From the NCBI RefSeq assembly GCF_014201465.1, contig NZ_JACHEP010000020.1:1-56358 (forward strand): a DNA stretch of 56,358 nucleotides, given 5' to 3'. The notes beneath the pieces are model-generated. The model had not been told where the DNA came from, did no database searches, and was given only the letters and a program-made list of their open reading frames with translations. This document shows positions 1-56,358 of the stretch, in pieces (the stretch's first letter is position 1; each line of letters opens with the position of its first letter). This DNA comes from Anoxybacteroides tepidamans (GTDB taxonomy: Bacteria > Bacillota > Bacilli > Bacillales > Anoxybacillaceae). A program made the translations under genes and the position numbers.

Positions 1-80
1 CTGTCACGCGAAGGCGTGACGAAGGCAAGTCACAGACTTGCCTCCGACAGTCGAAAAAATAGGGAGTCTACTTTTTCGTC
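1..80. repeat. Dense palindromic repeat at the left edge
   Basis: Three perfect or near-perfect hairpins lie back to back. Positions 3-9 pair with 14-20 (7 bp, loop GAAG); 23-31 pair with 35-43 (9 bp, loop ACA); 52-58 pair with 73-79 (7 bp). In addition 1-5 (CTGTC) is complementary to 46-50 (GACAG), so the first two stems could sit inside a closed cloverleaf-like fold. This could be the end of a small mobile palindromic repeat, or the 3' end of a gene outside the window. I do not recognise it. Confidence 0.55.
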
Positions 81-325
81 AGCCATAAGTTAAACTTCCC
101 AGTTGTATTTATATAATTTTGTACTTGCTCTATTTTTAAAACTCATACTTTTTTATAATAATTATAATTAAATGACCATTATCACTGTTTACACTATACA
201 AGATCAATAGGGGAATACCTCTAAATGTACTATAAAGAATTTCCAATTTTTCGTTTCCATTTTCATCTCAATACAAGCTGAGATATAACGTGGAGAGTAA
301 TGATCCGGATATAAAATGAAAAAAA

Positions 326-450
326 CTACTGTCCGTTTTCAGTCATTTTTTTGACATATCCTTCGATTTCTTGCTTTGTCTCTTGCACTTGTTCATTGCA
401 TCCAAAACAATGCGACGATCAAAACGATATACAATTGACAAATCATTGAA
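326..450 (-). pseudogene. Decayed small gene, C-terminal part
   Basis: On the minus strand a gene-like tail ends at a TAG (326-328) and reads NEQVQETKQEIEGYVKKMTE near its C terminus. It looks coding (acidic and basic residues in helix-like order) but has no start. The upstream part continues only after a shift of one base (reading IVYRFDRRIVLDA). I interpret it as a frameshifted remnant of a small unidentified protein. The rest of 81-716 shows no convincing gene: it is AT-rich and holds only the inverted repeat and promoter-like sequence described separately. Confidence 0.3.
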
Positions 451-598
451 GCTTTATTGTATTCGTCGTACGAGCCGACAAGGGAAGAGGAAAAAAGCTA
501 GGAAGAAGAGCTTGACATGTTTCATGTTGCGAAAAATGTTGCAGCTGACGCCTCCTTACGACGATGTGAAGTAGTTGATACAAGATGTCGATCAGTTG

Positions 599-622
599 AT
601 TTGTAAACGTCATTTTACAAAT
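599..622. promoter_or_regulatory. Inverted repeat upstream of the glpP-ugp operon
   Basis: Perfect 9-bp arms (ATTTGTAAA at 599-607 and TTTACAAAT at 614-622) are separated by CGTCAT. It lies directly upstream of a possible promoter (TTCAAA at 625-630, an 18-base spacer, TATACT at 649-654), a usual place for a repressor or activator site. TTTACA-N5-TTCAAA within it also resembles a PhoP-type direct repeat. The regulator is not identified. Confidence 0.4.
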
Positions 623-716
623 ATTTCAAAATAAATAAATATATCGTTTATACTCTTTTAACAAACAGTTGGTAACATGTATGACAAGAAGTGAATATTT
701 CTTGGTGGAGATAGTG

Positions 717-787
717 AGAAACCGTGAAGACAGCGTAGAGTGAGTGATCTTTCTCTATGTATGTTCTCGGTTTCTTTTTTATTTTTG
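717..787 (+). terminator. Leader terminator/antiterminator hairpin before glpP
   Basis: AGAAACCG (717-724) pairs perfectly with CGGTTTCT (768-775), followed by a long T-rich run. A smaller internal stem (TAGAG with CTCTA) sits in the loop. The hairpin lies between the likely promoter and the glpP start. GlpP of Bacillus is known to act on leader terminators of glp genes when glycerol 3-phosphate is bound, so this is a likely target and would make the operon autoregulated. The GlpP link is inference. Confidence 0.6.
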
Positions 788-800
788 AAAGGAGGCACAT

Positions 801-1376
801 ATGACGGTATTTTTACAAGATCCGCTTATTGCGGCGATTAAGCAGCCGAAACATATCGAACGTTTTTTACAAACGACATGGAAAACAGTACTTTTACAGA
901 CAGGGACGATTAGCGTTTTAAAACGATATGTTGATGTACTAAAAGAAAACGGTCGATACGTTTTTGTACACGTAGAAAAAATTCCTGGTATTAGCTATGA
1001 CAAAGAAGGGCTACAGTTTTTAGCAAAATTTATCCGACCGCACGGCATTGTGACGACGAAAAGTACACTTGTGCAACTAGCAAAAAAAGAGGGGCTTTGG
1101 ACGATTCAACGCTTGTTTTTAGTCGATACAGATGCGGTGGAGAATGGACTAAAACAAGTTTCTGAAATCACTCCCGATGCATTGGAAGTGATGCCAGGGA
1201 TCGTACCGGAGATGGTTGCTAACCTTGTTCAGCGCACAAACATTCCGATTATTACAGGTGGACTCGTTCAACATCGCCACCATATTACACAGGCGCTGCA
1301 AAGCGGGGCGATCGCGGTGTCAACAGGAAATCCGACATTATGGAAAACGGTTCAGAAAGAGGGATTATATGATTGA
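801..1376 (+). CDS. glpP: Glycerol-3-phosphate-responsive antiterminator GlpP
   Basis: The 191-residue protein matches the GlpP family in length and pattern. Examples are the N-terminal FLQDPLIAAIKQP, the ISVLKRYVDVLK helix, HGIVTTKSTLVQLAK, ALEVMPGIVPEM and the C-terminal VPxIxGGL-type phosphate-site motif (IPIITGGLVQ) followed by GAIAVSTGNPTLW. In Bacillus, GlpP binds glycerol 3-phosphate and lets transcription continue past leader terminators of glycerol genes. The start has a strong site, GAAAGGAGG, eight bases ahead. It overlaps the next gene by 8 bases, so it is the first gene of the ugp-type operon rather than standing beside glpF/glpK. Its probable target is the hairpin immediately upstream. 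Confidence 0.93.
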   Translation: MTVFLQDPLIAAIKQPKHIERFLQTTWKTVLLQTGTISVLKRYVDVLKENGRYVFVHVEKIPGISYDKEGLQFLAKFIRPHGIVTTKSTLVQLAKKEGLWTIQRLFLVDTDAVENGLKQVSEITPDALEVMPGIVPEMVANLVQRTNIPIITGGLVQHRHHITQALQSGAIAVSTGNPTLWKTVQKEGLYD

Positions 1377-2472
1377 GTTAGTTCAAATAGGAAAATCATA
1401 CGACGGAAAGACGTTTGTCGTTGATGATGTAAATGTACGAATTGAAAAAGGGGAGTTTTTTGTGCTTGTCGGGCCGTCTGGATGCGGCAAAAGCACGTTG
1501 TTGAGAATGATCGCCGGACTTGAGCCGATTACGTCGGGAAGTTTGCGGATCAATGGAAAAGAAATGAACGATGTTCCGCCGAGCGAACGCAACTTGTCAA
1601 TGGTGTTTCAAAATTATGCACTATACCCCCATTTAACCGTTGAGGAAAATATTACGTTTGGCTTACATACGAAAAAAATATCGAAGCAAGAGCGAAAAAA
1701 ACGATGTATGGAAGCAGCCGAGATGCTTGGATTAACAGACTATTTAAAACATAAGCCTCGTCAGTTATCGGGCGGTCAGCGTCAGCGTGTTGCCTTGGCG
1801 CGTGCAATCGTTGCCCAAACGCCGATTTGTTTAATGGATGAACCGTTATCTAATTTAGATGCGAAATTGCGTGCGAAAATGCGTTTCGAAATTCGCCAAT
1901 TGCAGCAGCAGCTAGGCATTACAATGATTTATGTTACGCATGACCAAATCGAAGCGATGACGATGGCTGATCGCATCATGGTGATGAATGGTGGACGTGT
2001 CCAGCAAATCGGTGAACCGCTTGATGTATACAATCATCCTGCGAATATATTTGTCGCGTCGTTTATCGGCTCGCCGGCAATGAACATGACAAAAGCAGAT
2101 GTGTTAGAACAATCATTAATTTTTAATCGAGAAAGGATTATGCGACTAGCCCATCGGTTTCCGCTTGAAACAAAAAACATTACAATCGGTGTACGTCCAG
2201 AACATATTCGTTTGGCAAACAAAAATGATCCGTATTTTACTGTCAAAGTTGTGAATGTCGAGCGACTTGGGACAGAAACGCTCATCACGTTTGCATTAAC
2301 GAAAAAGGAGCATTGGATTGCGCGTTGGAACGGACAATGTTCGGTTCGCGTAGGTGACGAAGTGCCTGTCACGATTGATGAACAACATGTGCTATTTTTT
2401 AACGAAGCTGGTGAAAGGTTGTATATGGGAGTAGGTGACGATTATGTTTCGTTCCGTGAAACAAAATTTTGA
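1369..2472 (+). CDS. ugpC: Sugar/glycerol-phosphate ABC importer ATPase (UgpC/MsmX type)
   Basis: This is a 367-residue ATPase of the MalK/UgpC/MsmX group. Walker A is GPSGCGKST, the signature is LSGGQRQR, Walker B runs PICLMDEPLSNLDA, and the switch histidine is in YVTHDQIEAM. A C-terminal TOBE/MOP-type regulatory domain follows from about residue 235. The ATG at 1369 (MIELVQIGKSYDGK) is the start; upstream in-frame codons would only read through glpP. It overlaps glpP by 8 bases and the next gene by about 29, showing tight coupling. It energises the Ugp permeases, and since related ATPases (MsmX) serve many importers, it could also serve the two mannan importers in this window that lack an ATPase (inference). 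Confidence 0.9.
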   Translation: MIELVQIGKSYDGKTFVVDDVNVRIEKGEFFVLVGPSGCGKSTLLRMIAGLEPITSGSLRINGKEMNDVPPSERNLSMVFQNYALYPHLTVEENITFGLHTKKISKQERKKRCMEAAEMLGLTDYLKHKPRQLSGGQRQRVALARAIVAQTPICLMDEPLSNLDAKLRAKMRFEIRQLQQQLGITMIYVTHDQIEAMTMADRIMVMNGGRVQQIGEPLDVYNHPANIFVASFIGSPAMNMTKADVLEQSLIFNRERIMRLAHRFPLETKNITIGVRPEHIRLANKNDPYFTVKVVNVERLGTETLITFALTKKEHWIARWNGQCSVRVGDEVPVTIDEQHVLFFNEAGERLYMGVGDDYVSFRETKF

Positions 2473-3322
2473 GGGGATGTTATATATTTTTCCATCTTTC
2501 CTTCTCTTTGCAATTTTCGTTTTTTACCCGATGGTGCGAACCGGTTATTTAAGTGTACATATGACCGACTTTCAAGGGAACCCAACAAACTTTATTGGGT
2601 TGGAACACTTCCGTTATTTACTGGAAGATGTCAATTTTCAACAAAGCGTGAAGGCGACATTATTGTTTGTTTTATATACAGTCCCCCCAACCATTATTAT
2701 TGCGCTTAGCTTAGCGCTACTAGCCAATGAAAAAGTCAAAGGAATTCAATTGTTTCGTACATTGTTTTCATCAACGTTAGGGATGAGCGTAGCCGCATCG
2801 TCGGTCATTTGGATGTTTATGTACAATCCAGCAATAGGTGTCATTAATCGAATCATTGCAGCATTAGGGGGAGAAGAACGACAATGGTTGCTTAATCCAG
2901 ACACAGCGCTTATTGCAGCTGCTGTGGCAACGGTATGGATGAATATTGGCTTTGCGTTTCTAATTTTGCTTGGAGGATTGCAAAACATTGATTCGTCTTT
3001 ATATGAAAATGCGAAAATTGCTGGAGTGAGCTACATGTACCAATTGAGGCGCATTACGATTCCGCTTTTGTCGCCTACGCTCTTTTTTGTGACAACGGTA
3101 TCACTTATTCACGCTTTTCAGACGTTTGGCCAAATTGACATTTTAACAAAAGGCGGGCCAATGAATGCAACAACAGTTATTGTATATTCCATTTATCGTG
3201 AAGCATTTATTAATTATAATTTTGGCTTCGCGAGTGCTCAAGCGGTTGTCTTATTTTTCATTGTTCTTCTTGTAACGATCGTACAATTTGCTGTTGTTGA
3301 AAGGAAGGTGCATTACCAATGA
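2444..3322 (+). CDS. ugpA: Glycerol-3-phosphate ABC importer permease UgpA
   Basis: A 292-residue MalF-type inner-membrane permease with about six hydrophobic segments, starting with FIFP-like SFLLFAIFVFYPMV. The binding-protein-dependent transport (EAA) loop is at YENAKIAGVSYMYQLRRI. I chose the ATG at 2444 because AGGTGA ends five bases ahead of it; a GTG at 2435 in the same frame overlaps that site. It overlaps ugpC upstream and ugpE downstream (ATGA). The assignment as glycerol phosphate transporter rests mainly on glpP, the binding protein and the diesterase in the same operon. The permease family alone cannot distinguish substrates. Confidence 0.86.
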   Translation: MFRSVKQNFEGMLYIFPSFLLFAIFVFYPMVRTGYLSVHMTDFQGNPTNFIGLEHFRYLLEDVNFQQSVKATLLFVLYTVPPTIIIALSLALLANEKVKGIQLFRTLFSSTLGMSVAASSVIWMFMYNPAIGVINRIIAALGGEERQWLLNPDTALIAAAVATVWMNIGFAFLILLGGLQNIDSSLYENAKIAGVSYMYQLRRITIPLLSPTLFFVTTVSLIHAFQTFGQIDILTKGGPMNATTVIVYSIYREAFINYNFGFASAQAVVLFFIVLLVTIVQFAVVERKVHYQ

Positions 3323-4131
3323 GCATCTTTCGTTCCATGGTGACTTACATATTGCTAGTGATTGGCGCCGTTATTGTAATGTTTCCAATCGGTTATGCAT
3401 TCATTATTAGCTTTTTAAGTGGTGCACAGTTACTTCAAGGGGTTTTATGGCCTGATGAATGGTCGCTACGAAATTATGTGACCGCTTTTGAAAAGGTGCC
3501 GTTGCTTCGCTATTTATGGAACAGTTTTATCGTATCGTTCATCGTTATGATTGGACAGCTCCTTGTTTCGAGTTTAGCTGCATACGCTTTTGTATTTTTG
3601 CGATTTTGGGGGCGGGATGTTTTATTTTTTATGACAATTGCCACGATGCTTATTCCGTGGGAGGCAACGGTCATACCGAACTTTTTGACCATTCAAAAAC
3701 TTGGGTGGACAAATAGTTATCTCGGTTTGACTGTCCCGTTTTTCGCTCTCGCATTCGGTATTTTTTTGTTAAGGCAACATTTTAAAACGATCCCGTTTGA
3801 ATTGTATGAAGCTGCCCAAGTATCGGGGGTTCGCCATTTTCGCTTTTTTTGGTATGTCGTTCTGCCGCTTTCGAAAACAAGTTTAGCGACACTTGGCGTA
3901 TACAGCTTTTTAACGACATGGAACATGTATTTATGGCCGCTTCTTGTGACGAATGATGAAAAAGTGCGAACCGTGCAAATTGGGTTAAAGCAAATGCAAA
4001 CACAAGAAATGGCGACAGAATGGGGGGTGGTGATGGCTGCGGTTGTGATTGTAATTATGCCGACGTTGCTGTTATTGTTTATTGGTCAAAAACAACTGCA
4101 AAAAGGGCTTATGCAAGGAGCGATTAAATAA
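3319..4131 (+). CDS. ugpE: Glycerol-3-phosphate ABC importer permease UgpE
   Basis: A 270-residue MalG-type permease with six predicted membrane helices and the EAA loop YEAAQVSGVRHFRFFWYVVLP. The ATG at 3319 overlaps the stop of ugpA by four bases (ATGA), indicating translational coupling with its partner. The length fits the family. It forms the membrane pore with UgpA and docks on the UgpC ATPase through the EAA loop. Substrate assignment is from operon context. Confidence 0.86.
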   Translation: MSIFRSMVTYILLVIGAVIVMFPIGYAFIISFLSGAQLLQGVLWPDEWSLRNYVTAFEKVPLLRYLWNSFIVSFIVMIGQLLVSSLAAYAFVFLRFWGRDVLFFMTIATMLIPWEATVIPNFLTIQKLGWTNSYLGLTVPFFALAFGIFLLRQHFKTIPFELYEAAQVSGVRHFRFFWYVVLPLSKTSLATLGVYSFLTTWNMYLWPLLVTNDEKVRTVQIGLKQMQTQEMATEWGVVMAAVVIVIMPTLLLLFIGQKQLQKGLMQGAIK

Positions 4132-4146
4132 AGGGGAGAGTAGGAA

Positions 4147-5475
4147 ATGAAGAAGCTTTCATTATTATTTAGTTTGCTGTTTTTGTTAGTTGGTTGCAGC
4201 AGCGAAAAAACTGAACAAGCAAGCGCGCAACCTTCTTCTGAAGACAAAACGCAAAAAGGGAAAACAGAAGTTGTATTTTGGCATGCGATGGAAGGAGACT
4301 TAGGAAAAGTACTAAATGAAATTGTTCATGATTTTAACACATCACAATCGACGGTCGAAGTTAAACCAGTGTTTCAAGGAACGTATGAAGAGGCGTTGAC
4401 AAAATTTAATGCGGTAGCCGGCACGAAAGATGCGCCAACGATTATGCAGACGTTCGAAGTTGGAACGAAATATATGATTGATAGTGGAAAAATTGAGCCA
4501 GTGCAAACGTTTATTGATCAAGATCATTATGACGTTTCGCAGTGGGAGAAAAATATCGTCAATTACTATACGGTGAACGGAACGATTTATTCGATGCCGT
4601 TTAACTCATCGACCCCAGTGCTTATTTACAATAAAGATGCGTTTAAAAAAGCGGGATTAGATCCAGAAAAACCGCCAATGACGTATAGCGAGTTAAAAGA
4701 AGCAGCACGAAAATTAACGAAAAACGGAAATTATGGTTTTTCGATTTTAAATTACGGATGGTTTTTTGAGCAAATGCTAGCGGTACAAGGTGGATTGTAT
4801 GTAAATGAAGAGAACGGCAGAAAAGGTGAAGCGACAGAAGCAGTGTTTAATAGCGAAGAAGGATTGCGTGTTTTTAAATTAATTCAAGATATGTATAAAG
4901 AAGGAACGTTTTATAATGTCGGTCAAAACTGGGATGATATGCGTGCAGCTTTCCAATCCGGGAAAATAGCCATGTACTTAGATTCTTCGGCTGGAGTGCG
5001 TACAATTGTTGACAGTGCACCGTTTGAAGTAGGAGTATCGTATTTGCCAATTCCAGACGGCGTCGAACGGCAAGGAGTCATCATTGGTGGCGCTTCGCTA
5101 TGGATGATAAAAGATGCAGATGAGGCACAGAAAAAAGCAGCATGGGAATTTATGAAATATCTCACAACTCCGGAAGTACAAGCGAAATGGCATGTCAAAA
5201 CAGGGTATTTTGCCATTAATCCAGCTGCTTACGATTTACCACTTGTGAAAGAACAATGGAAAAAATATCCTCAATTAAAAGTCACAGTGAATCAGTTAAA
5301 AGAAACGAAAGCAACGCCAGCAACGCAAGGAGCACTGATTTCTGTTTTTCCACAGTCTCGCCAACGTGTCGTTAGTGCGATGGAAAGTTTGTATCAAGGT
5401 GTTGACCCGAAAGAAGCATTGGATCGAGCAGTTGCCGAAACAAATCGTGAATTAGAAATGGCGCGTAAACGATAA
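4147..5475 (+). CDS. ugpB: Glycerol-3-phosphate binding lipoprotein UgpB
   Basis: A 442-residue family-1 extracellular solute-binding protein. The N terminus is a lipoprotein signal, with a hydrophobic stretch and lipobox LVGC, so the mature protein would be anchored at Cys17. The body starts with VVFWHAMEGDLGKVLNEIV and contains PFNSSTPVLIYNKDAFKKAG, characteristic of UgpB-like proteins, and a late GGASLWMIK. The start has GGGGAG upstream. It sits 15 bases after ugpE and before the glycerophosphodiesterase, so glycerol 3-phosphate or glycerophosphodiesters are the most likely ligands. Confidence 0.88.
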   Translation: MKKLSLLFSLLFLLVGCSSEKTEQASAQPSSEDKTQKGKTEVVFWHAMEGDLGKVLNEIVHDFNTSQSTVEVKPVFQGTYEEALTKFNAVAGTKDAPTIMQTFEVGTKYMIDSGKIEPVQTFIDQDHYDVSQWEKNIVNYYTVNGTIYSMPFNSSTPVLIYNKDAFKKAGLDPEKPPMTYSELKEAARKLTKNGNYGFSILNYGWFFEQMLAVQGGLYVNEENGRKGEATEAVFNSEEGLRVFKLIQDMYKEGTFYNVGQNWDDMRAAFQSGKIAMYLDSSAGVRTIVDSAPFEVGVSYLPIPDGVERQGVIIGGASLWMIKDADEAQKKAAWEFMKYLTTPEVQAKWHVKTGYFAINPAAYDLPLVKEQWKKYPQLKVTVNQLKETKATPATQGALISVFPQSRQRVVSAMESLYQGVDPKEALDRAVAETNRELEMARKR

Positions 5476-5538
5476 AAAAATGGGGGAACGGGCGGTAACG
5501 TTCGTTCTCTCTTCATTTAAACAACGGAGGGATGATGA

Positions 5539-6258
5539 ATGAATATTTATGCTCATCGCGGATTTAGCGGGAAGTATCCAGAAAATACGATGATCGCTTT
5601 TCAACAAGCGTATGAGCTTGGGGTAGACGGGATCGAACTTGATGTACAAATGACGAAAGACGGTGAACTCGTTGTCATTCACGACGAGCGTATTGAGAGA
5701 ACGACGGACGGAATTGGTTATGTGAAAGATTTTTTATATCGTCAACTTCGCTGTTTCGATGCAGGGAGCTGGTTTGATGAGCGGTTTGCTGGTGAACGTA
5801 TTCCCGCTTTAGTTGAAGTGCTGGACTGGGCAAGTGAACAAAAGCGAGCGATTACATTAAACATTGAGCTGAAAAATGATACGATTCATTATCCGAATTT
5901 AGAAGAAAAAGTGTTAAAATTATTAGATGCATATACGATGCCACATCGCATTGTTCTTTCATCTTTTCGTCCATCAAGCCTTGTTCATTTAAGACAATTG
6001 AGCAATACTATTCCGCTTGCTGTTTTAGTAGAAGGGGAGAAAAGAGGAGTCAATCATGTAGCCCAATCGATTCAAGCAGAAGAAATTCATGGAGATCCAA
6101 CCTTTTTATTCACCCCATATGGACAAGAAATGAGCAAATATATGGACATATGTGTGTATACGATTAACGATGCTCAATTGTTCACAAAAGTTGCCAAACA
6201 GCGAGTGAAAGCGATAATGACAGATTATCCCGATCGTTTTTTTTCACATGGACGGTGA
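5539..6258 (+). CDS. ugpQ: Glycerophosphodiester phosphodiesterase
   Basis: A 239-residue cytoplasmic GDPD/UgpQ protein. It shows the family signature: catalytic HRGFSGKYPENT at residues 5-16, the metal-binding ELDVQMTKDGELVVIHD, and RTTDGIGYV. It hydrolyses glycerophosphodiesters to glycerol 3-phosphate and an alcohol, the natural partner of the Ugp importer and GlpP sensing. There is no signal peptide, unlike secreted GlpQ. A good AGGGATGATGA ribosome site precedes the start. The final TGA overlaps the region of the next start. A short GC-rich imperfect hairpin lies in the 60-base gap after ugpB. Confidence 0.93.
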   Translation: MNIYAHRGFSGKYPENTMIAFQQAYELGVDGIELDVQMTKDGELVVIHDERIERTTDGIGYVKDFLYRQLRCFDAGSWFDERFAGERIPALVEVLDWASEQKRAITLNIELKNDTIHYPNLEEKVLKLLDAYTMPHRIVLSSFRPSSLVHLRQLSNTIPLAVLVEGEKRGVNHVAQSIQAEEIHGDPTFLFTPYGQEMSKYMDICVYTINDAQLFTKVAKQRVKAIMTDYPDRFFSHGR

Positions 6259-6263
6259 TACAT

Positions 6264-6575
6264 ATGCATTGGTTATTTTTAGCTGTTGCTATTTTATTTG
6301 AAGTAGCCGGAACAACCGCGATGAAATGGTCGGATGGATTAACAAAACTATTTCCGACGTCCGGTATGATCGTATGCTACGGAATTAGTTTTAGTTCATT
6401 GGCGTTAGCATTAAAAGGAATGGATGTATCGATTGCTTATGCCATTTGGTCTGGATTGGGCATAGTACTCATTTCGATTATTGGCATGTTTCTTTTCCAT
6501 GAACCAATGCATGTAATGAAAGCGATCGGTATTGCTTTTATTGTTATAGGTGTAGTGATGTTAAAAAGCTTTTAG
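6264..6575 (+). CDS. Small multidrug resistance (SMR/EmrE-type) transporter
   Basis: A 103-residue protein with four membrane helices. The conserved SMR glutamate in helix 1 is seen in LFEVAGTTAMKWSDG, and the family pattern YAIWSGLGIVLISIIGMFLF is present. SMR proteins work as dimers exporting cationic drugs, guanidinium compounds or small amines. The ATG at 6264 is preferred (GGTGA five bases ahead, and the usual SMR N terminus); an in-frame GTG at 6255 would overlap the diesterase stop. As the last gene of the ugp operon it may export an alcohol moiety such as choline or ethanolamine released by the diesterase. That is speculation from position. Confidence 0.85.
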   Translation: MHWLFLAVAILFEVAGTTAMKWSDGLTKLFPTSGMIVCYGISFSSLALALKGMDVSIAYAIWSGLGIVLISIIGMFLFHEPMHVMKAIGIAFIVIGVVMLKSF

Positions 6576-6682
6576 ATGAATTTTTGTTAAATGTCTGACT
6601 AAATTCGATTGGAGGTTGTAGGTAAATTAGTGGCTGAACGTGATCGGAAAAATTGTTTCAGCTGATCTTTCCCAGAACGACA

Positions 6683-6790
6683 GGAGTGGCTCAAAAAACA
6701 ATATCTAGGATTGAAAACGGAAAAGATGTACCAGAATTATCAACCCTTCTAATCAACAGGCAATAGGACATGTCAATTGATGAGCTATAA
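6683..6790 (+). pseudogene. Decayed XRE-family helix-turn-helix regulator
   Basis: One frame reads VAQKTISRIENGKDVPELST, the recognition helix and following turn of an XRE/HTH_3 repressor, then a possible SIDEL about 15 codons later. Stops and frame changes on both sides leave no open gene. The whole gap 6576-7402 otherwise holds only the terminator at 7077-7108, a TATAAT-like box near 7266 without a clear -35 element, and no other recognisable gene. Confidence 0.55.
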
Positions 6791-7076
6791 AAATTGATGG
6801 AATATAAGGCCGTTTCAATGTTTTTCTACTTGACAACTGACAGTGCACCTGCCGAGAGCCGATGAAAAAAATTTCCTGAAAAGAATTGATTGTTTGTGTA
6901 TGCACGTGAATGCCCAAACAGTTTTGCTGGCTGGGGTAGAAAAACTATGAACAGACCTTGGCGCGCTTTATCATTCAGCATAAATGCAGCCAGATACAAT
7001 GGTCACCGTCATTCATTACAAGTAAAAGAGGATATTTAGTAAGATACTTTGAAAGTACATTTAGAGCGTCATTGCT

Positions 7077-7108
7077 AAAGCAGTCATACTTTAACGGCTG
7101 CTTTTTTT
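7077..7108 (+). terminator. Intrinsic terminator
   Basis: AAAGCAG (7077-7083) pairs with CTGCTTT (7098-7104), extended inward by a wobble and a C-G pair, followed by a T run. It is about 500 bases after the SMR gene, in the intergenic region with the decayed XRE gene, and insulates the malic enzyme gene. Confidence 0.7.
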
Positions 7109-7402
7109 ACGAAAGTAACAGTGAATAATCGGTTGTTCCCACACATAGGTAGGGAGTAAAATTGATTGATAGATGTTTCTTTTTCGTTCAGCAGGAATTA
7201 CAGCAAATGAAGCGAATTTAAAGGGGATTTGATGAAAATACTAGCCACAGTCAGCTGTGAATTTGTATAATGGCTATATCTTGCATTGCCCAAAGCGGTA
7301 GGACAAGTCAGCTCGCCTGGCCATACTGGCACAACAACCATTCAACAATGAAACCTTTGTTCTTGACTAAACAGCAAAAGATTGAAAGAGAGGTAGATAC
7401 AT

Positions 7403-8830
7403 ATGGCGATGCCAAGCGGTGCAAGCATGCATATTACAATCCGTATTCAATTTGCAAAAAATTTAGTATCTTTTGGCGATATTGCTACAGCGATCGGCCA
7501 GGCGGGGGGAGATATTGTCGGGATCGACGTGATTTCTTCAAGTAAAACACATACGGTTCGCGATATTACTGTTAGTGTGTTGGATTCCAAACATTCCGAT
7601 TTAGTTGTGGATACGCTACGAAAAACACATGGAGTAAAAGTTATTAATGTATCCGATCGTACTTTCTTGATGCACATCGGCGGAAAAATTGAGGTGAAAT
7701 CGAAAATTCCGATCAAAACACGCGACGATTTATCGCGCGTTTATACTCCGGGAGTGGCGCGTGTATGTACGGCGATTGCCGAAGATCCAAGCAAGGCGTA
7801 TTCCTTAACCATTAAGCGGAATACAGTGGCGGTTGTTTCCGACGGAACAGCGGTATTAGGATTAGGTGATATCGGGCCGCATGCCGCAATGCCTGTAATG
7901 GAAGGGAAAGCGATGCTGTTTAAGCAGTTGGCAGGTGTCGATGCGTTTCCGATTTGTTTAGATACAAAAGATACAGAAGAAATTATTCAAATTGTCAAGG
8001 CAATCGCGCCGGCGTTTGGCGGCATTAACTTAGAAGATATTTCGGCTCCGCGCTGCTTTGAAATTGAAGAGCGGTTAAAACAAGAATTGGACATTCCTGT
8101 TTTTCACGACGACCAACATGGGACGGCAGTTGTTTTGCTCGCTGGTCTTTTAAATGCGTTAAAAATCGTCGGCAAAAAGATTGAAGATATTAAAGTTGTG
8201 TTAACAGGGATCGGCGCCGCTGGAATTGCGTGTACGAAAATTTTGTTGGCGGCCGGTGTGAAAAATATTATCGGTGTCGACCGCCATGGAGCGATTCATC
8301 GCGGGGTGGAATATGACAATCCGTATTGGAATGAATATGCGCAATTAACGAATCCGGAAAATATAAGCGGCACGCTTTCCGATGTCATTAAAGGTGCGGA
8401 TGTGTTTATCGGTGTATCGGCGCCTGGAATTTTGAAGGTAGAAGATGTGCAGAGCATGGCGAAAGACCCGATCGTTTTTGCGATGGCCAACCCTGTTCCA
8501 GAAATTGATCCAGAGTTGGCGGAACCGTACGTCCGCGTCATGGCGACAGGCCGGTCTGATTATCCGAACCAAATTAACAACGTCCTTTGCTTCCCAGGCA
8601 TTTTCCGCGGGGCGCTCGATTGTCGGGCGATTGAGATTAACGAGGAGATGAAGCTAGCAGCAGCGCAAGCGATTGCTTCTGTGGTGACGGACGAAGAGTT
8701 AAGCGAAACATATATTATCCCGAGTGTATTTAACAGCAAAGTAGCGGAAAGAGTGCGCGAAGCGGTCATTAAAGCAGCGTATCAAACCGGAGTGGCGCGC
8801 AAAGATGATATTATGTTTAAACCGGAATAA
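7403..8830 (+). CDS. NAD(P)-dependent malic enzyme with N-terminal ACT domain
   Basis: A 475-residue malic enzyme converting malate to pyruvate and CO2. Residues 1-85 form an ACT-like regulatory domain ([20 protein letters not shown], then [21 protein letters not shown]). The catalytic part follows: YTPGVARVC, the lysine region [18 protein letters not shown], metal ligands in [17 protein letters not shown] and FHDDQHGTA, the Rossmann [17 protein letters not shown], and ANPVPEI. Its length is typical for the ACT-bearing Bacillaceae form. The start follows GAGAGG. It is bracketed by terminators at 7077 and 8838, so it is probably a single-gene unit. Confidence 0.94.
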
Positions 8831-8837
8831 AGGAAGT

Positions 8838-8867
8838 GCCGAAACCTCTTGTTCGTGAGGTTTCGGC
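8838..8867 (+). terminator. Hairpin after malic enzyme
   Basis: GCCGAAACCTC (8838-8848) pairs perfectly with GAGGTTTCGGC (8857-8867), eight bases after the malic enzyme stop. The following T tract is weak (AGCTTTG), so read-through into the next small gene is possible. Confidence 0.65.
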
Positions 8868-8890
8868 AGCTTTGATAAGGGAGGGGTGTT

Positions 8891-9076
8891 ATGCTGTTTT
8901 TGTCGCTGTTTGTTACACCGTTGGTTGGTGTGCTATGGTTTTTGAATGTCGTTTCCTTGCTCAAAAAGTTAAACGAAAACCGCGATCCTCATAACCAAAT
9001 CGTGCTCGGTGCGGTTTTGACCTTTTTGTTTGTCTTTCTGTTTATCTTTCTGTTTATGTTCAATTTGACGAGTTGA
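8891..9076 (+). CDS. Small two-helix membrane protein, unknown function
   Basis: A 61-residue protein with a strong ribosome site (GGGAGGGG). It has two hydrophobic helices: residues 1-23 (MLFLSLFVTPLVGVLWFL) and 40-58, the latter very rich in Phe and Leu (FLFVFLFIFLFMF). They are joined by a charged loop, KKLNENRDPHNQ. I do not recognise the family. It lies between malic enzyme and the HD-GYP gene and could be expressed by read-through from either side. Confidence 0.6.
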   Translation: MLFLSLFVTPLVGVLWFLNVVSLLKKLNENRDPHNQIVLGAVLTFLFVFLFIFLFMFNLTS

Positions 9077-9180
9077 TGTTAATGTATCATAAGGAAAATT
9101 TGGATAAACGAAGCAAGTCCCTTTCTTACTGGGTAAAGGAGCTGGTATAATAAAGAAAAGAGAGAAAGGAGCTGATGCAG

Positions 9181-10686
9181 GTGACGACGTATAAACGGAC
9201 ATTGCTTTATCTTTTTAGAAACTATATGATCGGTTCGCTCATTGCCGTTGTTGGGGTAGGAAGTACGTTCATGACAATGACGCTTGACGTGATGAAAAGC
9301 GATTTATATTTACTGCTTTTTGTGCAATTTTTTTCGTTAATTATTATGTTTATCTTTGAATACCGTGCCTTTCAAAAAGATATTTCCCCGATTCGAAATC
9401 TGTTTTTTTCCCCTCATTTCAGCGAACAGCAATTTTACTTCGCCCTCGTGCAAGCGAAGCGGTTTCCTCTTCTGACGGTTCGGCGTATTTTCATTCCCCA
9501 TTTTCTCGGTCTGTCAGTCCCAGCCGTTGTCATGACAACAGTCTTGATTTACAAAAGGATGTTGGATATTCCTTATGTCTATATACTATACGCGCTGCTA
9601 GGCGCATTTTTAATCGCCAGCCTTCATGCGGTACTTGAATTTTTTCTTACCGTTCAGGCGATGAAACCGCTCATCCGGGAAATCATTCAAATCGGAAGAC
9701 AAAATGGTTGGACAGAAGCAGTTGGAGCGACGAATGCCGTCTATGTGCCGATCAAGCTTCAACTTCAATTAAGCGTCTTATTTATCGGGACGTTTCCAAT
9801 TATACTATTCGTTTTGGCAAGCGAAGTCAAAACGACGCTTTCTACCGCCGATTTTGGCTGGGTATTTATGGTGTTATGTATATCGGTTGCCTTCTCTTTC
9901 TTTGCGGCGCACATTTTAGCGAAGGAAATTGAAAGCCCCATTCAAGAGTTGTATAAAAGTATGAAAGGCGTTCAGGTGGAATCGTTTGAAATGATTTACG
10001 ATAACGTCTATATTGACGAGTTTTCTGAGTTAACAAACGGCTTTAACCATATGGTGGAAGCGATTTTGGGGCGGGAAGAGAAAAACAAACAGTTGCTTGA
10101 CAGCTTTATTACCGTCATGGTGACGGCTCTGGATGCGAGAGATGCGTATACGGCAGGCCATTCGCTCCGGGTGGCTACTTACTCATTAGAGATCGGTAAA
10201 CGCCTTCGCCTTCCGGAAGAGCAGCTGCAAAAACTGTATAAATCTGCCATTCTTCATGACATCGGAAAAATTGGCATTCCAGATGCGGTGTTGTTGAAAG
10301 ATGGAAGGTTAACGAATGAAGAATTTGCGTGGATCAAAAAACATCCTGTGCTTGGTGAAAATATTTTACGGCAAGTGCAGCCGATCGAAGAAGTGAAAGA
10401 TTTGCTTCCAGGAATTCGTTCGCATCATGAGAGAATCGATGGAAAAGGATATCCGGATGGTTTACAAGGTGAACAAATTCCGTTGTTCGGTCGCATTATT
10501 GCGGTGGCGGATGCGTTTGATGCGATGACGTCCGACCGTACGTACAGGAAAGGGATGAACGTCGAAAAAGCCGTGTCGATTTTGCTAGGCGGAAAAGGAA
10601 CGCAATGGGATGCGGAAATGGTTGATCATTTTGTCGATTATTTAAAAGAGCAACATTCTCACATTTATCCGGAGCGGGTAGGGTGA
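9181..10686 (+). CDS. Membrane-anchored HD-GYP phosphodiesterase
   Basis: A roughly 501-residue protein with about six N-terminal membrane helices (residues 10-245), a HAMP-like linker (EIESPIQELYKSMKGVQ through FNHMVEAILG), and a C-terminal HD-GYP domain from about residue 310. Metal and catalytic residues are visible in HDIGKIGIP, HHERIDGKGYPDGL and VADAFDAMTSDRTYRKGM. HD-GYP proteins degrade cyclic di-GMP or act in signalling. The sensor part has no named domain I recognise. GTG at 9181 is chosen over ATG at 9175 because AAAGGAG is nine bases before it and only three before the ATG. A terminator follows immediately. Confidence 0.9.
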   Translation: MTTYKRTLLYLFRNYMIGSLIAVVGVGSTFMTMTLDVMKSDLYLLLFVQFFSLIIMFIFEYRAFQKDISPIRNLFFSPHFSEQQFYFALVQAKRFPLLTVRRIFIPHFLGLSVPAVVMTTVLIYKRMLDIPYVYILYALLGAFLIASLHAVLEFFLTVQAMKPLIREIIQIGRQNGWTEAVGATNAVYVPIKLQLQLSVLFIGTFPIILFVLASEVKTTLSTADFGWVFMVLCISVAFSFFAAHILAKEIESPIQELYKSMKGVQVESFEMIYDNVYIDEFSELTNGFNHMVEAILGREEKNKQLLDSFITVMVTALDARDAYTAGHSLRVATYSLEIGKRLRLPEEQLQKLYKSAILHDIGKIGIPDAVLLKDGRLTNEEFAWIKKHPVLGENILRQVQPIEEVKDLLPGIRSHHERIDGKGYPDGLQGEQIPLFGRIIAVADAFDAMTSDRTYRKGMNVEKAVSILLGGKGTQWDAEMVDHFVDYLKEQHSHIYPERVG

Positions 10687-10721
10687 AAGGATGTTCCTAG
10701 AGTGACGGAATATCCTTTTTT
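10686..10721 (+). terminator. Intrinsic terminator after the HD-GYP gene
   Basis: AAAGGAT..TTCC pairs with GGAA..ATCCTTT with one mismatch on the way, then a run of T. It overlaps the stop codon region of the HD-GYP gene. Confidence 0.75.
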
Positions 10722-10746
10722 AAGCGGTATATAAATTTTATTAATA

Positions 10747-11576
10747 ACCCGTGGTGCTAGTTGAGCGCTAGCGCTCAACTAGCACAAATGTTACAAGCGA
10801 ATACGCCAACAATATGACATTTAGTGCCACTTCAAACCCTGCAATCGAATTGGAAAGGATTTCTGTGATACGATACTGGTCAACTAGGATAGAGAACACC
10901 GTTTCTATGACTTTACGTTTTTGCTTGAGCCACTTCTTCCATGCTTCGGATGGACGGTGTTTCTGATTTTTACGAGATGGAGTCCAAAATGCGATATTGC
11001 ACTCTTCATACAACTTTTTTGCAATTCGCTACTGATGAATCTCTTGTCCTCCAATTATAGGCATGAGGAATTTGAGTCATGACTGTTTCAGCTGCCATTC
11101 GATCGTGACAGGACGCTTCCGTCACCACGTATCCCATAGGCAGTCCTTGATCTGTCACTTGAAGATGAAACTTAAACCCATATACTACTTTTTCGACGCA
11201 CAAAGTCCGATGTCCGCAATCCCTTGGAATCGTTTGACACGGTACATTCTTGCGGTATGGCACAACTCGATTGGCATGTTATCTACCACCGCATAGGCAT
11301 GGTGTTGACCACGTTTCGCCAGTTCATGGCGAATCCATTTGATCGCAAAAACGCAGCGCTCGGCAACGGCGGTTGTACCGAGAGCGTTCGAGAAACTTTC
11401 CGTTTGTGAATAAATTTCCAATGACAATGCGATGCCATGCACGTTCGGAAGAGAAGCCAAACAGCTTTCCTAAAGATTCTCTTTTCGAATGTTGGATAGC
11501 ACTTTCAATTCTACAGGAGATCCACAGGCAAGGGCTATATTTTTATACTTACTCGATTTTATCTAGCACCACGGGT
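10747..11576 (-). mobile_element. Decayed IS982-family insertion sequence
   Basis: The element is bounded by 14-bp terminal inverted repeats: ACCCGTGGTGCTAG at 10747-10760 and its exact complement at 11563-11576. At about 830 bp it is shorter than the roughly 1-kb family norm. The minus-strand transposase is broken into at least three frames: 11460-11185, 11263-11006 and 11013-10768 (ending FVLVER). Together they show parts of an IS982 transposase, including YAVVDNMPIELC, GFKFHLQVTDQGLPMGYVVT and KRKVIETVFSILVDQYRI, but the N-terminal third is missing. A 32-bp perfect palindrome spans the left tip (10754-10785). It is not mobile by itself and marks the left border of the mannan island. Confidence 0.85.
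10768..11460 (-). pseudogene. IS982 transposase, truncated and frameshifted
   Basis: Three overlapping minus-strand frames together encode the middle and C-terminal parts of a DDE transposase. Order on the protein: a frame with GTTAVAERCVFAIKWIRHEL and VVDNMPIELCHTARMYRVKR; a frame with GYKF-like VVYGFKFHLQVTDQGL; and the C-terminal frame with KRKVIETVFSILVDQYRITE. At least two frameshifts and loss of the N terminus make it nonfunctional. Confidence 0.85.
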
Positions 11577-11632
11577 TTAAGTTATATTAGTTTATTTATA
11601 ATTTAAAAACAAAAAAATAGATACTACTCTAT

Positions 11633-11661
11633 TTACTTTAACGATAACTTTAAAGTATAAT
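11633..11661 (+). promoter_or_regulatory. Promoter with overlapping operator before the GH26 mannanase gene
   Basis: A -10 box TATAAT (11656-11661) lies 17 bases after TTACTT (11633-11638). Between them, ACTTTAA (11635-11641) and TTAAAGT (11650-11656) form an inverted repeat around CGATAAC, so a repressor bound here would cover the promoter. The TTAACGATAAC core resembles the sites before the epimerase and binding-protein genes, suggesting one LacI-family regulator. Promoter identity is inferred. Confidence 0.5.
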
Positions 11662-11761
11662 GTTTTTAGATACTAATTAATGCTTTAAGAAAGGGGGAGT
11701 TAATTTTTTTATAATTGTTAATTATTATATTTTTCTATTTTTTATTATTAGGAGGTGTGTT

Positions 11762-14700
11762 ATGAAAATAGGAAAATGGCTAGTGTTTTTTATGTCATCT
11801 ACGATAGTTTTATCCACAATATCAGCATATGCTCAAACTTCAGTGACATCATCCGTTTCGCTATCTACTGTATCACAAGCGAAAAAACAAAAAAATCCTA
11901 GCAAACCGAACAGTAAACGGGTAGAAAATTTGGTCGACCCGTTAGCAACTGATGATACTAAGTCATTGTTTGCGTATCTTAAAGATGTTCGCGGTAAACA
12001 GGTTTTGTTTGGACACCAACATGCAATCGATGAAGGGTTAACGCTTATAGGCTCTAAAGAACTCGAATCTGAAGTAAAAAACTCTGTCGGTGATTTCCCA
12101 GCTGTATTTGGATGGGACACCTTAAGTTTGGAAGGTAAAGAAAAGCCTGGGGTTCCAAACGACCCTAAACAAAGTCGTGCCAACTTAGTAGCTTCTATGA
12201 AGAAGGTTCATAAACTTGGAGGTATTATTGCGTTAAGCGCACATATGCCGAATTTTGTAACAGGTGGCAGTTTCAATGATACTACAGGAAATGTTGTTGA
12301 ACATATTTTGCCAGGTGGCGACAAAAATGCAGAGTTTAATTCTTTCTTAGATAACATTGCACAGTTTGCCAAAGAACTTAAAGACGATAAGGGCAAACAG
12401 ATCCCGATTCTGTTCCGTCCGTTTCATGAGCAAAACGGTAGTTGGTTCTGGTGGGGCGCCAAAACGACGACACCTAGCCAGTATATTGAGATTTACCGTT
12501 ATACGGTAGAATACTTGCGGGATAAGAAAGGTGTCCACAATTTCCTTTACGTTTATTCGCCGAATGGAACTTTCGGCGGAAGTGAAGCAAACTACTTGAC
12601 CACGTATCCTGGCGATGACTATGTCGACATTCTCGGAATGGACCAATATGATAACCAATCTAATCCGGGGACTACCCAATTCCTCACCAATCTAGTGAAA
12701 GATTTGGAGATGATATCCAAATTAGCCGATACCAAAGGAAAAATCGCAGCGTTTTCGGAGTTTGGCTATAGCCCACAAGGGATGAAGACAACGGGTAACG
12801 GAGATCTCAAGTGGTTTACCAAAGTCCTGAATGCGATCAAAGCAGATCGGAACGCCAAACGCATCGCTTATATGCAGACTTGGGCCAATTTCGGTCTGAA
12901 CGGTAACTTATTCGTTCCTTACAATGACGCTCCGAACGGCTTGGGCGACCATGAGCTTTTACCTGACTTTATCAACTACTACAAAGATCCATATACGGCG
13001 TTCCTTCGTGAAGTGAAAGGTGTTTACAATAATAAAGTCGAAGCTGCAAAAGAGCAGCCGTTCATGCATATTGCTTCACCGACGGACAATGCTACGGTAA
13101 AAACGGCGACGACGAAAATTCGTGTCCGAGTGCTTAACCAAAAACCGTCCAAAGTCGTTTATGTCGTTGAGGGATCCAGTAAAGAAGTGCCGATGAAACT
13201 CGACGCAGATGGCTACTATTCAGCGAATTGGTCCCCGGTTTCCAAGTTTAACGGTAAATCGGTCAAAATTACGGTGAAGTCCTATATGCCAAACAAGACC
13301 GTGATGAAGCAGACAGTAAATGTGTTTGTCAAAGTTCCCGAAATTTTGATTAAGCAATTTACATTTGATAGGGATATTAAAGGGATCCGAAACATCGGTA
13401 CTTGGCCGGATACAATTAAGACGAATTTTGAACATGCTAGGTTGAACGGAAATGGTAAGCTGAAAATTAACATAACCGGTATGGTACGTACCGACACGTG
13501 GCAAGAGATTAAGTTAGAGTTATCCAATATTAAGGACATTGTTCCGCTCTCCAATGTTAACCGTGTGAAATTTGATGTGCTCGTTCCAGTATCCGCAGGA
13601 CAACAAAATGCAAATGCCAGCTTGCGCGGAATTATAATGCTTCCTCCAGATTGGAATGAAAAATATGGAATGACGACCACAGAGAAAGCATTAGCTAATT
13701 TGCAAACGGTTACAATAAATAGGGTTAAATATGCGGAATTTCCAGTTATGATTGATCTGAACGATCCGGCTAAGTTGTCGGCGGCGAAGGGGCTTGTTCT
13801 CTCTATTGTCGGAAATGGATTGGAATTGAACGGTGCAGTATATGTTGACAATATCAAGTTGTTCAGCACCTATACAGAAACGCCGACTGATCCTGCGCTG
13901 GTAGACGATTTTGAGTCTTACCAAGGCAGCAACGCTGTCTTACAGCAAAAGTTTGTAAAAGCAGGTGGGGACACGATTACGGTTTCATTGGATGGCTCTC
14001 ACAAAAGCAGCGGCACATATGCTATGAAGGTTGACTATACGCTTGCTGGTTCAGGTTATGCGGGTGTTACGAAATCGTTGGGCGGAGTGGATTGGTCCAG
14101 ATTCAACAAATTGAAATTCTGGCTCACACCGGACGGGAAAGATCAGAAGCTTGTTATCCAGCTCAGAGTGGACGGCGTATACTACGAAGCGTATCCGTCG
14201 CTTGCTTCCACTACACCGGGATGGGTTGAGCTTCACTTCAACGATTTCACCGTCGCACCTTGGGATACCGCTAATTTAGGCAAAAAACTCAATAAAATAA
14301 GCCTAAAAAACGTACAAGACTTCGCAATTTATGTAAACTCCAAAAACGGTACGACGCTTAGCAGTACCCTGTATTTCGACGATATTAAAGCGATCTACGA
14401 CGCAACCGCCGCATCGGTTCCGAACGGCGGAACCGGCCCGGGAAGCACGCCGGAGCAGCCCGGCACGCTCTATGATTTCGAAACGGGCGTTCAAGGATGG
14501 GAAGTGGAGCAGAACCAAGCCAACGCGACGACTCCGACTATCACAACTGACGCAGCCGCGAAAGGCACCCATTCGCTGACATCGACCTTCGATTTGACGA
14601 AGACAGGTGGCTTTGAGCTGACGAAAGTACAGGTTGTCGATCTTTCCGCTGTGAAGACGATCAGTGCGAAAGTAAAGATATCCACCGGCACTGCAAATGC

Positions 14701-14908
14701 GCGCCTTTATATCAAAACAGGATCGAACTGGCAATGGCACGACAGCGGAATGGTTGCCGTTGATTCTAGCGAGTTCAAGACACTGACCATTTCTCTCAAT
14801 CCTGCATGGGGGATTGATAACGTCAAATCGATTGGTGTAAAAATCGAACCGACGAGCGGGACCGGTAATGCCAGCGTCTATGTGGATGACGTGGCATTGT
14901 CCGAATAA
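11762..14908 (+). CDS. Secreted GH26 beta-mannanase with CBM27-type and other binding domains
   Basis: A 1048-residue secreted endo-beta-1,4-mannanase. A signal peptide (residues 1 to about 24, ending AYA) is followed by a Lys/Ser/Pro-rich linker. The GH26 domain covers about 58-425: FGHQHA at 83-88, acid/base Glu223 in RPFHEQNGSWFWWG and nucleophile Glu333 in AFSEFGYS. An Ig-like spacer (about 435-525) leads to a CBM27-like mannan-binding domain (about 526-705), a second jelly-roll domain (about 712-880, DDFESYQG to YFDDIKAIYD), a Gly/Pro linker and a third such domain (903-1048). GC rises clearly towards the 3' end. It is the only secreted hydrolase in the island. RBS is AGGAGG. Confidence 0.95.
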   Translation: MKIGKWLVFFMSSTIVLSTISAYAQTSVTSSVSLSTVSQAKKQKNPSKPNSKRVENLVDPLATDDTKSLFAYLKDVRGKQVLFGHQHAIDEGLTLIGSKELESEVKNSVGDFPAVFGWDTLSLEGKEKPGVPNDPKQSRANLVASMKKVHKLGGIIALSAHMPNFVTGGSFNDTTGNVVEHILPGGDKNAEFNSFLDNIAQFAKELKDDKGKQIPILFRPFHEQNGSWFWWGAKTTTPSQYIEIYRYTVEYLRDKKGVHNFLYVYSPNGTFGGSEANYLTTYPGDDYVDILGMDQYDNQSNPGTTQFLTNLVKDLEMISKLADTKGKIAAFSEFGYSPQGMKTTGNGDLKWFTKVLNAIKADRNAKRIAYMQTWANFGLNGNLFVPYNDAPNGLGDHELLPDFINYYKDPYTAFLREVKGVYNNKVEAAKEQPFMHIASPTDNATVKTATTKIRVRVLNQKPSKVVYVVEGSSKEVPMKLDADGYYSANWSPVSKFNGKSVKITVKSYMPNKTVMKQTVNVFVKVPEILIKQFTFDRDIKGIRNIGTWPDTIKTNFEHARLNGNGKLKINITGMVRTDTWQEIKLELSNIKDIVPLSNVNRVKFDVLVPVSAGQQNANASLRGIIMLPPDWNEKYGMTTTEKALANLQTVTINRVKYAEFPVMIDLNDPAKLSAAKGLVLSIVGNGLELNGAVYVDNIKLFSTYTETPTDPALVDDFESYQGSNAVLQQKFVKAGGDTITVSLDGSHKSSGTYAMKVDYTLAGSGYAGVTKSLGGVDWSRFNKLKFWLTPDGKDQKLVIQLRVDGVYYEAYPSLASTTPGWVELHFNDFTVAPWDTANLGKKLNKISLKNVQDFAIYVNSKNGTTLSSTLYFDDIKAIYDATAASVPNGGTGPGSTPEQPGTLYDFETGVQGWEVEQNQANATTPTITTDAAAKGTHSLTSTFDLTKTGGFELTKVQVVDLSAVKTISAKVKISTGTANARLYIKTGSNWQWHDSGMVAVDSSEFKTLTISLNPAWGIDNVKSIGVKIEPTSGTGNASVYVDDVALSE

Positions 14909-14921
14909 TTGTAATTGACAA

Positions 14922-14975
14922 AAAAGCATCCTCGGATGACGGTCATTTACAATGACCCCTCTGCAGGATGCTTTT
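14922..14975. terminator. Terminator after GH26 (possibly bidirectional)
   Basis: AAAAGCATCCT pairs with AGGATGCTTTT, with a nested GGTCATT/AATGACC stem inside. It is flanked by A and T runs, so it could end the mannanase transcript and transcripts from the opposite strand. Confidence 0.8.
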
Positions 14976-14989
14976 CCATATCAAATCAT

Positions 14990-15235
14990 TCAATTCGAAG
15001 GAGTGGCGACATAAGGGTTTATAACATTATTGATCCACTTTTTCGAAAGTGCGCGTTTGATTCCGACAAAAGCTCTTATAAATTCATGAATATTCGCAAG
15101 ACCAAAGACTGCGAACACAGATAGATGTAATTAAAAATCACCGGCCTCTGCAAGGGGAAGCCCTAATTGCCCATATCTCAATCATCTCTAGATACATCCA
15201 AAACTTTGTATCGCCACCGGCTCTTAGTTTCCCAA
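14990..15235 (-). pseudogene. Remnant of a second MATE transporter gene (C terminus)
   Basis: On the minus strand one frame reads LRAGGDTKFWMYLEMIEIW, and another reads VFAVFGLANIHEFIRAFVGI then KRALSKKWINNVINPY to a TGA at 14992-14990. Both align with the C terminus of the intact MATE protein at 40788-42161 (LRAGGDTKFVMYLDMIGVW and FALANSHDIVRAVVGIKRTF). The two parts are out of frame and the rest of the gene is missing. This accounts for the otherwise empty stretch between the mannanase and the next gene, and points to duplication or an earlier arrangement of the island. Confidence 0.85.
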
Positions 15236-15240
15236 TATCA

Positions 15241-15822
15241 TTATTTCAAGATTTTTTTTAACGAAAGTCTGACTGCTATCCCGTATAAGAATGGTGCAAA
15301 GAAAATAAAAAAAACCAAATTCAGTTTTGCGACCCAAATAAAGAGCATGGTCCAAAACAACACATAAAGAGAGTGAATGAGATGACGATATAAAGAATAA
15401 AATGACAAGGCTAATGTCTGTTTAACGGTCAAAGGCCGAAACGCAGTATAATTCGCAAAATATATGAGAGCAATAAAAATGACGACTAATAAATAAACGA
15501 CAACAATCGTCAACGCCAGCGAATAACTGCTTTCTGATTTGTTTAGAAAAAAAAGGGAAGACCAGCAAATAATCAATAACAATGAAAACGTAAAGGACAA
15601 TAGCTTATATGTGCGAAATTTATTAAAATGCTGATCAAATAACTCCTTTATGTCTTGAACATCTTTTTGCAGCAAAAAATCATCAACAGTTCGGAATAAT
15701 GAGGATAAAGAAGGTATTAGACTATAAATAAACACTCCCTTGAGGAGTGATAACCAAAAGAAAATACTGATTTGAATGCATTTGTAGACCGTTTGAAAAA
15801 AAGTATAGATTTTATTATCCAT
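15241..15822 (-). CDS. DUF624 (YesL-type) membrane protein
   Basis: A 193-residue membrane protein with four or five hydrophobic segments, beginning MDNKIYTFFQTVYKCIQISI and containing LTVKQTLALSFYSLYRHL, the pattern of the DUF624/YesL family. Function is unknown. Such genes usually sit beside sugar ABC importers, YesM/YesN pairs or LacI regulators in Firmicutes. I place the start at 15822 (AAAGGAG eight bases ahead) rather than at 15840. It is 63 bases after the LacI gene on the same strand and may be cotranscribed. Its stop abuts the MATE remnant. Confidence 0.75.
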   Translation of the reverse strand: MDNKIYTFFQTVYKCIQISIFFWLSLLKGVFIYSLIPSLSSLFRTVDDFLLQKDVQDIKELFDQHFNKFRTYKLLSFTFSLLLIICWSSLFFLNKSESSYSLALTIVVVYLLVVIFIALIYFANYTAFRPLTVKQTLALSFYSLYRHLIHSLYVLFWTMLFIWVAKLNLVFFIFFAPFLYGIAVRLSLKKILK

Positions 15823-15885
15823 TTCGTTCTCTCCTTTCAATTGAAAAAAACTATTGGAGATTAGAAAAGAAACAAGGTAATAACA

Positions 15886-16899
15886 TTACCTTGTTTCAAT
15901 GTTTTTTACAGAATCTCTGTAAATAATTCTCCCTTTTATTTGTACTCTTCCGAACTTCCGATGTTTATTTTTTATTTTCCCAATGATAAATTGAACAGCT
16001 GTTTTCGCCATCTCTTCTATATCCACTTCAACAGTTGTCAACGGGGGATCCGTAATGGTTGCATAAATATCATTATCAAATCCAACAACGGAAAAATCAT
16101 CAGGAACACTATATCCAAGCTTTTTAAGTTTTGTCACCAAATTATGAGCAACTTGGTCACAATTGCAAACGAACGCCGTCGGCAATTCATCAGGGAGCTC
16201 AATATCAATATATTTCCCCCGTTCATCCCGGTCATTAATAATAAACTTTTCGTTTAACTTAATTCGGTGTTCTAATAAAGATTTAAAATAGCCCAAGAAT
16301 CTGTCTTGTATGCTGCTTGTGGAGTAAATATTCCCGACATAAGCAATTTTTCGATGGCCATTTTTGATTAAATAATTCGTTATTTCATAAGCACCATAAA
16401 AATTATCTGTTATCACCGTATCTACATCGCTATGTTCATCATAAAAGTCTAAAAAGATTTTCGGGATGTCTACACTCTGGATTTTTTCAATATAATCCTT
16501 GCTAATTTGACCAAGAAGAATTATACCATCTACTTTTTGTTCATAATAAATTCTTGGAAGGTTTAATTGTTCCTCATCTTCGGTATCCAGTATATATAAC
16601 ATTCCGTAATAACCGTGTTCCTCCAATTTCTTAGAAATCGCTTGATATATTTTTAAATAAAACGATTGGGATAGTCCTGTAAACCGTTCAGGAATGATAA
16701 CCCCTACATTATAAGTAACTCCTTCCTTCATTGATTTGGCCGCCGCGTTAAAGCGGTATCCCAATTCTTCAGCGAGCATTTTTATTTTTGTACGCAGCTC
16801 TTCACTTACACCTTCTTTATCATTAAGTGCCTTTGAAACGGTTACACTGCTGACACCCAATCTTTCTGCTATATCACGCATCGTGACACTGTTTTTCAT
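15886..16899 (-). CDS. LacI-family transcriptional repressor
   Basis: A 337-residue regulator. The N-terminal LacI HTH is at residues 5-25 (VTMRDIAERLGVSSVTVSKAL), then the hinge LGYRFNAAAKSMK and a periplasmic-binding-type sensor domain (YNVGVIIP, KVDGIILLGQIS, TAFVCNCDQVAH, FSVVGFDNDIYA). The start at 16899 is chosen for GGAGGTGAT seven bases ahead; an upstream in-frame ATG at 16929 lacks such a site. Flanked by the DUF624 gene and the phosphorylase/epimerase pair, it probably senses a manno-oligosaccharide or mannosyl-glucose and controls the GTTA..TAAC-type operators nearby. The effector is inferred. Confidence 0.9.
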   Translation of the reverse strand: MKNSVTMRDIAERLGVSSVTVSKALNDKEGVSEELRTKIKMLAEELGYRFNAAAKSMKEGVTYNVGVIIPERFTGLSQSFYLKIYQAISKKLEEHGYYGMLYILDTEDEEQLNLPRIYYEQKVDGIILLGQISKDYIEKIQSVDIPKIFLDFYDEHSDVDTVITDNFYGAYEITNYLIKNGHRKIAYVGNIYSTSSIQDRFLGYFKSLLEHRIKLNEKFIINDRDERGKYIDIELPDELPTAFVCNCDQVAHNLVTKLKKLGYSVPDDFSVVGFDNDIYATITDPPLTTVEVDIEEMAKTAVQFIIGKIKNKHRKFGRVQIKGRIIYRDSVKNIETR

Positions 16900-17047
16900 C
16901 TCATCACCTCCGGCTACACCTAAAAACAAACAATCCGTGTTGCAATGAATTCACTACTAATAGTATATCTGTTTGATCATCTTTTTTCTATTTAATTTCA
17001 AAATAACAAATAAATGCTGCGATTTTGCTGTTAAGTCTTTAAAAGTG

Positions 17048-17079
17048 ACATAACGATCGGCCATTGCCGATCGTTATGT
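17048..17079 (-). terminator. Long stem-loop after the GH130 gene
   Basis: A perfect 14-bp stem (17048-17061 with 17066-17079) closes a CATT loop between the phosphorylase gene and the LacI gene. Read on the minus strand it is followed by only a short T tract, so it may be an attenuator or mRNA-stabilising end as well as a terminator. Confidence 0.65.
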
Positions 17080-17109
17080 GGCGTTATCGGTAGATCCCTC
17101 CTGCTTATA

Positions 17110-18291
17110 CTATTTATGCTTTGACAAAAGTTCATTATTTCTCTCGATTAATTCGATACGCTGTTTTGCACAGTCAAGAGAACGGAACGGATCTTCTGGT
17201 GTATTGAAAGTATAATCGACCAATTTTTCTACTGTTGTGGTTGCTACATGAATACGAGTGTCACTAGATGCATAGTAAATAAACACTTCATTTTTTTCAT
17301 TCACAACAGCTCCATTGCAGAAGATGACATTTGAGACATCCCCGACCCGTTCATCATCATATGGCGCGATGAAATGCCCACTAGGTTTTGCAATTACTTT
17401 TGATGGATCTTCAAGGCTTGTAGCAAAAGTATATAAAACATAACGTAATCCTGCTGCCGTGTTTCTAACGCCGTGAGCAATATGGATCCAACCTTTTTCC
17501 GTTTTAATCGGAGCAGGTCCTTGACCGTTTTTCACTTCATAGACGGTATGATATTTTCTTTCATCGATAACTTTTTCTTTTTTAATTACAGGATTTTCAA
17601 TATCATCGCATAAACCGAACGCAATTCCACCGCCAGTACCTGTTGAGATAAAACCATCTTGTGGGCGGGTATAAAACGCGTATTTTCCATCAACAAATTC
17701 CGGATGTAGTACAACGTTTCGTTGTTGAGGAGACGGCGTTTGAATATTAGGTAATCTTTCCCATTTTTTTAAATCTTTTGTACGTACCAAAGCTGCTTGA
17801 GCAACGGCACTTGAAGTATCATAATGCGGCGCATTTGGATCTTTACTTTCAGAACAATAAATCCCATAAATCCAACCATCTTCATGTTTGACAAGCCGCA
17901 TGTCATACATATTCGTTTCCTCTTTGTCGATATCTTCCCATGTTAACGGAACATCGATAAAGCGGAATTGATCAATGCCGCTTTCGCTTTCTGCAATCGC
18001 AAAAAACGATTTGCGATCAACACCTTCTACACGAACAACCAAATAATATTTCCCATTTAAATAAATAGCACCTGGATTAAAGACTGCGTTAACCCCTAAC
18101 CGTTCCATAAAATGCGGATTCGTTTCCTTATTTAAATCAAATCTCCAATGAATCGGTATGTGGTGTCGTGTAAGAACAGGGTATTTATACCGATTGTAAA
18201 CACCATTATAAAACTCCTCATTTACTTCGTTTTTTCTTGCGATTAATTTCTCCTGTTTTTCTAATAGCTCGTAATATTTCTCATGAATCAT
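17110..18291 (-). CDS. GH130 phosphorylase, probably 4-O-beta-mannosyl-glucose phosphorylase
   Basis: A 393-residue cytoplasmic GH130 enzyme with a five-bladed propeller. Family marks include [23 protein letters not shown], the catalytic-Asp region [15 protein letters not shown], and [20 protein letters not shown]. Length and the N-terminal helical extension fit subfamily GH130_1, which converts mannosyl-beta-1,4-glucose and phosphate into mannose 1-phosphate and glucose. Its ATG (18291) overlaps the epimerase stop by four bases (ATGA), so the two are translationally coupled. That pairing matches the known mannobiose route (epimerise, then phosphorolyse). Subfamily assignment is by length and context. 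Confidence 0.9.
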
Positions 18292-19478
18292 TTTCCTTTC
18301 ATCCTTTCTATAACTTCCAAACAAAATCTTCCATTATGATACGAAGCCTTCCATGGATCACAGATATTTTTCTTCGAAGGGATTCCGTTTTCATCAACAG
18401 ACCAGTACCATTCACCATTATCCCGATGATCAATAATATATTTTTTCGTATATTCCCAAAGATTTTTCACCAATTCTAAAAATTTAACATCTTTTGTTCG
18501 CTCGTAGGCGTTAAGAAAGCCGACCATTGCTTCTGCTTGGACCCACCATACTCTTGATGTATCAATCTTATCGTCTACTTGTTCATTGATTAACGATCCA
18601 TCCGCTTGAATCGCGGTATGAGCAATGTTATAGGCAATATCTATGACCATTTGGACATACTCTTCTTTTTCAAGGCCAATCGTTTTTAACGCTTCATCAA
18701 TTAACCAACTCGCTTCAATGTCATGACCGAAAGATTTCATATCTATCAAACTGTTCCAATTTTTATCAAAAAAGACACCTAAAAATTTGCTGTTTTGATC
18801 GTAAATGTTGTGATAAAGGATGTGCAGGAGGTTTTCAATTCTCTCTTTTAATTGTTCATTTGACCACACTTTGTAAAGGTTTGTGTATGCCTCTAACACG
18901 TGAATATGAGTGTTCATCGTAATATCGGCAAGGACACCGTTTTCACTCAACATTTCATTTGGCATCTCATTCCATTCACGATCAAATTCTTCTTTATAGG
19001 CATTGTTTTTTGGATCAAAACCTTTGTTTTCTATTAAAAAATAAAGGTTTTTAGCAAGTTTAAGCGCATTCTCATCGTTTTTCGCTCGATAATATTCACT
19101 TAAAGCATAAATTCCAAAAGACTGTGTATATACGTGTTTTCGAGTGTCTTTTGGTTCACCTTTGTAATTAACTAACCAATAAAGTCCGTCATATTCGTCA
19201 TCGTAAATGTTTTCAACTAAAAACTGATAAAGATGATTGGCGATTTGCAAATATTTTTCGTTTCTAGTGACACGGTAAGCCGATGAAAATGTCCATAAAA
19301 ATCTGGATGTAACGATCCCGCCTTTATCGGCTTGTTGATCAACACGTAAATCAAAATCAACTTTCCCATAAATACCGCCATACTCATAGTCCACTAACTT
19401 TTCCCAAAATGGCAATATGTGTTCAAATAACTCGTTCTCTACTTCGCGGACAAGCGTTAGCACCTGTTTTACCTCCAT
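18288..19478 (-). CDS. Cellobiose/mannobiose 2-epimerase (AGE superfamily)
   Basis: A 396-residue (alpha/alpha)6-barrel protein of the N-acylglucosamine 2-epimerase superfamily, cellobiose 2-epimerase type. The segments [48 protein letters not shown] and [19 protein letters not shown] carry the conserved active-site histidines and tryptophans. It would convert the reducing-end mannose of beta-1,4-mannobiose to glucose. It is coupled by ATGA overlap to the downstream GH130 gene, which uses the product. The start at 19478 has GGAGG, and an operator-like palindrome lies upstream. Confidence 0.9.
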
Positions 19479-19490
19479 AAATAATTTTTA

Positions 19491-19503
19491 GTTAATCGAT
19501 AAC
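19491..19503 (-). promoter_or_regulatory. Operator-like palindrome before the epimerase-phosphorylase operon
   Basis: GTTA-ATCGA-TAAC is a short inverted repeat just upstream of the epimerase start. It resembles TTAACGATAAC before GH26 and TTAACGTTAA before the first binding-protein gene, consistent with a common LacI-family site. Confidence 0.45.
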
Positions 19504-19669
19504 TTAATTAAATCTTACTGAAAGAAAAAGGTTTTTGTCAATGATGGTAAACAATGAATATAGATTAAGTCGTTCCTAATTTTTATTAATGAACCAATCG
19601 CAAACGTTTTCTTATTTAATACTTTAAATGCCGATTTGTAGTCTGAACATATCCCGATGTAAAAATCAG

Positions 19670-19812
19670 AGTTTAGCAGCAAAGTTTTGGTCATTGAAAG
19701 CACGAAGGGGAACAAAAAAAGCACTCATTACGATCGCGCACCGAATGCTCACCATTATTTACTGTACGCTCTCTCGGAAAAAATCGTTCCGAGAGCCGCA
19801 AATCAGTTAGTA
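19670..19812 (+). pseudogene. IS110-family transposase C-terminal remnant
   Basis: The frame reads FWSLKARRGTKKALITIAHR then MLTIIYCTLSRKKSF. This matches the end of IS110-type transposases, where an RRG.KKA..AIAH..L..IY pattern is conserved. The frame is interrupted upstream, so only the C-terminal end survives. It lies between the epimerase promoter and the IS630 remnant; the rest of 19504-19892 shows nothing else recognisable. Confidence 0.6.
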
Positions 19813-19892
19813 TAACCAAAAAGAATAAGAAATATATGAGACACCTAAAAATAAGGTGGCTCTGCTTTTCAATTGCCTTTTTTGGCTATTTG

Positions 19893-21003
19893 TATATAAA
19901 TGTAACTTAAGGTTTTAACTTTCGTATAAGGTATGGTTATTTTGCCGATATTGCTCCTAGAACCCAACGGAAAAGGAGCGACATGAGGCCAATGAAACGA
20001 TTAAAAATTACAAATGATCACGGATTCATCATTCGAAAATTACAAAAAGAAGAACGCAAAATCAAGGAAGCTTTGTTGCATCAACGAGTGACAGCGGTTC
20101 GGTTGATCATGGAGGGCTACTTGGGCGAAGAGATCGTCTCCATGTTGAACATTCACCGCCAATCCATGTTGACCTATGTGTCTTTGTTCAACGACGGTGG
20201 ATTTGAGAAGCTTCTTGATAAGAAAGTACCACAAGAAAGTACCACTTGGAAAACCCCATTTCTAACGGCAGAACAACAAATGAAGTTAAAACAAATGATT
20301 GTGACCAGCACGCCGTTCGATGAAAGATTCGGAATGGCGGCTTCTTGGGATACGCGCATCGTTCGAGCTTATCTTCAAGAACACTATGTGATTTCCATGA
20401 CGAGAATGGGCGTCTATAAAATGCTTCGCCGCATAGGCCTTTCTTATACGCGCCCTACCTATATATTGGCAAAGGGAAACGAGCAACAATAACGTGCCTT
20501 TGTGAAAGAGATGGAAATCTGAGGTAGGCAAACAAAAACAAATCCCGATTTATGGGTACCATGCGAGTGTCATATTATTTAGTGCGGTTATAACGTACTC
20601 AATTGGGGGGATTTGGATCCAACAGGCCCTTGCTTGTAACGCCATGTCCTTTCTAGAGTTTGGAAATATCTTTTACAATCCTATTAAAGGAAAGCACCTT
20701 CTTCTCGTTATTGATAACGCTCGAATTCACCATGCGAAGCAGGTGAAAGAGTTTTTACGCGAACACGAAAAGGAGCTTTTTTGATCTTTTTACCACCTTA
20801 TTCTCCACAGCTGAATCCCATTGAGCATCTTTGGAAATGGTTAAAAGAGTCTGTCATTGCCAATCGTTTTCACAAAGACGTACAAGCCATTGAGCAGTCG
20901 GTGAACAGCTTCTTAAGAGTATATTGAACATCGTGGTTACGAGGTTCTACAGCGCTTGGGATGTGCCTCTTGAGAAGTCGAAATGCTAAGTTAAATTTAT
21001 ATA
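19893..21003 (+). mobile_element. Decayed IS630-family insertion sequence
   Basis: TATATAAATGTAACTTA (19893-19909) and the near-complement at 20987-21003 form terminal inverted repeats with one mismatch. Between them is an IS630 transposase with a premature stop at 20490-20492 and a missing central segment. C-terminal pieces persist: HLLLVIDNARIHHAKQVKEF, PPYSPQLNPIEHLWKWLKES. The element separates the epimerase operon from the oligosaccharide importer. The exact edges are estimated from the repeats. Confidence 0.75.
19983..20935 (+). pseudogene. IS630 transposase, interrupted
   Basis: The first 169 codons (19983-20492) are open and encode the paired helix-turn-helix part (AVRLIMEGYLGEEIVSMLNI, MTRMGVYKMLRRIGLSYTRP). 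A TAA after NEQQ interrupts it. The expected first catalytic Asp region is deleted or scrambled around 20520-20640. Later frames carry IDNARIHH and the last catalytic Glu in LNPIEHLWKW, but on shifted frames. Confidence 0.8.
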
Positions 21004-21163
21004 GTATATCCAGCCGGATCCTAAGGTATACAGCTTCGGCCATGTTCTTTTGATTTTCACAGAAAAATGAATGACAAACTTAAACAGAAGTATGACTCGT
21101 CTTTCTAAAAAATACGTTTTTTAAATAAAGATAAATTAATATTTTGACAATAAAGAAAAAGAA

Positions 21164-21214
21164 TTGACAAGAAAGCGTTAACATTATAAAATTACTTTGT
21201 AAGCTTAACGTTAA
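21164..21214 (+). promoter_or_regulatory. Promoter, cre-like site and operator before the manno-oligosaccharide importer
   Basis: TTGACA (21164-21169), a 17-base spacer and TAAAAT (21187-21192) form a good sigma-A promoter. The spacer contains AGAAAGCGTTAACA (21170-21183), which fits the catabolite-response consensus TGWNANCGNTNWCA at 13 of 14 positions, so CcpA could repress directly. Just downstream, TTAACGTTAA (21205-21214) is a perfect 10-bp palindrome suitable for a LacI-family repressor. Dual control is inferred from these matches. Confidence 0.65.
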
Positions 21215-21239
21215 CTTTATTGATAAAGGGGGATTAAAT

Positions 21240-22574
21240 GTGAAGAAAAGTCGTTTTTTTATGACACTTTTAACGGTACTACTTGTTTTTTCTGCTGTCC
21301 TTTCAGGGTGTTCTTCTAAGAATGAAGGAGCATCTGAAAGCAAAAATGAAGGCGGCAAAAGTAAAAATGGAAAAATTAGCGGAGAGATCACAGTTATTAC
21401 ACAACGTACAGACATCGTAAACACAGTCTTCAAAGATTATGCGAAAAAATTTAATGAAAAATATCCAGATGTGAAAGTTAACTTTGAAGCATTAGCTGAT
21501 TATGGCGGACAAATTACAACGCGGATGAATACTGATGAATATGGGGATGTTCTATTAATCCCAACACAAATTCCGATTAAAGACATTCCTGATTTCTTCG
21601 AGCCGCTTGGCACTCTTGAAGAAATGCAAAAAAAATACATGGGTGTAGAAGAAAGAGCAGTTAATGGTAAAGTTTATGGTATTCCCATCGCGATGAGTTA
21701 CACTGGTATCATCTATAACAAAAAAGTGTTTAAAGAAGCTGGGATAGACAAACTACCAAGAACATTTGACGAATTCATCGCAGCTTTAGAAAAAATTAAA
21801 AAGAATACAAAAGCTATACCATTGTATACAAACTACGCAGCGGGTTGGCCGTTAACTCAATGGGAAGGTACAGTTACGACTGTTGCCGGCGATCCAGATT
21901 ACTACAATGTCAAAATGCCTAACGAAGATGATGTATGGGCTAAAGGAAAACCACACTATGAATTATACAAGCTAATGTATGATGTTGTGAAGAAGGGATT
22001 AGTTGAAAAAGATCCTTTAACAACAGACTGGGAATCTTCTAAAGCGATGCTAGGTCGTGGTGAGATAGCGACAATGGTATTAGGTTCATGGGCGATCGGC
22101 CAAATTAAAGGAGTTTCGGAAACACCTGATGATATCGGTTTTATGCCGTTTCCAACCAATGCAAATAAAGTAATTATTCCTTTAGGCGCAGACTACCAAA
22201 TTGCTATTAATAAACATAGCAAGAATAAAGAAGCTGCAAAAGCATGGTTATATTGGTTTATCAATGAATCGAACTATGCTGTAGAGCAAGGTGGAGGCAT
22301 TAGTGCTTCTAAAGATGTTCCTCTTCCGGAAGATTTGAAAGAATTTGAAAAACAAGGTGTTGAACTTTCTCTCCTAACTCCTGCGAAAAAAGGTCAAGAG
22401 GGACTAGTGGACAAAATTGATAAGGCTGCTGAAATCGGCTTCTGGTTAGAAGATCAGAAAAAACGCATTGTTGAAGCTGCTCTTGGAAATAGAGATGAAA
22501 CATATGACGATATCGCCAAAGACTTGAATAAGCGTTGGAATAAGGCGCGGGCAGAAATCATGAAACAGCAATAA
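21240..22574 (+). CDS. Sugar ABC importer binding lipoprotein (manno-oligosaccharide, system 1)
   Basis: A 444-residue family-1 solute-binding lipoprotein, lipobox LSGC, then a Ser/Glu/Lys linker. The mature domain starts EITVITQRTDIVNTVFKDYA and contains YGIPIAMSYTGIIYNKKVFK. GTG at 21240 is the start: the ATG two bases earlier runs into TGA, and GGGGGA lies suitably upstream. Its ligand is probably beta-manno-oligosaccharides, because the promoter carries the island's operator type and a GH130 gene ends the operon. It is followed by a strong hairpin, which usually lets the binding protein be made in excess over the permeases. Confidence 0.88.
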   Translation: MKKSRFFMTLLTVLLVFSAVLSGCSSKNEGASESKNEGGKSKNGKISGEITVITQRTDIVNTVFKDYAKKFNEKYPDVKVNFEALADYGGQITTRMNTDEYGDVLLIPTQIPIKDIPDFFEPLGTLEEMQKKYMGVEERAVNGKVYGIPIAMSYTGIIYNKKVFKEAGIDKLPRTFDEFIAALEKIKKNTKAIPLYTNYAAGWPLTQWEGTVTTVAGDPDYYNVKMPNEDDVWAKGKPHYELYKLMYDVVKKGLVEKDPLTTDWESSKAMLGRGEIATMVLGSWAIGQIKGVSETPDDIGFMPFPTNANKVIIPLGADYQIAINKHSKNKEAAKAWLYWFINESNYAVEQGGGISASKDVPLPEDLKEFEKQGVELSLLTPAKKGQEGLVDKIDKAAEIGFWLEDQKKRIVEAALGNRDETYDDIAKDLNKRWNKARAEIMKQQ

Positions 22575-22581
22575 TTTTTTT

Positions 22582-22618
22582 GAAGAAAAGTGCATCTGTG
22601 CATGCACTTTTCTTCTTT
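22582..22618 (+). terminator. Intra-operon hairpin between binding protein and permease
   Basis: A 13-bp perfect stem (22582-22594 with 22603-22615) around an 8-base loop, followed by TTTC. It lies between the lipoprotein gene and the first permease on the same strand. It probably acts as a partial terminator or 3' stabiliser. Confidence 0.75.
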
Positions 22619-22664
22619 CAGGATCATGCAGGATTATGAGAGCCTGCTGGGAGGTGGCACTAAC

Positions 22665-23543
22665 GTGTTTAAATTTTCTAATCTTTCTTATGAAACGCAA
22701 AAGCGAATTATTATCGTTGCTTTTTCTATTATTCCAGTTGTGTTATTGATTACATTTGCTTATGTTCCGGTTTTTAGCATGATTTTCTACAGTTTTACTG
22801 ATTGGAACGGAATTAGCAAACAGAAACATTTTATAGGTTTAGAAAATTACGTTACACTTTTTACCAACCCGGAATATTTTAAAGTATTCAAGGTGAGCAT
22901 GTATTATTTTTTCGCAACATTTATCCAAATGGGGTTAGCTTTATATTTTGCCACGATTTTAAGCTTTAAGGTTCGAATGAAAAACTTTTTTAAAGGTGTA
23001 TTGTTTTTCCCGTATTTGTTAAACGGTGTTGCAATTGGTTTTATGTTTTTGATTTTCTTCAGACCCGACGGTACGTTGGATACGGTTCTGAAAGCAATCG
23101 GTTTAGGCGCTTTCATACAAAAATGGTTGGGTAATCCTGACATTATTAACATCTCATTAGCTGGAACATCTGTTTGGCGTTATATGGGATTCAATTTCAT
23201 CATCTTTCTTGGTGCTATTTCATCCATTCCAAAAGATGTATATGAAGCAGCAGAAATTGATGGGGCTAATAGATGGCATCAATTCAGATATATCATTCTT
23301 CCAAGTTTGAAACGGATCGTTCAATTAAACTTTATTTTAGCCATCAGTGGAGCCATTAGTGTATTTGAAATACCGTATATTATGACCGGTGGTGCAAATG
23401 GAAGCGAAACATTTGTCATTCAAACGGTGAACATTGCGTTTAAATACGGAAAAATTGGCCTTGGTTCAGCGATGGGCGTTGTCTTATTAATCATTGTTAT
23501 TATCGTAACATTGATTCAACGGTCGGCGTTTAAAGAGGAGTGA
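22665..23543 (+). CDS. Sugar ABC importer permease (MalF/UgpA type, system 1)
   Basis: A 292-residue permease with six membrane helices and the EAA loop YEAAEIDGANRWHQFRYIILP. GTG at 22665 is the chosen start because GGGAGGTGG precedes it at eight bases; in-frame codons before it would run through the hairpin. It pairs with the next permease, seven bases away. No ATPase gene is in this operon, so a shared MsmX-like ATPase must energise it. Confidence 0.86.
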   Translation: MFKFSNLSYETQKRIIIVAFSIIPVVLLITFAYVPVFSMIFYSFTDWNGISKQKHFIGLENYVTLFTNPEYFKVFKVSMYYFFATFIQMGLALYFATILSFKVRMKNFFKGVLFFPYLLNGVAIGFMFLIFFRPDGTLDTVLKAIGLGAFIQKWLGNPDIINISLAGTSVWRYMGFNFIIFLGAISSIPKDVYEAAEIDGANRWHQFRYIILPSLKRIVQLNFILAISGAISVFEIPYIMTGGANGSETFVIQTVNIAFKYGKIGLGSAMGVVLLIIVIIVTLIQRSAFKEE

Positions 23544-23549
23544 TAAAAA

Positions 23550-24383
23550 ATGTATAAAGTAAAATACGCCTTAGCCACAGTTTTTAAATATGCCACTCTT
23601 TTGTTTGGGGCATTTGTTGCACTTCTTCCCATTGTTGTCGTGCTTTTCGCTTCATTTAAAACAGGGAAAGAATACATGAGTACAAGCCCGCTGGCACCAC
23701 CTGAGAACTGGCTGAATTTCGAAAATTATGTAAGAGCTTTTGTGGAAGGAAATATGTTAAGCGGTTTTATTAATACCACAATCATTTTATTGATTTCGAT
23801 CACCGGGGCGACATTGCTCGGATCGATGATTGCTTATATTCTTCACCGCTTTAAGTTTAGAGGAAGTAAACTCTTGCTAGGTGCATTTTTGTTGGCTACG
23901 TTGATTCCAGGTGTGACCACACAAGTAGCAACCTTCCAAATCATCAACGAACTTGGTTTGTTTAATACAAGATGGGCTGCCATTATCCTTTATTTAGGTA
24001 CAGATATAATCGCTGTGTATATTTTCTTGCAATTTTTAGATACGATTTCGGTATCATTGGATGAATCAGCCATGCTAGATGGCGCTTCCTACTTTACGAT
24101 TTATCGTAAAATCATTTTACCTTTGCTTAAGCCAGCCATTGTTACAGTTATTATTGTCAAAGGGATCAATATTTACAATGACTTTTATACACCGTTTCTT
24201 TATATGCCGAAAGCAGATTTGCAGGTCATTTCAACGGCGTTGTTTAAATTTAAAGGTCCTTACGGTTCCCAGTGGGAGGTTATCTCAGCCGGAATTATGC
24301 TCGCTATTATTCCGACACTAATCGTGTTTTTATCACTCCAAAAATATATTTATAACGGATTTTCGCAAGGTTCTGTCAAGTAA
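23550..24383 (+). CDS. Sugar ABC importer permease (MalG/UgpE type, system 1)
   Basis: A 277-residue permease with six helices and the EAA loop DESAMLDGASYFTIYRKIILP. It starts with ATG after GAGTGATAAAAA and directly follows its MalF-type partner. The C-terminal YNGFSQGSVK is the usual end of the family. It belongs to the manno-oligosaccharide importer operon ending in GH130. Confidence 0.87.
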   Translation: MYKVKYALATVFKYATLLFGAFVALLPIVVVLFASFKTGKEYMSTSPLAPPENWLNFENYVRAFVEGNMLSGFINTTIILLISITGATLLGSMIAYILHRFKFRGSKLLLGAFLLATLIPGVTTQVATFQIINELGLFNTRWAAIILYLGTDIIAVYIFLQFLDTISVSLDESAMLDGASYFTIYRKIILPLLKPAIVTVIIVKGINIYNDFYTPFLYMPKADLQVISTALFKFKGPYGSQWEVISAGIMLAIIPTLIVFLSLQKYIYNGFSQGSVK

Positions 24384-24422
24384 GTATCGAAGTTTAGTCT
24401 TAATAACTGAAAGGAGTACATG

Positions 24423-25451
24423 ATGATGAAAAAAGATATTTATATAGTAGGTGAGTCGTTGCCGAATATGCCATGGGAAGATAAACCGGAAGGATTCGAA
24501 GGACCAGTTTGGAGACATTCACAAAACCCAATCATTAATCGAAATCCTGTAAAGGGTATTTCTCGTATTTTTAACAGTGCGGTTGCACCATATGAAGGCA
24601 AGTTTGTTGGAGTTTTCAGAGCAGAAACGATTAATGGTCGTCCGCACTTGCATTTAGGATGGAGTGAAGACGCACTTAACTGGAAGATTGAAGAGGAACC
24701 GATTCCATTTTTTGATGAAGACGGAAAACCATTTCAACCGTTATATGCCTATGACCCACGTCTTGTCAAGATCGAAGACACATTTTATATTATTTGGTGC
24801 ACTGATTTTTACGGAGCTTCGATTGGCTTAGCAAAAACAACTGATTTTAAATCATTTATTCGCTTGGAAAATCCGTTTTTACCATTTAATCGAAACGGTG
24901 TACTTTTCCCTCGAAAAATCAACGGGAATTATGTGATGTTATCCCGTCCAAGTGATAGCGGTCATACACCGTTTGGCGATATTTTCTTGAGTGAAAGTCC
25001 TGATTTGAAATATTGGGGAAAACATCGTCATGTGATGTCTAAAGGTGGACAAGGTTGGTGGCAAAATGTAAAAATCGGAGGCGGTCCAGCACCGATTGAA
25101 ACATCTGAAGGTTGGTTGTTGTTTTACCATGGCGTCACTGGCACATGCAACGGTTTTGTTTACAGCATGGGTGCGGCTATCCTTGATTTAGATGAACCTT
25201 CAAAAGTTAAATATCGTTCCCGAAATTTTATTTTAACTCCAGAAGAGTGGTATGAAGAAAAAGGGTTTGTTGATAATGTTGTGTTCCCATGCGCTACTTT
25301 ATATGATGCAGAGACAGGTAGAATTGCGATTTATTATGGAGCAGCCGATACTTATGTAAGTGTAGCCTATACAACAGTTGAAGAAATTGTAAACTATGTG
25401 AAAGAAACACATGAAGAAGTTGCGGATGATAAAGAAGTAGGAAGACTATAA
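24423..25451 (+). CDS. GH130 phosphorylase, probably beta-1,4-manno-oligosaccharide phosphorylase
   Basis: A 342-residue cytoplasmic GH130 enzyme. Motifs include RIFNSAVAPYEGKFVGVFRAE, the catalytic region YAYDPRLVKIEDTFYIIW, and GGGPAPIETSEGWLLFYHGV. Shorter than its paralogue at 17110-18291 and lacking the N-terminal helical extension, it fits GH130_2, which removes non-reducing mannose from manno-oligosaccharides as mannose 1-phosphate. Three ATGs in a row open the gene; 24423 or 24426 gives better spacing to AAGGAG than 24420. It is the last gene of the importer operon, so imported oligosaccharide can be phosphorolysed at once. Confidence 0.9.
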   Translation: MMKKDIYIVGESLPNMPWEDKPEGFEGPVWRHSQNPIINRNPVKGISRIFNSAVAPYEGKFVGVFRAETINGRPHLHLGWSEDALNWKIEEEPIPFFDEDGKPFQPLYAYDPRLVKIEDTFYIIWCTDFYGASIGLAKTTDFKSFIRLENPFLPFNRNGVLFPRKINGNYVMLSRPSDSGHTPFGDIFLSESPDLKYWGKHRHVMSKGGQGWWQNVKIGGGPAPIETSEGWLLFYHGVTGTCNGFVYSMGAAILDLDEPSKVKYRSRNFILTPEEWYEEKGFVDNVVFPCATLYDAETGRIAIYYGAADTYVSVAYTTVEEIVNYVKETHEEVADDKEVGRL

Positions 25452-25515
25452 TCTTTAAAAAAGGATGGATAAGTGCACATATCCCTGTCAAGTAGACAAT
25501 GAAAAAAAGAGAATA

Positions 25516-26484
25516 CTAAGCTGCGGCCTTTTCTCGATATTCGATCGGGGAAAGGCCATTTAGTTTTTCTTGAAAGCGACTATGATTGTAAAAATGGATA
25601 TACTCTTGAATAGCTTGATATGCCTGTTCAATCGTTTTTGGGCGTACTAAATACAACTTCTCTGTCTTTAAATGTGAGAAGAAGCTTTCGATACACGCAT
25701 TATCATAACAGTTTCCTTTTCGAGAATGGCTTCCTTGAATTTGAAGTTCTTTGAGATGGTTTTCATACGATTTGGTCGTGTACTGAAATCCTTGATCCGA
25801 ATGAAGGAGAGCGTTCTTGTCCAATAACTTCCCATTTAATTGGTTCAGTGTATTTATGACTAATGGCAGATCATTTCGGTTGGATAATTCCCATGCCACT
25901 ATTTCATTGTTATATAAATCTAACACCACCGATAAGTAGGCAAACGTATCTCCAACTCGTACATAAGTAATATCGGTTACGAGCTTTTGATAAGGATTTT
26001 CTGCATAGAATTCACGGTTTAGTACGTTAGGAAATACCACAGAGCCTCTATGTCCATAGAAAGGCCGTTTCTTGCGAATTACCGATCTTATTCCCAATTC
26101 CCTCATGAGACGTCGCACACGTTTATGGTTCACAATGATTCCTTCTCTCGATAAAGCTCTGGTCATTCGTTTATATCCAAAGTACGGATGTAGTTTATGA
26201 ATCGCTACTATATGTTCCTGTAACAGAAGATCCTTTTCCAAACGTAAGGATTTTTTGGATTGGTTTCTGCGCCACTTATAGTATCCAGACTTGGACACCT
26301 CTCCAATGTTTAATAACCACTTTAGTGGATGGTTTTTTCGCAGTTCATCGATAATCAGAAATCTTTCTGATTTTAGGACCACTCCTTCCCGTGTAGATTT
26401 GGATTGCGCTTTTTTAGGTATTCCACCTGCGCTTTCAAATACGCATTTTCTTCTTCTAAACTCGAAAAGTGTTTGCGATTCCAC
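25516..26484 (-). CDS. IS3-family transposase orfB (DDE catalytic part)
   Basis: The open frame covers a 322-codon rve integrase domain protein. The catalytic triad is visible: VTDITYV, LHSDQGFQYT and NCYDNACIESFFSHLKTE. The upstream HTH_21 region is HPYFGYKRMTRALSREGI. The true product probably starts inside orfA through -1 frameshifting, joining ...KAQVEYLKK to AQSKSTREGVV. The ORF start at 26484 is therefore not a real initiation site. Confidence 0.9.
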   Translation of the reverse strand: MESQTLFEFRRRKCVFESAGGIPKKAQSKSTREGVVLKSERFLIIDELRKNHPLKWLLNIGEVSKSGYYKWRRNQSKKSLRLEKDLLLQEHIVAIHKLHPYFGYKRMTRALSREGIIVNHKRVRRLMRELGIRSVIRKKRPFYGHRGSVVFPNVLNREFYAENPYQKLVTDITYVRVGDTFAYLSVVLDLYNNEIVAWELSNRNDLPLVINTLNQLNGKLLDKNALLHSDQGFQYTTKSYENHLKELQIQGSHSRKGNCYDNACIESFFSHLKTEKLYLVRPKTIEQAYQAIQEYIHFYNHSRFQEKLNGLSPIEYREKAAA

Positions 26485-26675
26485 ACTCCTCGTTGATCTT
26501 CAAAAGACTCGCCATTTTGAACTTTCTTGACCCATTGTGCAATTTGGGCATCACTCTTCACGCCAAAATGTTCACGGAGCTGTCGATAAGACCAGCCTTC
26601 CTCTAATTTCAAACGAACGACTTCCCGTTTTAGTTCTTCTGAATAGGATTGAAACGTTTGTCCTTTCTTAGCCAT
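26373..26675 (-). CDS. IS3-family transposase orfA (HTH part)
   Basis: A 100-residue protein with a helix-turn-helix (SEELKREVVRLKLEEGWSYR QLREHFGV region) and a C-terminal leucine-zipper-like coiled coil (SLEEENAYLKAQVEYLKK). A run of six A followed by G on the minus strand (26415-26409) lies just where the orfB frame can take over, as expected for IS150-group frameshifting. GGAGGGGA precedes the ATG. Confidence 0.9.
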   Translation of the reverse strand: MAKKGQTFQSYSEELKREVVRLKLEEGWSYRQLREHFGVKSDAQIAQWVKKVQNGESFEDQRGVWNRKHFSSLEEENAYLKAQVEYLKKRNPNLHGKEWS

Positions 26676-26801
26676 AAAAAATCCCCTCCTAGGTAGACTC
26701 TTAAGAACATCATACCATCAAATGTCCTCTTTTTTTACTGTCTACCTATAGGGGATAATACCAAAGCGTTATATTTTCCATTCCTTTTTTATCTTAAGAA
26801 A

Positions 26802-26832
26802 GGGGAGCCATCCAGTGGCCCCCCATTTATTT
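26802..26832. terminator. Convergent terminator between importer operon and GH36 gene
   Basis: GGGG-A-GCCA pairs with TGGC-C-CCCC with one mismatch, followed by ATTTATTTTT on the plus strand and preceded by A/T-rich sequence for the minus strand. It originally lay close behind the GH130 gene, before the IS3 element inserted. Confidence 0.6.
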
Positions 26833-26863
26833 TTCAAAAGTCGTTGATAGTATCACTTTTTTA

Positions 26864-29020
26864 TTAATGATTTAATGCTTTTAATTTAAACCATGTACTG
26901 ACGTAATCCCCCTTCAATGGAGGGATTGGAAGCCCCGCATACATTAATCTGTCCCCGCCATAAACATCTTCTGTTCCTTCAATTTGATAGTTCAATTCCG
27001 GATTCAATCCTTTTAATGTTAATTTGTAATATGGTGGATGCGCTTCGGCTAAAATTCGGAAATAGAAGACAATCGCTTCCGTTTGATCTTTTGACACAAA
27101 CATCCATGCTGTTTCGTTTCCTTCAAACGGACTTTTTAAACGATACATGTCACCTTTTTGTACTAAAGAGCGAATGTTTTTATACATCGCTACTTGCTCT
27201 TTTACAAATTCCTTTTCCTCTTCGGTAAACTTTGTTAAATCAAGTTCATAGCCGAAATTTCCTGACATTGCCATATTTCCTCGGGTTTTTAAAGGCGTAT
27301 TCCGTCCCACTTGATGATTCGGTACCGCGGACACGTGAGCGCCAATTGTGCTAACAGGATAAACAATGCTCATACCATATTGAATCTTTTGTCGCGCTAC
27401 GGCGTCAGTGTTATCACTCGTCCAAGTTTGCGGCATGTAATAAAGCATTCCTGGATCAAAACGTCCGCCTCCGCTCGAACAACTTTCAAATAAAATATGT
27501 GGAAAATTCAAAGTCAACCGCTCCAATAATTCGTAAAGCCCGAGGACATAACGATGAGCAATTTCCGTTTGCCGTTCAGGAGGGAAATCAGCTGAGCCGA
27601 TTTCTGTCATATAGCGATTCATATCCCACTTAATGTAGGAAATAGGTACTCTAGAGAAAAGGCTGCTTAACACATCATATATATAATCTCGCACTTCTTT
27701 TCTAGAAAAATCGAGAATAAGTTGATTACGGAAAAGCGTTCGTCTTCTTCCTTTTACGTGCAAGCACCAGTCAGGATGCTTCCGGTATAATTCACTTTCT
27801 GGAGAAATCATTTCTGGTTCGACCCATAAACCAAATTTTAATCCAAGATCGTTTATACGGTTCGCTAAATGTTCAAGCCCATGTGGAAGTTTCGCTCGAT
27901 CTTCATACCAATCCCCTAATGAGGTTGTATCATCATTTCGTTTACCAAACCAACCATCATCCAAGACAAACAATTCAATTCCTAATTCGGCACCGACTTT
28001 AGCAATTTCTAACAACTTTTCTTCATTAAAGTTAAAGTATGTGGCTTCCCAGTTGTTCACCAAAATAGGTCTTTCTTGATCTCGGTATATTCCACGGCAT
28101 AAGCGGGTCCGATAGAGACGATGAAAAGTTCTTGACATTTCACCGATTCCATTATTAGAATACACCATGATAGTTTCAGGAGTTTGGAAGCTTTCTCCCG
28201 GATTTAGTAACCAAGCAAAATCAAAAGGATTTATGCCAATTTGCACACGTGTATTGAAAAATTGATCTACTTCTGCTTGGGCAATGAAATTTCCGCTATA
28301 AACAAAACTGAAACCATAAACATCTCCATGGTCTTCATCTGCATTGGGACGTAAGAGGGCGATAAATGGATTCAATTGATGACTGCTTACACCCCTCCTA
28401 CTTTCAATGGTCGTTAATCCTGGTCCAAGTGGTTTTCTTTCTACTTGACCTTCCCTTGACCAAGCTCCAGATAAGTATAAAATATCGAAATTTGAATCTT
28501 GAAAATCAATACTTGCACTTAAAGCCCGCCATAAGCGAAGGGGTTTTTCACCCTGGTTGACAAATCGAACGGAGCGTGCAATTGCACAATGTTCTTCAAA
28601 CACGGTATAACTCATGATTACATTTAATCCTGAATATTTGTCAGATAGAACTAGTTCTAATGTTTGAGCCTCATCATCCGATTCCACATAAGTTGCCGGC
28701 AAACCTTCCAATTTAGGCTTTCCTTTAATGATACGATGTTCCTCATAAACAAGTTCGGTCACTCTGCTTCCATCTTCTAAGTGGACTTGGTAGGCGGGAC
28801 TTCTAAAATCTCCAGAACCGTACTGTGGGTATTCTTGCGGAAGACGATCTAAGAAATCTTGTTTTTGTTGTTCTAATAAAGTTTGTAAGCTTTGATCATG
28901 ACGGAGTTTTTTTCCCCAATACGCATGAGCAGGATAGCCGTTAATAATTTGAAAGATATAACTCGTATCTTTTGATTGAAGATGGAATAGATTGAAATCT
29001 TTTTCATAATAAATAGGCAT
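26864..29020 (-). CDS. GH36 alpha-galactosidase
   Basis: A 718-residue cytoplasmic GH36 alpha-galactosidase. It has the N-terminal beta-sandwich (YEKDFNLFHLQSKDTSYIF), NWEATYFNFNEEKLLEIAKV, FVLDDGWFGKRNDD, nucleophile Asp466 in YIKWDMNR, CSSGGGRFDPGM, and acid/base Asp536 in WTSDNTDA. The 70-residue spacing between the two fits characterised Bacillaceae enzymes. It removes alpha-1,6-galactose side chains from galactomanno-oligosaccharides. Start 29020 is chosen for AAAGGAG eight bases ahead. The 335 bases upstream (to the ROK gene's end) are AT-rich with no gene; a weak AAAAGCGTTAAAA cre-like sequence lies near 29308-29320. Confidence 0.95.
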   Translation of the reverse strand: MPIYYEKDFNLFHLQSKDTSYIFQIINGYPAHAYWGKKLRHDQSLQTLLEQQKQDFLDRLPQEYPQYGSGDFRSPAYQVHLEDGSRVTELVYEEHRIIKGKPKLEGLPATYVESDDEAQTLELVLSDKYSGLNVIMSYTVFEEHCAIARSVRFVNQGEKPLRLWRALSASIDFQDSNFDILYLSGAWSREGQVERKPLGPGLTTIESRRGVSSHQLNPFIALLRPNADEDHGDVYGFSFVYSGNFIAQAEVDQFFNTRVQIGINPFDFAWLLNPGESFQTPETIMVYSNNGIGEMSRTFHRLYRTRLCRGIYRDQERPILVNNWEATYFNFNEEKLLEIAKVGAELGIELFVLDDGWFGKRNDDTTSLGDWYEDRAKLPHGLEHLANRINDLGLKFGLWVEPEMISPESELYRKHPDWCLHVKGRRRTLFRNQLILDFSRKEVRDYIYDVLSSLFSRVPISYIKWDMNRYMTEIGSADFPPERQTEIAHRYVLGLYELLERLTLNFPHILFESCSSGGGRFDPGMLYYMPQTWTSDNTDAVARQKIQYGMSIVYPVSTIGAHVSAVPNHQVGRNTPLKTRGNMAMSGNFGYELDLTKFTEEEKEFVKEQVAMYKNIRSLVQKGDMYRLKSPFEGNETAWMFVSKDQTEAIVFYFRILAEAHPPYYKLTLKGLNPELNYQIEGTEDVYGGDRLMYAGLPIPPLKGDYVSTWFKLKALNH

Positions 29021-29355
29021 GAAAATACTCCTTTCTAATTTTAATTTCACGAAAGAAATAAGTTTTAATAGTTTTGAATTTTATAAAGCTTACCACCCCC
29101 GGCGATGTAGAAAATTAGTGAGGTGAACCAACCACATCTACCAATTCTAAAAAGGAAGTGGCAAGTTTGTTTCCTCAATTATTCATCTTTTTGTAAGAGT
29201 AAATCAAAGGACTAAGATCAATTTTTTCGTACTAAAAAACATATTTAATGAATAGTAAGAAAACCGTGTGTATCAGATTTTAAAAACCCCCAGATAAGAC
29301 ACTAGCCAAAAGCGTTAAAAAAGAAACCATGTCCTGCTACAAAAATTTTTATGAA

Positions 29356-30242
29356 TTACCGTACCAAAAGTCCCGCCCCAATTAATCCCGCTTTTTGATC
29401 GAGGGCTGCGCGCTCAATTTGAATGGAATCCCGTAAGCTTGGATATACGAACTCTTTTACTTTTTCTTTTAGTGGCTGGAGGATAATGTCACCTGATTTC
29501 ATGCCCCCCTCCGCCTAAAATGATGATTGGGATTGACGGTGTGTACGATATTGGCAATCCCAATCGCTAAGTAATGAACGGCACGGTCAATGATTTGTTT
29601 TGCGGTTTCGTTCCCTTCTTCGGCAAGCTGAAATACTTCTGCCGCTCCGCCTTTTATGCCTAATAGACGGGAACCTTCTTTTCCGATAGCCGTTCCACTT
29701 GCTAATGCTTCTAGCGCTCCTTTGTTTAGACCGGGCGCTCCTTCAGCGTTTGGGTCTACAATCATATTCCCTATTTCCGCGCAATTTCCTTGCGCTCCTT
29801 GGACAAGTTTTTTGTTTAAAACATATCCTCCGCCGATTCCAGTACTGACAGTGATGTAAAATACACTTTCTGCCTTTTTTCCGGCACCAACTGTTGCTTC
29901 CGCTAACGCTGCTGCATTGGCATCATTATCTAATACGACTTTCAGCTTCGTTGCTTCTCGTATTTTCTGGGCTAAAGGAATGTTTCGCCAGCCTGGAAGA
30001 TTCGGCGGCTCTAAAATCACACCTTCAAAAGGATTTAACGGACCAGGTGAACCGATGCCAATCGCTTGAATGTCAAATCCTTTTTTTGCTTCTTCTATTA
30101 ACCTAATCATCTGGCGGATCACATAATCAGGCCCTTTTTCAGCATTTGTTGGACAAGACATTTCTTTGACAAGTTGTCCGGCTTCATCTAATACGCCGAC
30201 ACGAAGATTTGTACCTCCTAAATCGATCCCAATCGTCCACAT
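29356..30242 (-). pseudogene. ROK-family sugar kinase, frameshifted near the C terminus
   Basis: The first open part (30242-29499) encodes a ROK kinase: ATP loop TIGIDLGGTNLRVGV, AIGIGSPGP, catalytic Asp in LDNDANAAALAE, VSTGIGGGYV and ALEALASG. After IANIVHTVNP the frame breaks in a GC-rich stretch with six G. The expected tail continues in another frame as MKSGDIILQPLKEKVKEF and QKAGLIGAGLLVR, ending at TAA 29358-29356. The usual zinc motif CxCGxxGC is replaced by PGLNKGA. It would phosphorylate mannose, fructose or glucose. Either it is truly broken or a homopolymer sequencing error has split it. Start 30242 has GAAGG/GAGG upstream. Confidence 0.8.
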
Positions 30243-30269
30243 TCTACCTTCTACCTCTTTTCCCATCTA

Positions 30270-31220
30270 TTAAACATGAGAAACAATAAGCTCACAGTTT
30301 CCTTGAATTTTAAATGTTCCCGATTGATGCGGTATAATAAAATGGCTTCCTTTTTGCAGCAGGAATCGTTCTCCATGTTGAATAAGCTCTCCTTCTCCTG
30401 TAATAACACTGCAAAGAAGGAAAAGTTGGTCCTGTGTAAAAGAGGTTTCTTTATGTATTTTCCATTTATAAACAGAGAAAAATTCTCCTTTCACAAAGGT
30501 TGTGATTGTAACACCATCTTTTTCTTCCTTAACTGGTTGACTCATTCCGTCAACATGGGGAACTGTTGTAACGTCAATCGCTTTATCTAAATGAAGTTCC
30601 CGTTTTTTCCCATTAGCATCGATGCGGTCATAATCATAAACGCGATACGTTGTATCTGAGTTTTGCTGAGTTTCAAGGACGAGTGTTCCTTCACAAAGGG
30701 CATGAATCGTTCCGTTCGGCACATAAAAGAAGTCACCCGGTTTAATTTTCACTTTGCGAAGCAATTCGTTCCATTGTCCGTTTTCAATCATTTGAACGAG
30801 TTCTTCTTTTGTTTTTGCGTTATGACCGTAAATCATTTCGGCATTCTCTTTACAGTCAATGATGTACCAGCACTCCGTTTTCCCTAATTCTCCGTTTTCA
30901 TGTTCGCTCGCATATTTATCATCCGGATGAACTTGTACGGATAAATCTTTATTGGCATCCAAAATTTTTGTTAATAAAGGAAACTTTTCTCCCTCTAGGT
31001 TACCAAACAATTCGCGATGCTGCTCCCATAATTCCCCTAATGCTTTCCCATTAAATGGTCCTTCAGCAACAACACTTTGTCCGTTCGGATGAGCCGAGAT
31101 AGCCCAACACTCTCCTGTTGTGTCTGATGGAATGTCATAACCGAATTGCTCTTTTAACGCAGTACCACCCCAAATGCGCTCTTTAAATACAGCCGTTAAG
31201 AAAATAGGTGATGGTTTCAT
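30270..31220 (-). CDS. manA: Mannose-6-phosphate isomerase, class I
   Basis: A 316-residue cupin-fold zinc enzyme interconverting mannose 6-phosphate and fructose 6-phosphate. Visible marks: ERIWGGTALKEQFGY, the zinc site VQVHPDDKYA, KTECWYII, and the second metal region VPNGTIHALCEGTLVLE. Its length equals that of Bacillus ManA/GmuF. GGAAGG lies ahead of the ATG. The ROK kinase follows 27 bases downstream in the same direction, giving a kinase-isomerase pair that feeds mannose into glycolysis. Confidence 0.94.
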   Translation of the reverse strand: MKPSPIFLTAVFKERIWGGTALKEQFGYDIPSDTTGECWAISAHPNGQSVVAEGPFNGKALGELWEQHRELFGNLEGEKFPLLTKILDANKDLSVQVHPDDKYASEHENGELGKTECWYIIDCKENAEMIYGHNAKTKEELVQMIENGQWNELLRKVKIKPGDFFYVPNGTIHALCEGTLVLETQQNSDTTYRVYDYDRIDANGKKRELHLDKAIDVTTVPHVDGMSQPVKEEKDGVTITTFVKGEFFSVYKWKIHKETSFTQDQLFLLCSVITGEGELIQHGERFLLQKGSHFIIPHQSGTFKIQGNCELIVSHV

Positions 31221-31480
31221 GATTGCTTTTCCTTCCTTTCTATGTCAAGATGTGTTGTCCAATGATTGAAGTTTCTAGTTGTAGAGCCTTGCTCTTTTCT
31301 GACAAATCACCAGCCCCTTTGGATTGGTGACGGCATAATGGAGAAGAATCCTTAGCCAAGATTGAAATTGACGTGGATTCAACTAAATAATAAGTGGCTT
31401 TGAATTTCTTTAAGGCTGTCTATATATCTTTTTAATAAGAAATACTGTAAGACTCATAAAAAATCATTTCAACATATACA

Positions 31481-31581
31481 TTAGTTTAACAATTAGTTTA
31501 TAATTTGTATATCGTTAGTTTTACGATTAGTTTATATTTTTGTATCATTAGTTTAACGAATGGTTTATAATTTGTATATCA
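31481..31581 (+). repeat. Three tandem 33-34-bp direct repeats upstream of the SGNH esterase operon
   Basis: Units at 31481-31514, 31515-31547 and 31548-31581 share TTAGTTTwAC.A.T.GTTTATA.TTTGTAT. Within each unit TTAGTTTA-like sequence occurs twice, 11 bases apart, so the array places like half-sites about one helical turn apart. It ends 38 bases before the esterase start. Likely uses are an array of activator sites (AraC-type regulators such as YesN bind direct repeats) or reiterated -10-like boxes. The rest of the 31221-31619 gap is AT-rich divergent promoter region without a gene. Confidence 0.75.
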
Positions 31582-31619
31582 TACTAAACTTTTAGATGGA
31601 ATATGAAGGAGGTAAACTG

Positions 31620-32252
31620 ATGAAATTCAATCGAAATGACCGAATTGTATTTATTGGAGATAGCATAACGGAATGGGGGAGATGGGAGGATCCGGAAAAC
31701 ATCGGTTCAGGATATGTTCGGTTGATTCACGATTATTTTGTTGTGAATGATCCCAATAACTACCCTGAGGTCATTAATCGCGGGGTGGGCGGTGATCGAA
31801 TTACTAATTTGCTAGAAAGATGGGAAGAGGATGTGATTCAATTACGACCGGATTTTGTGTCTATATCAATTGGGATTAATGATGTTTGGCGTCAATTGGA
31901 TCATCCCGAATTAGAGCAAGTATATCCAGAACAGTTTGAGCAAATTTATGAGAATTTGCTCACCCAAGTGAAAGAAAAAACTAACGCAAAATTAATTCTT
32001 ATGGAACCGACGATTATCGAAGAGGATGTTCATTCAGCAGGGAATCAAAAGTTAGTTCCATATGTGAAAATTGTAGGGGAAATAGCTAATAAATTCCATG
32101 CTATTCTTGTACCTACCCATCAGGCGTTTATTTCTTACTTGCAGGCTAATTCAGAGAAGAAACTTACTACTGACGGGGTACATATGAATTCTTTAGGAAA
32201 TATGCTTATGGCACAGACGTGGATTAAAGCTTTTGAAGCAGCTAAGGTATGA
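31620..32252 (+). CDS. SGNH/GDSL-family esterase, probably acetyl-oligosaccharide deacetylase
   Basis: A 210-residue cytoplasmic SGNH hydrolase. All four blocks are visible: FIGDSITEWGRWED (nucleophile Ser), NRGVGGDRITNL, SIGINDVWRQL and the Asp-His pair in TTDGVHMNSLG. It resembles Geobacillus Axe2-type acetyl-xylan esterases in size and layout. In this island it would remove acetyl groups from imported glucomanno-oligosaccharides. The start at 31620 has GGAGG eight bases before it. It is the first gene of an operon with the ABC exporter-like gene and GH113. Confidence 0.85.
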   Translation: MKFNRNDRIVFIGDSITEWGRWEDPENIGSGYVRLIHDYFVVNDPNNYPEVINRGVGGDRITNLLERWEEDVIQLRPDFVSISIGINDVWRQLDHPELEQVYPEQFEQIYENLLTQVKEKTNAKLILMEPTIIEEDVHSAGNQKLVPYVKIVGEIANKFHAILVPTHQAFISYLQANSEKKLTTDGVHMNSLGNMLMAQTWIKAFEAAKV

Positions 32253-32291
32253 ACAACATTGACTTATACCCTCTGAAAGGAGAGGTAACCT

Positions 32292-34070
32292 TTGAGAAAG
32301 GAAGAAGCATCTTTTGATTATATCAAATTGTTTGAAGAGGAAAGCGACACAAATGTTAAGCCATTGAAATTACTGTACCATCTCTATAAAGAACATTTAT
32401 TAAAAATCGTTATCTCGTTTTTCTTTTATATCATAAAAAGCTCGCCTGTATGGGTTTTACCGATGATTACGGCAAATGTGATTAATATCGCGACAAACCC
32501 TAAAGAACATAAGCTTTCAGAACTTTGGATTCAATTAATGATCATCTTGATTGTAGTTCTTCAAAATATACCGATGCATATTATTCATGTTGCCTTTTTT
32601 AGTAAAGCCTTACGTCAAGTTGAGGCAGGTCTTCGAAGTACACTTGTTAGAAAACTGCAGCAGCTATCAATAGGTTTTTACGGTCATTTAGGTACTGGGA
32701 GAATACAGGCAAAAGTGTTAAGAGATGTAGAAGCCATTGAAATGTTATCGAGACAATTGATGCTTAGCTTAATGCCGGCGATCGTTAATTTGACGATCGC
32801 GATTGTCTTAACGATGATGCATAGTATGAAGATTGCTTACTTTTATATCATTATGATTCCAACATCTATGCTTATTGTGTCGATCTTTCGAAAAAAAATA
32901 AAAAAAACGAACCGGGATTTTCGGGAAAATATCGAAGAAATGTCAGGACAGGTATCTGAAATGGTGGAAATGATACCGGTAACAAGAGCCCATGCTCTTG
33001 AGGATTTAGAAATTAAAAAGATGGAGTCGAGACTTCAGGATATTAAACAAAAAGGGTATCGGTTAGATATTTTGGAAAGTTATTTTGCTTCTTCTAACTG
33101 GGTAGTATTTCAGTTGTTTCAAATCCTATGTCTATTTTTCACTGTCTATTTAGCTTACAAGGGAAAGATGCCTGTTGGAGATGTTGTCATGTATCAGGGC
33201 TATTTTACCTTAATTCTAGGAGCGGTGACTGGAATTTTGAATGTTTATCCCATTATCGCAAAAGGGTTTGAATCTCTTTATTCGGTAACGGAAATTCTCC
33301 TTTCTAACGACACGGAGCCTTTTAAAGGCAGAAAATTTCCGGAACCATTTGAAGGGAATATCACGTTTAAAGATGTGTCATTTAAATATGAAGATTCAGA
33401 AAGACATGCACTTAAGTCTTTTTCTTTAGATGTAAAAGCAGGCGAAACGATTGCTTTTGTTGGGGAATCAGGTTCAGGAAAATCAACGATCTTAAACCTT
33501 ATTATTGGTTTTTATAAGGCACAGGAAGGTACAATTCTCATTGACGGTGTCCCAATTAATGAGATTGATATAAAAAAATATCGGAAGTTACTAGCGATTG
33601 TCCTGCAAGATACTATTTTATTCTCGGGGACCATTCGGGATAACATTACATACGGTCTTCCAAAGGTACGTGAGGAGAAGTTGCAACAAGTCATTAAAAT
33701 GGCGAATTTGGAAGAAGTTATTCAAAATCTTCCGGAAGGATTAGACACACAAGTCGGTGAAGGCGGAGCGAAGCTTTCAGGGGGGCAAAAACAAAGAATT
33801 GCGATTGCCCGGGCACTAATTCGTGATCCTAAAATTATTATTTTAGATGAGGCAACATCTGCGCTAGATAACAAATCCGAACGCTTTGTTCAGCAAGCGT
33901 TGGAGCAACTTACCAAAAATCGTACAACGTTTATTGTTGCCCACCGTCTTTCAACAATCAGTCATGCGGATCGAATTGTCGTATTAAAGAACGGTAGCAT
34001 TGTCGAAATTGGTTCGTATGATGAGCTTATGGCGAAAAAAGGGATGTTTTATCAATTACAGCAAGCTTAA
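32292..34070 (+). CDS. ABC exporter-type half transporter (membrane domain plus ATPase)
   Basis: A 592-residue type-IV (exporter) ABC half transporter. Six membrane helices span about residues 30-320, followed by a nucleotide-binding domain: Walker A VGESGSGKS, Q-loop IVLQDT, signature LSGGQKQRI, Walker B KIIILDEATSALD, switch His in IVAHRLST. It starts with TTG after GGAGAGG. It is not the missing importer ATPase: the architecture is that of homodimeric exporters. Its place between an esterase and GH113 is unusual. It could export an inhibitory by-product or a signal, but no substrate can be read from the sequence. Confidence 0.85.
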   Translation: MRKEEASFDYIKLFEEESDTNVKPLKLLYHLYKEHLLKIVISFFFYIIKSSPVWVLPMITANVINIATNPKEHKLSELWIQLMIILIVVLQNIPMHIIHVAFFSKALRQVEAGLRSTLVRKLQQLSIGFYGHLGTGRIQAKVLRDVEAIEMLSRQLMLSLMPAIVNLTIAIVLTMMHSMKIAYFYIIMIPTSMLIVSIFRKKIKKTNRDFRENIEEMSGQVSEMVEMIPVTRAHALEDLEIKKMESRLQDIKQKGYRLDILESYFASSNWVVFQLFQILCLFFTVYLAYKGKMPVGDVVMYQGYFTLILGAVTGILNVYPIIAKGFESLYSVTEILLSNDTEPFKGRKFPEPFEGNITFKDVSFKYEDSERHALKSFSLDVKAGETIAFVGESGSGKSTILNLIIGFYKAQEGTILIDGVPINEIDIKKYRKLLAIVLQDTILFSGTIRDNITYGLPKVREEKLQQVIKMANLEEVIQNLPEGLDTQVGEGGAKLSGGQKQRIAIARALIRDPKIIILDEATSALDNKSERFVQQALEQLTKNRTTFIVAHRLSTISHADRIVVLKNGSIVEIGSYDELMAKKGMFYQLQQA

Positions 34071-34096
34071 TGATATTAATGATAGAAGGTGATGGT

Positions 34097-35026
34097 ATGG
34101 AATACATTAAAGGATTTACATTCGGGTGGATGAGTCGGAAAGGAGATTTTAAAAAGCCAGAGGCGAAGAAATCTCTCAAATTGTTAAAAGAGAGAACCGG
34201 CATCGATCATGTCATTATCGCGTTAGCGGCTTTACAAGATACAGCTCATACAACAGAAATAGATTTTACGGGTGAACATATGGTCGATGATGGTGAGTTA
34301 ATCGACATGATCACGTATGCTCAATCGCTTGGATTAAAAGTAATTTTAAAGCCAACAGTAAACTGTAAGGACGGAACATGGAGAGCCCACATCAATTTTT
34401 TCGATGTGGATGTACCTTGTGAACCGAAATGGAGTGAATGGTTTCAAAGCTATACGGCATATCAGCTGCATTATGCGGAAATTGCTGAAAAAACAAACTG
34501 TGTGATGTATATCATTGGTTGTGAAATGGTACAAGCGGAACGTCGAGAACGGGAATGGCGCAATTTAATTCAAGAGGTGAGAAAAGTATACAGAGGTCCA
34601 ATCACCTATAATACTGACAAATATCAAGAAGGAAATGTCAAATGGTGGGATGCGGTCGATATCATTTCTTCCAGTGGTTATTATCCAATCGATGATTGGG
34701 ACAATCAGCTTGATCGAATTGAAAACATTCTTCAACAATGGAATAAACCGTTCTTTTTTGCTGAAGCGGGTTGCCCGAGTCGTACCGGATCCTCCTTCGT
34801 TCCCAATGACTGGGGATTAAAAGGAGAGGCGAATGTAAAGGAGCAAGAAAACTATTATCAAGTAATGTTTGCGAAAACAAAGGAACGTGCATGGGTAAAA
34901 GGATTTGGCTTATGGGACTGGAGTGCTCTTTTATATGATGAAAATGAAGCGAGTAACGATAAAGGTTACGGCGTGTATGGAAAACCGGCAGAAAAGGTGA
35001 TCAAGGATTTTTATTCTTCGATTTAG
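34097..35026 (+). CDS. GH113 beta-mannanase/manno-oligosaccharide hydrolase
   Basis: A 309-residue protein of family GH113 (clan A barrel). It opens with KGFTFGWMSRKGDFKKPEAK and has HVIIALAALQDTAHTTEID, LKPTVNCKDGTWRAHI, the acid/base Glu143 in IIGCEMVQAE and the nucleophile Glu223 in FFFAEAGCPSRTG. Characterised members hydrolyse beta-1,4-mannan and manno-oligosaccharides. No signal peptide, so it acts on imported oligosaccharides. I start at 34097 (GAAGGTGAT ahead) rather than at 34070, which overlaps the previous gene. A terminator follows. Confidence 0.9.
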   Translation: MEYIKGFTFGWMSRKGDFKKPEAKKSLKLLKERTGIDHVIIALAALQDTAHTTEIDFTGEHMVDDGELIDMITYAQSLGLKVILKPTVNCKDGTWRAHINFFDVDVPCEPKWSEWFQSYTAYQLHYAEIAEKTNCVMYIIGCEMVQAERREREWRNLIQEVRKVYRGPITYNTDKYQEGNVKWWDAVDIISSSGYYPIDDWDNQLDRIENILQQWNKPFFFAEAGCPSRTGSSFVPNDWGLKGEANVKEQENYYQVMFAKTKERAWVKGFGLWDWSALLYDENEASNDKGYGVYGKPAEKVIKDFYSSI

Positions 35027-35034
35027 TGCTATGG

Positions 35035-35062
35035 AAAAGTGCTCTTTTAGGGTACTTTTTTC
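35035..35062 (+). terminator. Intrinsic terminator after GH113
   Basis: AAAAGTGCT pairs with GGTACTTTT (9 bp including two wobble pairs) and is followed by a T run. It ends the esterase-exporter-GH113 operon. Confidence 0.75.
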
Positions 35063-35088
35063 TTTACAGAAAAAAGAAATTAGGTTAT

Positions 35089-35119
35089 TGTTATCGTATA
35101 GATATAAAGTTATGATAAC
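35089..35119 (+). promoter_or_regulatory. Operator-like repeats before the GH2-LacI operon
   Basis: TTGTTATCG near 35088-35096 and the perfect palindrome GTTATGATAAC (35109-35119) share the GTTA/TAAC arms seen elsewhere in the island. They lie about 30 bases before the beta-mannosidase gene, whose operon includes its own LacI-type gene, so autoregulation is likely. Confidence 0.45.
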
Positions 35120-35149
35120 AAAAATAACAAAATTGATGGGGTGGATTTG

Positions 35150-37609
35150 ATGCAAATAGTTGATTTGAACGGACCTTGGAAAATGAAGGAGCAAAATAGT
35201 CAGGACTGGCTTGATGGAATTGTCCCGGGGTCAGTGATGAATGATTTGTTGCAAAACGGTGTGATTGAAGACCCTTTTTATCGAGATAATGAGGACAAAG
35301 CCTATGAAATTTCATCTAAAAATTACGTATATTCAAGGGAGTTTATTATAGATGAAGAAATGTTAAACCGTGACAAAGTGGTATTGGTCTGTGAAGGTAT
35401 TGATACGATTTCTACTATTTTACTTAATGATACATGGGTGTCTAATACGAACAATATGCATAGTCGTTATGAATTTGATGTAAAACCATTGTTGAAAGCA
35501 GGGGTTAATAAAATTACGATTACCCTTTTTTCACCCATTCAATATGTAAAGGAAAGACAACAAGAAGAACCTCTTTGGGGCGTAGGAGATGCGATTGAAG
35601 GTTATCCTCATATTCGTAAAGCCCACTATATGTTCGGGTGGGATTGGGGGCCGAAAATACCTGACCTTGGGATTTGGCGGAACATTTATATTGCCGCATG
35701 GGACGTTGCACGGATCGACGATGTATATGTGACGCAAAAACATGAGGACGGAAAAGTTGATCTAGATATTCGCGTCCGCTTAGAAAAATGGAGACAAGAC
35801 GCTCTCTCACTTGAGGTAACAATTACAGACCCTGATGGTGAAACCGATACAAAAGTGGTCGAGACTTTCGCTAACGAAGAACATGTGATGTTTCATATTG
35901 CTAAGCCGAAGCTTTGGTGGCCAAATGGATATGGAGATCAACCGTTATATAAAATGAATGTTTCTATTTTTTCCGCTAGTGAAAAAGTAGATCAAAAAGA
36001 GTTTCATATCGGACTTCGTACCATCACGGTTAGGCATGAGCCGGATCAATGGGGAAAATCGTTTGAATTTGTTGTAAACGGCATCTCCATCTTTGCGATG
36101 GGAGCCAATTATATACCGGAAGATAATCTCATTGCGCGGAATACACCGGAAAAGACGGAACGGTTGATTCAAGATTGTATTCAAGCAAATTTCAATATGA
36201 TTCGTGTATGGGGCGGCGGTTATTATCCGGATGATTACTTTTTCGATTTGTGCGACCGCTATGGATTGATTGTATGGCAAGATTTTATGTTTGCTTGCAG
36301 TGTTTATCAATTAACGGATGAATTTAAAGAGTCAATCAAAAAAGAAGCGATCGACAATATTAAGCGAATTCGCCACCATGCATGCTTAGGTATATGGTGT
36401 GGCAACAATGAGATAGAAGAAGCATGGGTCAACTGGGGATTACCAAATAAACCGAAATTGAAAACCGATTACATTAAAATTTTCGAAGTCTTGCTACCGG
36501 ATCTGCTAAAAGAAATGGATCCACAAACATTTTATTGGCCATCATCGCCTTCATCCGGAGGAGGATTTGATCAGCCGAATAATGAAAATGCGGGAGATGT
36601 TCATTATTGGCAAGTTTGGCATGGTCTTAAGCCGTTTACGGAATATCGGAAATTCCAATTTCGTTTCTGCTCTGAGTTCGGGTTCCAGTCTTTCCCGTCT
36701 TTAAAAACTATCAAAACGTTCACTTTGCCGGAAGATCGCAACATTTTTTCGTATGTCATGGAAAAACATCAGAAAAACGGTGCGGCGAACGGAAAGATCT
36801 TGTTCTATTTATCCGAAAATTTTTTATATCCAAAAGATTTTCCATCTCTTTTATACGCTTCCCAGCTGTTACAGGCCGAAGCGATTAAATACGGTGTAGA
36901 GCATTGGCGGAGAAACCGCGGTCGTTCCATGGGCTCGTTGTATTGGCAGTTAAATGATTGCTGGCCGGTTGCTTCATGGTCAAGCATTGACAGCTATGGT
37001 CGTTGGAAAGCACTCCATTACTTTGCGAAAAAGTTTTATGTACCAGTTCTACTGTCTATTTGTGAGGAAGGGACGGATGCAGACATTTATGTAACAAACG
37101 ATTCATTAAAGCCGATTGTGGGACGTATTGAGTGGAAGCTTCGTACAAACACTTCAGAAGTGATAAAAGAAGGAACTGTTGAATGTGAAGTGGAGAAATT
37201 GTCGGCGAAAAAATGTGAATCATTGTCTTTTGCTGAGATTTTAACACCTGAGAAAATGAGAGAAACGTATCTGGAATGTACACTATGGATTGATGGAGAG
37301 AAGCATTCCTCGACAACAGTCCTGTTTACAAAACCGAAGCACTTCCGTTTTGTGGATCCGAAAATCAAATGGGAAGTACGTGATGAAAAAGATCAATTTG
37401 TGATTTTTATTGAAGCTGAAGGCGGATTTGCTAAATATGTGGAATTAGACTTAGAAGAAGCAGATTGCAAGTTTAGCGACAATTATTTTGATCTATCGAA
37501 AGGCGAAGTGCGCTCCATTGTTGTAGCAAAATCAAGTTTAAGTGAAAATATGAGTATTGATCAATTTGCAAAGCAGTTAAGCGTACGTACGATTTATGAT
37601 ATGGCGTAA
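35150..37609 (+). CDS. GH2 beta-mannosidase (first copy)
   Basis: An 819-residue cytoplasmic beta-mannosidase. N-terminal jelly roll (WLDGIVPGSVMNDLLQNGVI, FGWDWGPKIPDLGIWR), immunoglobulin-like domain, then the barrel with RVWGGGYYPDD, acid/base Glu421 in WCGNNEIEE and nucleophile Glu509 in FCSEFGFQSFPS. It releases mannose from non-reducing ends of manno-oligosaccharides. ATG at 35150 with GGGGTGG ahead is preferred to GTG at 35141. It shares the fold and key motifs with the second copy at 53294 but differs widely in sequence, so the two are probably ancient paralogues with different substrate length preference. Confidence 0.93.
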   Translation: MQIVDLNGPWKMKEQNSQDWLDGIVPGSVMNDLLQNGVIEDPFYRDNEDKAYEISSKNYVYSREFIIDEEMLNRDKVVLVCEGIDTISTILLNDTWVSNTNNMHSRYEFDVKPLLKAGVNKITITLFSPIQYVKERQQEEPLWGVGDAIEGYPHIRKAHYMFGWDWGPKIPDLGIWRNIYIAAWDVARIDDVYVTQKHEDGKVDLDIRVRLEKWRQDALSLEVTITDPDGETDTKVVETFANEEHVMFHIAKPKLWWPNGYGDQPLYKMNVSIFSASEKVDQKEFHIGLRTITVRHEPDQWGKSFEFVVNGISIFAMGANYIPEDNLIARNTPEKTERLIQDCIQANFNMIRVWGGGYYPDDYFFDLCDRYGLIVWQDFMFACSVYQLTDEFKESIKKEAIDNIKRIRHHACLGIWCGNNEIEEAWVNWGLPNKPKLKTDYIKIFEVLLPDLLKEMDPQTFYWPSSPSSGGGFDQPNNENAGDVHYWQVWHGLKPFTEYRKFQFRFCSEFGFQSFPSLKTIKTFTLPEDRNIFSYVMEKHQKNGAANGKILFYLSENFLYPKDFPSLLYASQLLQAEAIKYGVEHWRRNRGRSMGSLYWQLNDCWPVASWSSIDSYGRWKALHYFAKKFYVPVLLSICEEGTDADIYVTNDSLKPIVGRIEWKLRTNTSEVIKEGTVECEVEKLSAKKCESLSFAEILTPEKMRETYLECTLWIDGEKHSSTTVLFTKPKHFRFVDPKIKWEVRDEKDQFVIFIEAEGGFAKYVELDLEEADCKFSDNYFDLSKGEVRSIVVAKSSLSENMSIDQFAKQLSVRTIYDMA

Positions 37610-37635
37610 TTTTTTAAAGCTAGGCGGAGGGTTTT

Positions 37636-38700
37636 ATGGCTAAAAAAGTAACGATACAGCAAATTGCCGACTATTTAGGTGTATCGAAATATGTCGTGTC
37701 AAAAGCACTGTCAGGAAAGCGTGGGGTAAGTGCAGATACTCGTAAAAAAGTGATTGAGGCGGCTTCTCAGCTAGGCTATTTTGCCCAAAAAACAAATAAA
37801 GCTCCATCCATTCAATTACAGGAAACGAAATTGCCAGTTAAAAAGGGCGAGAAGGAAATTGTATTAGTTTTAATGACAAATGTTAGATTTCAAACAAGGG
37901 AGTCTACTTATTGGGGCGCAATTGTGGATGGGATATCGGAGGCGCTGGAAAAAATCAAACTAGGCATGGTGCTGCTCACGGAAAACAATGTTGAAAGCTT
38001 AATAAAGGTATTGAATCTAGAAGGATTTATCGGTGTGATTACCGTAGGGCTTGTGGAATCTTCACTTTTAGTTGAAGTTCATAAAATGGGGCTCCCGTTA
38101 GTGATGATCGATTACGAGGATCCGTTAATTCCTTGTGACATGATTTTCAACAATAACTTTGACAGCAGTTTTCAATTAGCCAATCATTTAATTGGCCTTG
38201 GGCATAAACACATTCAATTTGTTGGCGACATTCATTATTCAAGGAGCTTCTATGACCGATGGAGCGGTTTGAGAAGTTCTATAGAAGAAAATGGAATAAA
38301 GGCGGTTTTTGATCCCGATTTAATCTCTATTGATTTTTTTGATCTTGAAAAACAGTTTTCCGACTGGCTCGGCAAATGCTCCAAAGAGGATTTGCCGACA
38401 GCCTTTGTTTGCGCCAATGATGTGATCGCGGTTGGCGTGATTTCCATTTTGAAGAAAAATGGGATTCACGTGCCGAACGATGTTTCCGTAACAGGCTTTG
38501 ATAATAAAGAAATAACGTTCAACATGAAGCCGACTGTTTCTACCGTCCATGTGGAAAAAGAAAACCTAGGCAAACGGGCAGTCGAAGTATTATTAAGAAG
38601 AATGCGGGAGCAAGATGCACCATTTGAAAAAATATTGATGTCGGGATCCTTGATATTAAGGGAGTCGACAGCACCTCCAAGAGATAAGAAAAATCAATAG
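37636..38700 (+). CDS. LacI-family transcriptional repressor (second)
   Basis: A 354-residue LacI-type regulator: HTH at residues 4-24 (VTIQQIADYLGVSKYVVSKA), LSGKRGVSADTRKKVIEAAS, then the sensor domain (GEKEIVLVLM, EGFIGVITVG, TAFVCANDVIAVGVI, VSVTGFDNKEITF). AGGAGGG-like GGCGGAGGG precedes the ATG. It lies 26 bases after the GH2 gene and before the aldo/keto reductase gene, in one operon. The operator GTTATGATAAC upstream of GH2 is a likely own site. Effector not known; it is divergent from the LacI protein at 15886-16899. Confidence 0.9.
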   Translation: MAKKVTIQQIADYLGVSKYVVSKALSGKRGVSADTRKKVIEAASQLGYFAQKTNKAPSIQLQETKLPVKKGEKEIVLVLMTNVRFQTRESTYWGAIVDGISEALEKIKLGMVLLTENNVESLIKVLNLEGFIGVITVGLVESSLLVEVHKMGLPLVMIDYEDPLIPCDMIFNNNFDSSFQLANHLIGLGHKHIQFVGDIHYSRSFYDRWSGLRSSIEENGIKAVFDPDLISIDFFDLEKQFSDWLGKCSKEDLPTAFVCANDVIAVGVISILKKNGIHVPNDVSVTGFDNKEITFNMKPTVSTVHVEKENLGKRAVEVLLRRMREQDAPFEKILMSGSLILRESTAPPRDKKNQ

Positions 38701-38760
38701 TTTTTCCTAAAGGTGCTATGGAACTCTCAAACAATTTAACGTTTTCGAGGTGAACGAACA

Positions 38761-39750
38761 ATGACTTACGTGGCAGATGCGAAAAGATATGATCAAATGA
38801 TTTACAACTATTGCGGAAAAAGCGGATTGAAAGTTCCGGCAATCTCTTTAGGGTTGTATCGGAATTTTGGGAGTACAGATGATTTTGAAAATGCGAAAAA
38901 CATGATTTTTACAGCGTTTGATCTCGGTATTACCCATTTTGACCTCGCAAACAATTATGGTGAACCAAGGGGCAGCGCCGAGGAAATTTTCGGAAAAATT
39001 TTAGTGCAGGAATTAAAAGGATACAGGGATGAGTTATTGATTTCAACAAAAGCGGGTTACGATATGTGGCCTGGACCATACGGTGATTTTGGGTCAAGAA
39101 AGTATATGCTAGCAAGTTTGGATCAAAGCTTAAAAAGACTTCAACTAGATTATGTGGACATTTATTATTCGCATCGATACGATCCGAATACCCCTCTTGA
39201 AGAAACAATCGGTGCCTTAGATGCGGCGGTGAAGCAAGGAAAGGCGTTGTATGTCGGAATTTCCAATTATCCGTTAGAAAAAACGAAAGAAGCGATCAAA
39301 CTTTTCCGAGAGCTCAACACTCCATTTATCGTTCATCAATTTCAATATTCGATGTTTTTGCGTGATGGAGAAAACGGGATGTTTGATCTGCTAGAAGAGG
39401 AAGGAATTGGTGCTATCGTTTATCAGCCTTTATATCAAGGGTTATTGACGATGAAATATGTCAATGGCATTCCGAAAACATCACGCATTGCTCAAAACGT
39501 TGATTCGATCTCGGCCGATCAAATTACAGAAGAACGAATAGAAAAAGTGAAAAAATTAAATGTATTGGCTGAACGTAGAGGGCAAAGCGTTCCCCAGCTG
39601 GCGATTAGTTGGGTGCTTCGTCAAAAAGCTGTTGCATCGGCATTGATCGGAGCGAGAAATCCAGAACAAATTGTTGAAAATGTAAAATCAATACAAAACT
39701 TATCTTTTACAGAAGAGGAACTGACAGAGATTGAAAACATTTTAGAATAA
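38761..39750 (+). CDS. Aldo/keto reductase (YghZ/AKR14-like)
   Basis: A 329-residue NADPH-type aldo/keto reductase barrel. Active-site Tyr in ANNYGEPRGSAEE, Lys in ISTKAGYDMWPGPYGD, His in YYSHRYDPNTP, and the cofactor region ALIGARNPEQIVENV. The long GPYGDFGSRKYMLAS insertion is typical of the YghZ group (L-glyceraldehyde 3-phosphate or methylglyoxal reductases). In this operon a sugar aldehyde or keto-sugar could be the substrate. GAGGTG lies eight bases before the ATG. Confidence 0.88.
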   Translation: MTYVADAKRYDQMIYNYCGKSGLKVPAISLGLYRNFGSTDDFENAKNMIFTAFDLGITHFDLANNYGEPRGSAEEIFGKILVQELKGYRDELLISTKAGYDMWPGPYGDFGSRKYMLASLDQSLKRLQLDYVDIYYSHRYDPNTPLEETIGALDAAVKQGKALYVGISNYPLEKTKEAIKLFRELNTPFIVHQFQYSMFLRDGENGMFDLLEEEGIGAIVYQPLYQGLLTMKYVNGIPKTSRIAQNVDSISADQITEERIEKVKKLNVLAERRGQSVPQLAISWVLRQKAVASALIGARNPEQIVENVKSIQNLSFTEEELTEIENILE

Positions 39751-39765
39751 ATAGGAGGATGAATT

Positions 39766-40728
39766 ATGCATCTTGATATGCCTTTAGAAGAGTTAAAACA
39801 ATATATGGGAAAAAATCCTCGGCCGTCTGACTTTGAGGAATACTGGGATCGGGCCTTGCAGGAGTTAGAGCGGCAATCATTGGAGTATACGTTAGTTCCC
39901 GCTGATTTTCAAACGGAATTTGCCGAATGCTATCATCTCTATTTTACAGGAGTGGGCAACGCCAAAGTTCATTGTAAGTTGGTGAAACCTAAAAAACAAC
40001 AAAGAAAAGGTCCCGGGATCGCGATTTTTCATGGATATTCTGTCGATAGTGGGGATTGGCTAGATAAAATTGCCTATGCCGCTCAAGGATTTACCGTATT
40101 AGCGATGGATTGTCGCGGACAAGGGGGCTTATCGGAGGATCCTTTATCGGTGGCGAAAGGGCCGACCCTTAGAGGGCATATTATTAGAGGATTGAATGAC
40201 CCAAATCCAGACAAGCTTTATTACCGCAATGTCTTTTTAGATACTGTCCAAACGGTAAGAGTGCTGAAATCGATTGATGGGGTGGATCCTGAAAGAATCG
40301 GCGTTTTTGGCATTTCTCAAGGCGGTGCCCTATCTATTGCTTGTTCGGCTCTAGAACCGAGTGTCAAAAAAACGGTAGCAGTTTATCCGTTTTTATCAGA
40401 TTACAAAAGAGCATGGGAAATGGACATTTTCAATTCGGCTTATGAAGAAATCGCGTATTATTTCAGATGCTTTGATCCAAATCACGAGAGAGAAGAAGAA
40501 ATCTTTCGTAAATTAGGCTATATTGATATTCAGCATTTAGCTGATCGAATCCAAGCCAATGTCTTGTGGGTTACAGCTATGAGAGACAATATTTGCCCGC
40601 CATCTACTCAATTTGCTGCTTACAACAAAATTCAATCAGAAAAAGAAATGCTTATTTATCATGAATACGGTCATGAGTATTTGCCGGGCTTAGCTGATAT
40701 CGCTTTTCAAAGATTTTTGAACTTGTAA
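39766..40728 (+). CDS. CE7 acetyl-xylan esterase / cephalosporin-C deacetylase family esterase
   Basis: A 320-residue alpha/beta hydrolase of carbohydrate esterase family 7. RGQGG at 117-121, nucleophile Ser184 in GISQGGALS, the Asp in TAMRDNICPPST and the His in YHEYGHEYLPG complete the triad; length is typical. CE7 enzymes are cytoplasmic hexamers that deacetylate short oligosaccharides. With the SGNH esterase it gives the island two intracellular deacetylases. It follows the reductase by 15 bases with AGGAGGATG-type ribosome site. Confidence 0.92.
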   Translation: MHLDMPLEELKQYMGKNPRPSDFEEYWDRALQELERQSLEYTLVPADFQTEFAECYHLYFTGVGNAKVHCKLVKPKKQQRKGPGIAIFHGYSVDSGDWLDKIAYAAQGFTVLAMDCRGQGGLSEDPLSVAKGPTLRGHIIRGLNDPNPDKLYYRNVFLDTVQTVRVLKSIDGVDPERIGVFGISQGGALSIACSALEPSVKKTVAVYPFLSDYKRAWEMDIFNSAYEEIAYYFRCFDPNHEREEEIFRKLGYIDIQHLADRIQANVLWVTAMRDNICPPSTQFAAYNKIQSEKEMLIYHEYGHEYLPGLADIAFQRFLNL

Positions 40729-40787
40729 GTTATGGGGATGGGGTATGTACCAATTGATTATGCAGCTAGAATAAAAGGAGATGCTTT

Positions 40788-42161
40788 ATGGAAAGTTCTA
40801 GTATTGGTAGCAACAGTTTTTTACGTAGAATGTTAACCCTTGCGATTCCCATTACGTTGCAGTCTTTAATTACTTCTTCTTTGAGCATGATCGACTCAAT
40901 GATGGTTGGGCAACTTGGTGTTGATAGCATCGCGGCAGTTGGGATTGGGAATAAAATTACGACGATTTTGATATTGATATTGCAAGGTTTTGGTACAGGC
41001 GCGGCAATATTTGTCGCCCAATATTTTGGAAAAAAAGACTTGGTCGGCATTCAAAAAGTTTTTTATTTAACCGTTCAGATTGTTGTGATTTTTTCTTTAT
41101 TATTTACAGCGATTATTCTCTTTTTTACAAGCAGGTTTATTCAACTGTTTACAACTGATCGGCATGTTATTGAGATCAGTTTACATTTTTTAAGAATTAT
41201 GGCAATCAGTTATTTGCCTACTGGGATGACGATAGTATTTATGACTACTTTAAAATCAATGGGCGAGGTCAAACGACCGTTATATATTAGCATTTTGGCG
41301 ATTGGGTTAAATACATTGTTAAATTATGCGATGATTTTCGGTCATTTCGGTTTTCCAGAAATGGGGGTAGAAGGGGCGGCATATGCGACGCTGATTGCCC
41401 GTGTCGTTCAAATGATATTATTGTTTCTGATCGTTTGCCAATATTTATCCATATCGCTGAAAACCGTGATCATGCCTCATCATTTTGATCGCTTATTAGC
41501 GAAAAAATATGTTTCTATTACTATTCCGACCATTATAAACCATGTGGCGTGGACGTTAGGGGAAACATCTTATTTTTGGGTGTATGCACAAATGGGAACG
41601 GAAGCACTAGCGGCGGTAACCATCATCGATCCACTTGTTTTCATATTTATGGCATTGTTCATCGGGTTAGGCGATGCTTCCCAAGTGATGGTCGGTAACA
41701 GTATCGGGGCAAATAAAAAAGAGGCTGCTTTTGACTATGCGAAACGGTTTATTAAGATAACGTTTGTTTTGTCGATGGTTTCCGGCATTTTCATCATTTT
41801 ATTTATACCGTTGTTTTTGTCCGTATACAATGTGATCGATACGGTGAGTGTTTTAGCAAAAAATATTTTAATTGTTTACGCGTTTTTAATGATTGGAAAG
41901 ATGTTGAACTTGGTTAATAATGTCGGGGTGTTGCGAGCGGGAGGAGATACAAAATTTGTCATGTATCTTGATATGATTGGTGTTTGGTGTATTGGATTTC
42001 CGTTAGCAATGCTCGGTGCTTTTTGGTTTCGTCTGCCAGTTTATATCGTGTTTGCGCTTGCCAACAGCCATGATATAGTAAGGGCTGTTGTCGGCATTAA
42101 AAGGACATTTTCAAAAAAATGGATCCGTAGTGTAACGGAACACTATGCGCCTGCTTCATGA
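40788..42161 (+). CDS. MATE-family efflux transporter
   Basis: A 457-residue protein with about twelve membrane helices in two similar halves: first half LAIPITLQSLITSSLSMIDS MMVGQLG-type opening, second half from about residue 235 (SITIPTIINHVAWTLGETSY). It belongs to the MATE (NorM/DinF) family of cation-driven exporters. Its role among mannan genes is not obvious. A degraded relative of its C terminus lies at 14990-15235, so this gene type was present twice. AAAAGGAG is placed before the ATG. Confidence 0.88.
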   Translation: MESSSIGSNSFLRRMLTLAIPITLQSLITSSLSMIDSMMVGQLGVDSIAAVGIGNKITTILILILQGFGTGAAIFVAQYFGKKDLVGIQKVFYLTVQIVVIFSLLFTAIILFFTSRFIQLFTTDRHVIEISLHFLRIMAISYLPTGMTIVFMTTLKSMGEVKRPLYISILAIGLNTLLNYAMIFGHFGFPEMGVEGAAYATLIARVVQMILLFLIVCQYLSISLKTVIMPHHFDRLLAKKYVSITIPTIINHVAWTLGETSYFWVYAQMGTEALAAVTIIDPLVFIFMALFIGLGDASQVMVGNSIGANKKEAAFDYAKRFIKITFVLSMVSGIFIILFIPLFLSVYNVIDTVSVLAKNILIVYAFLMIGKMLNLVNNVGVLRAGGDTKFVMYLDMIGVWCIGFPLAMLGAFWFRLPVYIVFALANSHDIVRAVVGIKRTFSKKWIRSVTEHYAPAS

Positions 42162-42196
42162 ATAATAAATATAAGGAAAATAGAGGAGGAGTTTCA

Positions 42197-43543
42197 ATGG
42201 CAATTATTCAATTTCCGAAAGAGATGAAATGGGGAGCGGCAACCGCTTCTTATCAAATTGAAGGAGCTGTCAACGAAGATGGTCGCGGGCCATCCATTTG
42301 GGATACATTTTCTCATATACCTGGAAAAGTAAAAGATGGGGACAACGGCGATATCGCGTGTGACAGTTATCATCGTTACGAAGAAGACATTGAGATTATG
42401 AAAGATTTGGGAATTGATGTTTATCGCTTTTCCGTTGCGTGGCCACGTATTTTCCCGAAAGGAGCTGGGGAAGTCAACGAAAAAGGGCTTGAGTTTTATC
42501 ATAAATTCGTTGACAAGCTTCTAGAAAACGGGATTGAACCAATGTGTACCCTTTATCATTGGGATCTTCCTCAAGCTCTGCAAGATAAGGGCGGCTGGAA
42601 CAACCGAGATACGATCGATGCGTTCGTCAACTATGCCGAGGTGATGTTTAAAGAATTTAATGGTAAAATTAAATATTGGATCACACTTAATGAGCCATGG
42701 TGTATTTCTTATTTATCCCATTATATTGGGTTGCATGCCCCAGGATATAAAGATTTACAATTAGCGACAAATGTTGCGCACCATTTATTGGTTGCTCACG
42801 GCAAAGCGGTGCAAAAATTTAGAGAGCTTAACATCGAAGGAGAAATTGGTTATGCACCGAATACGACTTGGCTTGAACCGTTCAGTAATCGCAAGGAAGA
42901 CATTGACGCTTGCCGGCGGGAAGTCGGCCATTACATTGAGTGGTTCATGGATCCGGTGTTTAAAGGCGAGTATCCGGAGTTTTTAGTAAATTGGTTTAAG
43001 AAAAAAGGCGTGGAATTACCAATAGAAGATGGGGATATGGAAACTATTCATCAGCCGATCGATTTCCTTGGCATTAACTACTATACTGGGCATATTGCTC
43101 GCTATAAAGAAAATGAAGGATTATTTGATTTTGAATTTGTAGAAATGGGGTATGAGCGGACAGATATTGGCTGGCCAGTGTTCCCAGAAGGCTTTTACAA
43201 AGTGTTAACGTACATTACGGAGCGGTACGGAAATGTTCCTATTTATATTACTGAAAATGGCGCCTGCTACAATGATGAGCCTGATGCGACAGGGCGTGTG
43301 AAGGACGACCGCCGCATCAAGTATTTAAAACAGCATTTAACAACTTTGTCAAGGGCGATTCAGTCCGGTGTAAACATAAAAGGGTATTTAACATGGTCAC
43401 TCCTTGATAACTTTGAGTGGGCGGAAGGTTACAGTAAACGCTTTGGTATCGTTTATGTAAATTATCGCACGCTTGAGCGCATTAAAAAGGACAGCTTTTA
43501 CTGGTATAAGAAGACGATTGCAAATAAATGGTTCGAATTTTAA
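42197..43543 (+). CDS. GH1 beta-glycosidase
   Basis: A 448-residue cytoplasmic GH1 enzyme: WGAATASYQIEGAVNEDGRG at the start, acid/base Glu166 in TLNEPW, nucleophile Glu353 in ITENGA, and the aglycone loop WSLLDNFEWAEGYSKRFGI. No phosphate-binding signature of 6-phospho enzymes is evident: the residues after NFEWA match beta-glucosidases (WAEGYSKRFG). It probably cleaves beta-1,4-glucose or mannose linkages in glucomannan fragments. Start at 42197 (GAGGAGG ahead); the longer frame from 42158 overlaps the MATE gene and is unlikely. Confidence 0.93.
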   Translation: MAIIQFPKEMKWGAATASYQIEGAVNEDGRGPSIWDTFSHIPGKVKDGDNGDIACDSYHRYEEDIEIMKDLGIDVYRFSVAWPRIFPKGAGEVNEKGLEFYHKFVDKLLENGIEPMCTLYHWDLPQALQDKGGWNNRDTIDAFVNYAEVMFKEFNGKIKYWITLNEPWCISYLSHYIGLHAPGYKDLQLATNVAHHLLVAHGKAVQKFRELNIEGEIGYAPNTTWLEPFSNRKEDIDACRREVGHYIEWFMDPVFKGEYPEFLVNWFKKKGVELPIEDGDMETIHQPIDFLGINYYTGHIARYKENEGLFDFEFVEMGYERTDIGWPVFPEGFYKVLTYITERYGNVPIYITENGACYNDEPDATGRVKDDRRIKYLKQHLTTLSRAIQSGVNIKGYLTWSLLDNFEWAEGYSKRFGIVYVNYRTLERIKKDSFYWYKKTIANKWFEF

Positions 43544-43577
43544 TAGAAAATAAAAACAGTCTCTAGGAGTGATTCGA

Positions 43578-44552
43578 TTGCAATATCGCCGTTTAGGGAA
43601 TAGCGGGTTAAAGGTTAGTGAAATCGGATTGGGAAGTTGGTTAACATACGGTGAAACGATAGATCCTGAAAATGCGATAAAGTGCATTCATCATGCATAT
43701 GAATTAGGCATCAATTTTTTCGATACGGCAAACGCTTATAACAGAGGAGAAGCAGAAAAGATTGTTGGCGCAGCTCTTAAAGATTTTCCTCGCTCCAGCT
43801 ACGTTTTAGCAACAAAGGTATATTTTCCTATGGGAGACGGGCCAAATGAGCGGGGATTATCACGGAAACATATTATCGAACAATGTGAGGCTAGTTTAAA
43901 GCGTTTAGGTGTTGATTATATCGACCTATATCAATGCCATCGTTTTGATGAAGAAACACCTGTTGAGGAAACATTGCGAGCATTGGATGATTTAGTTGCC
44001 CAAGGGAAAATTTTATATTACGGCGTTAGTGAATGGAATGCTCAGCAAATTAGGCTGGCTATGTCGATCATCAGAGAGAAAAATCTTCGCCCGCTTATTT
44101 CTAATCAATCTATTTATAATATGCTTGTTCGCTATATTGAAAAAGAGGTATTGCCAGTCAGTCAGGAGGAAGGGATTGGACAGGTTGTGTTCTCACCTCT
44201 TGCACAGGGGATTCTTACTGGAAAATATAAGCCAGGTCAAAAGTTGCCTGAAGGAAGCCGGGCTGCGAACAATCAGATTAACACTTGGATAAATAGTTAT
44301 TTGAGAAATGATGTGTTAGAATGCATTAGCCGCTTAGAGAATATCGCGATGGATTTAGGTTTAACGCTCTCGCAATTAGCAATTGCTTGGGTTTTGCGCC
44401 AGCCCGGTGTCAGCTCAGCAATCGTAGGGGCAAGCCGTCCATCTCAACTTGATGAAAATGTGAAGGCATCGGGAATTGAATTAACACCTGAGACGCTTGA
44501 AGAAATCGAGTCGATTTTAAAAGAAATTGATGGATTTGTGCCAATATGGTAG
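43578..44552 (+). CDS. Aldo/keto reductase (potassium channel beta-subunit type)
   Basis: A 324-residue aldo/keto reductase: LQYRRLGNSGLKVSEIGLGS at the start, active-site Tyr in FDTANAYNRGEAE, Lys in LATKVYFPMGDGP, His in YQCHRFDEETP, cofactor site AIVGASRPSQLDENV. TTG at 43578 is the likely start, with AGGAG eight bases ahead and the canonical family N terminus; GTG at 43569 overlaps that site. It lies between GH1 and the zinc dehydrogenase. The two aldo/keto reductases of this operon are only distantly alike, so they probably act on different compounds. Confidence 0.87.
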   Translation: MQYRRLGNSGLKVSEIGLGSWLTYGETIDPENAIKCIHHAYELGINFFDTANAYNRGEAEKIVGAALKDFPRSSYVLATKVYFPMGDGPNERGLSRKHIIEQCEASLKRLGVDYIDLYQCHRFDEETPVEETLRALDDLVAQGKILYYGVSEWNAQQIRLAMSIIREKNLRPLISNQSIYNMLVRYIEKEVLPVSQEEGIGQVVFSPLAQGILTGKYKPGQKLPEGSRAANNQINTWINSYLRNDVLECISRLENIAMDLGLTLSQLAIAWVLRQPGVSSAIVGASRPSQLDENVKASGIELTPETLEEIESILKEIDGFVPIW

Positions 44553-44580
44553 AAGCATGCAAGTTTTGGAGGTGAGTCCA

Positions 44581-45576
44581 TTGAAGCAAGTGAAAGCGTT
44601 TGGACCTGGGGATTTAAGAGTGGTCGAGGTCGAGCCTCCCGTTCTCGGTGAAGGGGAGGTTCTAGTAGATGTTCATGCATGTGGCATTTGTGGATCCGAT
44701 AAATGGTTTTGGTATGTAGATTCGCCTAATGATTATGTAGCGGGGCATGAAGTGGCCGGAGAAGTCGTTGATGTAGGTCCGGGTGTTAAAAATTTAAAAG
44801 TTGGTGATCGGGTCTCGGTTAATAATGTTAAGGGCTGCGGTCAATGCAGCGCTTGCCAGGAGGGGCAGTTTGTCCGTTGTTCGGGCTCTGTCACTCATAT
44901 GGGATTTGGTTTTTCTGAAAAGGTAGCGGTACCGGAGTGTAACTGCCTCAAGCTGGAGCCGGAAATAAGCTATGTGGCCGGGAGTCTCATTTTTGATAAT
45001 TGGGGTACTCCTTATTCTGCGATTAAACGAACCTCGATGAAAAAGGGGCATATCGTTGTGGTGACAGGCTGCGGACCGATTGGTCTAGCTGCTGTTGCTC
45101 TTGCCAAGCTTCGTGGAGCTCAAGTGATTGCGGTTGATCCTATAAAAGAGCGTTTGGAAGCCGCAAACCGACTTGGTGCTCAGCTAACAGTGTCGCCTGG
45201 AGCTGACGCGTTTGAGAAAATTAATACGTTTACAAATGATCAAGGTGTTGATATTGTTTTAGAATGTTCCGGAAAACCAGCCTCTTATGAACTTGCTTTA
45301 TCAGTGCTTAAGGTTGCTGGAACGCTTGTTTCGATCGGAGAAGGAGCAAAATTTAACTTTAACTCCAGTGACATCATTCATAAACATTTAACGATTATTG
45401 GCTCCCTTTATTCCACGATGAAGGATGGAGCGGAAATTCAAGAGCTGATGGTAAAAGGGGAAATTGATCCGCTTGCTTTTGTGACCCACACTTTTCGTTT
45501 AGAAGAAATTCCTTCTTCCTTTGAAAAGGTCATTTCCTGTAGCGATGGACTTTTAAAAGCCGTCGTTGTCCGATAA
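44581..45576 (+). CDS. Zinc-dependent medium-chain alcohol/polyol dehydrogenase
   Basis: A 331-residue medium-chain dehydrogenase. Catalytic zinc region ACGICGSDKWFW and GHEVAGEVVDVG, structural-zinc cysteines in GCGQCSACQEGQFVRC, and Rossmann motif VVTGCGPIGLAAVALAKL. TTG at 44581 with GGAGGTGAG ahead is the start, giving KQVKAFGPGDLRVVEVEPP. It is related to sorbitol, threonine and other sugar-alcohol dehydrogenases. Situated after the aldo/keto reductase and before the isomerase/epimerase, it may oxidise a sugar or sugar alcohol; the exact substrate is not readable. A terminator follows. Confidence 0.87.
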   Translation: MKQVKAFGPGDLRVVEVEPPVLGEGEVLVDVHACGICGSDKWFWYVDSPNDYVAGHEVAGEVVDVGPGVKNLKVGDRVSVNNVKGCGQCSACQEGQFVRCSGSVTHMGFGFSEKVAVPECNCLKLEPEISYVAGSLIFDNWGTPYSAIKRTSMKKGHIVVVTGCGPIGLAAVALAKLRGAQVIAVDPIKERLEAANRLGAQLTVSPGADAFEKINTFTNDQGVDIVLECSGKPASYELALSVLKVAGTLVSIGEGAKFNFNSSDIIHKHLTIIGSLYSTMKDGAEIQELMVKGEIDPLAFVTHTFRLEEIPSSFEKVISCSDGLLKAVVVR

Positions 45577-45598
45577 CTTTTCAATAACATTTCTCAGA

Positions 45599-45642
45599 CC
45601 ACCAGTAAGGATGCAGTTACTTCCTTACAGGTGGGATTTTTT
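45599..45642 (+). terminator. Hairpin after the zinc dehydrogenase
   Basis: CCACC-A-GTAAGGA pairs with TCCTTAC-A-GGTGG, followed by a run of T. It separates the dehydrogenase from the isomerase gene, perhaps incompletely. Confidence 0.8.
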
Positions 45643-45680
45643 AATATGAATAATAGTCATAGTAGAAAAGGGTGTGTGAC

Positions 45681-46514
45681 ATGAGATTGGGAGGTCCCGT
45701 TTTTATGGATGGTTATGATCCAGAAAAATGGATTTACTATTTGTTAAAAGAAAACTATCGTTCAGCCGTTTTTCCGCTTAGTTATGATGCGGATGAAGGA
45801 CTGATCAAAGACTATGTGAAGGCTGCAAATGAGAACGATATTCTGATTGCTGAGGTAGGGGCATGGAGTAATCCGATAAGTAAAGACTTGCAGGTTCGAA
45901 AAGCCGCGATCGAGCATTGCAAAAAACAGCTTGAGTTGGCAGAAATGGTAGGAGCGAGATGCTGTGTTAACATTGCAGGCTCGAGAGGGGAGCAATGGGA
46001 CGGCCCCGCTGCTGAAAATTTTACGAGTGAAACGTTTGAGTTAATTGTCGATTCTATACGAGAGATTATTGATACAGTGAAGCCTAAGCGAACCTTTTAT
46101 ACGCTTGAAACGATGCCTTGGATTTTTCCTGATTGTGCGGAATCCTATCTTGAGTTGATTAAGGCGGTCGATCGGAAGGAGTTTGCGGTTCATTTTGACC
46201 CTGTTAATATGATTACTAGTCCTAGAGTTTATTACCGAAACGGAGAAATGATAAAGGAATTTATCGCTAAATTAGGCCCATTTATCAAAAGCTGTCATGC
46301 TAAAGATATAATCATGTCTGCGAATTTTATGGTTCATCTAGACGAAACAAGCCCAGGAGCTGGAATATTAGATTATAAAGTACTGCTCTATGAGTTAAAT
46401 AAATTGGATCGAGATATGCCAATTATTCTAGAGCATTTGTCCAACGAAAAAGAGTATCGAAATGCTGCTGCTTATATAAGAAATGTGGCGAAAGAATTGA
46501 ACATTCCGATCTAA
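45681..46514 (+). CDS. Sugar phosphate isomerase/epimerase family TIM-barrel protein
   Basis: A 277-residue protein of the xylose-isomerase-like TIM-barrel (AP endonuclease 2) superfamily. Segments such as ILIAEVGAWSNP, ARCCVNIAGSRGEQWDGPA, TFYTLETMPWIFPD, FAVHFDPVNMI, KSCHAKDIIM and MPIILEHL place the metal ligands Glu, Asp, His and Glu. Members are sugar epimerases, isomerases or keto-sugar dehydratases. ATG at 45681 is chosen over an in-frame GTG at 45672. With the reductases and dehydrogenase it suggests an oxidoreductive sugar branch; the reaction is not identified. Confidence 0.8.
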   Translation: MRLGGPVFMDGYDPEKWIYYLLKENYRSAVFPLSYDADEGLIKDYVKAANENDILIAEVGAWSNPISKDLQVRKAAIEHCKKQLELAEMVGARCCVNIAGSRGEQWDGPAAENFTSETFELIVDSIREIIDTVKPKRTFYTLETMPWIFPDCAESYLELIKAVDRKEFAVHFDPVNMITSPRVYYRNGEMIKEFIAKLGPFIKSCHAKDIIMSANFMVHLDETSPGAGILDYKVLLYELNKLDRDMPIILEHLSNEKEYRNAAAYIRNVAKELNIPI

Positions 46515-46553
46515 TCTTGACAGGTTTTATTTTGAAAAGTGTCAAATAATATG

Positions 46554-46603
46554 GAAGCTGATCTTAAAAGATGTCAATAAATCTTTTGAGGCAGCTTTTT
46601 TGT
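46554..46603 (+). terminator. Intrinsic terminator after the isomerase/epimerase
   Basis: AAGCTG..ATCTTAAAAGAT pairs with ATCTTTT..CAGCTT with short bulges, then TTTTTTG. It ends the long GH2-LacI-...-isomerase gene run. Confidence 0.75.
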
Positions 46604-46699
46604 TTGTATGATTCATTGTCAAAAATTTTGTGAAAAATTAGGATAGTATTTTAAATTTTCGGTATTATCGTAATTATCAATTATTTATACAATAAAAAA

Positions 46700-46713
46700 T
46701 GTAAGCGCTTAAA
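46700..46713 (+). promoter_or_regulatory. cre-like CcpA site before the second importer operon
   Basis: TGTAAGCGCTTAAA matches the catabolite-response consensus TGWNANCGNTNWCA at 13 of 14 positions, with the palindromic AAGCGCTT core. It sits 22 bases before the binding-protein start and just after a TACAAT-like -10 box (46688-46693), so CcpA could block initiation. The -35 box is unclear. Confidence 0.65.
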
Positions 46714-46734
46714 AATATTAGAGGGGGTTGCGCC

Positions 46735-48036
46735 ATGAAAAAATTTAGGATTTTAAGTTTTTTACTGGTTGTGATGTTATTATCGTTGACCGCATGTTCT
46801 GGCAGCAGTGAACAGTCCTCTGGAAAATCTTCAGATGATAGTGAAGGAAAAATTGAATTGACTTTTTGGAACATATGGACAGATCCTTCACCACAAAATA
46901 AGGCAAGTTTAAAACAAGTTGAAAAATTTATGAAAGAACATCCGAATATCGTGATTAAACAACAAAATATTCCGCATGACCAGTATAAAGTTAAGTTGAA
47001 AACACAAGCAGCTGGAAAACAGCTTCCTGATTTAATTCAAGTATGGCCGGGAGCAGAGCTAAAGCCATTAGTGGACGGCGGTTTAGTGCAACCGTTGGAT
47101 GACATTGTAAGCAATTGGGATAGTTTAATCACCAACAAGGATTATTTAAAAGACTATCAAATTAGTGGAAAGCAATATGCCATTCCGGCGAACGTAACTC
47201 CAACAAGTGTAGTGTATTATGATAAAGATATGCTTGCGAAAGTGGGATATAACGAATTCCCTAAAACATATGAAGAGTTCAAAACACTTATTAAAAAATT
47301 AAAAGATAGTGGTACAATTCCGATTGCTCTAGGAAACAAAGCGCAATGGGTTCTTCAATCTAGTTATATTAGTACAATTGGAGATCGTTTGACAGGTAGT
47401 GATTTCTTAAAATCCGTATTAGAAACGGGAAAGAAAAAATTCACCGATGAGAAATTTATTAAAGCGGTGGGCATTATTAAAGAATTAGCAGATATGGGAG
47501 CGTTTAATGACGACTTCAACTCCATCGATAACAATCAGCACAGAGATTTATTCATCTCAGGTGATGCGGCGATGATGATTGACGGTGCATGGTCTTTAGG
47601 TCCAGTATTAGAAGCTGCGCCTAATAAACATATTGGACTTGCACTCTTCCCGCAAGTAGACGGCGGACTTGGTGATCCTACTGCAGTCTCAGCGGTAACA
47701 GGTACTGGAATTGCGATCAACAGTGAACTTAAAGGGGAGAAACTAAAAGCAGCACAAGAGTTTTTAAAAGCATTTTATGGTGAAGATTATTATAAAAATT
47801 TAATGAAAGCTGATATTTTAGTGCCTGCCAATATCGAGCCGCCTGCTGACATTAGCCCGCAGTTAAAAGAAATGGCCGAATTAACAAGTAAGAAGATTGC
47901 ACCTGTTTATGATGCGACTCTTCCTACTGAAGTGACGGATATTATTAATGCCGGCTTGCAAGAAGTCACATTAGGAACGATGACACCTGAACAATTGGCT
48001 AAAAAGCTTCAAGAAGCGGTGGATAAGCAAAAGTAA
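46735..48036 (+). CDS. Sugar ABC importer binding lipoprotein (system 2)
   Basis: A 433-residue family-1 binding lipoprotein with signal and lipobox LTAC, Ser-rich linker, then IELTFWNIWTDPSPQNKASL and YAIPANVTPTSVVYYDKDML. It is clearly different from the system-1 protein, so a different oligosaccharide length or decoration is likely. It is followed by a strong hairpin, two permeases and a YesM/YesN pair. That arrangement is common where the two-component system senses the sugar and activates the importer. GAGGGGG precedes the ATG. Confidence 0.88.
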   Translation: MKKFRILSFLLVVMLLSLTACSGSSEQSSGKSSDDSEGKIELTFWNIWTDPSPQNKASLKQVEKFMKEHPNIVIKQQNIPHDQYKVKLKTQAAGKQLPDLIQVWPGAELKPLVDGGLVQPLDDIVSNWDSLITNKDYLKDYQISGKQYAIPANVTPTSVVYYDKDMLAKVGYNEFPKTYEEFKTLIKKLKDSGTIPIALGNKAQWVLQSSYISTIGDRLTGSDFLKSVLETGKKKFTDEKFIKAVGIIKELADMGAFNDDFNSIDNNQHRDLFISGDAAMMIDGAWSLGPVLEAAPNKHIGLALFPQVDGGLGDPTAVSAVTGTGIAINSELKGEKLKAAQEFLKAFYGEDYYKNLMKADILVPANIEPPADISPQLKEMAELTSKKIAPVYDATLPTEVTDIINAGLQEVTLGTMTPEQLAKKLQEAVDKQK

Positions 48037-48047
48037 AATAGCCGGAT

Positions 48048-48087
48048 GGAAATCAAGACAGCAATTGTTCTTGATTTCCTCTTTTTT
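48048..48087 (+). terminator. Intra-operon hairpin between second binding protein and permeases
   Basis: GGAAATCAAGA (48048-48058) pairs perfectly with TCTTGATTTCC (48069-48079), followed by TCTTTTTTC. As in system 1, it lies between lipoprotein and permease genes and probably limits permease expression. Confidence 0.8.
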
Positions 48088-48101
48088 CAAGGAGGGAGCC
48101 T

Positions 48102-48977
48102 ATGCATCTTTTAAGTCAGAAAAAATGGCCGATACTCATTGGTCTCGCACCTGCAATTATCGTTTATTTTTTATTTGCTATTATTCCCATTGTCATCTCT
48201 TTTTACTATTCTTTAATGGATTGGGACGGCTTTACCAAAATGACGTTTGTCGGGTTAGCCAATTTCAAGGAAGTCTTTAACGATCCGATTTTTTGGCAAT
48301 CTTTAAAAAATAACCTTTATGTCCTAGCTGCCTCTGTTTTTGGTCAAGTTCCGATCGCGTTGTTTTTTGCCCTGCTGTTAAACCGAAAATTAAAAGGCGG
48401 GAAGTTTTTTAGAACGGTCGGTTTTATGCCTGTGGTGATTTCAACCGTTGTCATTTCTTTAGTTTGGGGAATGATGTATAACGCAAGAATAGGGCTATTT
48501 AATCAATTTCTCAAGATCATTGGGCTTGAGCAATGGGCACAAAACTGGCTTGGGGATCCAAAATGGGCCATGGTTTCTGTATCTATCACAATTATTTGGC
48601 AGTTTGTAGGGCTGTATTTAATTATTTTTCTCGCCGCACTTCAGAATATTCCGCAAGAAATTTATGATGCCTCTGAAATTGATGGCGCTTCGGGGTTAAA
48701 ACAAACCATCTACATTGTTTTGCCGATGATATGGGATACGATTATCGTTGCGGTTATTTTATGTATCAGTGGAAGTTTGCGTACGTTTGATTTAATTTAT
48801 GTAATGACATCAGGTGGGCCAGGACATGCTACGGAAGTAATGGCCATGTACATGTTTGACAAAACCTTTTCATCCACACGCTACGGATATGGCAGTGCGA
48901 TTTCTTTATGTATCTTTTTCTTTAGTTTGGCATTGATTTATATTTCAAATCTCATTTTAAGAAGAAAAACTGTTTAA
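48102..48977 (+). CDS. Sugar ABC importer permease (MalF/UgpA type, system 2)
   Basis: A 291-residue permease with six helices, opening MHLLSQKKWPILIGLAPAII. EAA loop: YDASEIDGASGLKQTIYIVLP. Then ILCISGSLRTFDLIYVMTSG GPGHAT region, typical for the family. AAGGAGGGAGCC is the ribosome site. It pairs with the permease 16 bases downstream. No ATPase in the operon. Confidence 0.88.
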   Translation: MHLLSQKKWPILIGLAPAIIVYFLFAIIPIVISFYYSLMDWDGFTKMTFVGLANFKEVFNDPIFWQSLKNNLYVLAASVFGQVPIALFFALLLNRKLKGGKFFRTVGFMPVVISTVVISLVWGMMYNARIGLFNQFLKIIGLEQWAQNWLGDPKWAMVSVSITIIWQFVGLYLIIFLAALQNIPQEIYDASEIDGASGLKQTIYIVLPMIWDTIIVAVILCISGSLRTFDLIYVMTSGGPGHATEVMAMYMFDKTFSSTRYGYGSAISLCIFFFSLALIYISNLILRRKTV

Positions 48978-48993
48978 GAAAGGGGGAGTTTCG

Positions 48994-49878
48994 ATGGCTC
49001 AACCGGCTTATCAACGAAACACAAATGTTTCCGTCCAAGAAGGAATAGAAAAAAAACAGAAAAATGTAAAAAAAACATTTATTTATTTCATTTTAATGAT
49101 TTATGCACTGGTGAATACTTATCCAATTATTTGGATGGTGATCAATTCGTTTAAAAACAATATTGAATTTTCCAAAAAACCGTTTTCTTTACCTGAAGTA
49201 TGGCAGTTTGAAAATTATAAAACAGCTTGGAAAACAGCACACTTGGATACCTATTTATTAAATAGCATCATTGTATCCGTTAGCGCGGTAATCCTTACGG
49301 TATTTTTGGGGGCATTAGCGTCTTACTTTTTAGCAAGGTTCTCATTTAAATGGGGAAAATACATTTATACTTTTTTTACCTTTGGTATGCTGATCCCAGT
49401 TCATGCGACGTTAGTCCCATTGTTTTTACTGATGAAAAATCTTGGGCTGTTAAATACGCATGTTGGACTGATATTGCCTTATATCGCCTTTAATCTGCCG
49501 ATTACGATTTTTATATTAGTAAGTTTTATGAAATCTTTCCCTTTGGATATTGAGGAATCGGCGATTATGGACGGATGCGGGGTTTTTCGGATATTCTGGC
49601 ATATCATTCTTCCGATGACAAGACCAGCTTTAGCCACAGTTGTTATTTTAAATTTTATCAACAATTGGAATGAATTTTCATTCGCATTAGTGTTGGTCAA
49701 TGACGAATCACTGAAAACGCTTCCTCTTGGATTAGCGAATTTTGCCGGACAGTTTACGACAAATTACGGGGCACAAATGGCGGGATTAACGCTAGCAATT
49801 ATTCCGACGATTATTATTTACGTGTTGTTAGAAGAACATCTCGTGAAAGGGATGACAGCCGGAGCTGTAAAAGGGTAA
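48994..49878 (+). CDS. Sugar ABC importer permease (MalG/UgpE type, system 2)
   Basis: A 294-residue permease, with an N-terminal hydrophilic tail of about 28 residues before the first helix (FIYFILMIYALVNTYPIIWM). EAA loop EESAIMDGCGVFRIFWHIIL. The C-terminal VKGMTAGAVKG is the usual family end. AAAGGGGGAG precedes the ATG. It precedes the YesM kinase gene by 38 bases on the same strand. Confidence 0.88.
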   Translation: MAQPAYQRNTNVSVQEGIEKKQKNVKKTFIYFILMIYALVNTYPIIWMVINSFKNNIEFSKKPFSLPEVWQFENYKTAWKTAHLDTYLLNSIIVSVSAVILTVFLGALASYFLARFSFKWGKYIYTFFTFGMLIPVHATLVPLFLLMKNLGLLNTHVGLILPYIAFNLPITIFILVSFMKSFPLDIEESAIMDGCGVFRIFWHIILPMTRPALATVVILNFINNWNEFSFALVLVNDESLKTLPLGLANFAGQFTTNYGAQMAGLTLAIIPTIIIYVLLEEHLVKGMTAGAVKG

Positions 49879-49916
49879 ACTAAAAGATAAAAGTACCCAT
49901 CCAGAGGTAAATCGAA

Positions 49917-51701
49917 ATGAAGCGGTTCTTTTTCTTTTCTGATTGGAAGCTTCAATGGAAATTTTTATTTATTTTTTTAGTTTTTATTTTCATTCCGATG
50001 CTTGCCTTCAGCATTTTCATTTATTCTCAAGCGAATAAGGCTGTCCAATTGCAAGCAATTAACAATACGAAAGGGCACCTTGAAAAAATTAACGAAAATC
50101 TATCAGCTGTCTTGAAAGATATTGAAAATATTTCTTCCTATATGATTTACAGTGAAGATATCCGAGCTTATTTAAAAACCCCAAAAAATCTATCGAATTG
50201 GAATCGTTTAACCGATTTGGAAGATCGGATTAATGGTTTTGCGATATTTCATCTGACGTCAAAGTTTTACTTGCATTCCATTTCATTAATGAGCAACTAT
50301 TATAACCAGATTCATATCGGTATTTATTATGATGCGAACGAACAAAATGAAAAGCTTTCGATGGAAAAAGCAAAAGAGCGAATGGGAAAAGTGTATTGGA
50401 GCGATGTATATACCGTGAAAGACCAATGGAAGAGAGAAAATAAGGTGATGAGTTTATTTCGGGTAATTAATGATATCAATAATGTCTCTCTGCCATTAGG
50501 CATGGTCGTCATTCGCGTGGATTTAAAAAAGATATATGATTATATCGAAACGGATTTTAGAGATTTAGAAAAAATGTTTGTAATTAGTCGGAACGGAACA
50601 GTGGTCATGCACGCTAATTCGACGTATATTGGGCGCGTTTTTCCAGATCAAAAAATTTTACAGGAAATCCGCAAACATGATCATGAGCCAATCACATTAA
50701 GTTATCAAAAACAACATACAACGTACCATGTCGTCACACAACCGGTGGATGGAACCGATCTTGTGATTATTGGATTTGTGAATGAGGCAAGCATTGCTGA
50801 AGGAATAACAGGGATGCAAAAATCTATCCGATTTATGATGATCGTGTTGACTTTATTAGGATTCATGGCCATGTTAGGCTTCTATCATTTTAATATTAAA
50901 AGAATTCAAGATTTAATTAAGCAAACACATCAAGTCGAAAAAGGAGATTTAACAGCAAGTGTCACAGTAAAACACAAGGATGAAATCGGGCTTTTGGGAA
51001 TTCGTTTTAATAAGATGGTGACTAGGCTTAGAAATTTAATTGAAAATGAATACCAAATGGAAATCAAAAACAGGGAGTCTGAATTAAAATTACTCCAAAG
51101 CCAAATTAATCCCCATTTTCTCTATAATACGCTCGATATGATTAGATGGACAGCCCGGTTGGAGCAGGCCATGGAAACAAGTAAACTCATTGAACAGCTT
51201 TCCAAAATGTTTCGAATCAGTTTAAATAGAGGGAAAATTTTAATAACTATTCAAGATGAGTTATCATATAGCCAAAGTTACCTAGAGCTGCAAAAAAGAA
51301 GGTTAGGAAATACACTGGAATTTTACATCTTTTGCGATCATGAAGCTTTACAGGCGATTGTTTTAAAACAAATGATTCAACCGTTAATTGAAAACAGCAT
51401 CAACCATGGGTTTGAGAATATGCGTGCACTAAAGAAAATCTATATTCGTTGTTTTAAAGAAAATTCCTATTTGATTATAGACGTCATGGATAATGGGAAA
51501 GGATTTTCCAATGAACAATTTGAAATGGTCACTAAAAAAGGATATGCATTAAAAAATATCCATGATCGCTTGAAGATTGCTTTTGGCAACGAAGCACAGA
51601 TAGAGATCAAACAGAAAGCAGATCCTGGCGCATGGGTTAGAATTACTCTTCCGTTCAAAGAAAAGGAAGATGATGTTGAGGTTATTCATAAGTGTAGGTG
51701 A
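49917..51701 (+). CDS. YesM-type sensor histidine kinase
   Basis: A 594-residue membrane kinase: first helix at about residues 15-37 (FLFIFLVFIFIPMLAFSIFI), a Cache-like extracellular sensor to about 300, second helix FMMIVLTLLGFMAMLGFYHF, HAMP (IKQTHQVEKGDLTASVTVKH), the His_kinase domain with the phospho-accepting His in QINPHFLYNTLDMIRW (about residue 400), and the ATPase part with PLIENSINHGFEN and DNGKGFS. With its YesN partner it probably senses an extracellular oligosaccharide or a loaded binding protein and controls the adjacent importer. The stop overlaps the response-regulator frame. Confidence 0.92.
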   Translation: MKRFFFFSDWKLQWKFLFIFLVFIFIPMLAFSIFIYSQANKAVQLQAINNTKGHLEKINENLSAVLKDIENISSYMIYSEDIRAYLKTPKNLSNWNRLTDLEDRINGFAIFHLTSKFYLHSISLMSNYYNQIHIGIYYDANEQNEKLSMEKAKERMGKVYWSDVYTVKDQWKRENKVMSLFRVINDINNVSLPLGMVVIRVDLKKIYDYIETDFRDLEKMFVISRNGTVVMHANSTYIGRVFPDQKILQEIRKHDHEPITLSYQKQHTTYHVVTQPVDGTDLVIIGFVNEASIAEGITGMQKSIRFMMIVLTLLGFMAMLGFYHFNIKRIQDLIKQTHQVEKGDLTASVTVKHKDEIGLLGIRFNKMVTRLRNLIENEYQMEIKNRESELKLLQSQINPHFLYNTLDMIRWTARLEQAMETSKLIEQLSKMFRISLNRGKILITIQDELSYSQSYLELQKRRLGNTLEFYIFCDHEALQAIVLKQMIQPLIENSINHGFENMRALKKIYIRCFKENSYLIIDVMDNGKGFSNEQFEMVTKKGYALKNIHDRLKIAFGNEAQIEIKQKADPGAWVRITLPFKEKEDDVEVIHKCR

Positions 51702-51709
51702 GTGAAATT

Positions 51710-53224
51710 TTGGAATTTAATGTGCTAATCGTCGACGATGAACCGATCATTTGTCATGGATTGCGGCATACCGTTCCTTGGGAGGAACTTGGCATCAATG
51801 TGGTTGGCGAGGCCTATGACGGTGAAGAAGCGCTCAGCCTTCTCGATCAATTGGAAGTGGATTTAATTTTATCTGACGTGAAGATGCCCATTATGGATGG
51901 ATTGGAATTAGCGGAACATATTTTTACGCATTATCCTTACATTCGGATGATTATGATTAGCGGTTATGACGAATTTGAATATGCCAAACGCGCGATAAGA
52001 CTCGGGGTAAAAGATTATTTGCTAAAACCTGTTGATATTGATGAATTAATAGAGATTGTCTCAAACATCAAAGAAGAAGTAATGAGGGATCGAGAGAAAG
52101 AATGGCGAATGAGAGCTAATCAGCTATTATCTTCCATTGTCATGGGCCAGGAAATCAGCTTGAATGAAGATTCCCTGAAATCGATCATTGGGAAATATCA
52201 GTTGATCGGGAGCGCGATTGAAAATTATTCAAAGACTGTCCATCCTTTAACGAATGAAAAAGAGCAGAAAGTCAAAAAACAGTGGATGAATCTAATTGAG
52301 TTTGAGTTAACTCAAAAGAAATGCTTTTGCACATCCTTGTTTGTGGGAAAAAATCTGCTCGTGACAATGTGTAAAATGAACGATCATTTTACGGACATCA
52401 AAGAAATGTTAAAAAAGGTTGAAAAAAAATTAAGTTATCCGATGTTCTTTTGTGTCTCTGATTCTTTTTCAGATACTGTTGAATTAAAAAAACAATATGA
52501 TAAGCTGCTTGATGGGATGAAGACGTTGCCGTTTCAAAACGAAAAAATAATTTCTCTTAAAAATATTCAAATCAATCTACGTTCTCCCGCATTACCGGCG
52601 GAATTTGTGCAAAAGATAAAACAATGCAATTATGGTGAAATTAACGAAGTCGAAATAGTTGTTGAGGAGATGTTTGAATACTTCAAAAATGAGCATTATT
52701 TTTTGGAAGATGTCGTTTCCGTTTTAAAAAAATTAGAAATGAATCTATTTGAATGGTTTCGCCATAAGCCAAAGTTAAGATTGTTTGGTGAAATTGATGT
52801 GACCATTTATAATTCTTACGCCCAAATAAAAGAATTGTTTTTAGATGATCTGAAAGATTGTTTTTCTTATCAAGTGTTCGCTACCCAATTTGAACAGCGG
52901 CGACTCATTGAGAAAGCGATTTCTTATATTCATGAAAACTATCAAAAAGACATAAAGGCTATGGATGTAGCAGCATATATCAATGTTTCTCCCAACTATT
53001 TCAGTCAATTAATTAAACAAGCAACAGGGATGCATTTTAATGATTTTTTACACGAAGTACGGATTCAGCAAGCAAAGAAATTGTTAACTGAAACGAATTA
53101 CCGCATCTTTGAAATTGGAGAATTAGTCGGCTATAAAGACTACAAATATTTCGTTCATATTTTTAAAAAATTGACTTCCATTCCTCCGTCAAAATATCGA
53201 ACCATTGTGTCCCACGCAAAGTAG
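51710..53224 (+). CDS. YesN-type AraC-family response regulator
   Basis: A roughly 504-residue regulator: receiver domain at 1-120 with VDDEP, the phospho-accepting Asp in DLILSDVKMPIMDG and the conserved Lys in DYLLKPVD; a poorly conserved middle region; and an AraC-type double HTH at the C terminus (AISYIHENYQKDIKAMDVAA, NYFSQLIKQATGMHFNDFLH, GYKDYKYFVHIFKK). TTG at 51710 has AGGTGA eight bases ahead; GTG at 51698 overlaps the kinase stop and is the alternative. AraC-type regulators bind direct repeats, and the 34-bp triple repeat at 31481 is a candidate site. Confidence 0.9.
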   Translation: MEFNVLIVDDEPIICHGLRHTVPWEELGINVVGEAYDGEEALSLLDQLEVDLILSDVKMPIMDGLELAEHIFTHYPYIRMIMISGYDEFEYAKRAIRLGVKDYLLKPVDIDELIEIVSNIKEEVMRDREKEWRMRANQLLSSIVMGQEISLNEDSLKSIIGKYQLIGSAIENYSKTVHPLTNEKEQKVKKQWMNLIEFELTQKKCFCTSLFVGKNLLVTMCKMNDHFTDIKEMLKKVEKKLSYPMFFCVSDSFSDTVELKKQYDKLLDGMKTLPFQNEKIISLKNIQINLRSPALPAEFVQKIKQCNYGEINEVEIVVEEMFEYFKNEHYFLEDVVSVLKKLEMNLFEWFRHKPKLRLFGEIDVTIYNSYAQIKELFLDDLKDCFSYQVFATQFEQRRLIEKAISYIHENYQKDIKAMDVAAYINVSPNYFSQLIKQATGMHFNDFLHEVRIQQAKKLLTETNYRIFEIGELVGYKDYKYFVHIFKKLTSIPPSKYRTIVSHAK

Positions 53225-53293
53225 ACAAACGAGGGATTGGATTTCACATATTACATGTTTTCAACTTGTAAAAAGTTAAAGGGGAAATGTGTC

Positions 53294-55801
53294 ATGAAGA
53301 TAACAAATAATTGGAAACTTCAATGGTTTGAACCGGGTGAAAAACACCCGCTTGAAATTGCGTCGCCTGCCTATATTGATCATTTTTGGATGACAACGAA
53401 TGTGCCCGGGGATGTTCACACCACCTTAATCTCCAAAAAGATCATCGAAGATCCGTTTGTCGGTCACAATGATTTGAAATGCCGTTGGGTGGAAGAAAAA
53501 GAGTGGTGGTATAGAACCACCTTTGAATGGCAAGAAGAATTAAATGAAGGGGAATTTGTCGAACTAATTTTTGAAGGGCTTGATACGTATGCTACGATCT
53601 ATTTCAATGGGGTGGAAATAGGCAGTACGGAAAATATGTTCATTGAACATGAATTTGAAGTTACGAGAGAACTGAAAAAAGGTAAAAACGTCATAGCGGT
53701 CAAATTTGATCCTGTTCACATACGCGTTGCTGGAAAAGAGAGAAATTATTGGTGCAGCTATGGAAAGGAAAGGAGTTGGATAAGAAAAGCAGCAATGAAT
53801 TTTGGATGGGACTGGGGACCTAGGCTTGTGACGGTAGGGATATGGAAAGATGTCTATTTGTTGAAAAGAAAAAAAGCTAAGCTCCATAGTGTGTTCCCTA
53901 AAACAGTAGAACTGACTTCTGAATTGGCGATAGTAGAAGTGGAAGTAGAAACAAAATCGTATTATTTCACAAACGAAACGTTGACCGTTGAAGTGTTGAT
54001 ATCTTCTAATCAAGGATCGTTTTCTGCGTATTCCGTGATCGATAATAAAACGGGTAAGGTCGTTGTCGAAGTGACAAATCCGATTCTCTGGTGGACACAT
54101 GATTTAGGCCAACCGTATTTGTATGAACTAAAAGTGTTATTAAAAGATAAGAAGAACAATATTCTTGATCAATGTAGCCAACTGTTTGGCATACGGAAAA
54201 TAGTCATCGAACAAAAACATGAAAATGGTGAAAATTTATTTGCTTTTAACTTAAACGGAATTCGTCTCTTCGCAAAAGGAGCAAACTGGATTCCTGTTCA
54301 TAACTTTATCGGTTCAGTTAATGAAAACCGATACATGAAATTACTTAAATTAGTGAAAGGCGCCCACATGAATATGATACGGGTTTGGGGTGGCGGCATT
54401 TATGAAAAAGATATTTTTTATGAAACGTGCGACCGTCTCGGCATTCTCGTCTGGCAAGATTTTATGTTTGCAAACGCTTTATATCCCGATTACAATAAAA
54501 ATTTTATGAAAAATGTCCGAGAAGAAGTCATAAAGGTAATCAAACGATTAAGAAAATATACATCGCTCGCCCTTTGGTGTGGCAACAATGAAATTGATTG
54601 GATTTACGAAAGAAAAAAAACGGACGGAGAAGTTACAACACCTTTTTATGGAGAGACAATTTATCATCAACTCATTCCTGAGCTGTTGAATGAGCTAGAT
54701 GGAACACGTTTTTATTGGCCGAGCTCACCATATGGAGGTAATGATTTTAATTCTGAAGATAATGGTGACCGTCACAATTGGCAAGTGTGGCATGGAAATG
54801 TAGAGCCAAGAAAGATTGGGGAACCTGTAATACAGAATATTTCGGTCGAGGGGGTTTCATTCAAAAATTATAAAAAGGATTGCACACGTTTTTCTAGCGA
54901 ATTCGGCATGCACGCCTCATCCAATCGCTACACACTAAAAAAATATATCCCAGAAGGGGAGTTTTATTGGAAAAGTGACGAAATGGCGTATCGAAACAAA
55001 GATCATTTTCATGAAAAAGGGATTCTTTTGATGGAAGGATATACAGGGATTCCAACTGATATGGAAGAGTACATTCATTATTCCATGTTAACTCAAGCAG
55101 AAGGATTGAAATATGGAATTGAGCATTATAGGCGTAATAAACCGTTTACAAGCGGTGCCCTCATTTGGCAGTTAAATGATTGTTGGCCGGGAACGAGCTG
55201 GTCGATGATTGACTATGAATTGTTGCCAAAAGCGTCGTATTATTATGCGCGGAAATTTTTTGCTCCTGTCACGGTTACGATCGACCATGATCCGGGCAAA
55301 CCGATCCACATATGGGGGATCAATGATAAGTTATGGAAAATCGAAGATTCTCTCGTAGTAGAAGTGTTCCATGTTGAAGGAAAGCAATTATTCTCTAAAC
55401 AATATGACTTTGTCATTGAACCAAATCAAGTAAAACATATTGCTAGCTTTTCTGAAAAAAAGGTATTAAGGGGTGCGAAACCAGAAACAGTTGTCTTACG
55501 ATTACGATCATTAAATGGGCGATTTTTAGATAATATTTATTATTTACGTGATTCAAAGGAAATGAATTATCCAAAAGCCCAGTTACAAGTCAGCCGTTCT
55601 ACAGAAAACAACACGATCACCATTATATCCGATCAATTAGCTCGTTTTGTTACGATCGATATTCCACAAGAAGAAGTTCTTTGCTCGGATAATTTCTTTG
55701 ATTTATTACCGGGGGAGACAAAAACGATTCAACTTCAGCATTTATCAGGGAAAGACATTCGAATTGATGAAATCTCTGTTTTTGCGTTGAATAGTATCTA
55801 A
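53294..55801 (+). CDS. GH2 beta-mannosidase (second copy)
   Basis: An 835-residue cytoplasmic beta-mannosidase: N-terminal jelly roll (TTNVPGDVHTTLISKKIIED, NFGWDWGPRLVTVGIWKDVY), Ig-like domain, barrel with RVWGGGIYEKDIFYE, acid/base Glu433 in WCGNNEIDW and nucleophile Glu536 in RFSSEFGMHAS. ATG at 53294 follows AAAGGGGAA; the longer frame from 53237 lacks a ribosome site. It follows the YesM/YesN pair by 69 bases, so it may share their control, unlike the first copy, which sits under a LacI-type operator. Confidence 0.93.
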   Translation: MKITNNWKLQWFEPGEKHPLEIASPAYIDHFWMTTNVPGDVHTTLISKKIIEDPFVGHNDLKCRWVEEKEWWYRTTFEWQEELNEGEFVELIFEGLDTYATIYFNGVEIGSTENMFIEHEFEVTRELKKGKNVIAVKFDPVHIRVAGKERNYWCSYGKERSWIRKAAMNFGWDWGPRLVTVGIWKDVYLLKRKKAKLHSVFPKTVELTSELAIVEVEVETKSYYFTNETLTVEVLISSNQGSFSAYSVIDNKTGKVVVEVTNPILWWTHDLGQPYLYELKVLLKDKKNNILDQCSQLFGIRKIVIEQKHENGENLFAFNLNGIRLFAKGANWIPVHNFIGSVNENRYMKLLKLVKGAHMNMIRVWGGGIYEKDIFYETCDRLGILVWQDFMFANALYPDYNKNFMKNVREEVIKVIKRLRKYTSLALWCGNNEIDWIYERKKTDGEVTTPFYGETIYHQLIPELLNELDGTRFYWPSSPYGGNDFNSEDNGDRHNWQVWHGNVEPRKIGEPVIQNISVEGVSFKNYKKDCTRFSSEFGMHASSNRYTLKKYIPEGEFYWKSDEMAYRNKDHFHEKGILLMEGYTGIPTDMEEYIHYSMLTQAEGLKYGIEHYRRNKPFTSGALIWQLNDCWPGTSWSMIDYELLPKASYYYARKFFAPVTVTIDHDPGKPIHIWGINDKLWKIEDSLVVEVFHVEGKQLFSKQYDFVIEPNQVKHIASFSEKKVLRGAKPETVVLRLRSLNGRFLDNIYYLRDSKEMNYPKAQLQVSRSTENNTITIISDQLARFVTIDIPQEEVLCSDNFFDLLPGETKTIQLQHLSGKDIRIDEISVFALNSI

Positions 55802-55957
55802 GTAACTAATTGGTAAAGCGAAGAAACAGGCATAAAAAACAATAATAGTTATAAGTGTACTTACAATGGCTGTTTCGCCCACAGACATCTGCCGAAATGA
55901 AACGTCTTTTACCCATCTGGCGATCATCGGGAAACTGTATGTGACTTTATTAAAGTT
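55802..55957 (-). pseudogene. C-terminal piece of a membrane protein gene cut by the IS1634-type element
   Basis: On the minus strand a frame crosses this gap with plausible protein sequence: FPMIARWVKDVSFRQMSVGE, then the hydrophobic STLITIIVFYACFFALPISY. It starts exactly where the insertion sequence begins (55958), so the upstream part appears to have been cut off or displaced. The frame runs on into the end of the beta-mannosidase, so the original stop is not clear. Family unknown; it may also be chance. Confidence 0.3.
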
Positions 55958-56358
55958 GGGGCTGTCCGATAAGTCCCTAAAATGAAGCAAGTGGAGAAAA
56001 ACAATTCGTTTCTCTCCACTTGCTTTTATATTTTTTCGATTTTTATCTGAAAGAGGAGCCCAAGTTCGACAGTTTTGAGACCATTTTAGGCAAATGGAAA
56101 TGACCAAAATGCTGTTATATCAAGGATTTTGTGATGCGGATCCTAGGAAAAAACGTCGAATTTCATAGGCACACGATTTATTAATTTATTCTTTTAAAAT
56201 GAATGTTTATACGTTAGTTATAATATAGGCATGTACATACGACGAGTAACACGCAAAAACAAGGATGGAACAACCGTTGCTTATCTCCAGCTTGCTCACA
56301 ACGAATGGGATCCGAAGGCCAAATATGCGAAAGCGAAGGTGATTTATTCGTTTGGGCG
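55958..56358 (+). mobile_element. IS1634-type insertion sequence, left end (cut by window edge)
   Basis: The element appears to begin at GGGGCTGTCCGATAAGTCCC (55958 onward), the kind of terminal repeat found on IS1634/IS4-group elements of thermophilic bacilli. A strong hairpin (AAGCAAGTGGAG at 55985-55996 with CTCCACTTGCTT at 56014-56025, then T-rich) lies just inside and would block transcription from outside into the transposase. The transposase gene starts at 56231. The right end is outside the window. Confidence 0.7.
56231..56358 (+). CDS. IS1634-type transposase, N-terminal 42 residues only
   Basis: The frame opens MYIRRVTRKNKDGTTVAYLQ and goes on to LAHNEWDPKAKYAKAKVIYS, then runs off the window. 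This start (RR..RKNKDGT..YLQL...) is characteristic of IS1634-group transposases in Geobacillus and relatives. No clear ribosome site precedes it, which is common for insertion sequences. Whether the rest is intact cannot be seen. Confidence 0.7.
   Translation, partial: MYIRRVTRKNKDGTTVAYLQLAHNEWDPKAKYAKAKVIYSFG

Follow-up and report, generated by a model that had tools for sequence, protein, structure and literature searches.

The first finding of this study is that the 44,040 bp at positions 11762–55801 of the stretch analyzed here (contig NZ_JACHEP010000020.1 of Anoxybacteroides tepidamans, 56,358 nucleotides, hereafter the window) are, with high confidence, a locus for the use of plant β-mannan, probably acquired horizontally and of a kind already known in Bacillota. 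An earlier note on this DNA had listed GH26, GH113, two GH2, GH1, GH36, two GH130, a 2-epimerase, a ROK kinase, and ManA, and all these families are indeed present, with Pfam scores above cut-off—in a scan that covered 40 window proteins, a subset of the listed ORFs—and with fitting nearest solved structures. CE7 and GDSL esterases, two ABC importers, two LacI regulators, and a two-component pair are found in the same stretch, so that a secreted mannanase, an ABC importer, a LacI regulator, an epimerase, GH130_1, and intracellular hydrolases occur together. Catalytic residues, said to be visible in nearly every enzyme, can be seen as known motifs in each of the 12 enzymes checked except the kinase. 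The biochemistry as previously read—secreted GH26, ABC import, and intracellular hydrolysis plus epimerization and phosphorolysis—is a prediction that we consider well supported because of family membership and the parallel with the systems studied in Roseburia and in Bacillus sp. N16-5. It is from these families and these two systems that we infer the substrates, the flux, induction by mannan, and the ATPase and mutase that would serve the locus.

The hydrolases and esterases are encoded as follows, with the basis of each assignment in brackets.

11762–14908, + strand: secreted GH26 β-mannanase (Pfam, catalytic motifs, signal-like N terminus)
26864–29050, − strand: GH36 α-galactosidase (Pfam; phmmer to AgaB, 4fnq, 1060 bits)
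31596–32252, + strand: GDSL esterase (Pfam; phmmer to acetyl xylan esterases, E 9e-32)
34070–35026, + strand: GH113 intracellular mannanase or exo-oligomannosidase (Pfam; phmmer to 5ylh, E 9.1e-156)
35141–37609, + strand: GH2 β-mannosidase (Pfam; phmmer to 6bye, E 1.4e-173)
39766–40728, + strand: CE7 acetyl esterase (Pfam AXE1; phmmer to 3fcy, E 1.9e-117)
42158–43543, + strand: GH1 β-glucosidase (TIGR03356 BGL above the NCBIfam cut-off; phmmer to 8ht0, E 1.9e-230)
53237–55801, + strand: second GH2, β-mannosidase type (Pfam; phmmer to 5n6u, E 4.8e-159)

GH26, in which Pfam also recognizes CBM27, CBM11, and mannanase galactose-binding-like domains, is the sole enzyme with a signal-like N terminus in a crude hydropathy check, as the earlier note had stated. 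This modular enzyme would cut (galacto)(gluco)mannan outside the cell, and an ABC importer lacking its own ATPase would take up the oligosaccharides with the help of a shared ATPase of the MsmX type from another part of the genome. Galactose would then be stripped inside the cell by GH36, and acetyl groups by CE7 and the GDSL esterase (by its matches a probable intracellular deacetylase); GH1 would remove glucose, and GH113 and GH2 would hydrolyze the backbone to mannose. The following genes would allow phosphorolysis in parallel.

17110–18324, − strand: GH130_1, matching mannosylglucose phosphorylases (phmmer, acid motif)
18288–19478, − strand: cellobiose-type 2-epimerase (Pfam PF07221, phmmer, His motifs)
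24420–25451, + strand: GH130_2, probable β-1,4-mannooligosaccharide phosphorylase (phmmer)

GH130_1, which we predict to be a mannosylglucose phosphorylase, aligns along its length with 4-O-β-D-mannosyl-D-glucose phosphorylases such as RaMP1 and BfMGP, matching 5ay9 and 3was with phmmer E-values of 2.1e-170 and 2.5e-161 as against 4e-29 for the next best. Its acid motif is NMYDMRLV, with Tyr, not Glu, beside the catalytic Asp. Both GH130 proteins of the window have this Tyr, which, according to PMC4599007, marks GH130 subfamilies 1 and 2 versus other GH130. GH130_2 matches TM1225 (1vkd, E 4.5e-155) and the Ruminococcus mannooligosaccharide phosphorylase RaMP2 (5ayd, E 2.3e-124), and the N-glycan phosphorylase UhgbMP (4udg, E 1.7e-122) scores close to the latter, so that the sequence is compatible with either kind of acceptor; a β-1,4-mannooligosaccharide phosphorylase is the probable assignment. 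The epimerase, with conserved His motifs, has cellobiose 2-epimerase 5zhb as its nearest solved match (phmmer E 8.9e-165), matches the NCBIfam EpiA model below its cut-off, and probably acts on mannobiose. GH130_2 would thus phosphorolyze mannooligosaccharides, and the epimerase and GH130_1 would turn mannobiose into mannose 1-phosphate and glucose.

Mannose phosphates are the concern of two adjacent genes.

29356–30266, − strand: ROK sugar kinase, broken frame (Pfam)
30270–31220, − strand: ManA, class I mannose-6-phosphate isomerase (NCBIfam TIGR00218, above cut-off)

The proposal that oligosaccharides are split to mannose for the kinase and ManA is weakened because the local ROK frame is broken, a fact that the earlier note had missed. 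Instead of an uninterrupted full-length frame, there is an open frame that ends at 29499 after 255 residues (position 236 of the 294 in the profile), with the C-terminal ~50 residues displaced into another frame; the zinc motif characteristic of ROK proteins was not found in the open piece. We give even chances to the break being an assembly or sequencing error in a kinase that works: the assembly is a draft of 54 contigs, and both pieces are otherwise conserved compared with full-length ROK proteins of relatives, the displaced one matching ROK C termini in four of the six relative loci tried (59, 54, 52, and 35%), but a fragmented insertion sequence close by is evidence of decay in parts of the region. 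Our working reading is that free mannose would be phosphorylated by a different kinase, and three other ROK genes are present elsewhere in the genome. Mannose 1-phosphate would pass through a phosphohexomutase encoded elsewhere and then ManA to yield fructose 6-phosphate. Pfam detects no phosphohexomutase family among the 40 window proteins scanned, and three PGM_PMM_I genes lie elsewhere in the genome, including a 621-residue phosphohexomutase frame on contig C14; no link to mannan is seen for any of the three.

Uptake would likewise depend on a gene elsewhere, to judge from the two importers.

21240–24383, + strand: importer 1, solute-binding lipoprotein and two permeases (Pfam, lipobox)
46735–49878, + strand: importer 2, solute-binding lipoprotein and two permeases (Pfam, lipobox; link to mannan positional)

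Both solute-binding proteins have lipoprotein-type leaders in a crude lipobox check, and no ATPase gene was found beside either importer. An MsmX-like ATPase is encoded on C14 (49903–50973) and is 49% identical to the UgpC-like ATPase of the window. To call the locus near-complete is therefore an overstatement, since it must rely on genes elsewhere for the mutase that turns mannose 1-phosphate into mannose 6-phosphate and for the importer ATPase.

The second finding is that the core of this locus recurs in Bacilli. A scan of named genomes gave 261 GH130_1 relatives. We kept the best 80 and used their titles to sort them manually into 39 loci from Bacilli and 41 from others, counting as neighbors genes no more than 10 kb to either side with at least 35% identity. 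Among the 39 Bacilli loci, the epimerase is present in 38, a LacI homolog in 39, GH130_2 in 20, GH113 or GH2 in 18, CE7 in 16, and GH26 and GH36 in 7 each; the epimerase, GH130_1, LacI, the importer, GH130_2, and GH113 recur together. In Metabacillus crassostreae (L020), GH26, GH36, ManA, the epimerase, GH130_1, LacI, the importer, GH113, GH2, and CE7 are found together. Across 397 evenly sampled genomes of the order (E ≤ 1e-100 for GH130_1, ≤ 1e-40 for GH113, and ≤ 1e-20 for GH26), 15 carry GH130_1, and 14 of these carry GH113, within 16 kb on the same contig in 13; the exceptions are G084, with GH113 on another contig, and G408, without GH113. The locus is therefore found in ~4% of the sampled genomes, and a hydrolase beside GH130_1 is the rule. 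These counts do not bear out two expectations of the earlier note. One is that combining both routes is unusual: 13 of the 15 genomes have GH113 no more than 16 kb from GH130_1. The other is that Bacillus mannan loci are mostly PTS/hydrolytic: 10 of the 18 genomes with GH26 in the order sample carry GH130_1, a count that does not include PTS loci or GH5 mannanases. A search by title and abstract opening, among open-licence papers, found no literature on phosphorolysis in Bacillaceae mannan loci. The genes from 44.5 kb on, which are near GH130_1 in none or one of the 80 loci, show little conserved association with mannan.

Several genes of the stretch have no place in the scheme above, and all of those listed here except the small membrane protein are additions to the list of the earlier note.

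15241–15840, − strand: small membrane protein (no Pfam match; NCBIfam MusI_fam far below cut-off)
32292–34070, + strand: exporter-type ABC half-transporter (Pfam ABC_membrane, ABC_tran)
38761–39750, + strand: aldo-keto reductase 1 (Pfam; NCBIfam matches below cut-off)
40788–42161, + strand: MATE transporter (Pfam; TIGR00797 above cut-off)
43569–46514, + strand: aldo-keto reductase 2, Zn-dehydrogenase, and TIM-barrel isomerase-like protein (Pfam; NCBIfam all below cut-off)

The genes for the exporter, MATE transporter, reductases, Zn-dehydrogenase, and TIM-barrel protein are interspersed in the hydrolytic operon. It seems unlikely to us that they make up a branch of mannan catabolism not yet described, carried along with the locus, that, for example, oxidizes or reduces a mannose-derived sugar or expels surplus sugar. 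Homologs of the exporter, MATE transporter, and reductases recur in a Natronobacillus mannan locus (L052), those of the exporter in Saliterribacillus and Gracilibacillus (L018 and L026), and those of the reductases in Streptohalobacillus (L028). Exporter homologs at 55–56% are near GH130_1 in 3 of the best 80 of 261 relatives, and homologs of the Zn-dehydrogenase and TIM-barrel protein in none of the same 80 loci, with flanks of at most 10 kb.

Regulation would depend on the following genes and candidate sites, the sites being given without strand.

15886–16929, − strand: LacI-family regulator (Pfam)
37636–38700, + strand: second LacI-family regulator (Pfam)
49917–53224, + strand: two-component sensor and AraC-type response regulator (Pfam)
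11637–11648: operator-like site containing TTAACGATAA, GH26 promoter region, inside promoter-like hexamers at 11632–11661
19492–19503: operator-like site, epimerase promoter region, one mismatch to TTAWCGWTAA (by eye)
21204–21215: operator-like site containing TTAACGTTAA, before importer 1 (promoter-like hexamers at 21164–21192)

Both LacI genes and the sensor/AraC pair are absent from the list of the earlier note, which had also missed two internal insertion sequences. The LacI regulator at 15886–16929, a homolog of which lies within 10 kb of GH130_1 in all 39 Bacilli loci, probably represses the core and would do so via TTAWCGWTAA, which is probably its operator. This motif, which is exact before GH26 and importer 1, was chosen from window promoters, and the 39 Bacilli loci then served to test it. 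Among these relatives, it is present no more than 300 bp upstream of the epimerase in 18 of 37 and of the solute-binding protein gene SBP1 in 17 of 30—some of these regions being common to divergent genes and counted twice—as compared with a locus-wide rate of 0.019 per 300 bp. It is found before GH26 in one of six relatives and before GH36 in one of four, but not before GDSL (0 of 2) or GH113 (0 of 18), and 6 of the 39 loci have no copy. In its longer form, the pattern is near chance in the window (15 found vs 9.0 expected, with 5 of 100 shuffles as high), and so are cre sites (14 vs 10.1, with 18 of 100 shuffles as high). One palindromic cre site was seen at 46699, just before importer 2. 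Scans for promoters (43 vs 55.7 and 65 vs 57.4) and terminators (16 vs 15.4 and 12 vs 14.7) are not clearly above shuffles; in the whole window, Rfam at gathering thresholds gave nothing and ARAGORN no tRNA.

It is possible, if on balance somewhat improbable, that two clusters adjoin: a mannan core at 11.8–43.5 kb and a second at ~44.5–55.8 kb, made up of the dehydrogenase, the TIM-barrel protein, importer 2, the two-component pair, and the second GH2, that serves another β-mannoside or glycoside. Like the Zn-dehydrogenase and the TIM-barrel protein, the second GH2, the sensor, and its regulator are near GH130_1 in none of the best 80 of 261 relatives, and the binding protein of importer 2 is in one of these 80, but the counts are limited by flanks of at most 10 kb. 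The second cluster would have its own regulator, and G+C is 0.36–0.37 from 46 kb on versus 0.41–0.44 at 42–46 kb. However, the second GH2 is closest to β-mannosidases, in a different member of the family (L011), a 55% homolog of it adjoins a GH130-type gene, and the proteins scanned include no insertion sequence between 31.6 and 55.8 kb. We treat the stretch as a single locus, in which the genes from about 44.5 kb on may serve another substrate.

Comparison with known systems highlights similarities and differences. In Bacillus subtilis, gmuBACDREFG comprises a secreted GH26, a ROK kinase, and a ManA-type isomerase, together with PTS import and a phospho-glycosidase. GH26, ROK, and ManA are common to it and the window, but no PTS family was detected by Pfam among the 40 window proteins scanned. 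Roseburia intestinalis combines GH113 hydrolysis with phosphorolysis by GH130_2, an epimerase, and GH130_1, and has ABC import, GH36, esterases, and LacI (PMC6385246). Its large and small mannan loci share with the window GH26, GH113, GH36, a GH1-containing protein, GH130_1, GH130_2, the epimerase, two esterases, a LacI regulator, and an ABC importer, whereas GH3 glucosidases and a phosphomutase within the locus are peculiar to Roseburia. The window for its part has GH1, two GH2, CE7 and GDSL esterases, extra transporters and oxidoreductases, and a broken ROK, with no mutase found among the proteins scanned. In Bacillus sp. N16-5, as described in two papers (PMC4792470, PMC3542313), the man cluster of 12 genes and 16.6 kb is highly transcribed on galactomannan only, with no induction by mannose or galactose, and its binding protein binds mannotriose and longer chains. 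A LacI regulator, an ATPase-less ABC importer, an α-galactosidase, a CE7 esterase, a 2-epimerase, and one secreted and one further mannanase are common to this cluster and the window. Neither main text contains the word "phosphorylase," and two "glycosidases" are of unstated family, which we would guess to be GH130. Ruminococcus albus and Bacteroides fragilis, as cited in PMC6385246, use the same epimerase–GH130 steps, from mannobiose to mannosylglucose to mannose 1-phosphate and glucose, in different phyla or orders and in a different gene context.

The following mobile elements bear on the origin of the locus (where no strand is given, none was assigned).

10747–11576: IS-like remnant at the left edge (13-bp perfect inverted ends, by eye)
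19983–about 20970, + strand: insertion sequence in pieces, between divergent promoters (first piece 169 residues, HTH domains by Pfam)
25516–26675, − strand: IS3-type insertion sequence with two ORFs (Pfam rve and HTH_21 on the larger)
56232–56358, + strand: start of a transposase-like frame that runs to the window end (by eye)

The inverted ends of the remnant lie at 10747–10759 and 11564–11576, and the longest listed ORF inside it has 91 residues. The element at 19983, the remainder of which was judged by eye, is presumably IS630-like, and we take the frame at 56232 to be IS1634-like. A strong GH130_1 is absent from all six congeners and all 18 other genomes of the family, several of which encode GH130 proteins of low similarity (best E 3e-16). 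The left flank is 99.3% (4999–6733) and 97.8% (6833–10687) identical to the congener G001, and the DNA match ends at 10687, directly after an HD-domain gene. In five congeners (G001, G002, G003, G005, and G006), this gene is followed 1.4–3.4 kb away, with no island between, by a gene that we take to be ThrE-like; in G004, there is no close HD match in the stretch compared. The congener continuation, 91–92% identical, is found at the start of contig C9, where it begins at 1749 directly behind a transposase-like stretch, presumably IS1182-like; the next part of the flank, 94% identical, is on contig C2. The unequal identity of the flanks and the placement on C2 imply more than one step of rearrangement. 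Contig C30, the first gene of which encodes an HD-domain protein, was considered as the right neighbor and rejected, as no stretch of 150 bases or more in it matches the congener flanks and C9 fits. More island sequence may lie between the window's contig (C20) and C9.

We regard it as very unlikely that the ancestor of the genus already had the island and the other congeners lost it. The genus sample is small (seven genomes) and the surroundings of the island are rearranged, but none of the 24 other genomes of the family has a strong GH130_1, the host genome being the sole member of its family with one in the order sample, five of six congeners have an uninterrupted insertion site, and insertion sequences are found at both island edges. 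Horizontal acquisition is thus the probable origin. In a GH130_1 tree of 53 rows (the window, two further, and 50 of the 80 named relatives, L062–L091 being left out), the window falls among Bacillaceae and Paenibacillus rows with no supported sister, and therefore we name no donor.

The locus is ordinary in kind, because such blocks have already been described in other bacteria, and it leaves the general view of mannan catabolism unchanged. What it offers is a source of matching enzymes in a single locus together with a predicted LacI operator. For the biology of Bacilli, it means that the phosphate-using mannan route, known best from bacteria of the gut and rumen, is found again alongside hydrolases in their mannan loci, and that such a locus can appear as one large block in a lineage otherwise without one.

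The boundary of the mannan island lies at position 10687 of the window and, on its other side, at the start of another contig, C9, of the same genome (L136), which carries the continuation of the congener flank; the same site is uninterrupted in five of six congeners. The two island flanks differ in their identity to one and the same congener, and insertion sequences flank the boundary on both sides. Genes outside and inside the island include the following:

801-6258, left flank: glycerol-3-phosphate antiterminator; UgpC-like ATPase, permeases and binding protein; glycerophosphodiester phosphodiesterase
32292-34070, within the mannan operon: exporter-type ABC half-transporter
43569-46514, separating GH1 from importer 2: genes for an aldo-keto reductase, a Zn-dehydrogenase and a TIM-barrel isomerase-like protein

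The left-flank genes look like an ordinary glycerophosphodiester uptake cluster. For the oxidoreductase and isomerase-like proteins, NCBIfam scores all fall below cut-off. A candidate palindromic cre-like site (46699-46714) lies directly upstream of importer 2, and the cre-site scan of the window, taken whole, is at chance level. The ROK kinase gene adjoining ManA has a broken frame (29356-30266).

L011 is a locus from a different genome of the family; there the second GH2 has a 55% homolog, which adjoins a GH130-type gene that by similarity belongs to neither subfamily 1 nor subfamily 2. There is no obvious need for an exporter-type half-transporter, whose gene overlaps the GH113 start, in a catabolic locus; homologs 55-56% identical to it lie close to GH130_1 in Saliterribacillus, Gracilibacillus and Natronobacillus (L018, L026 and L052).
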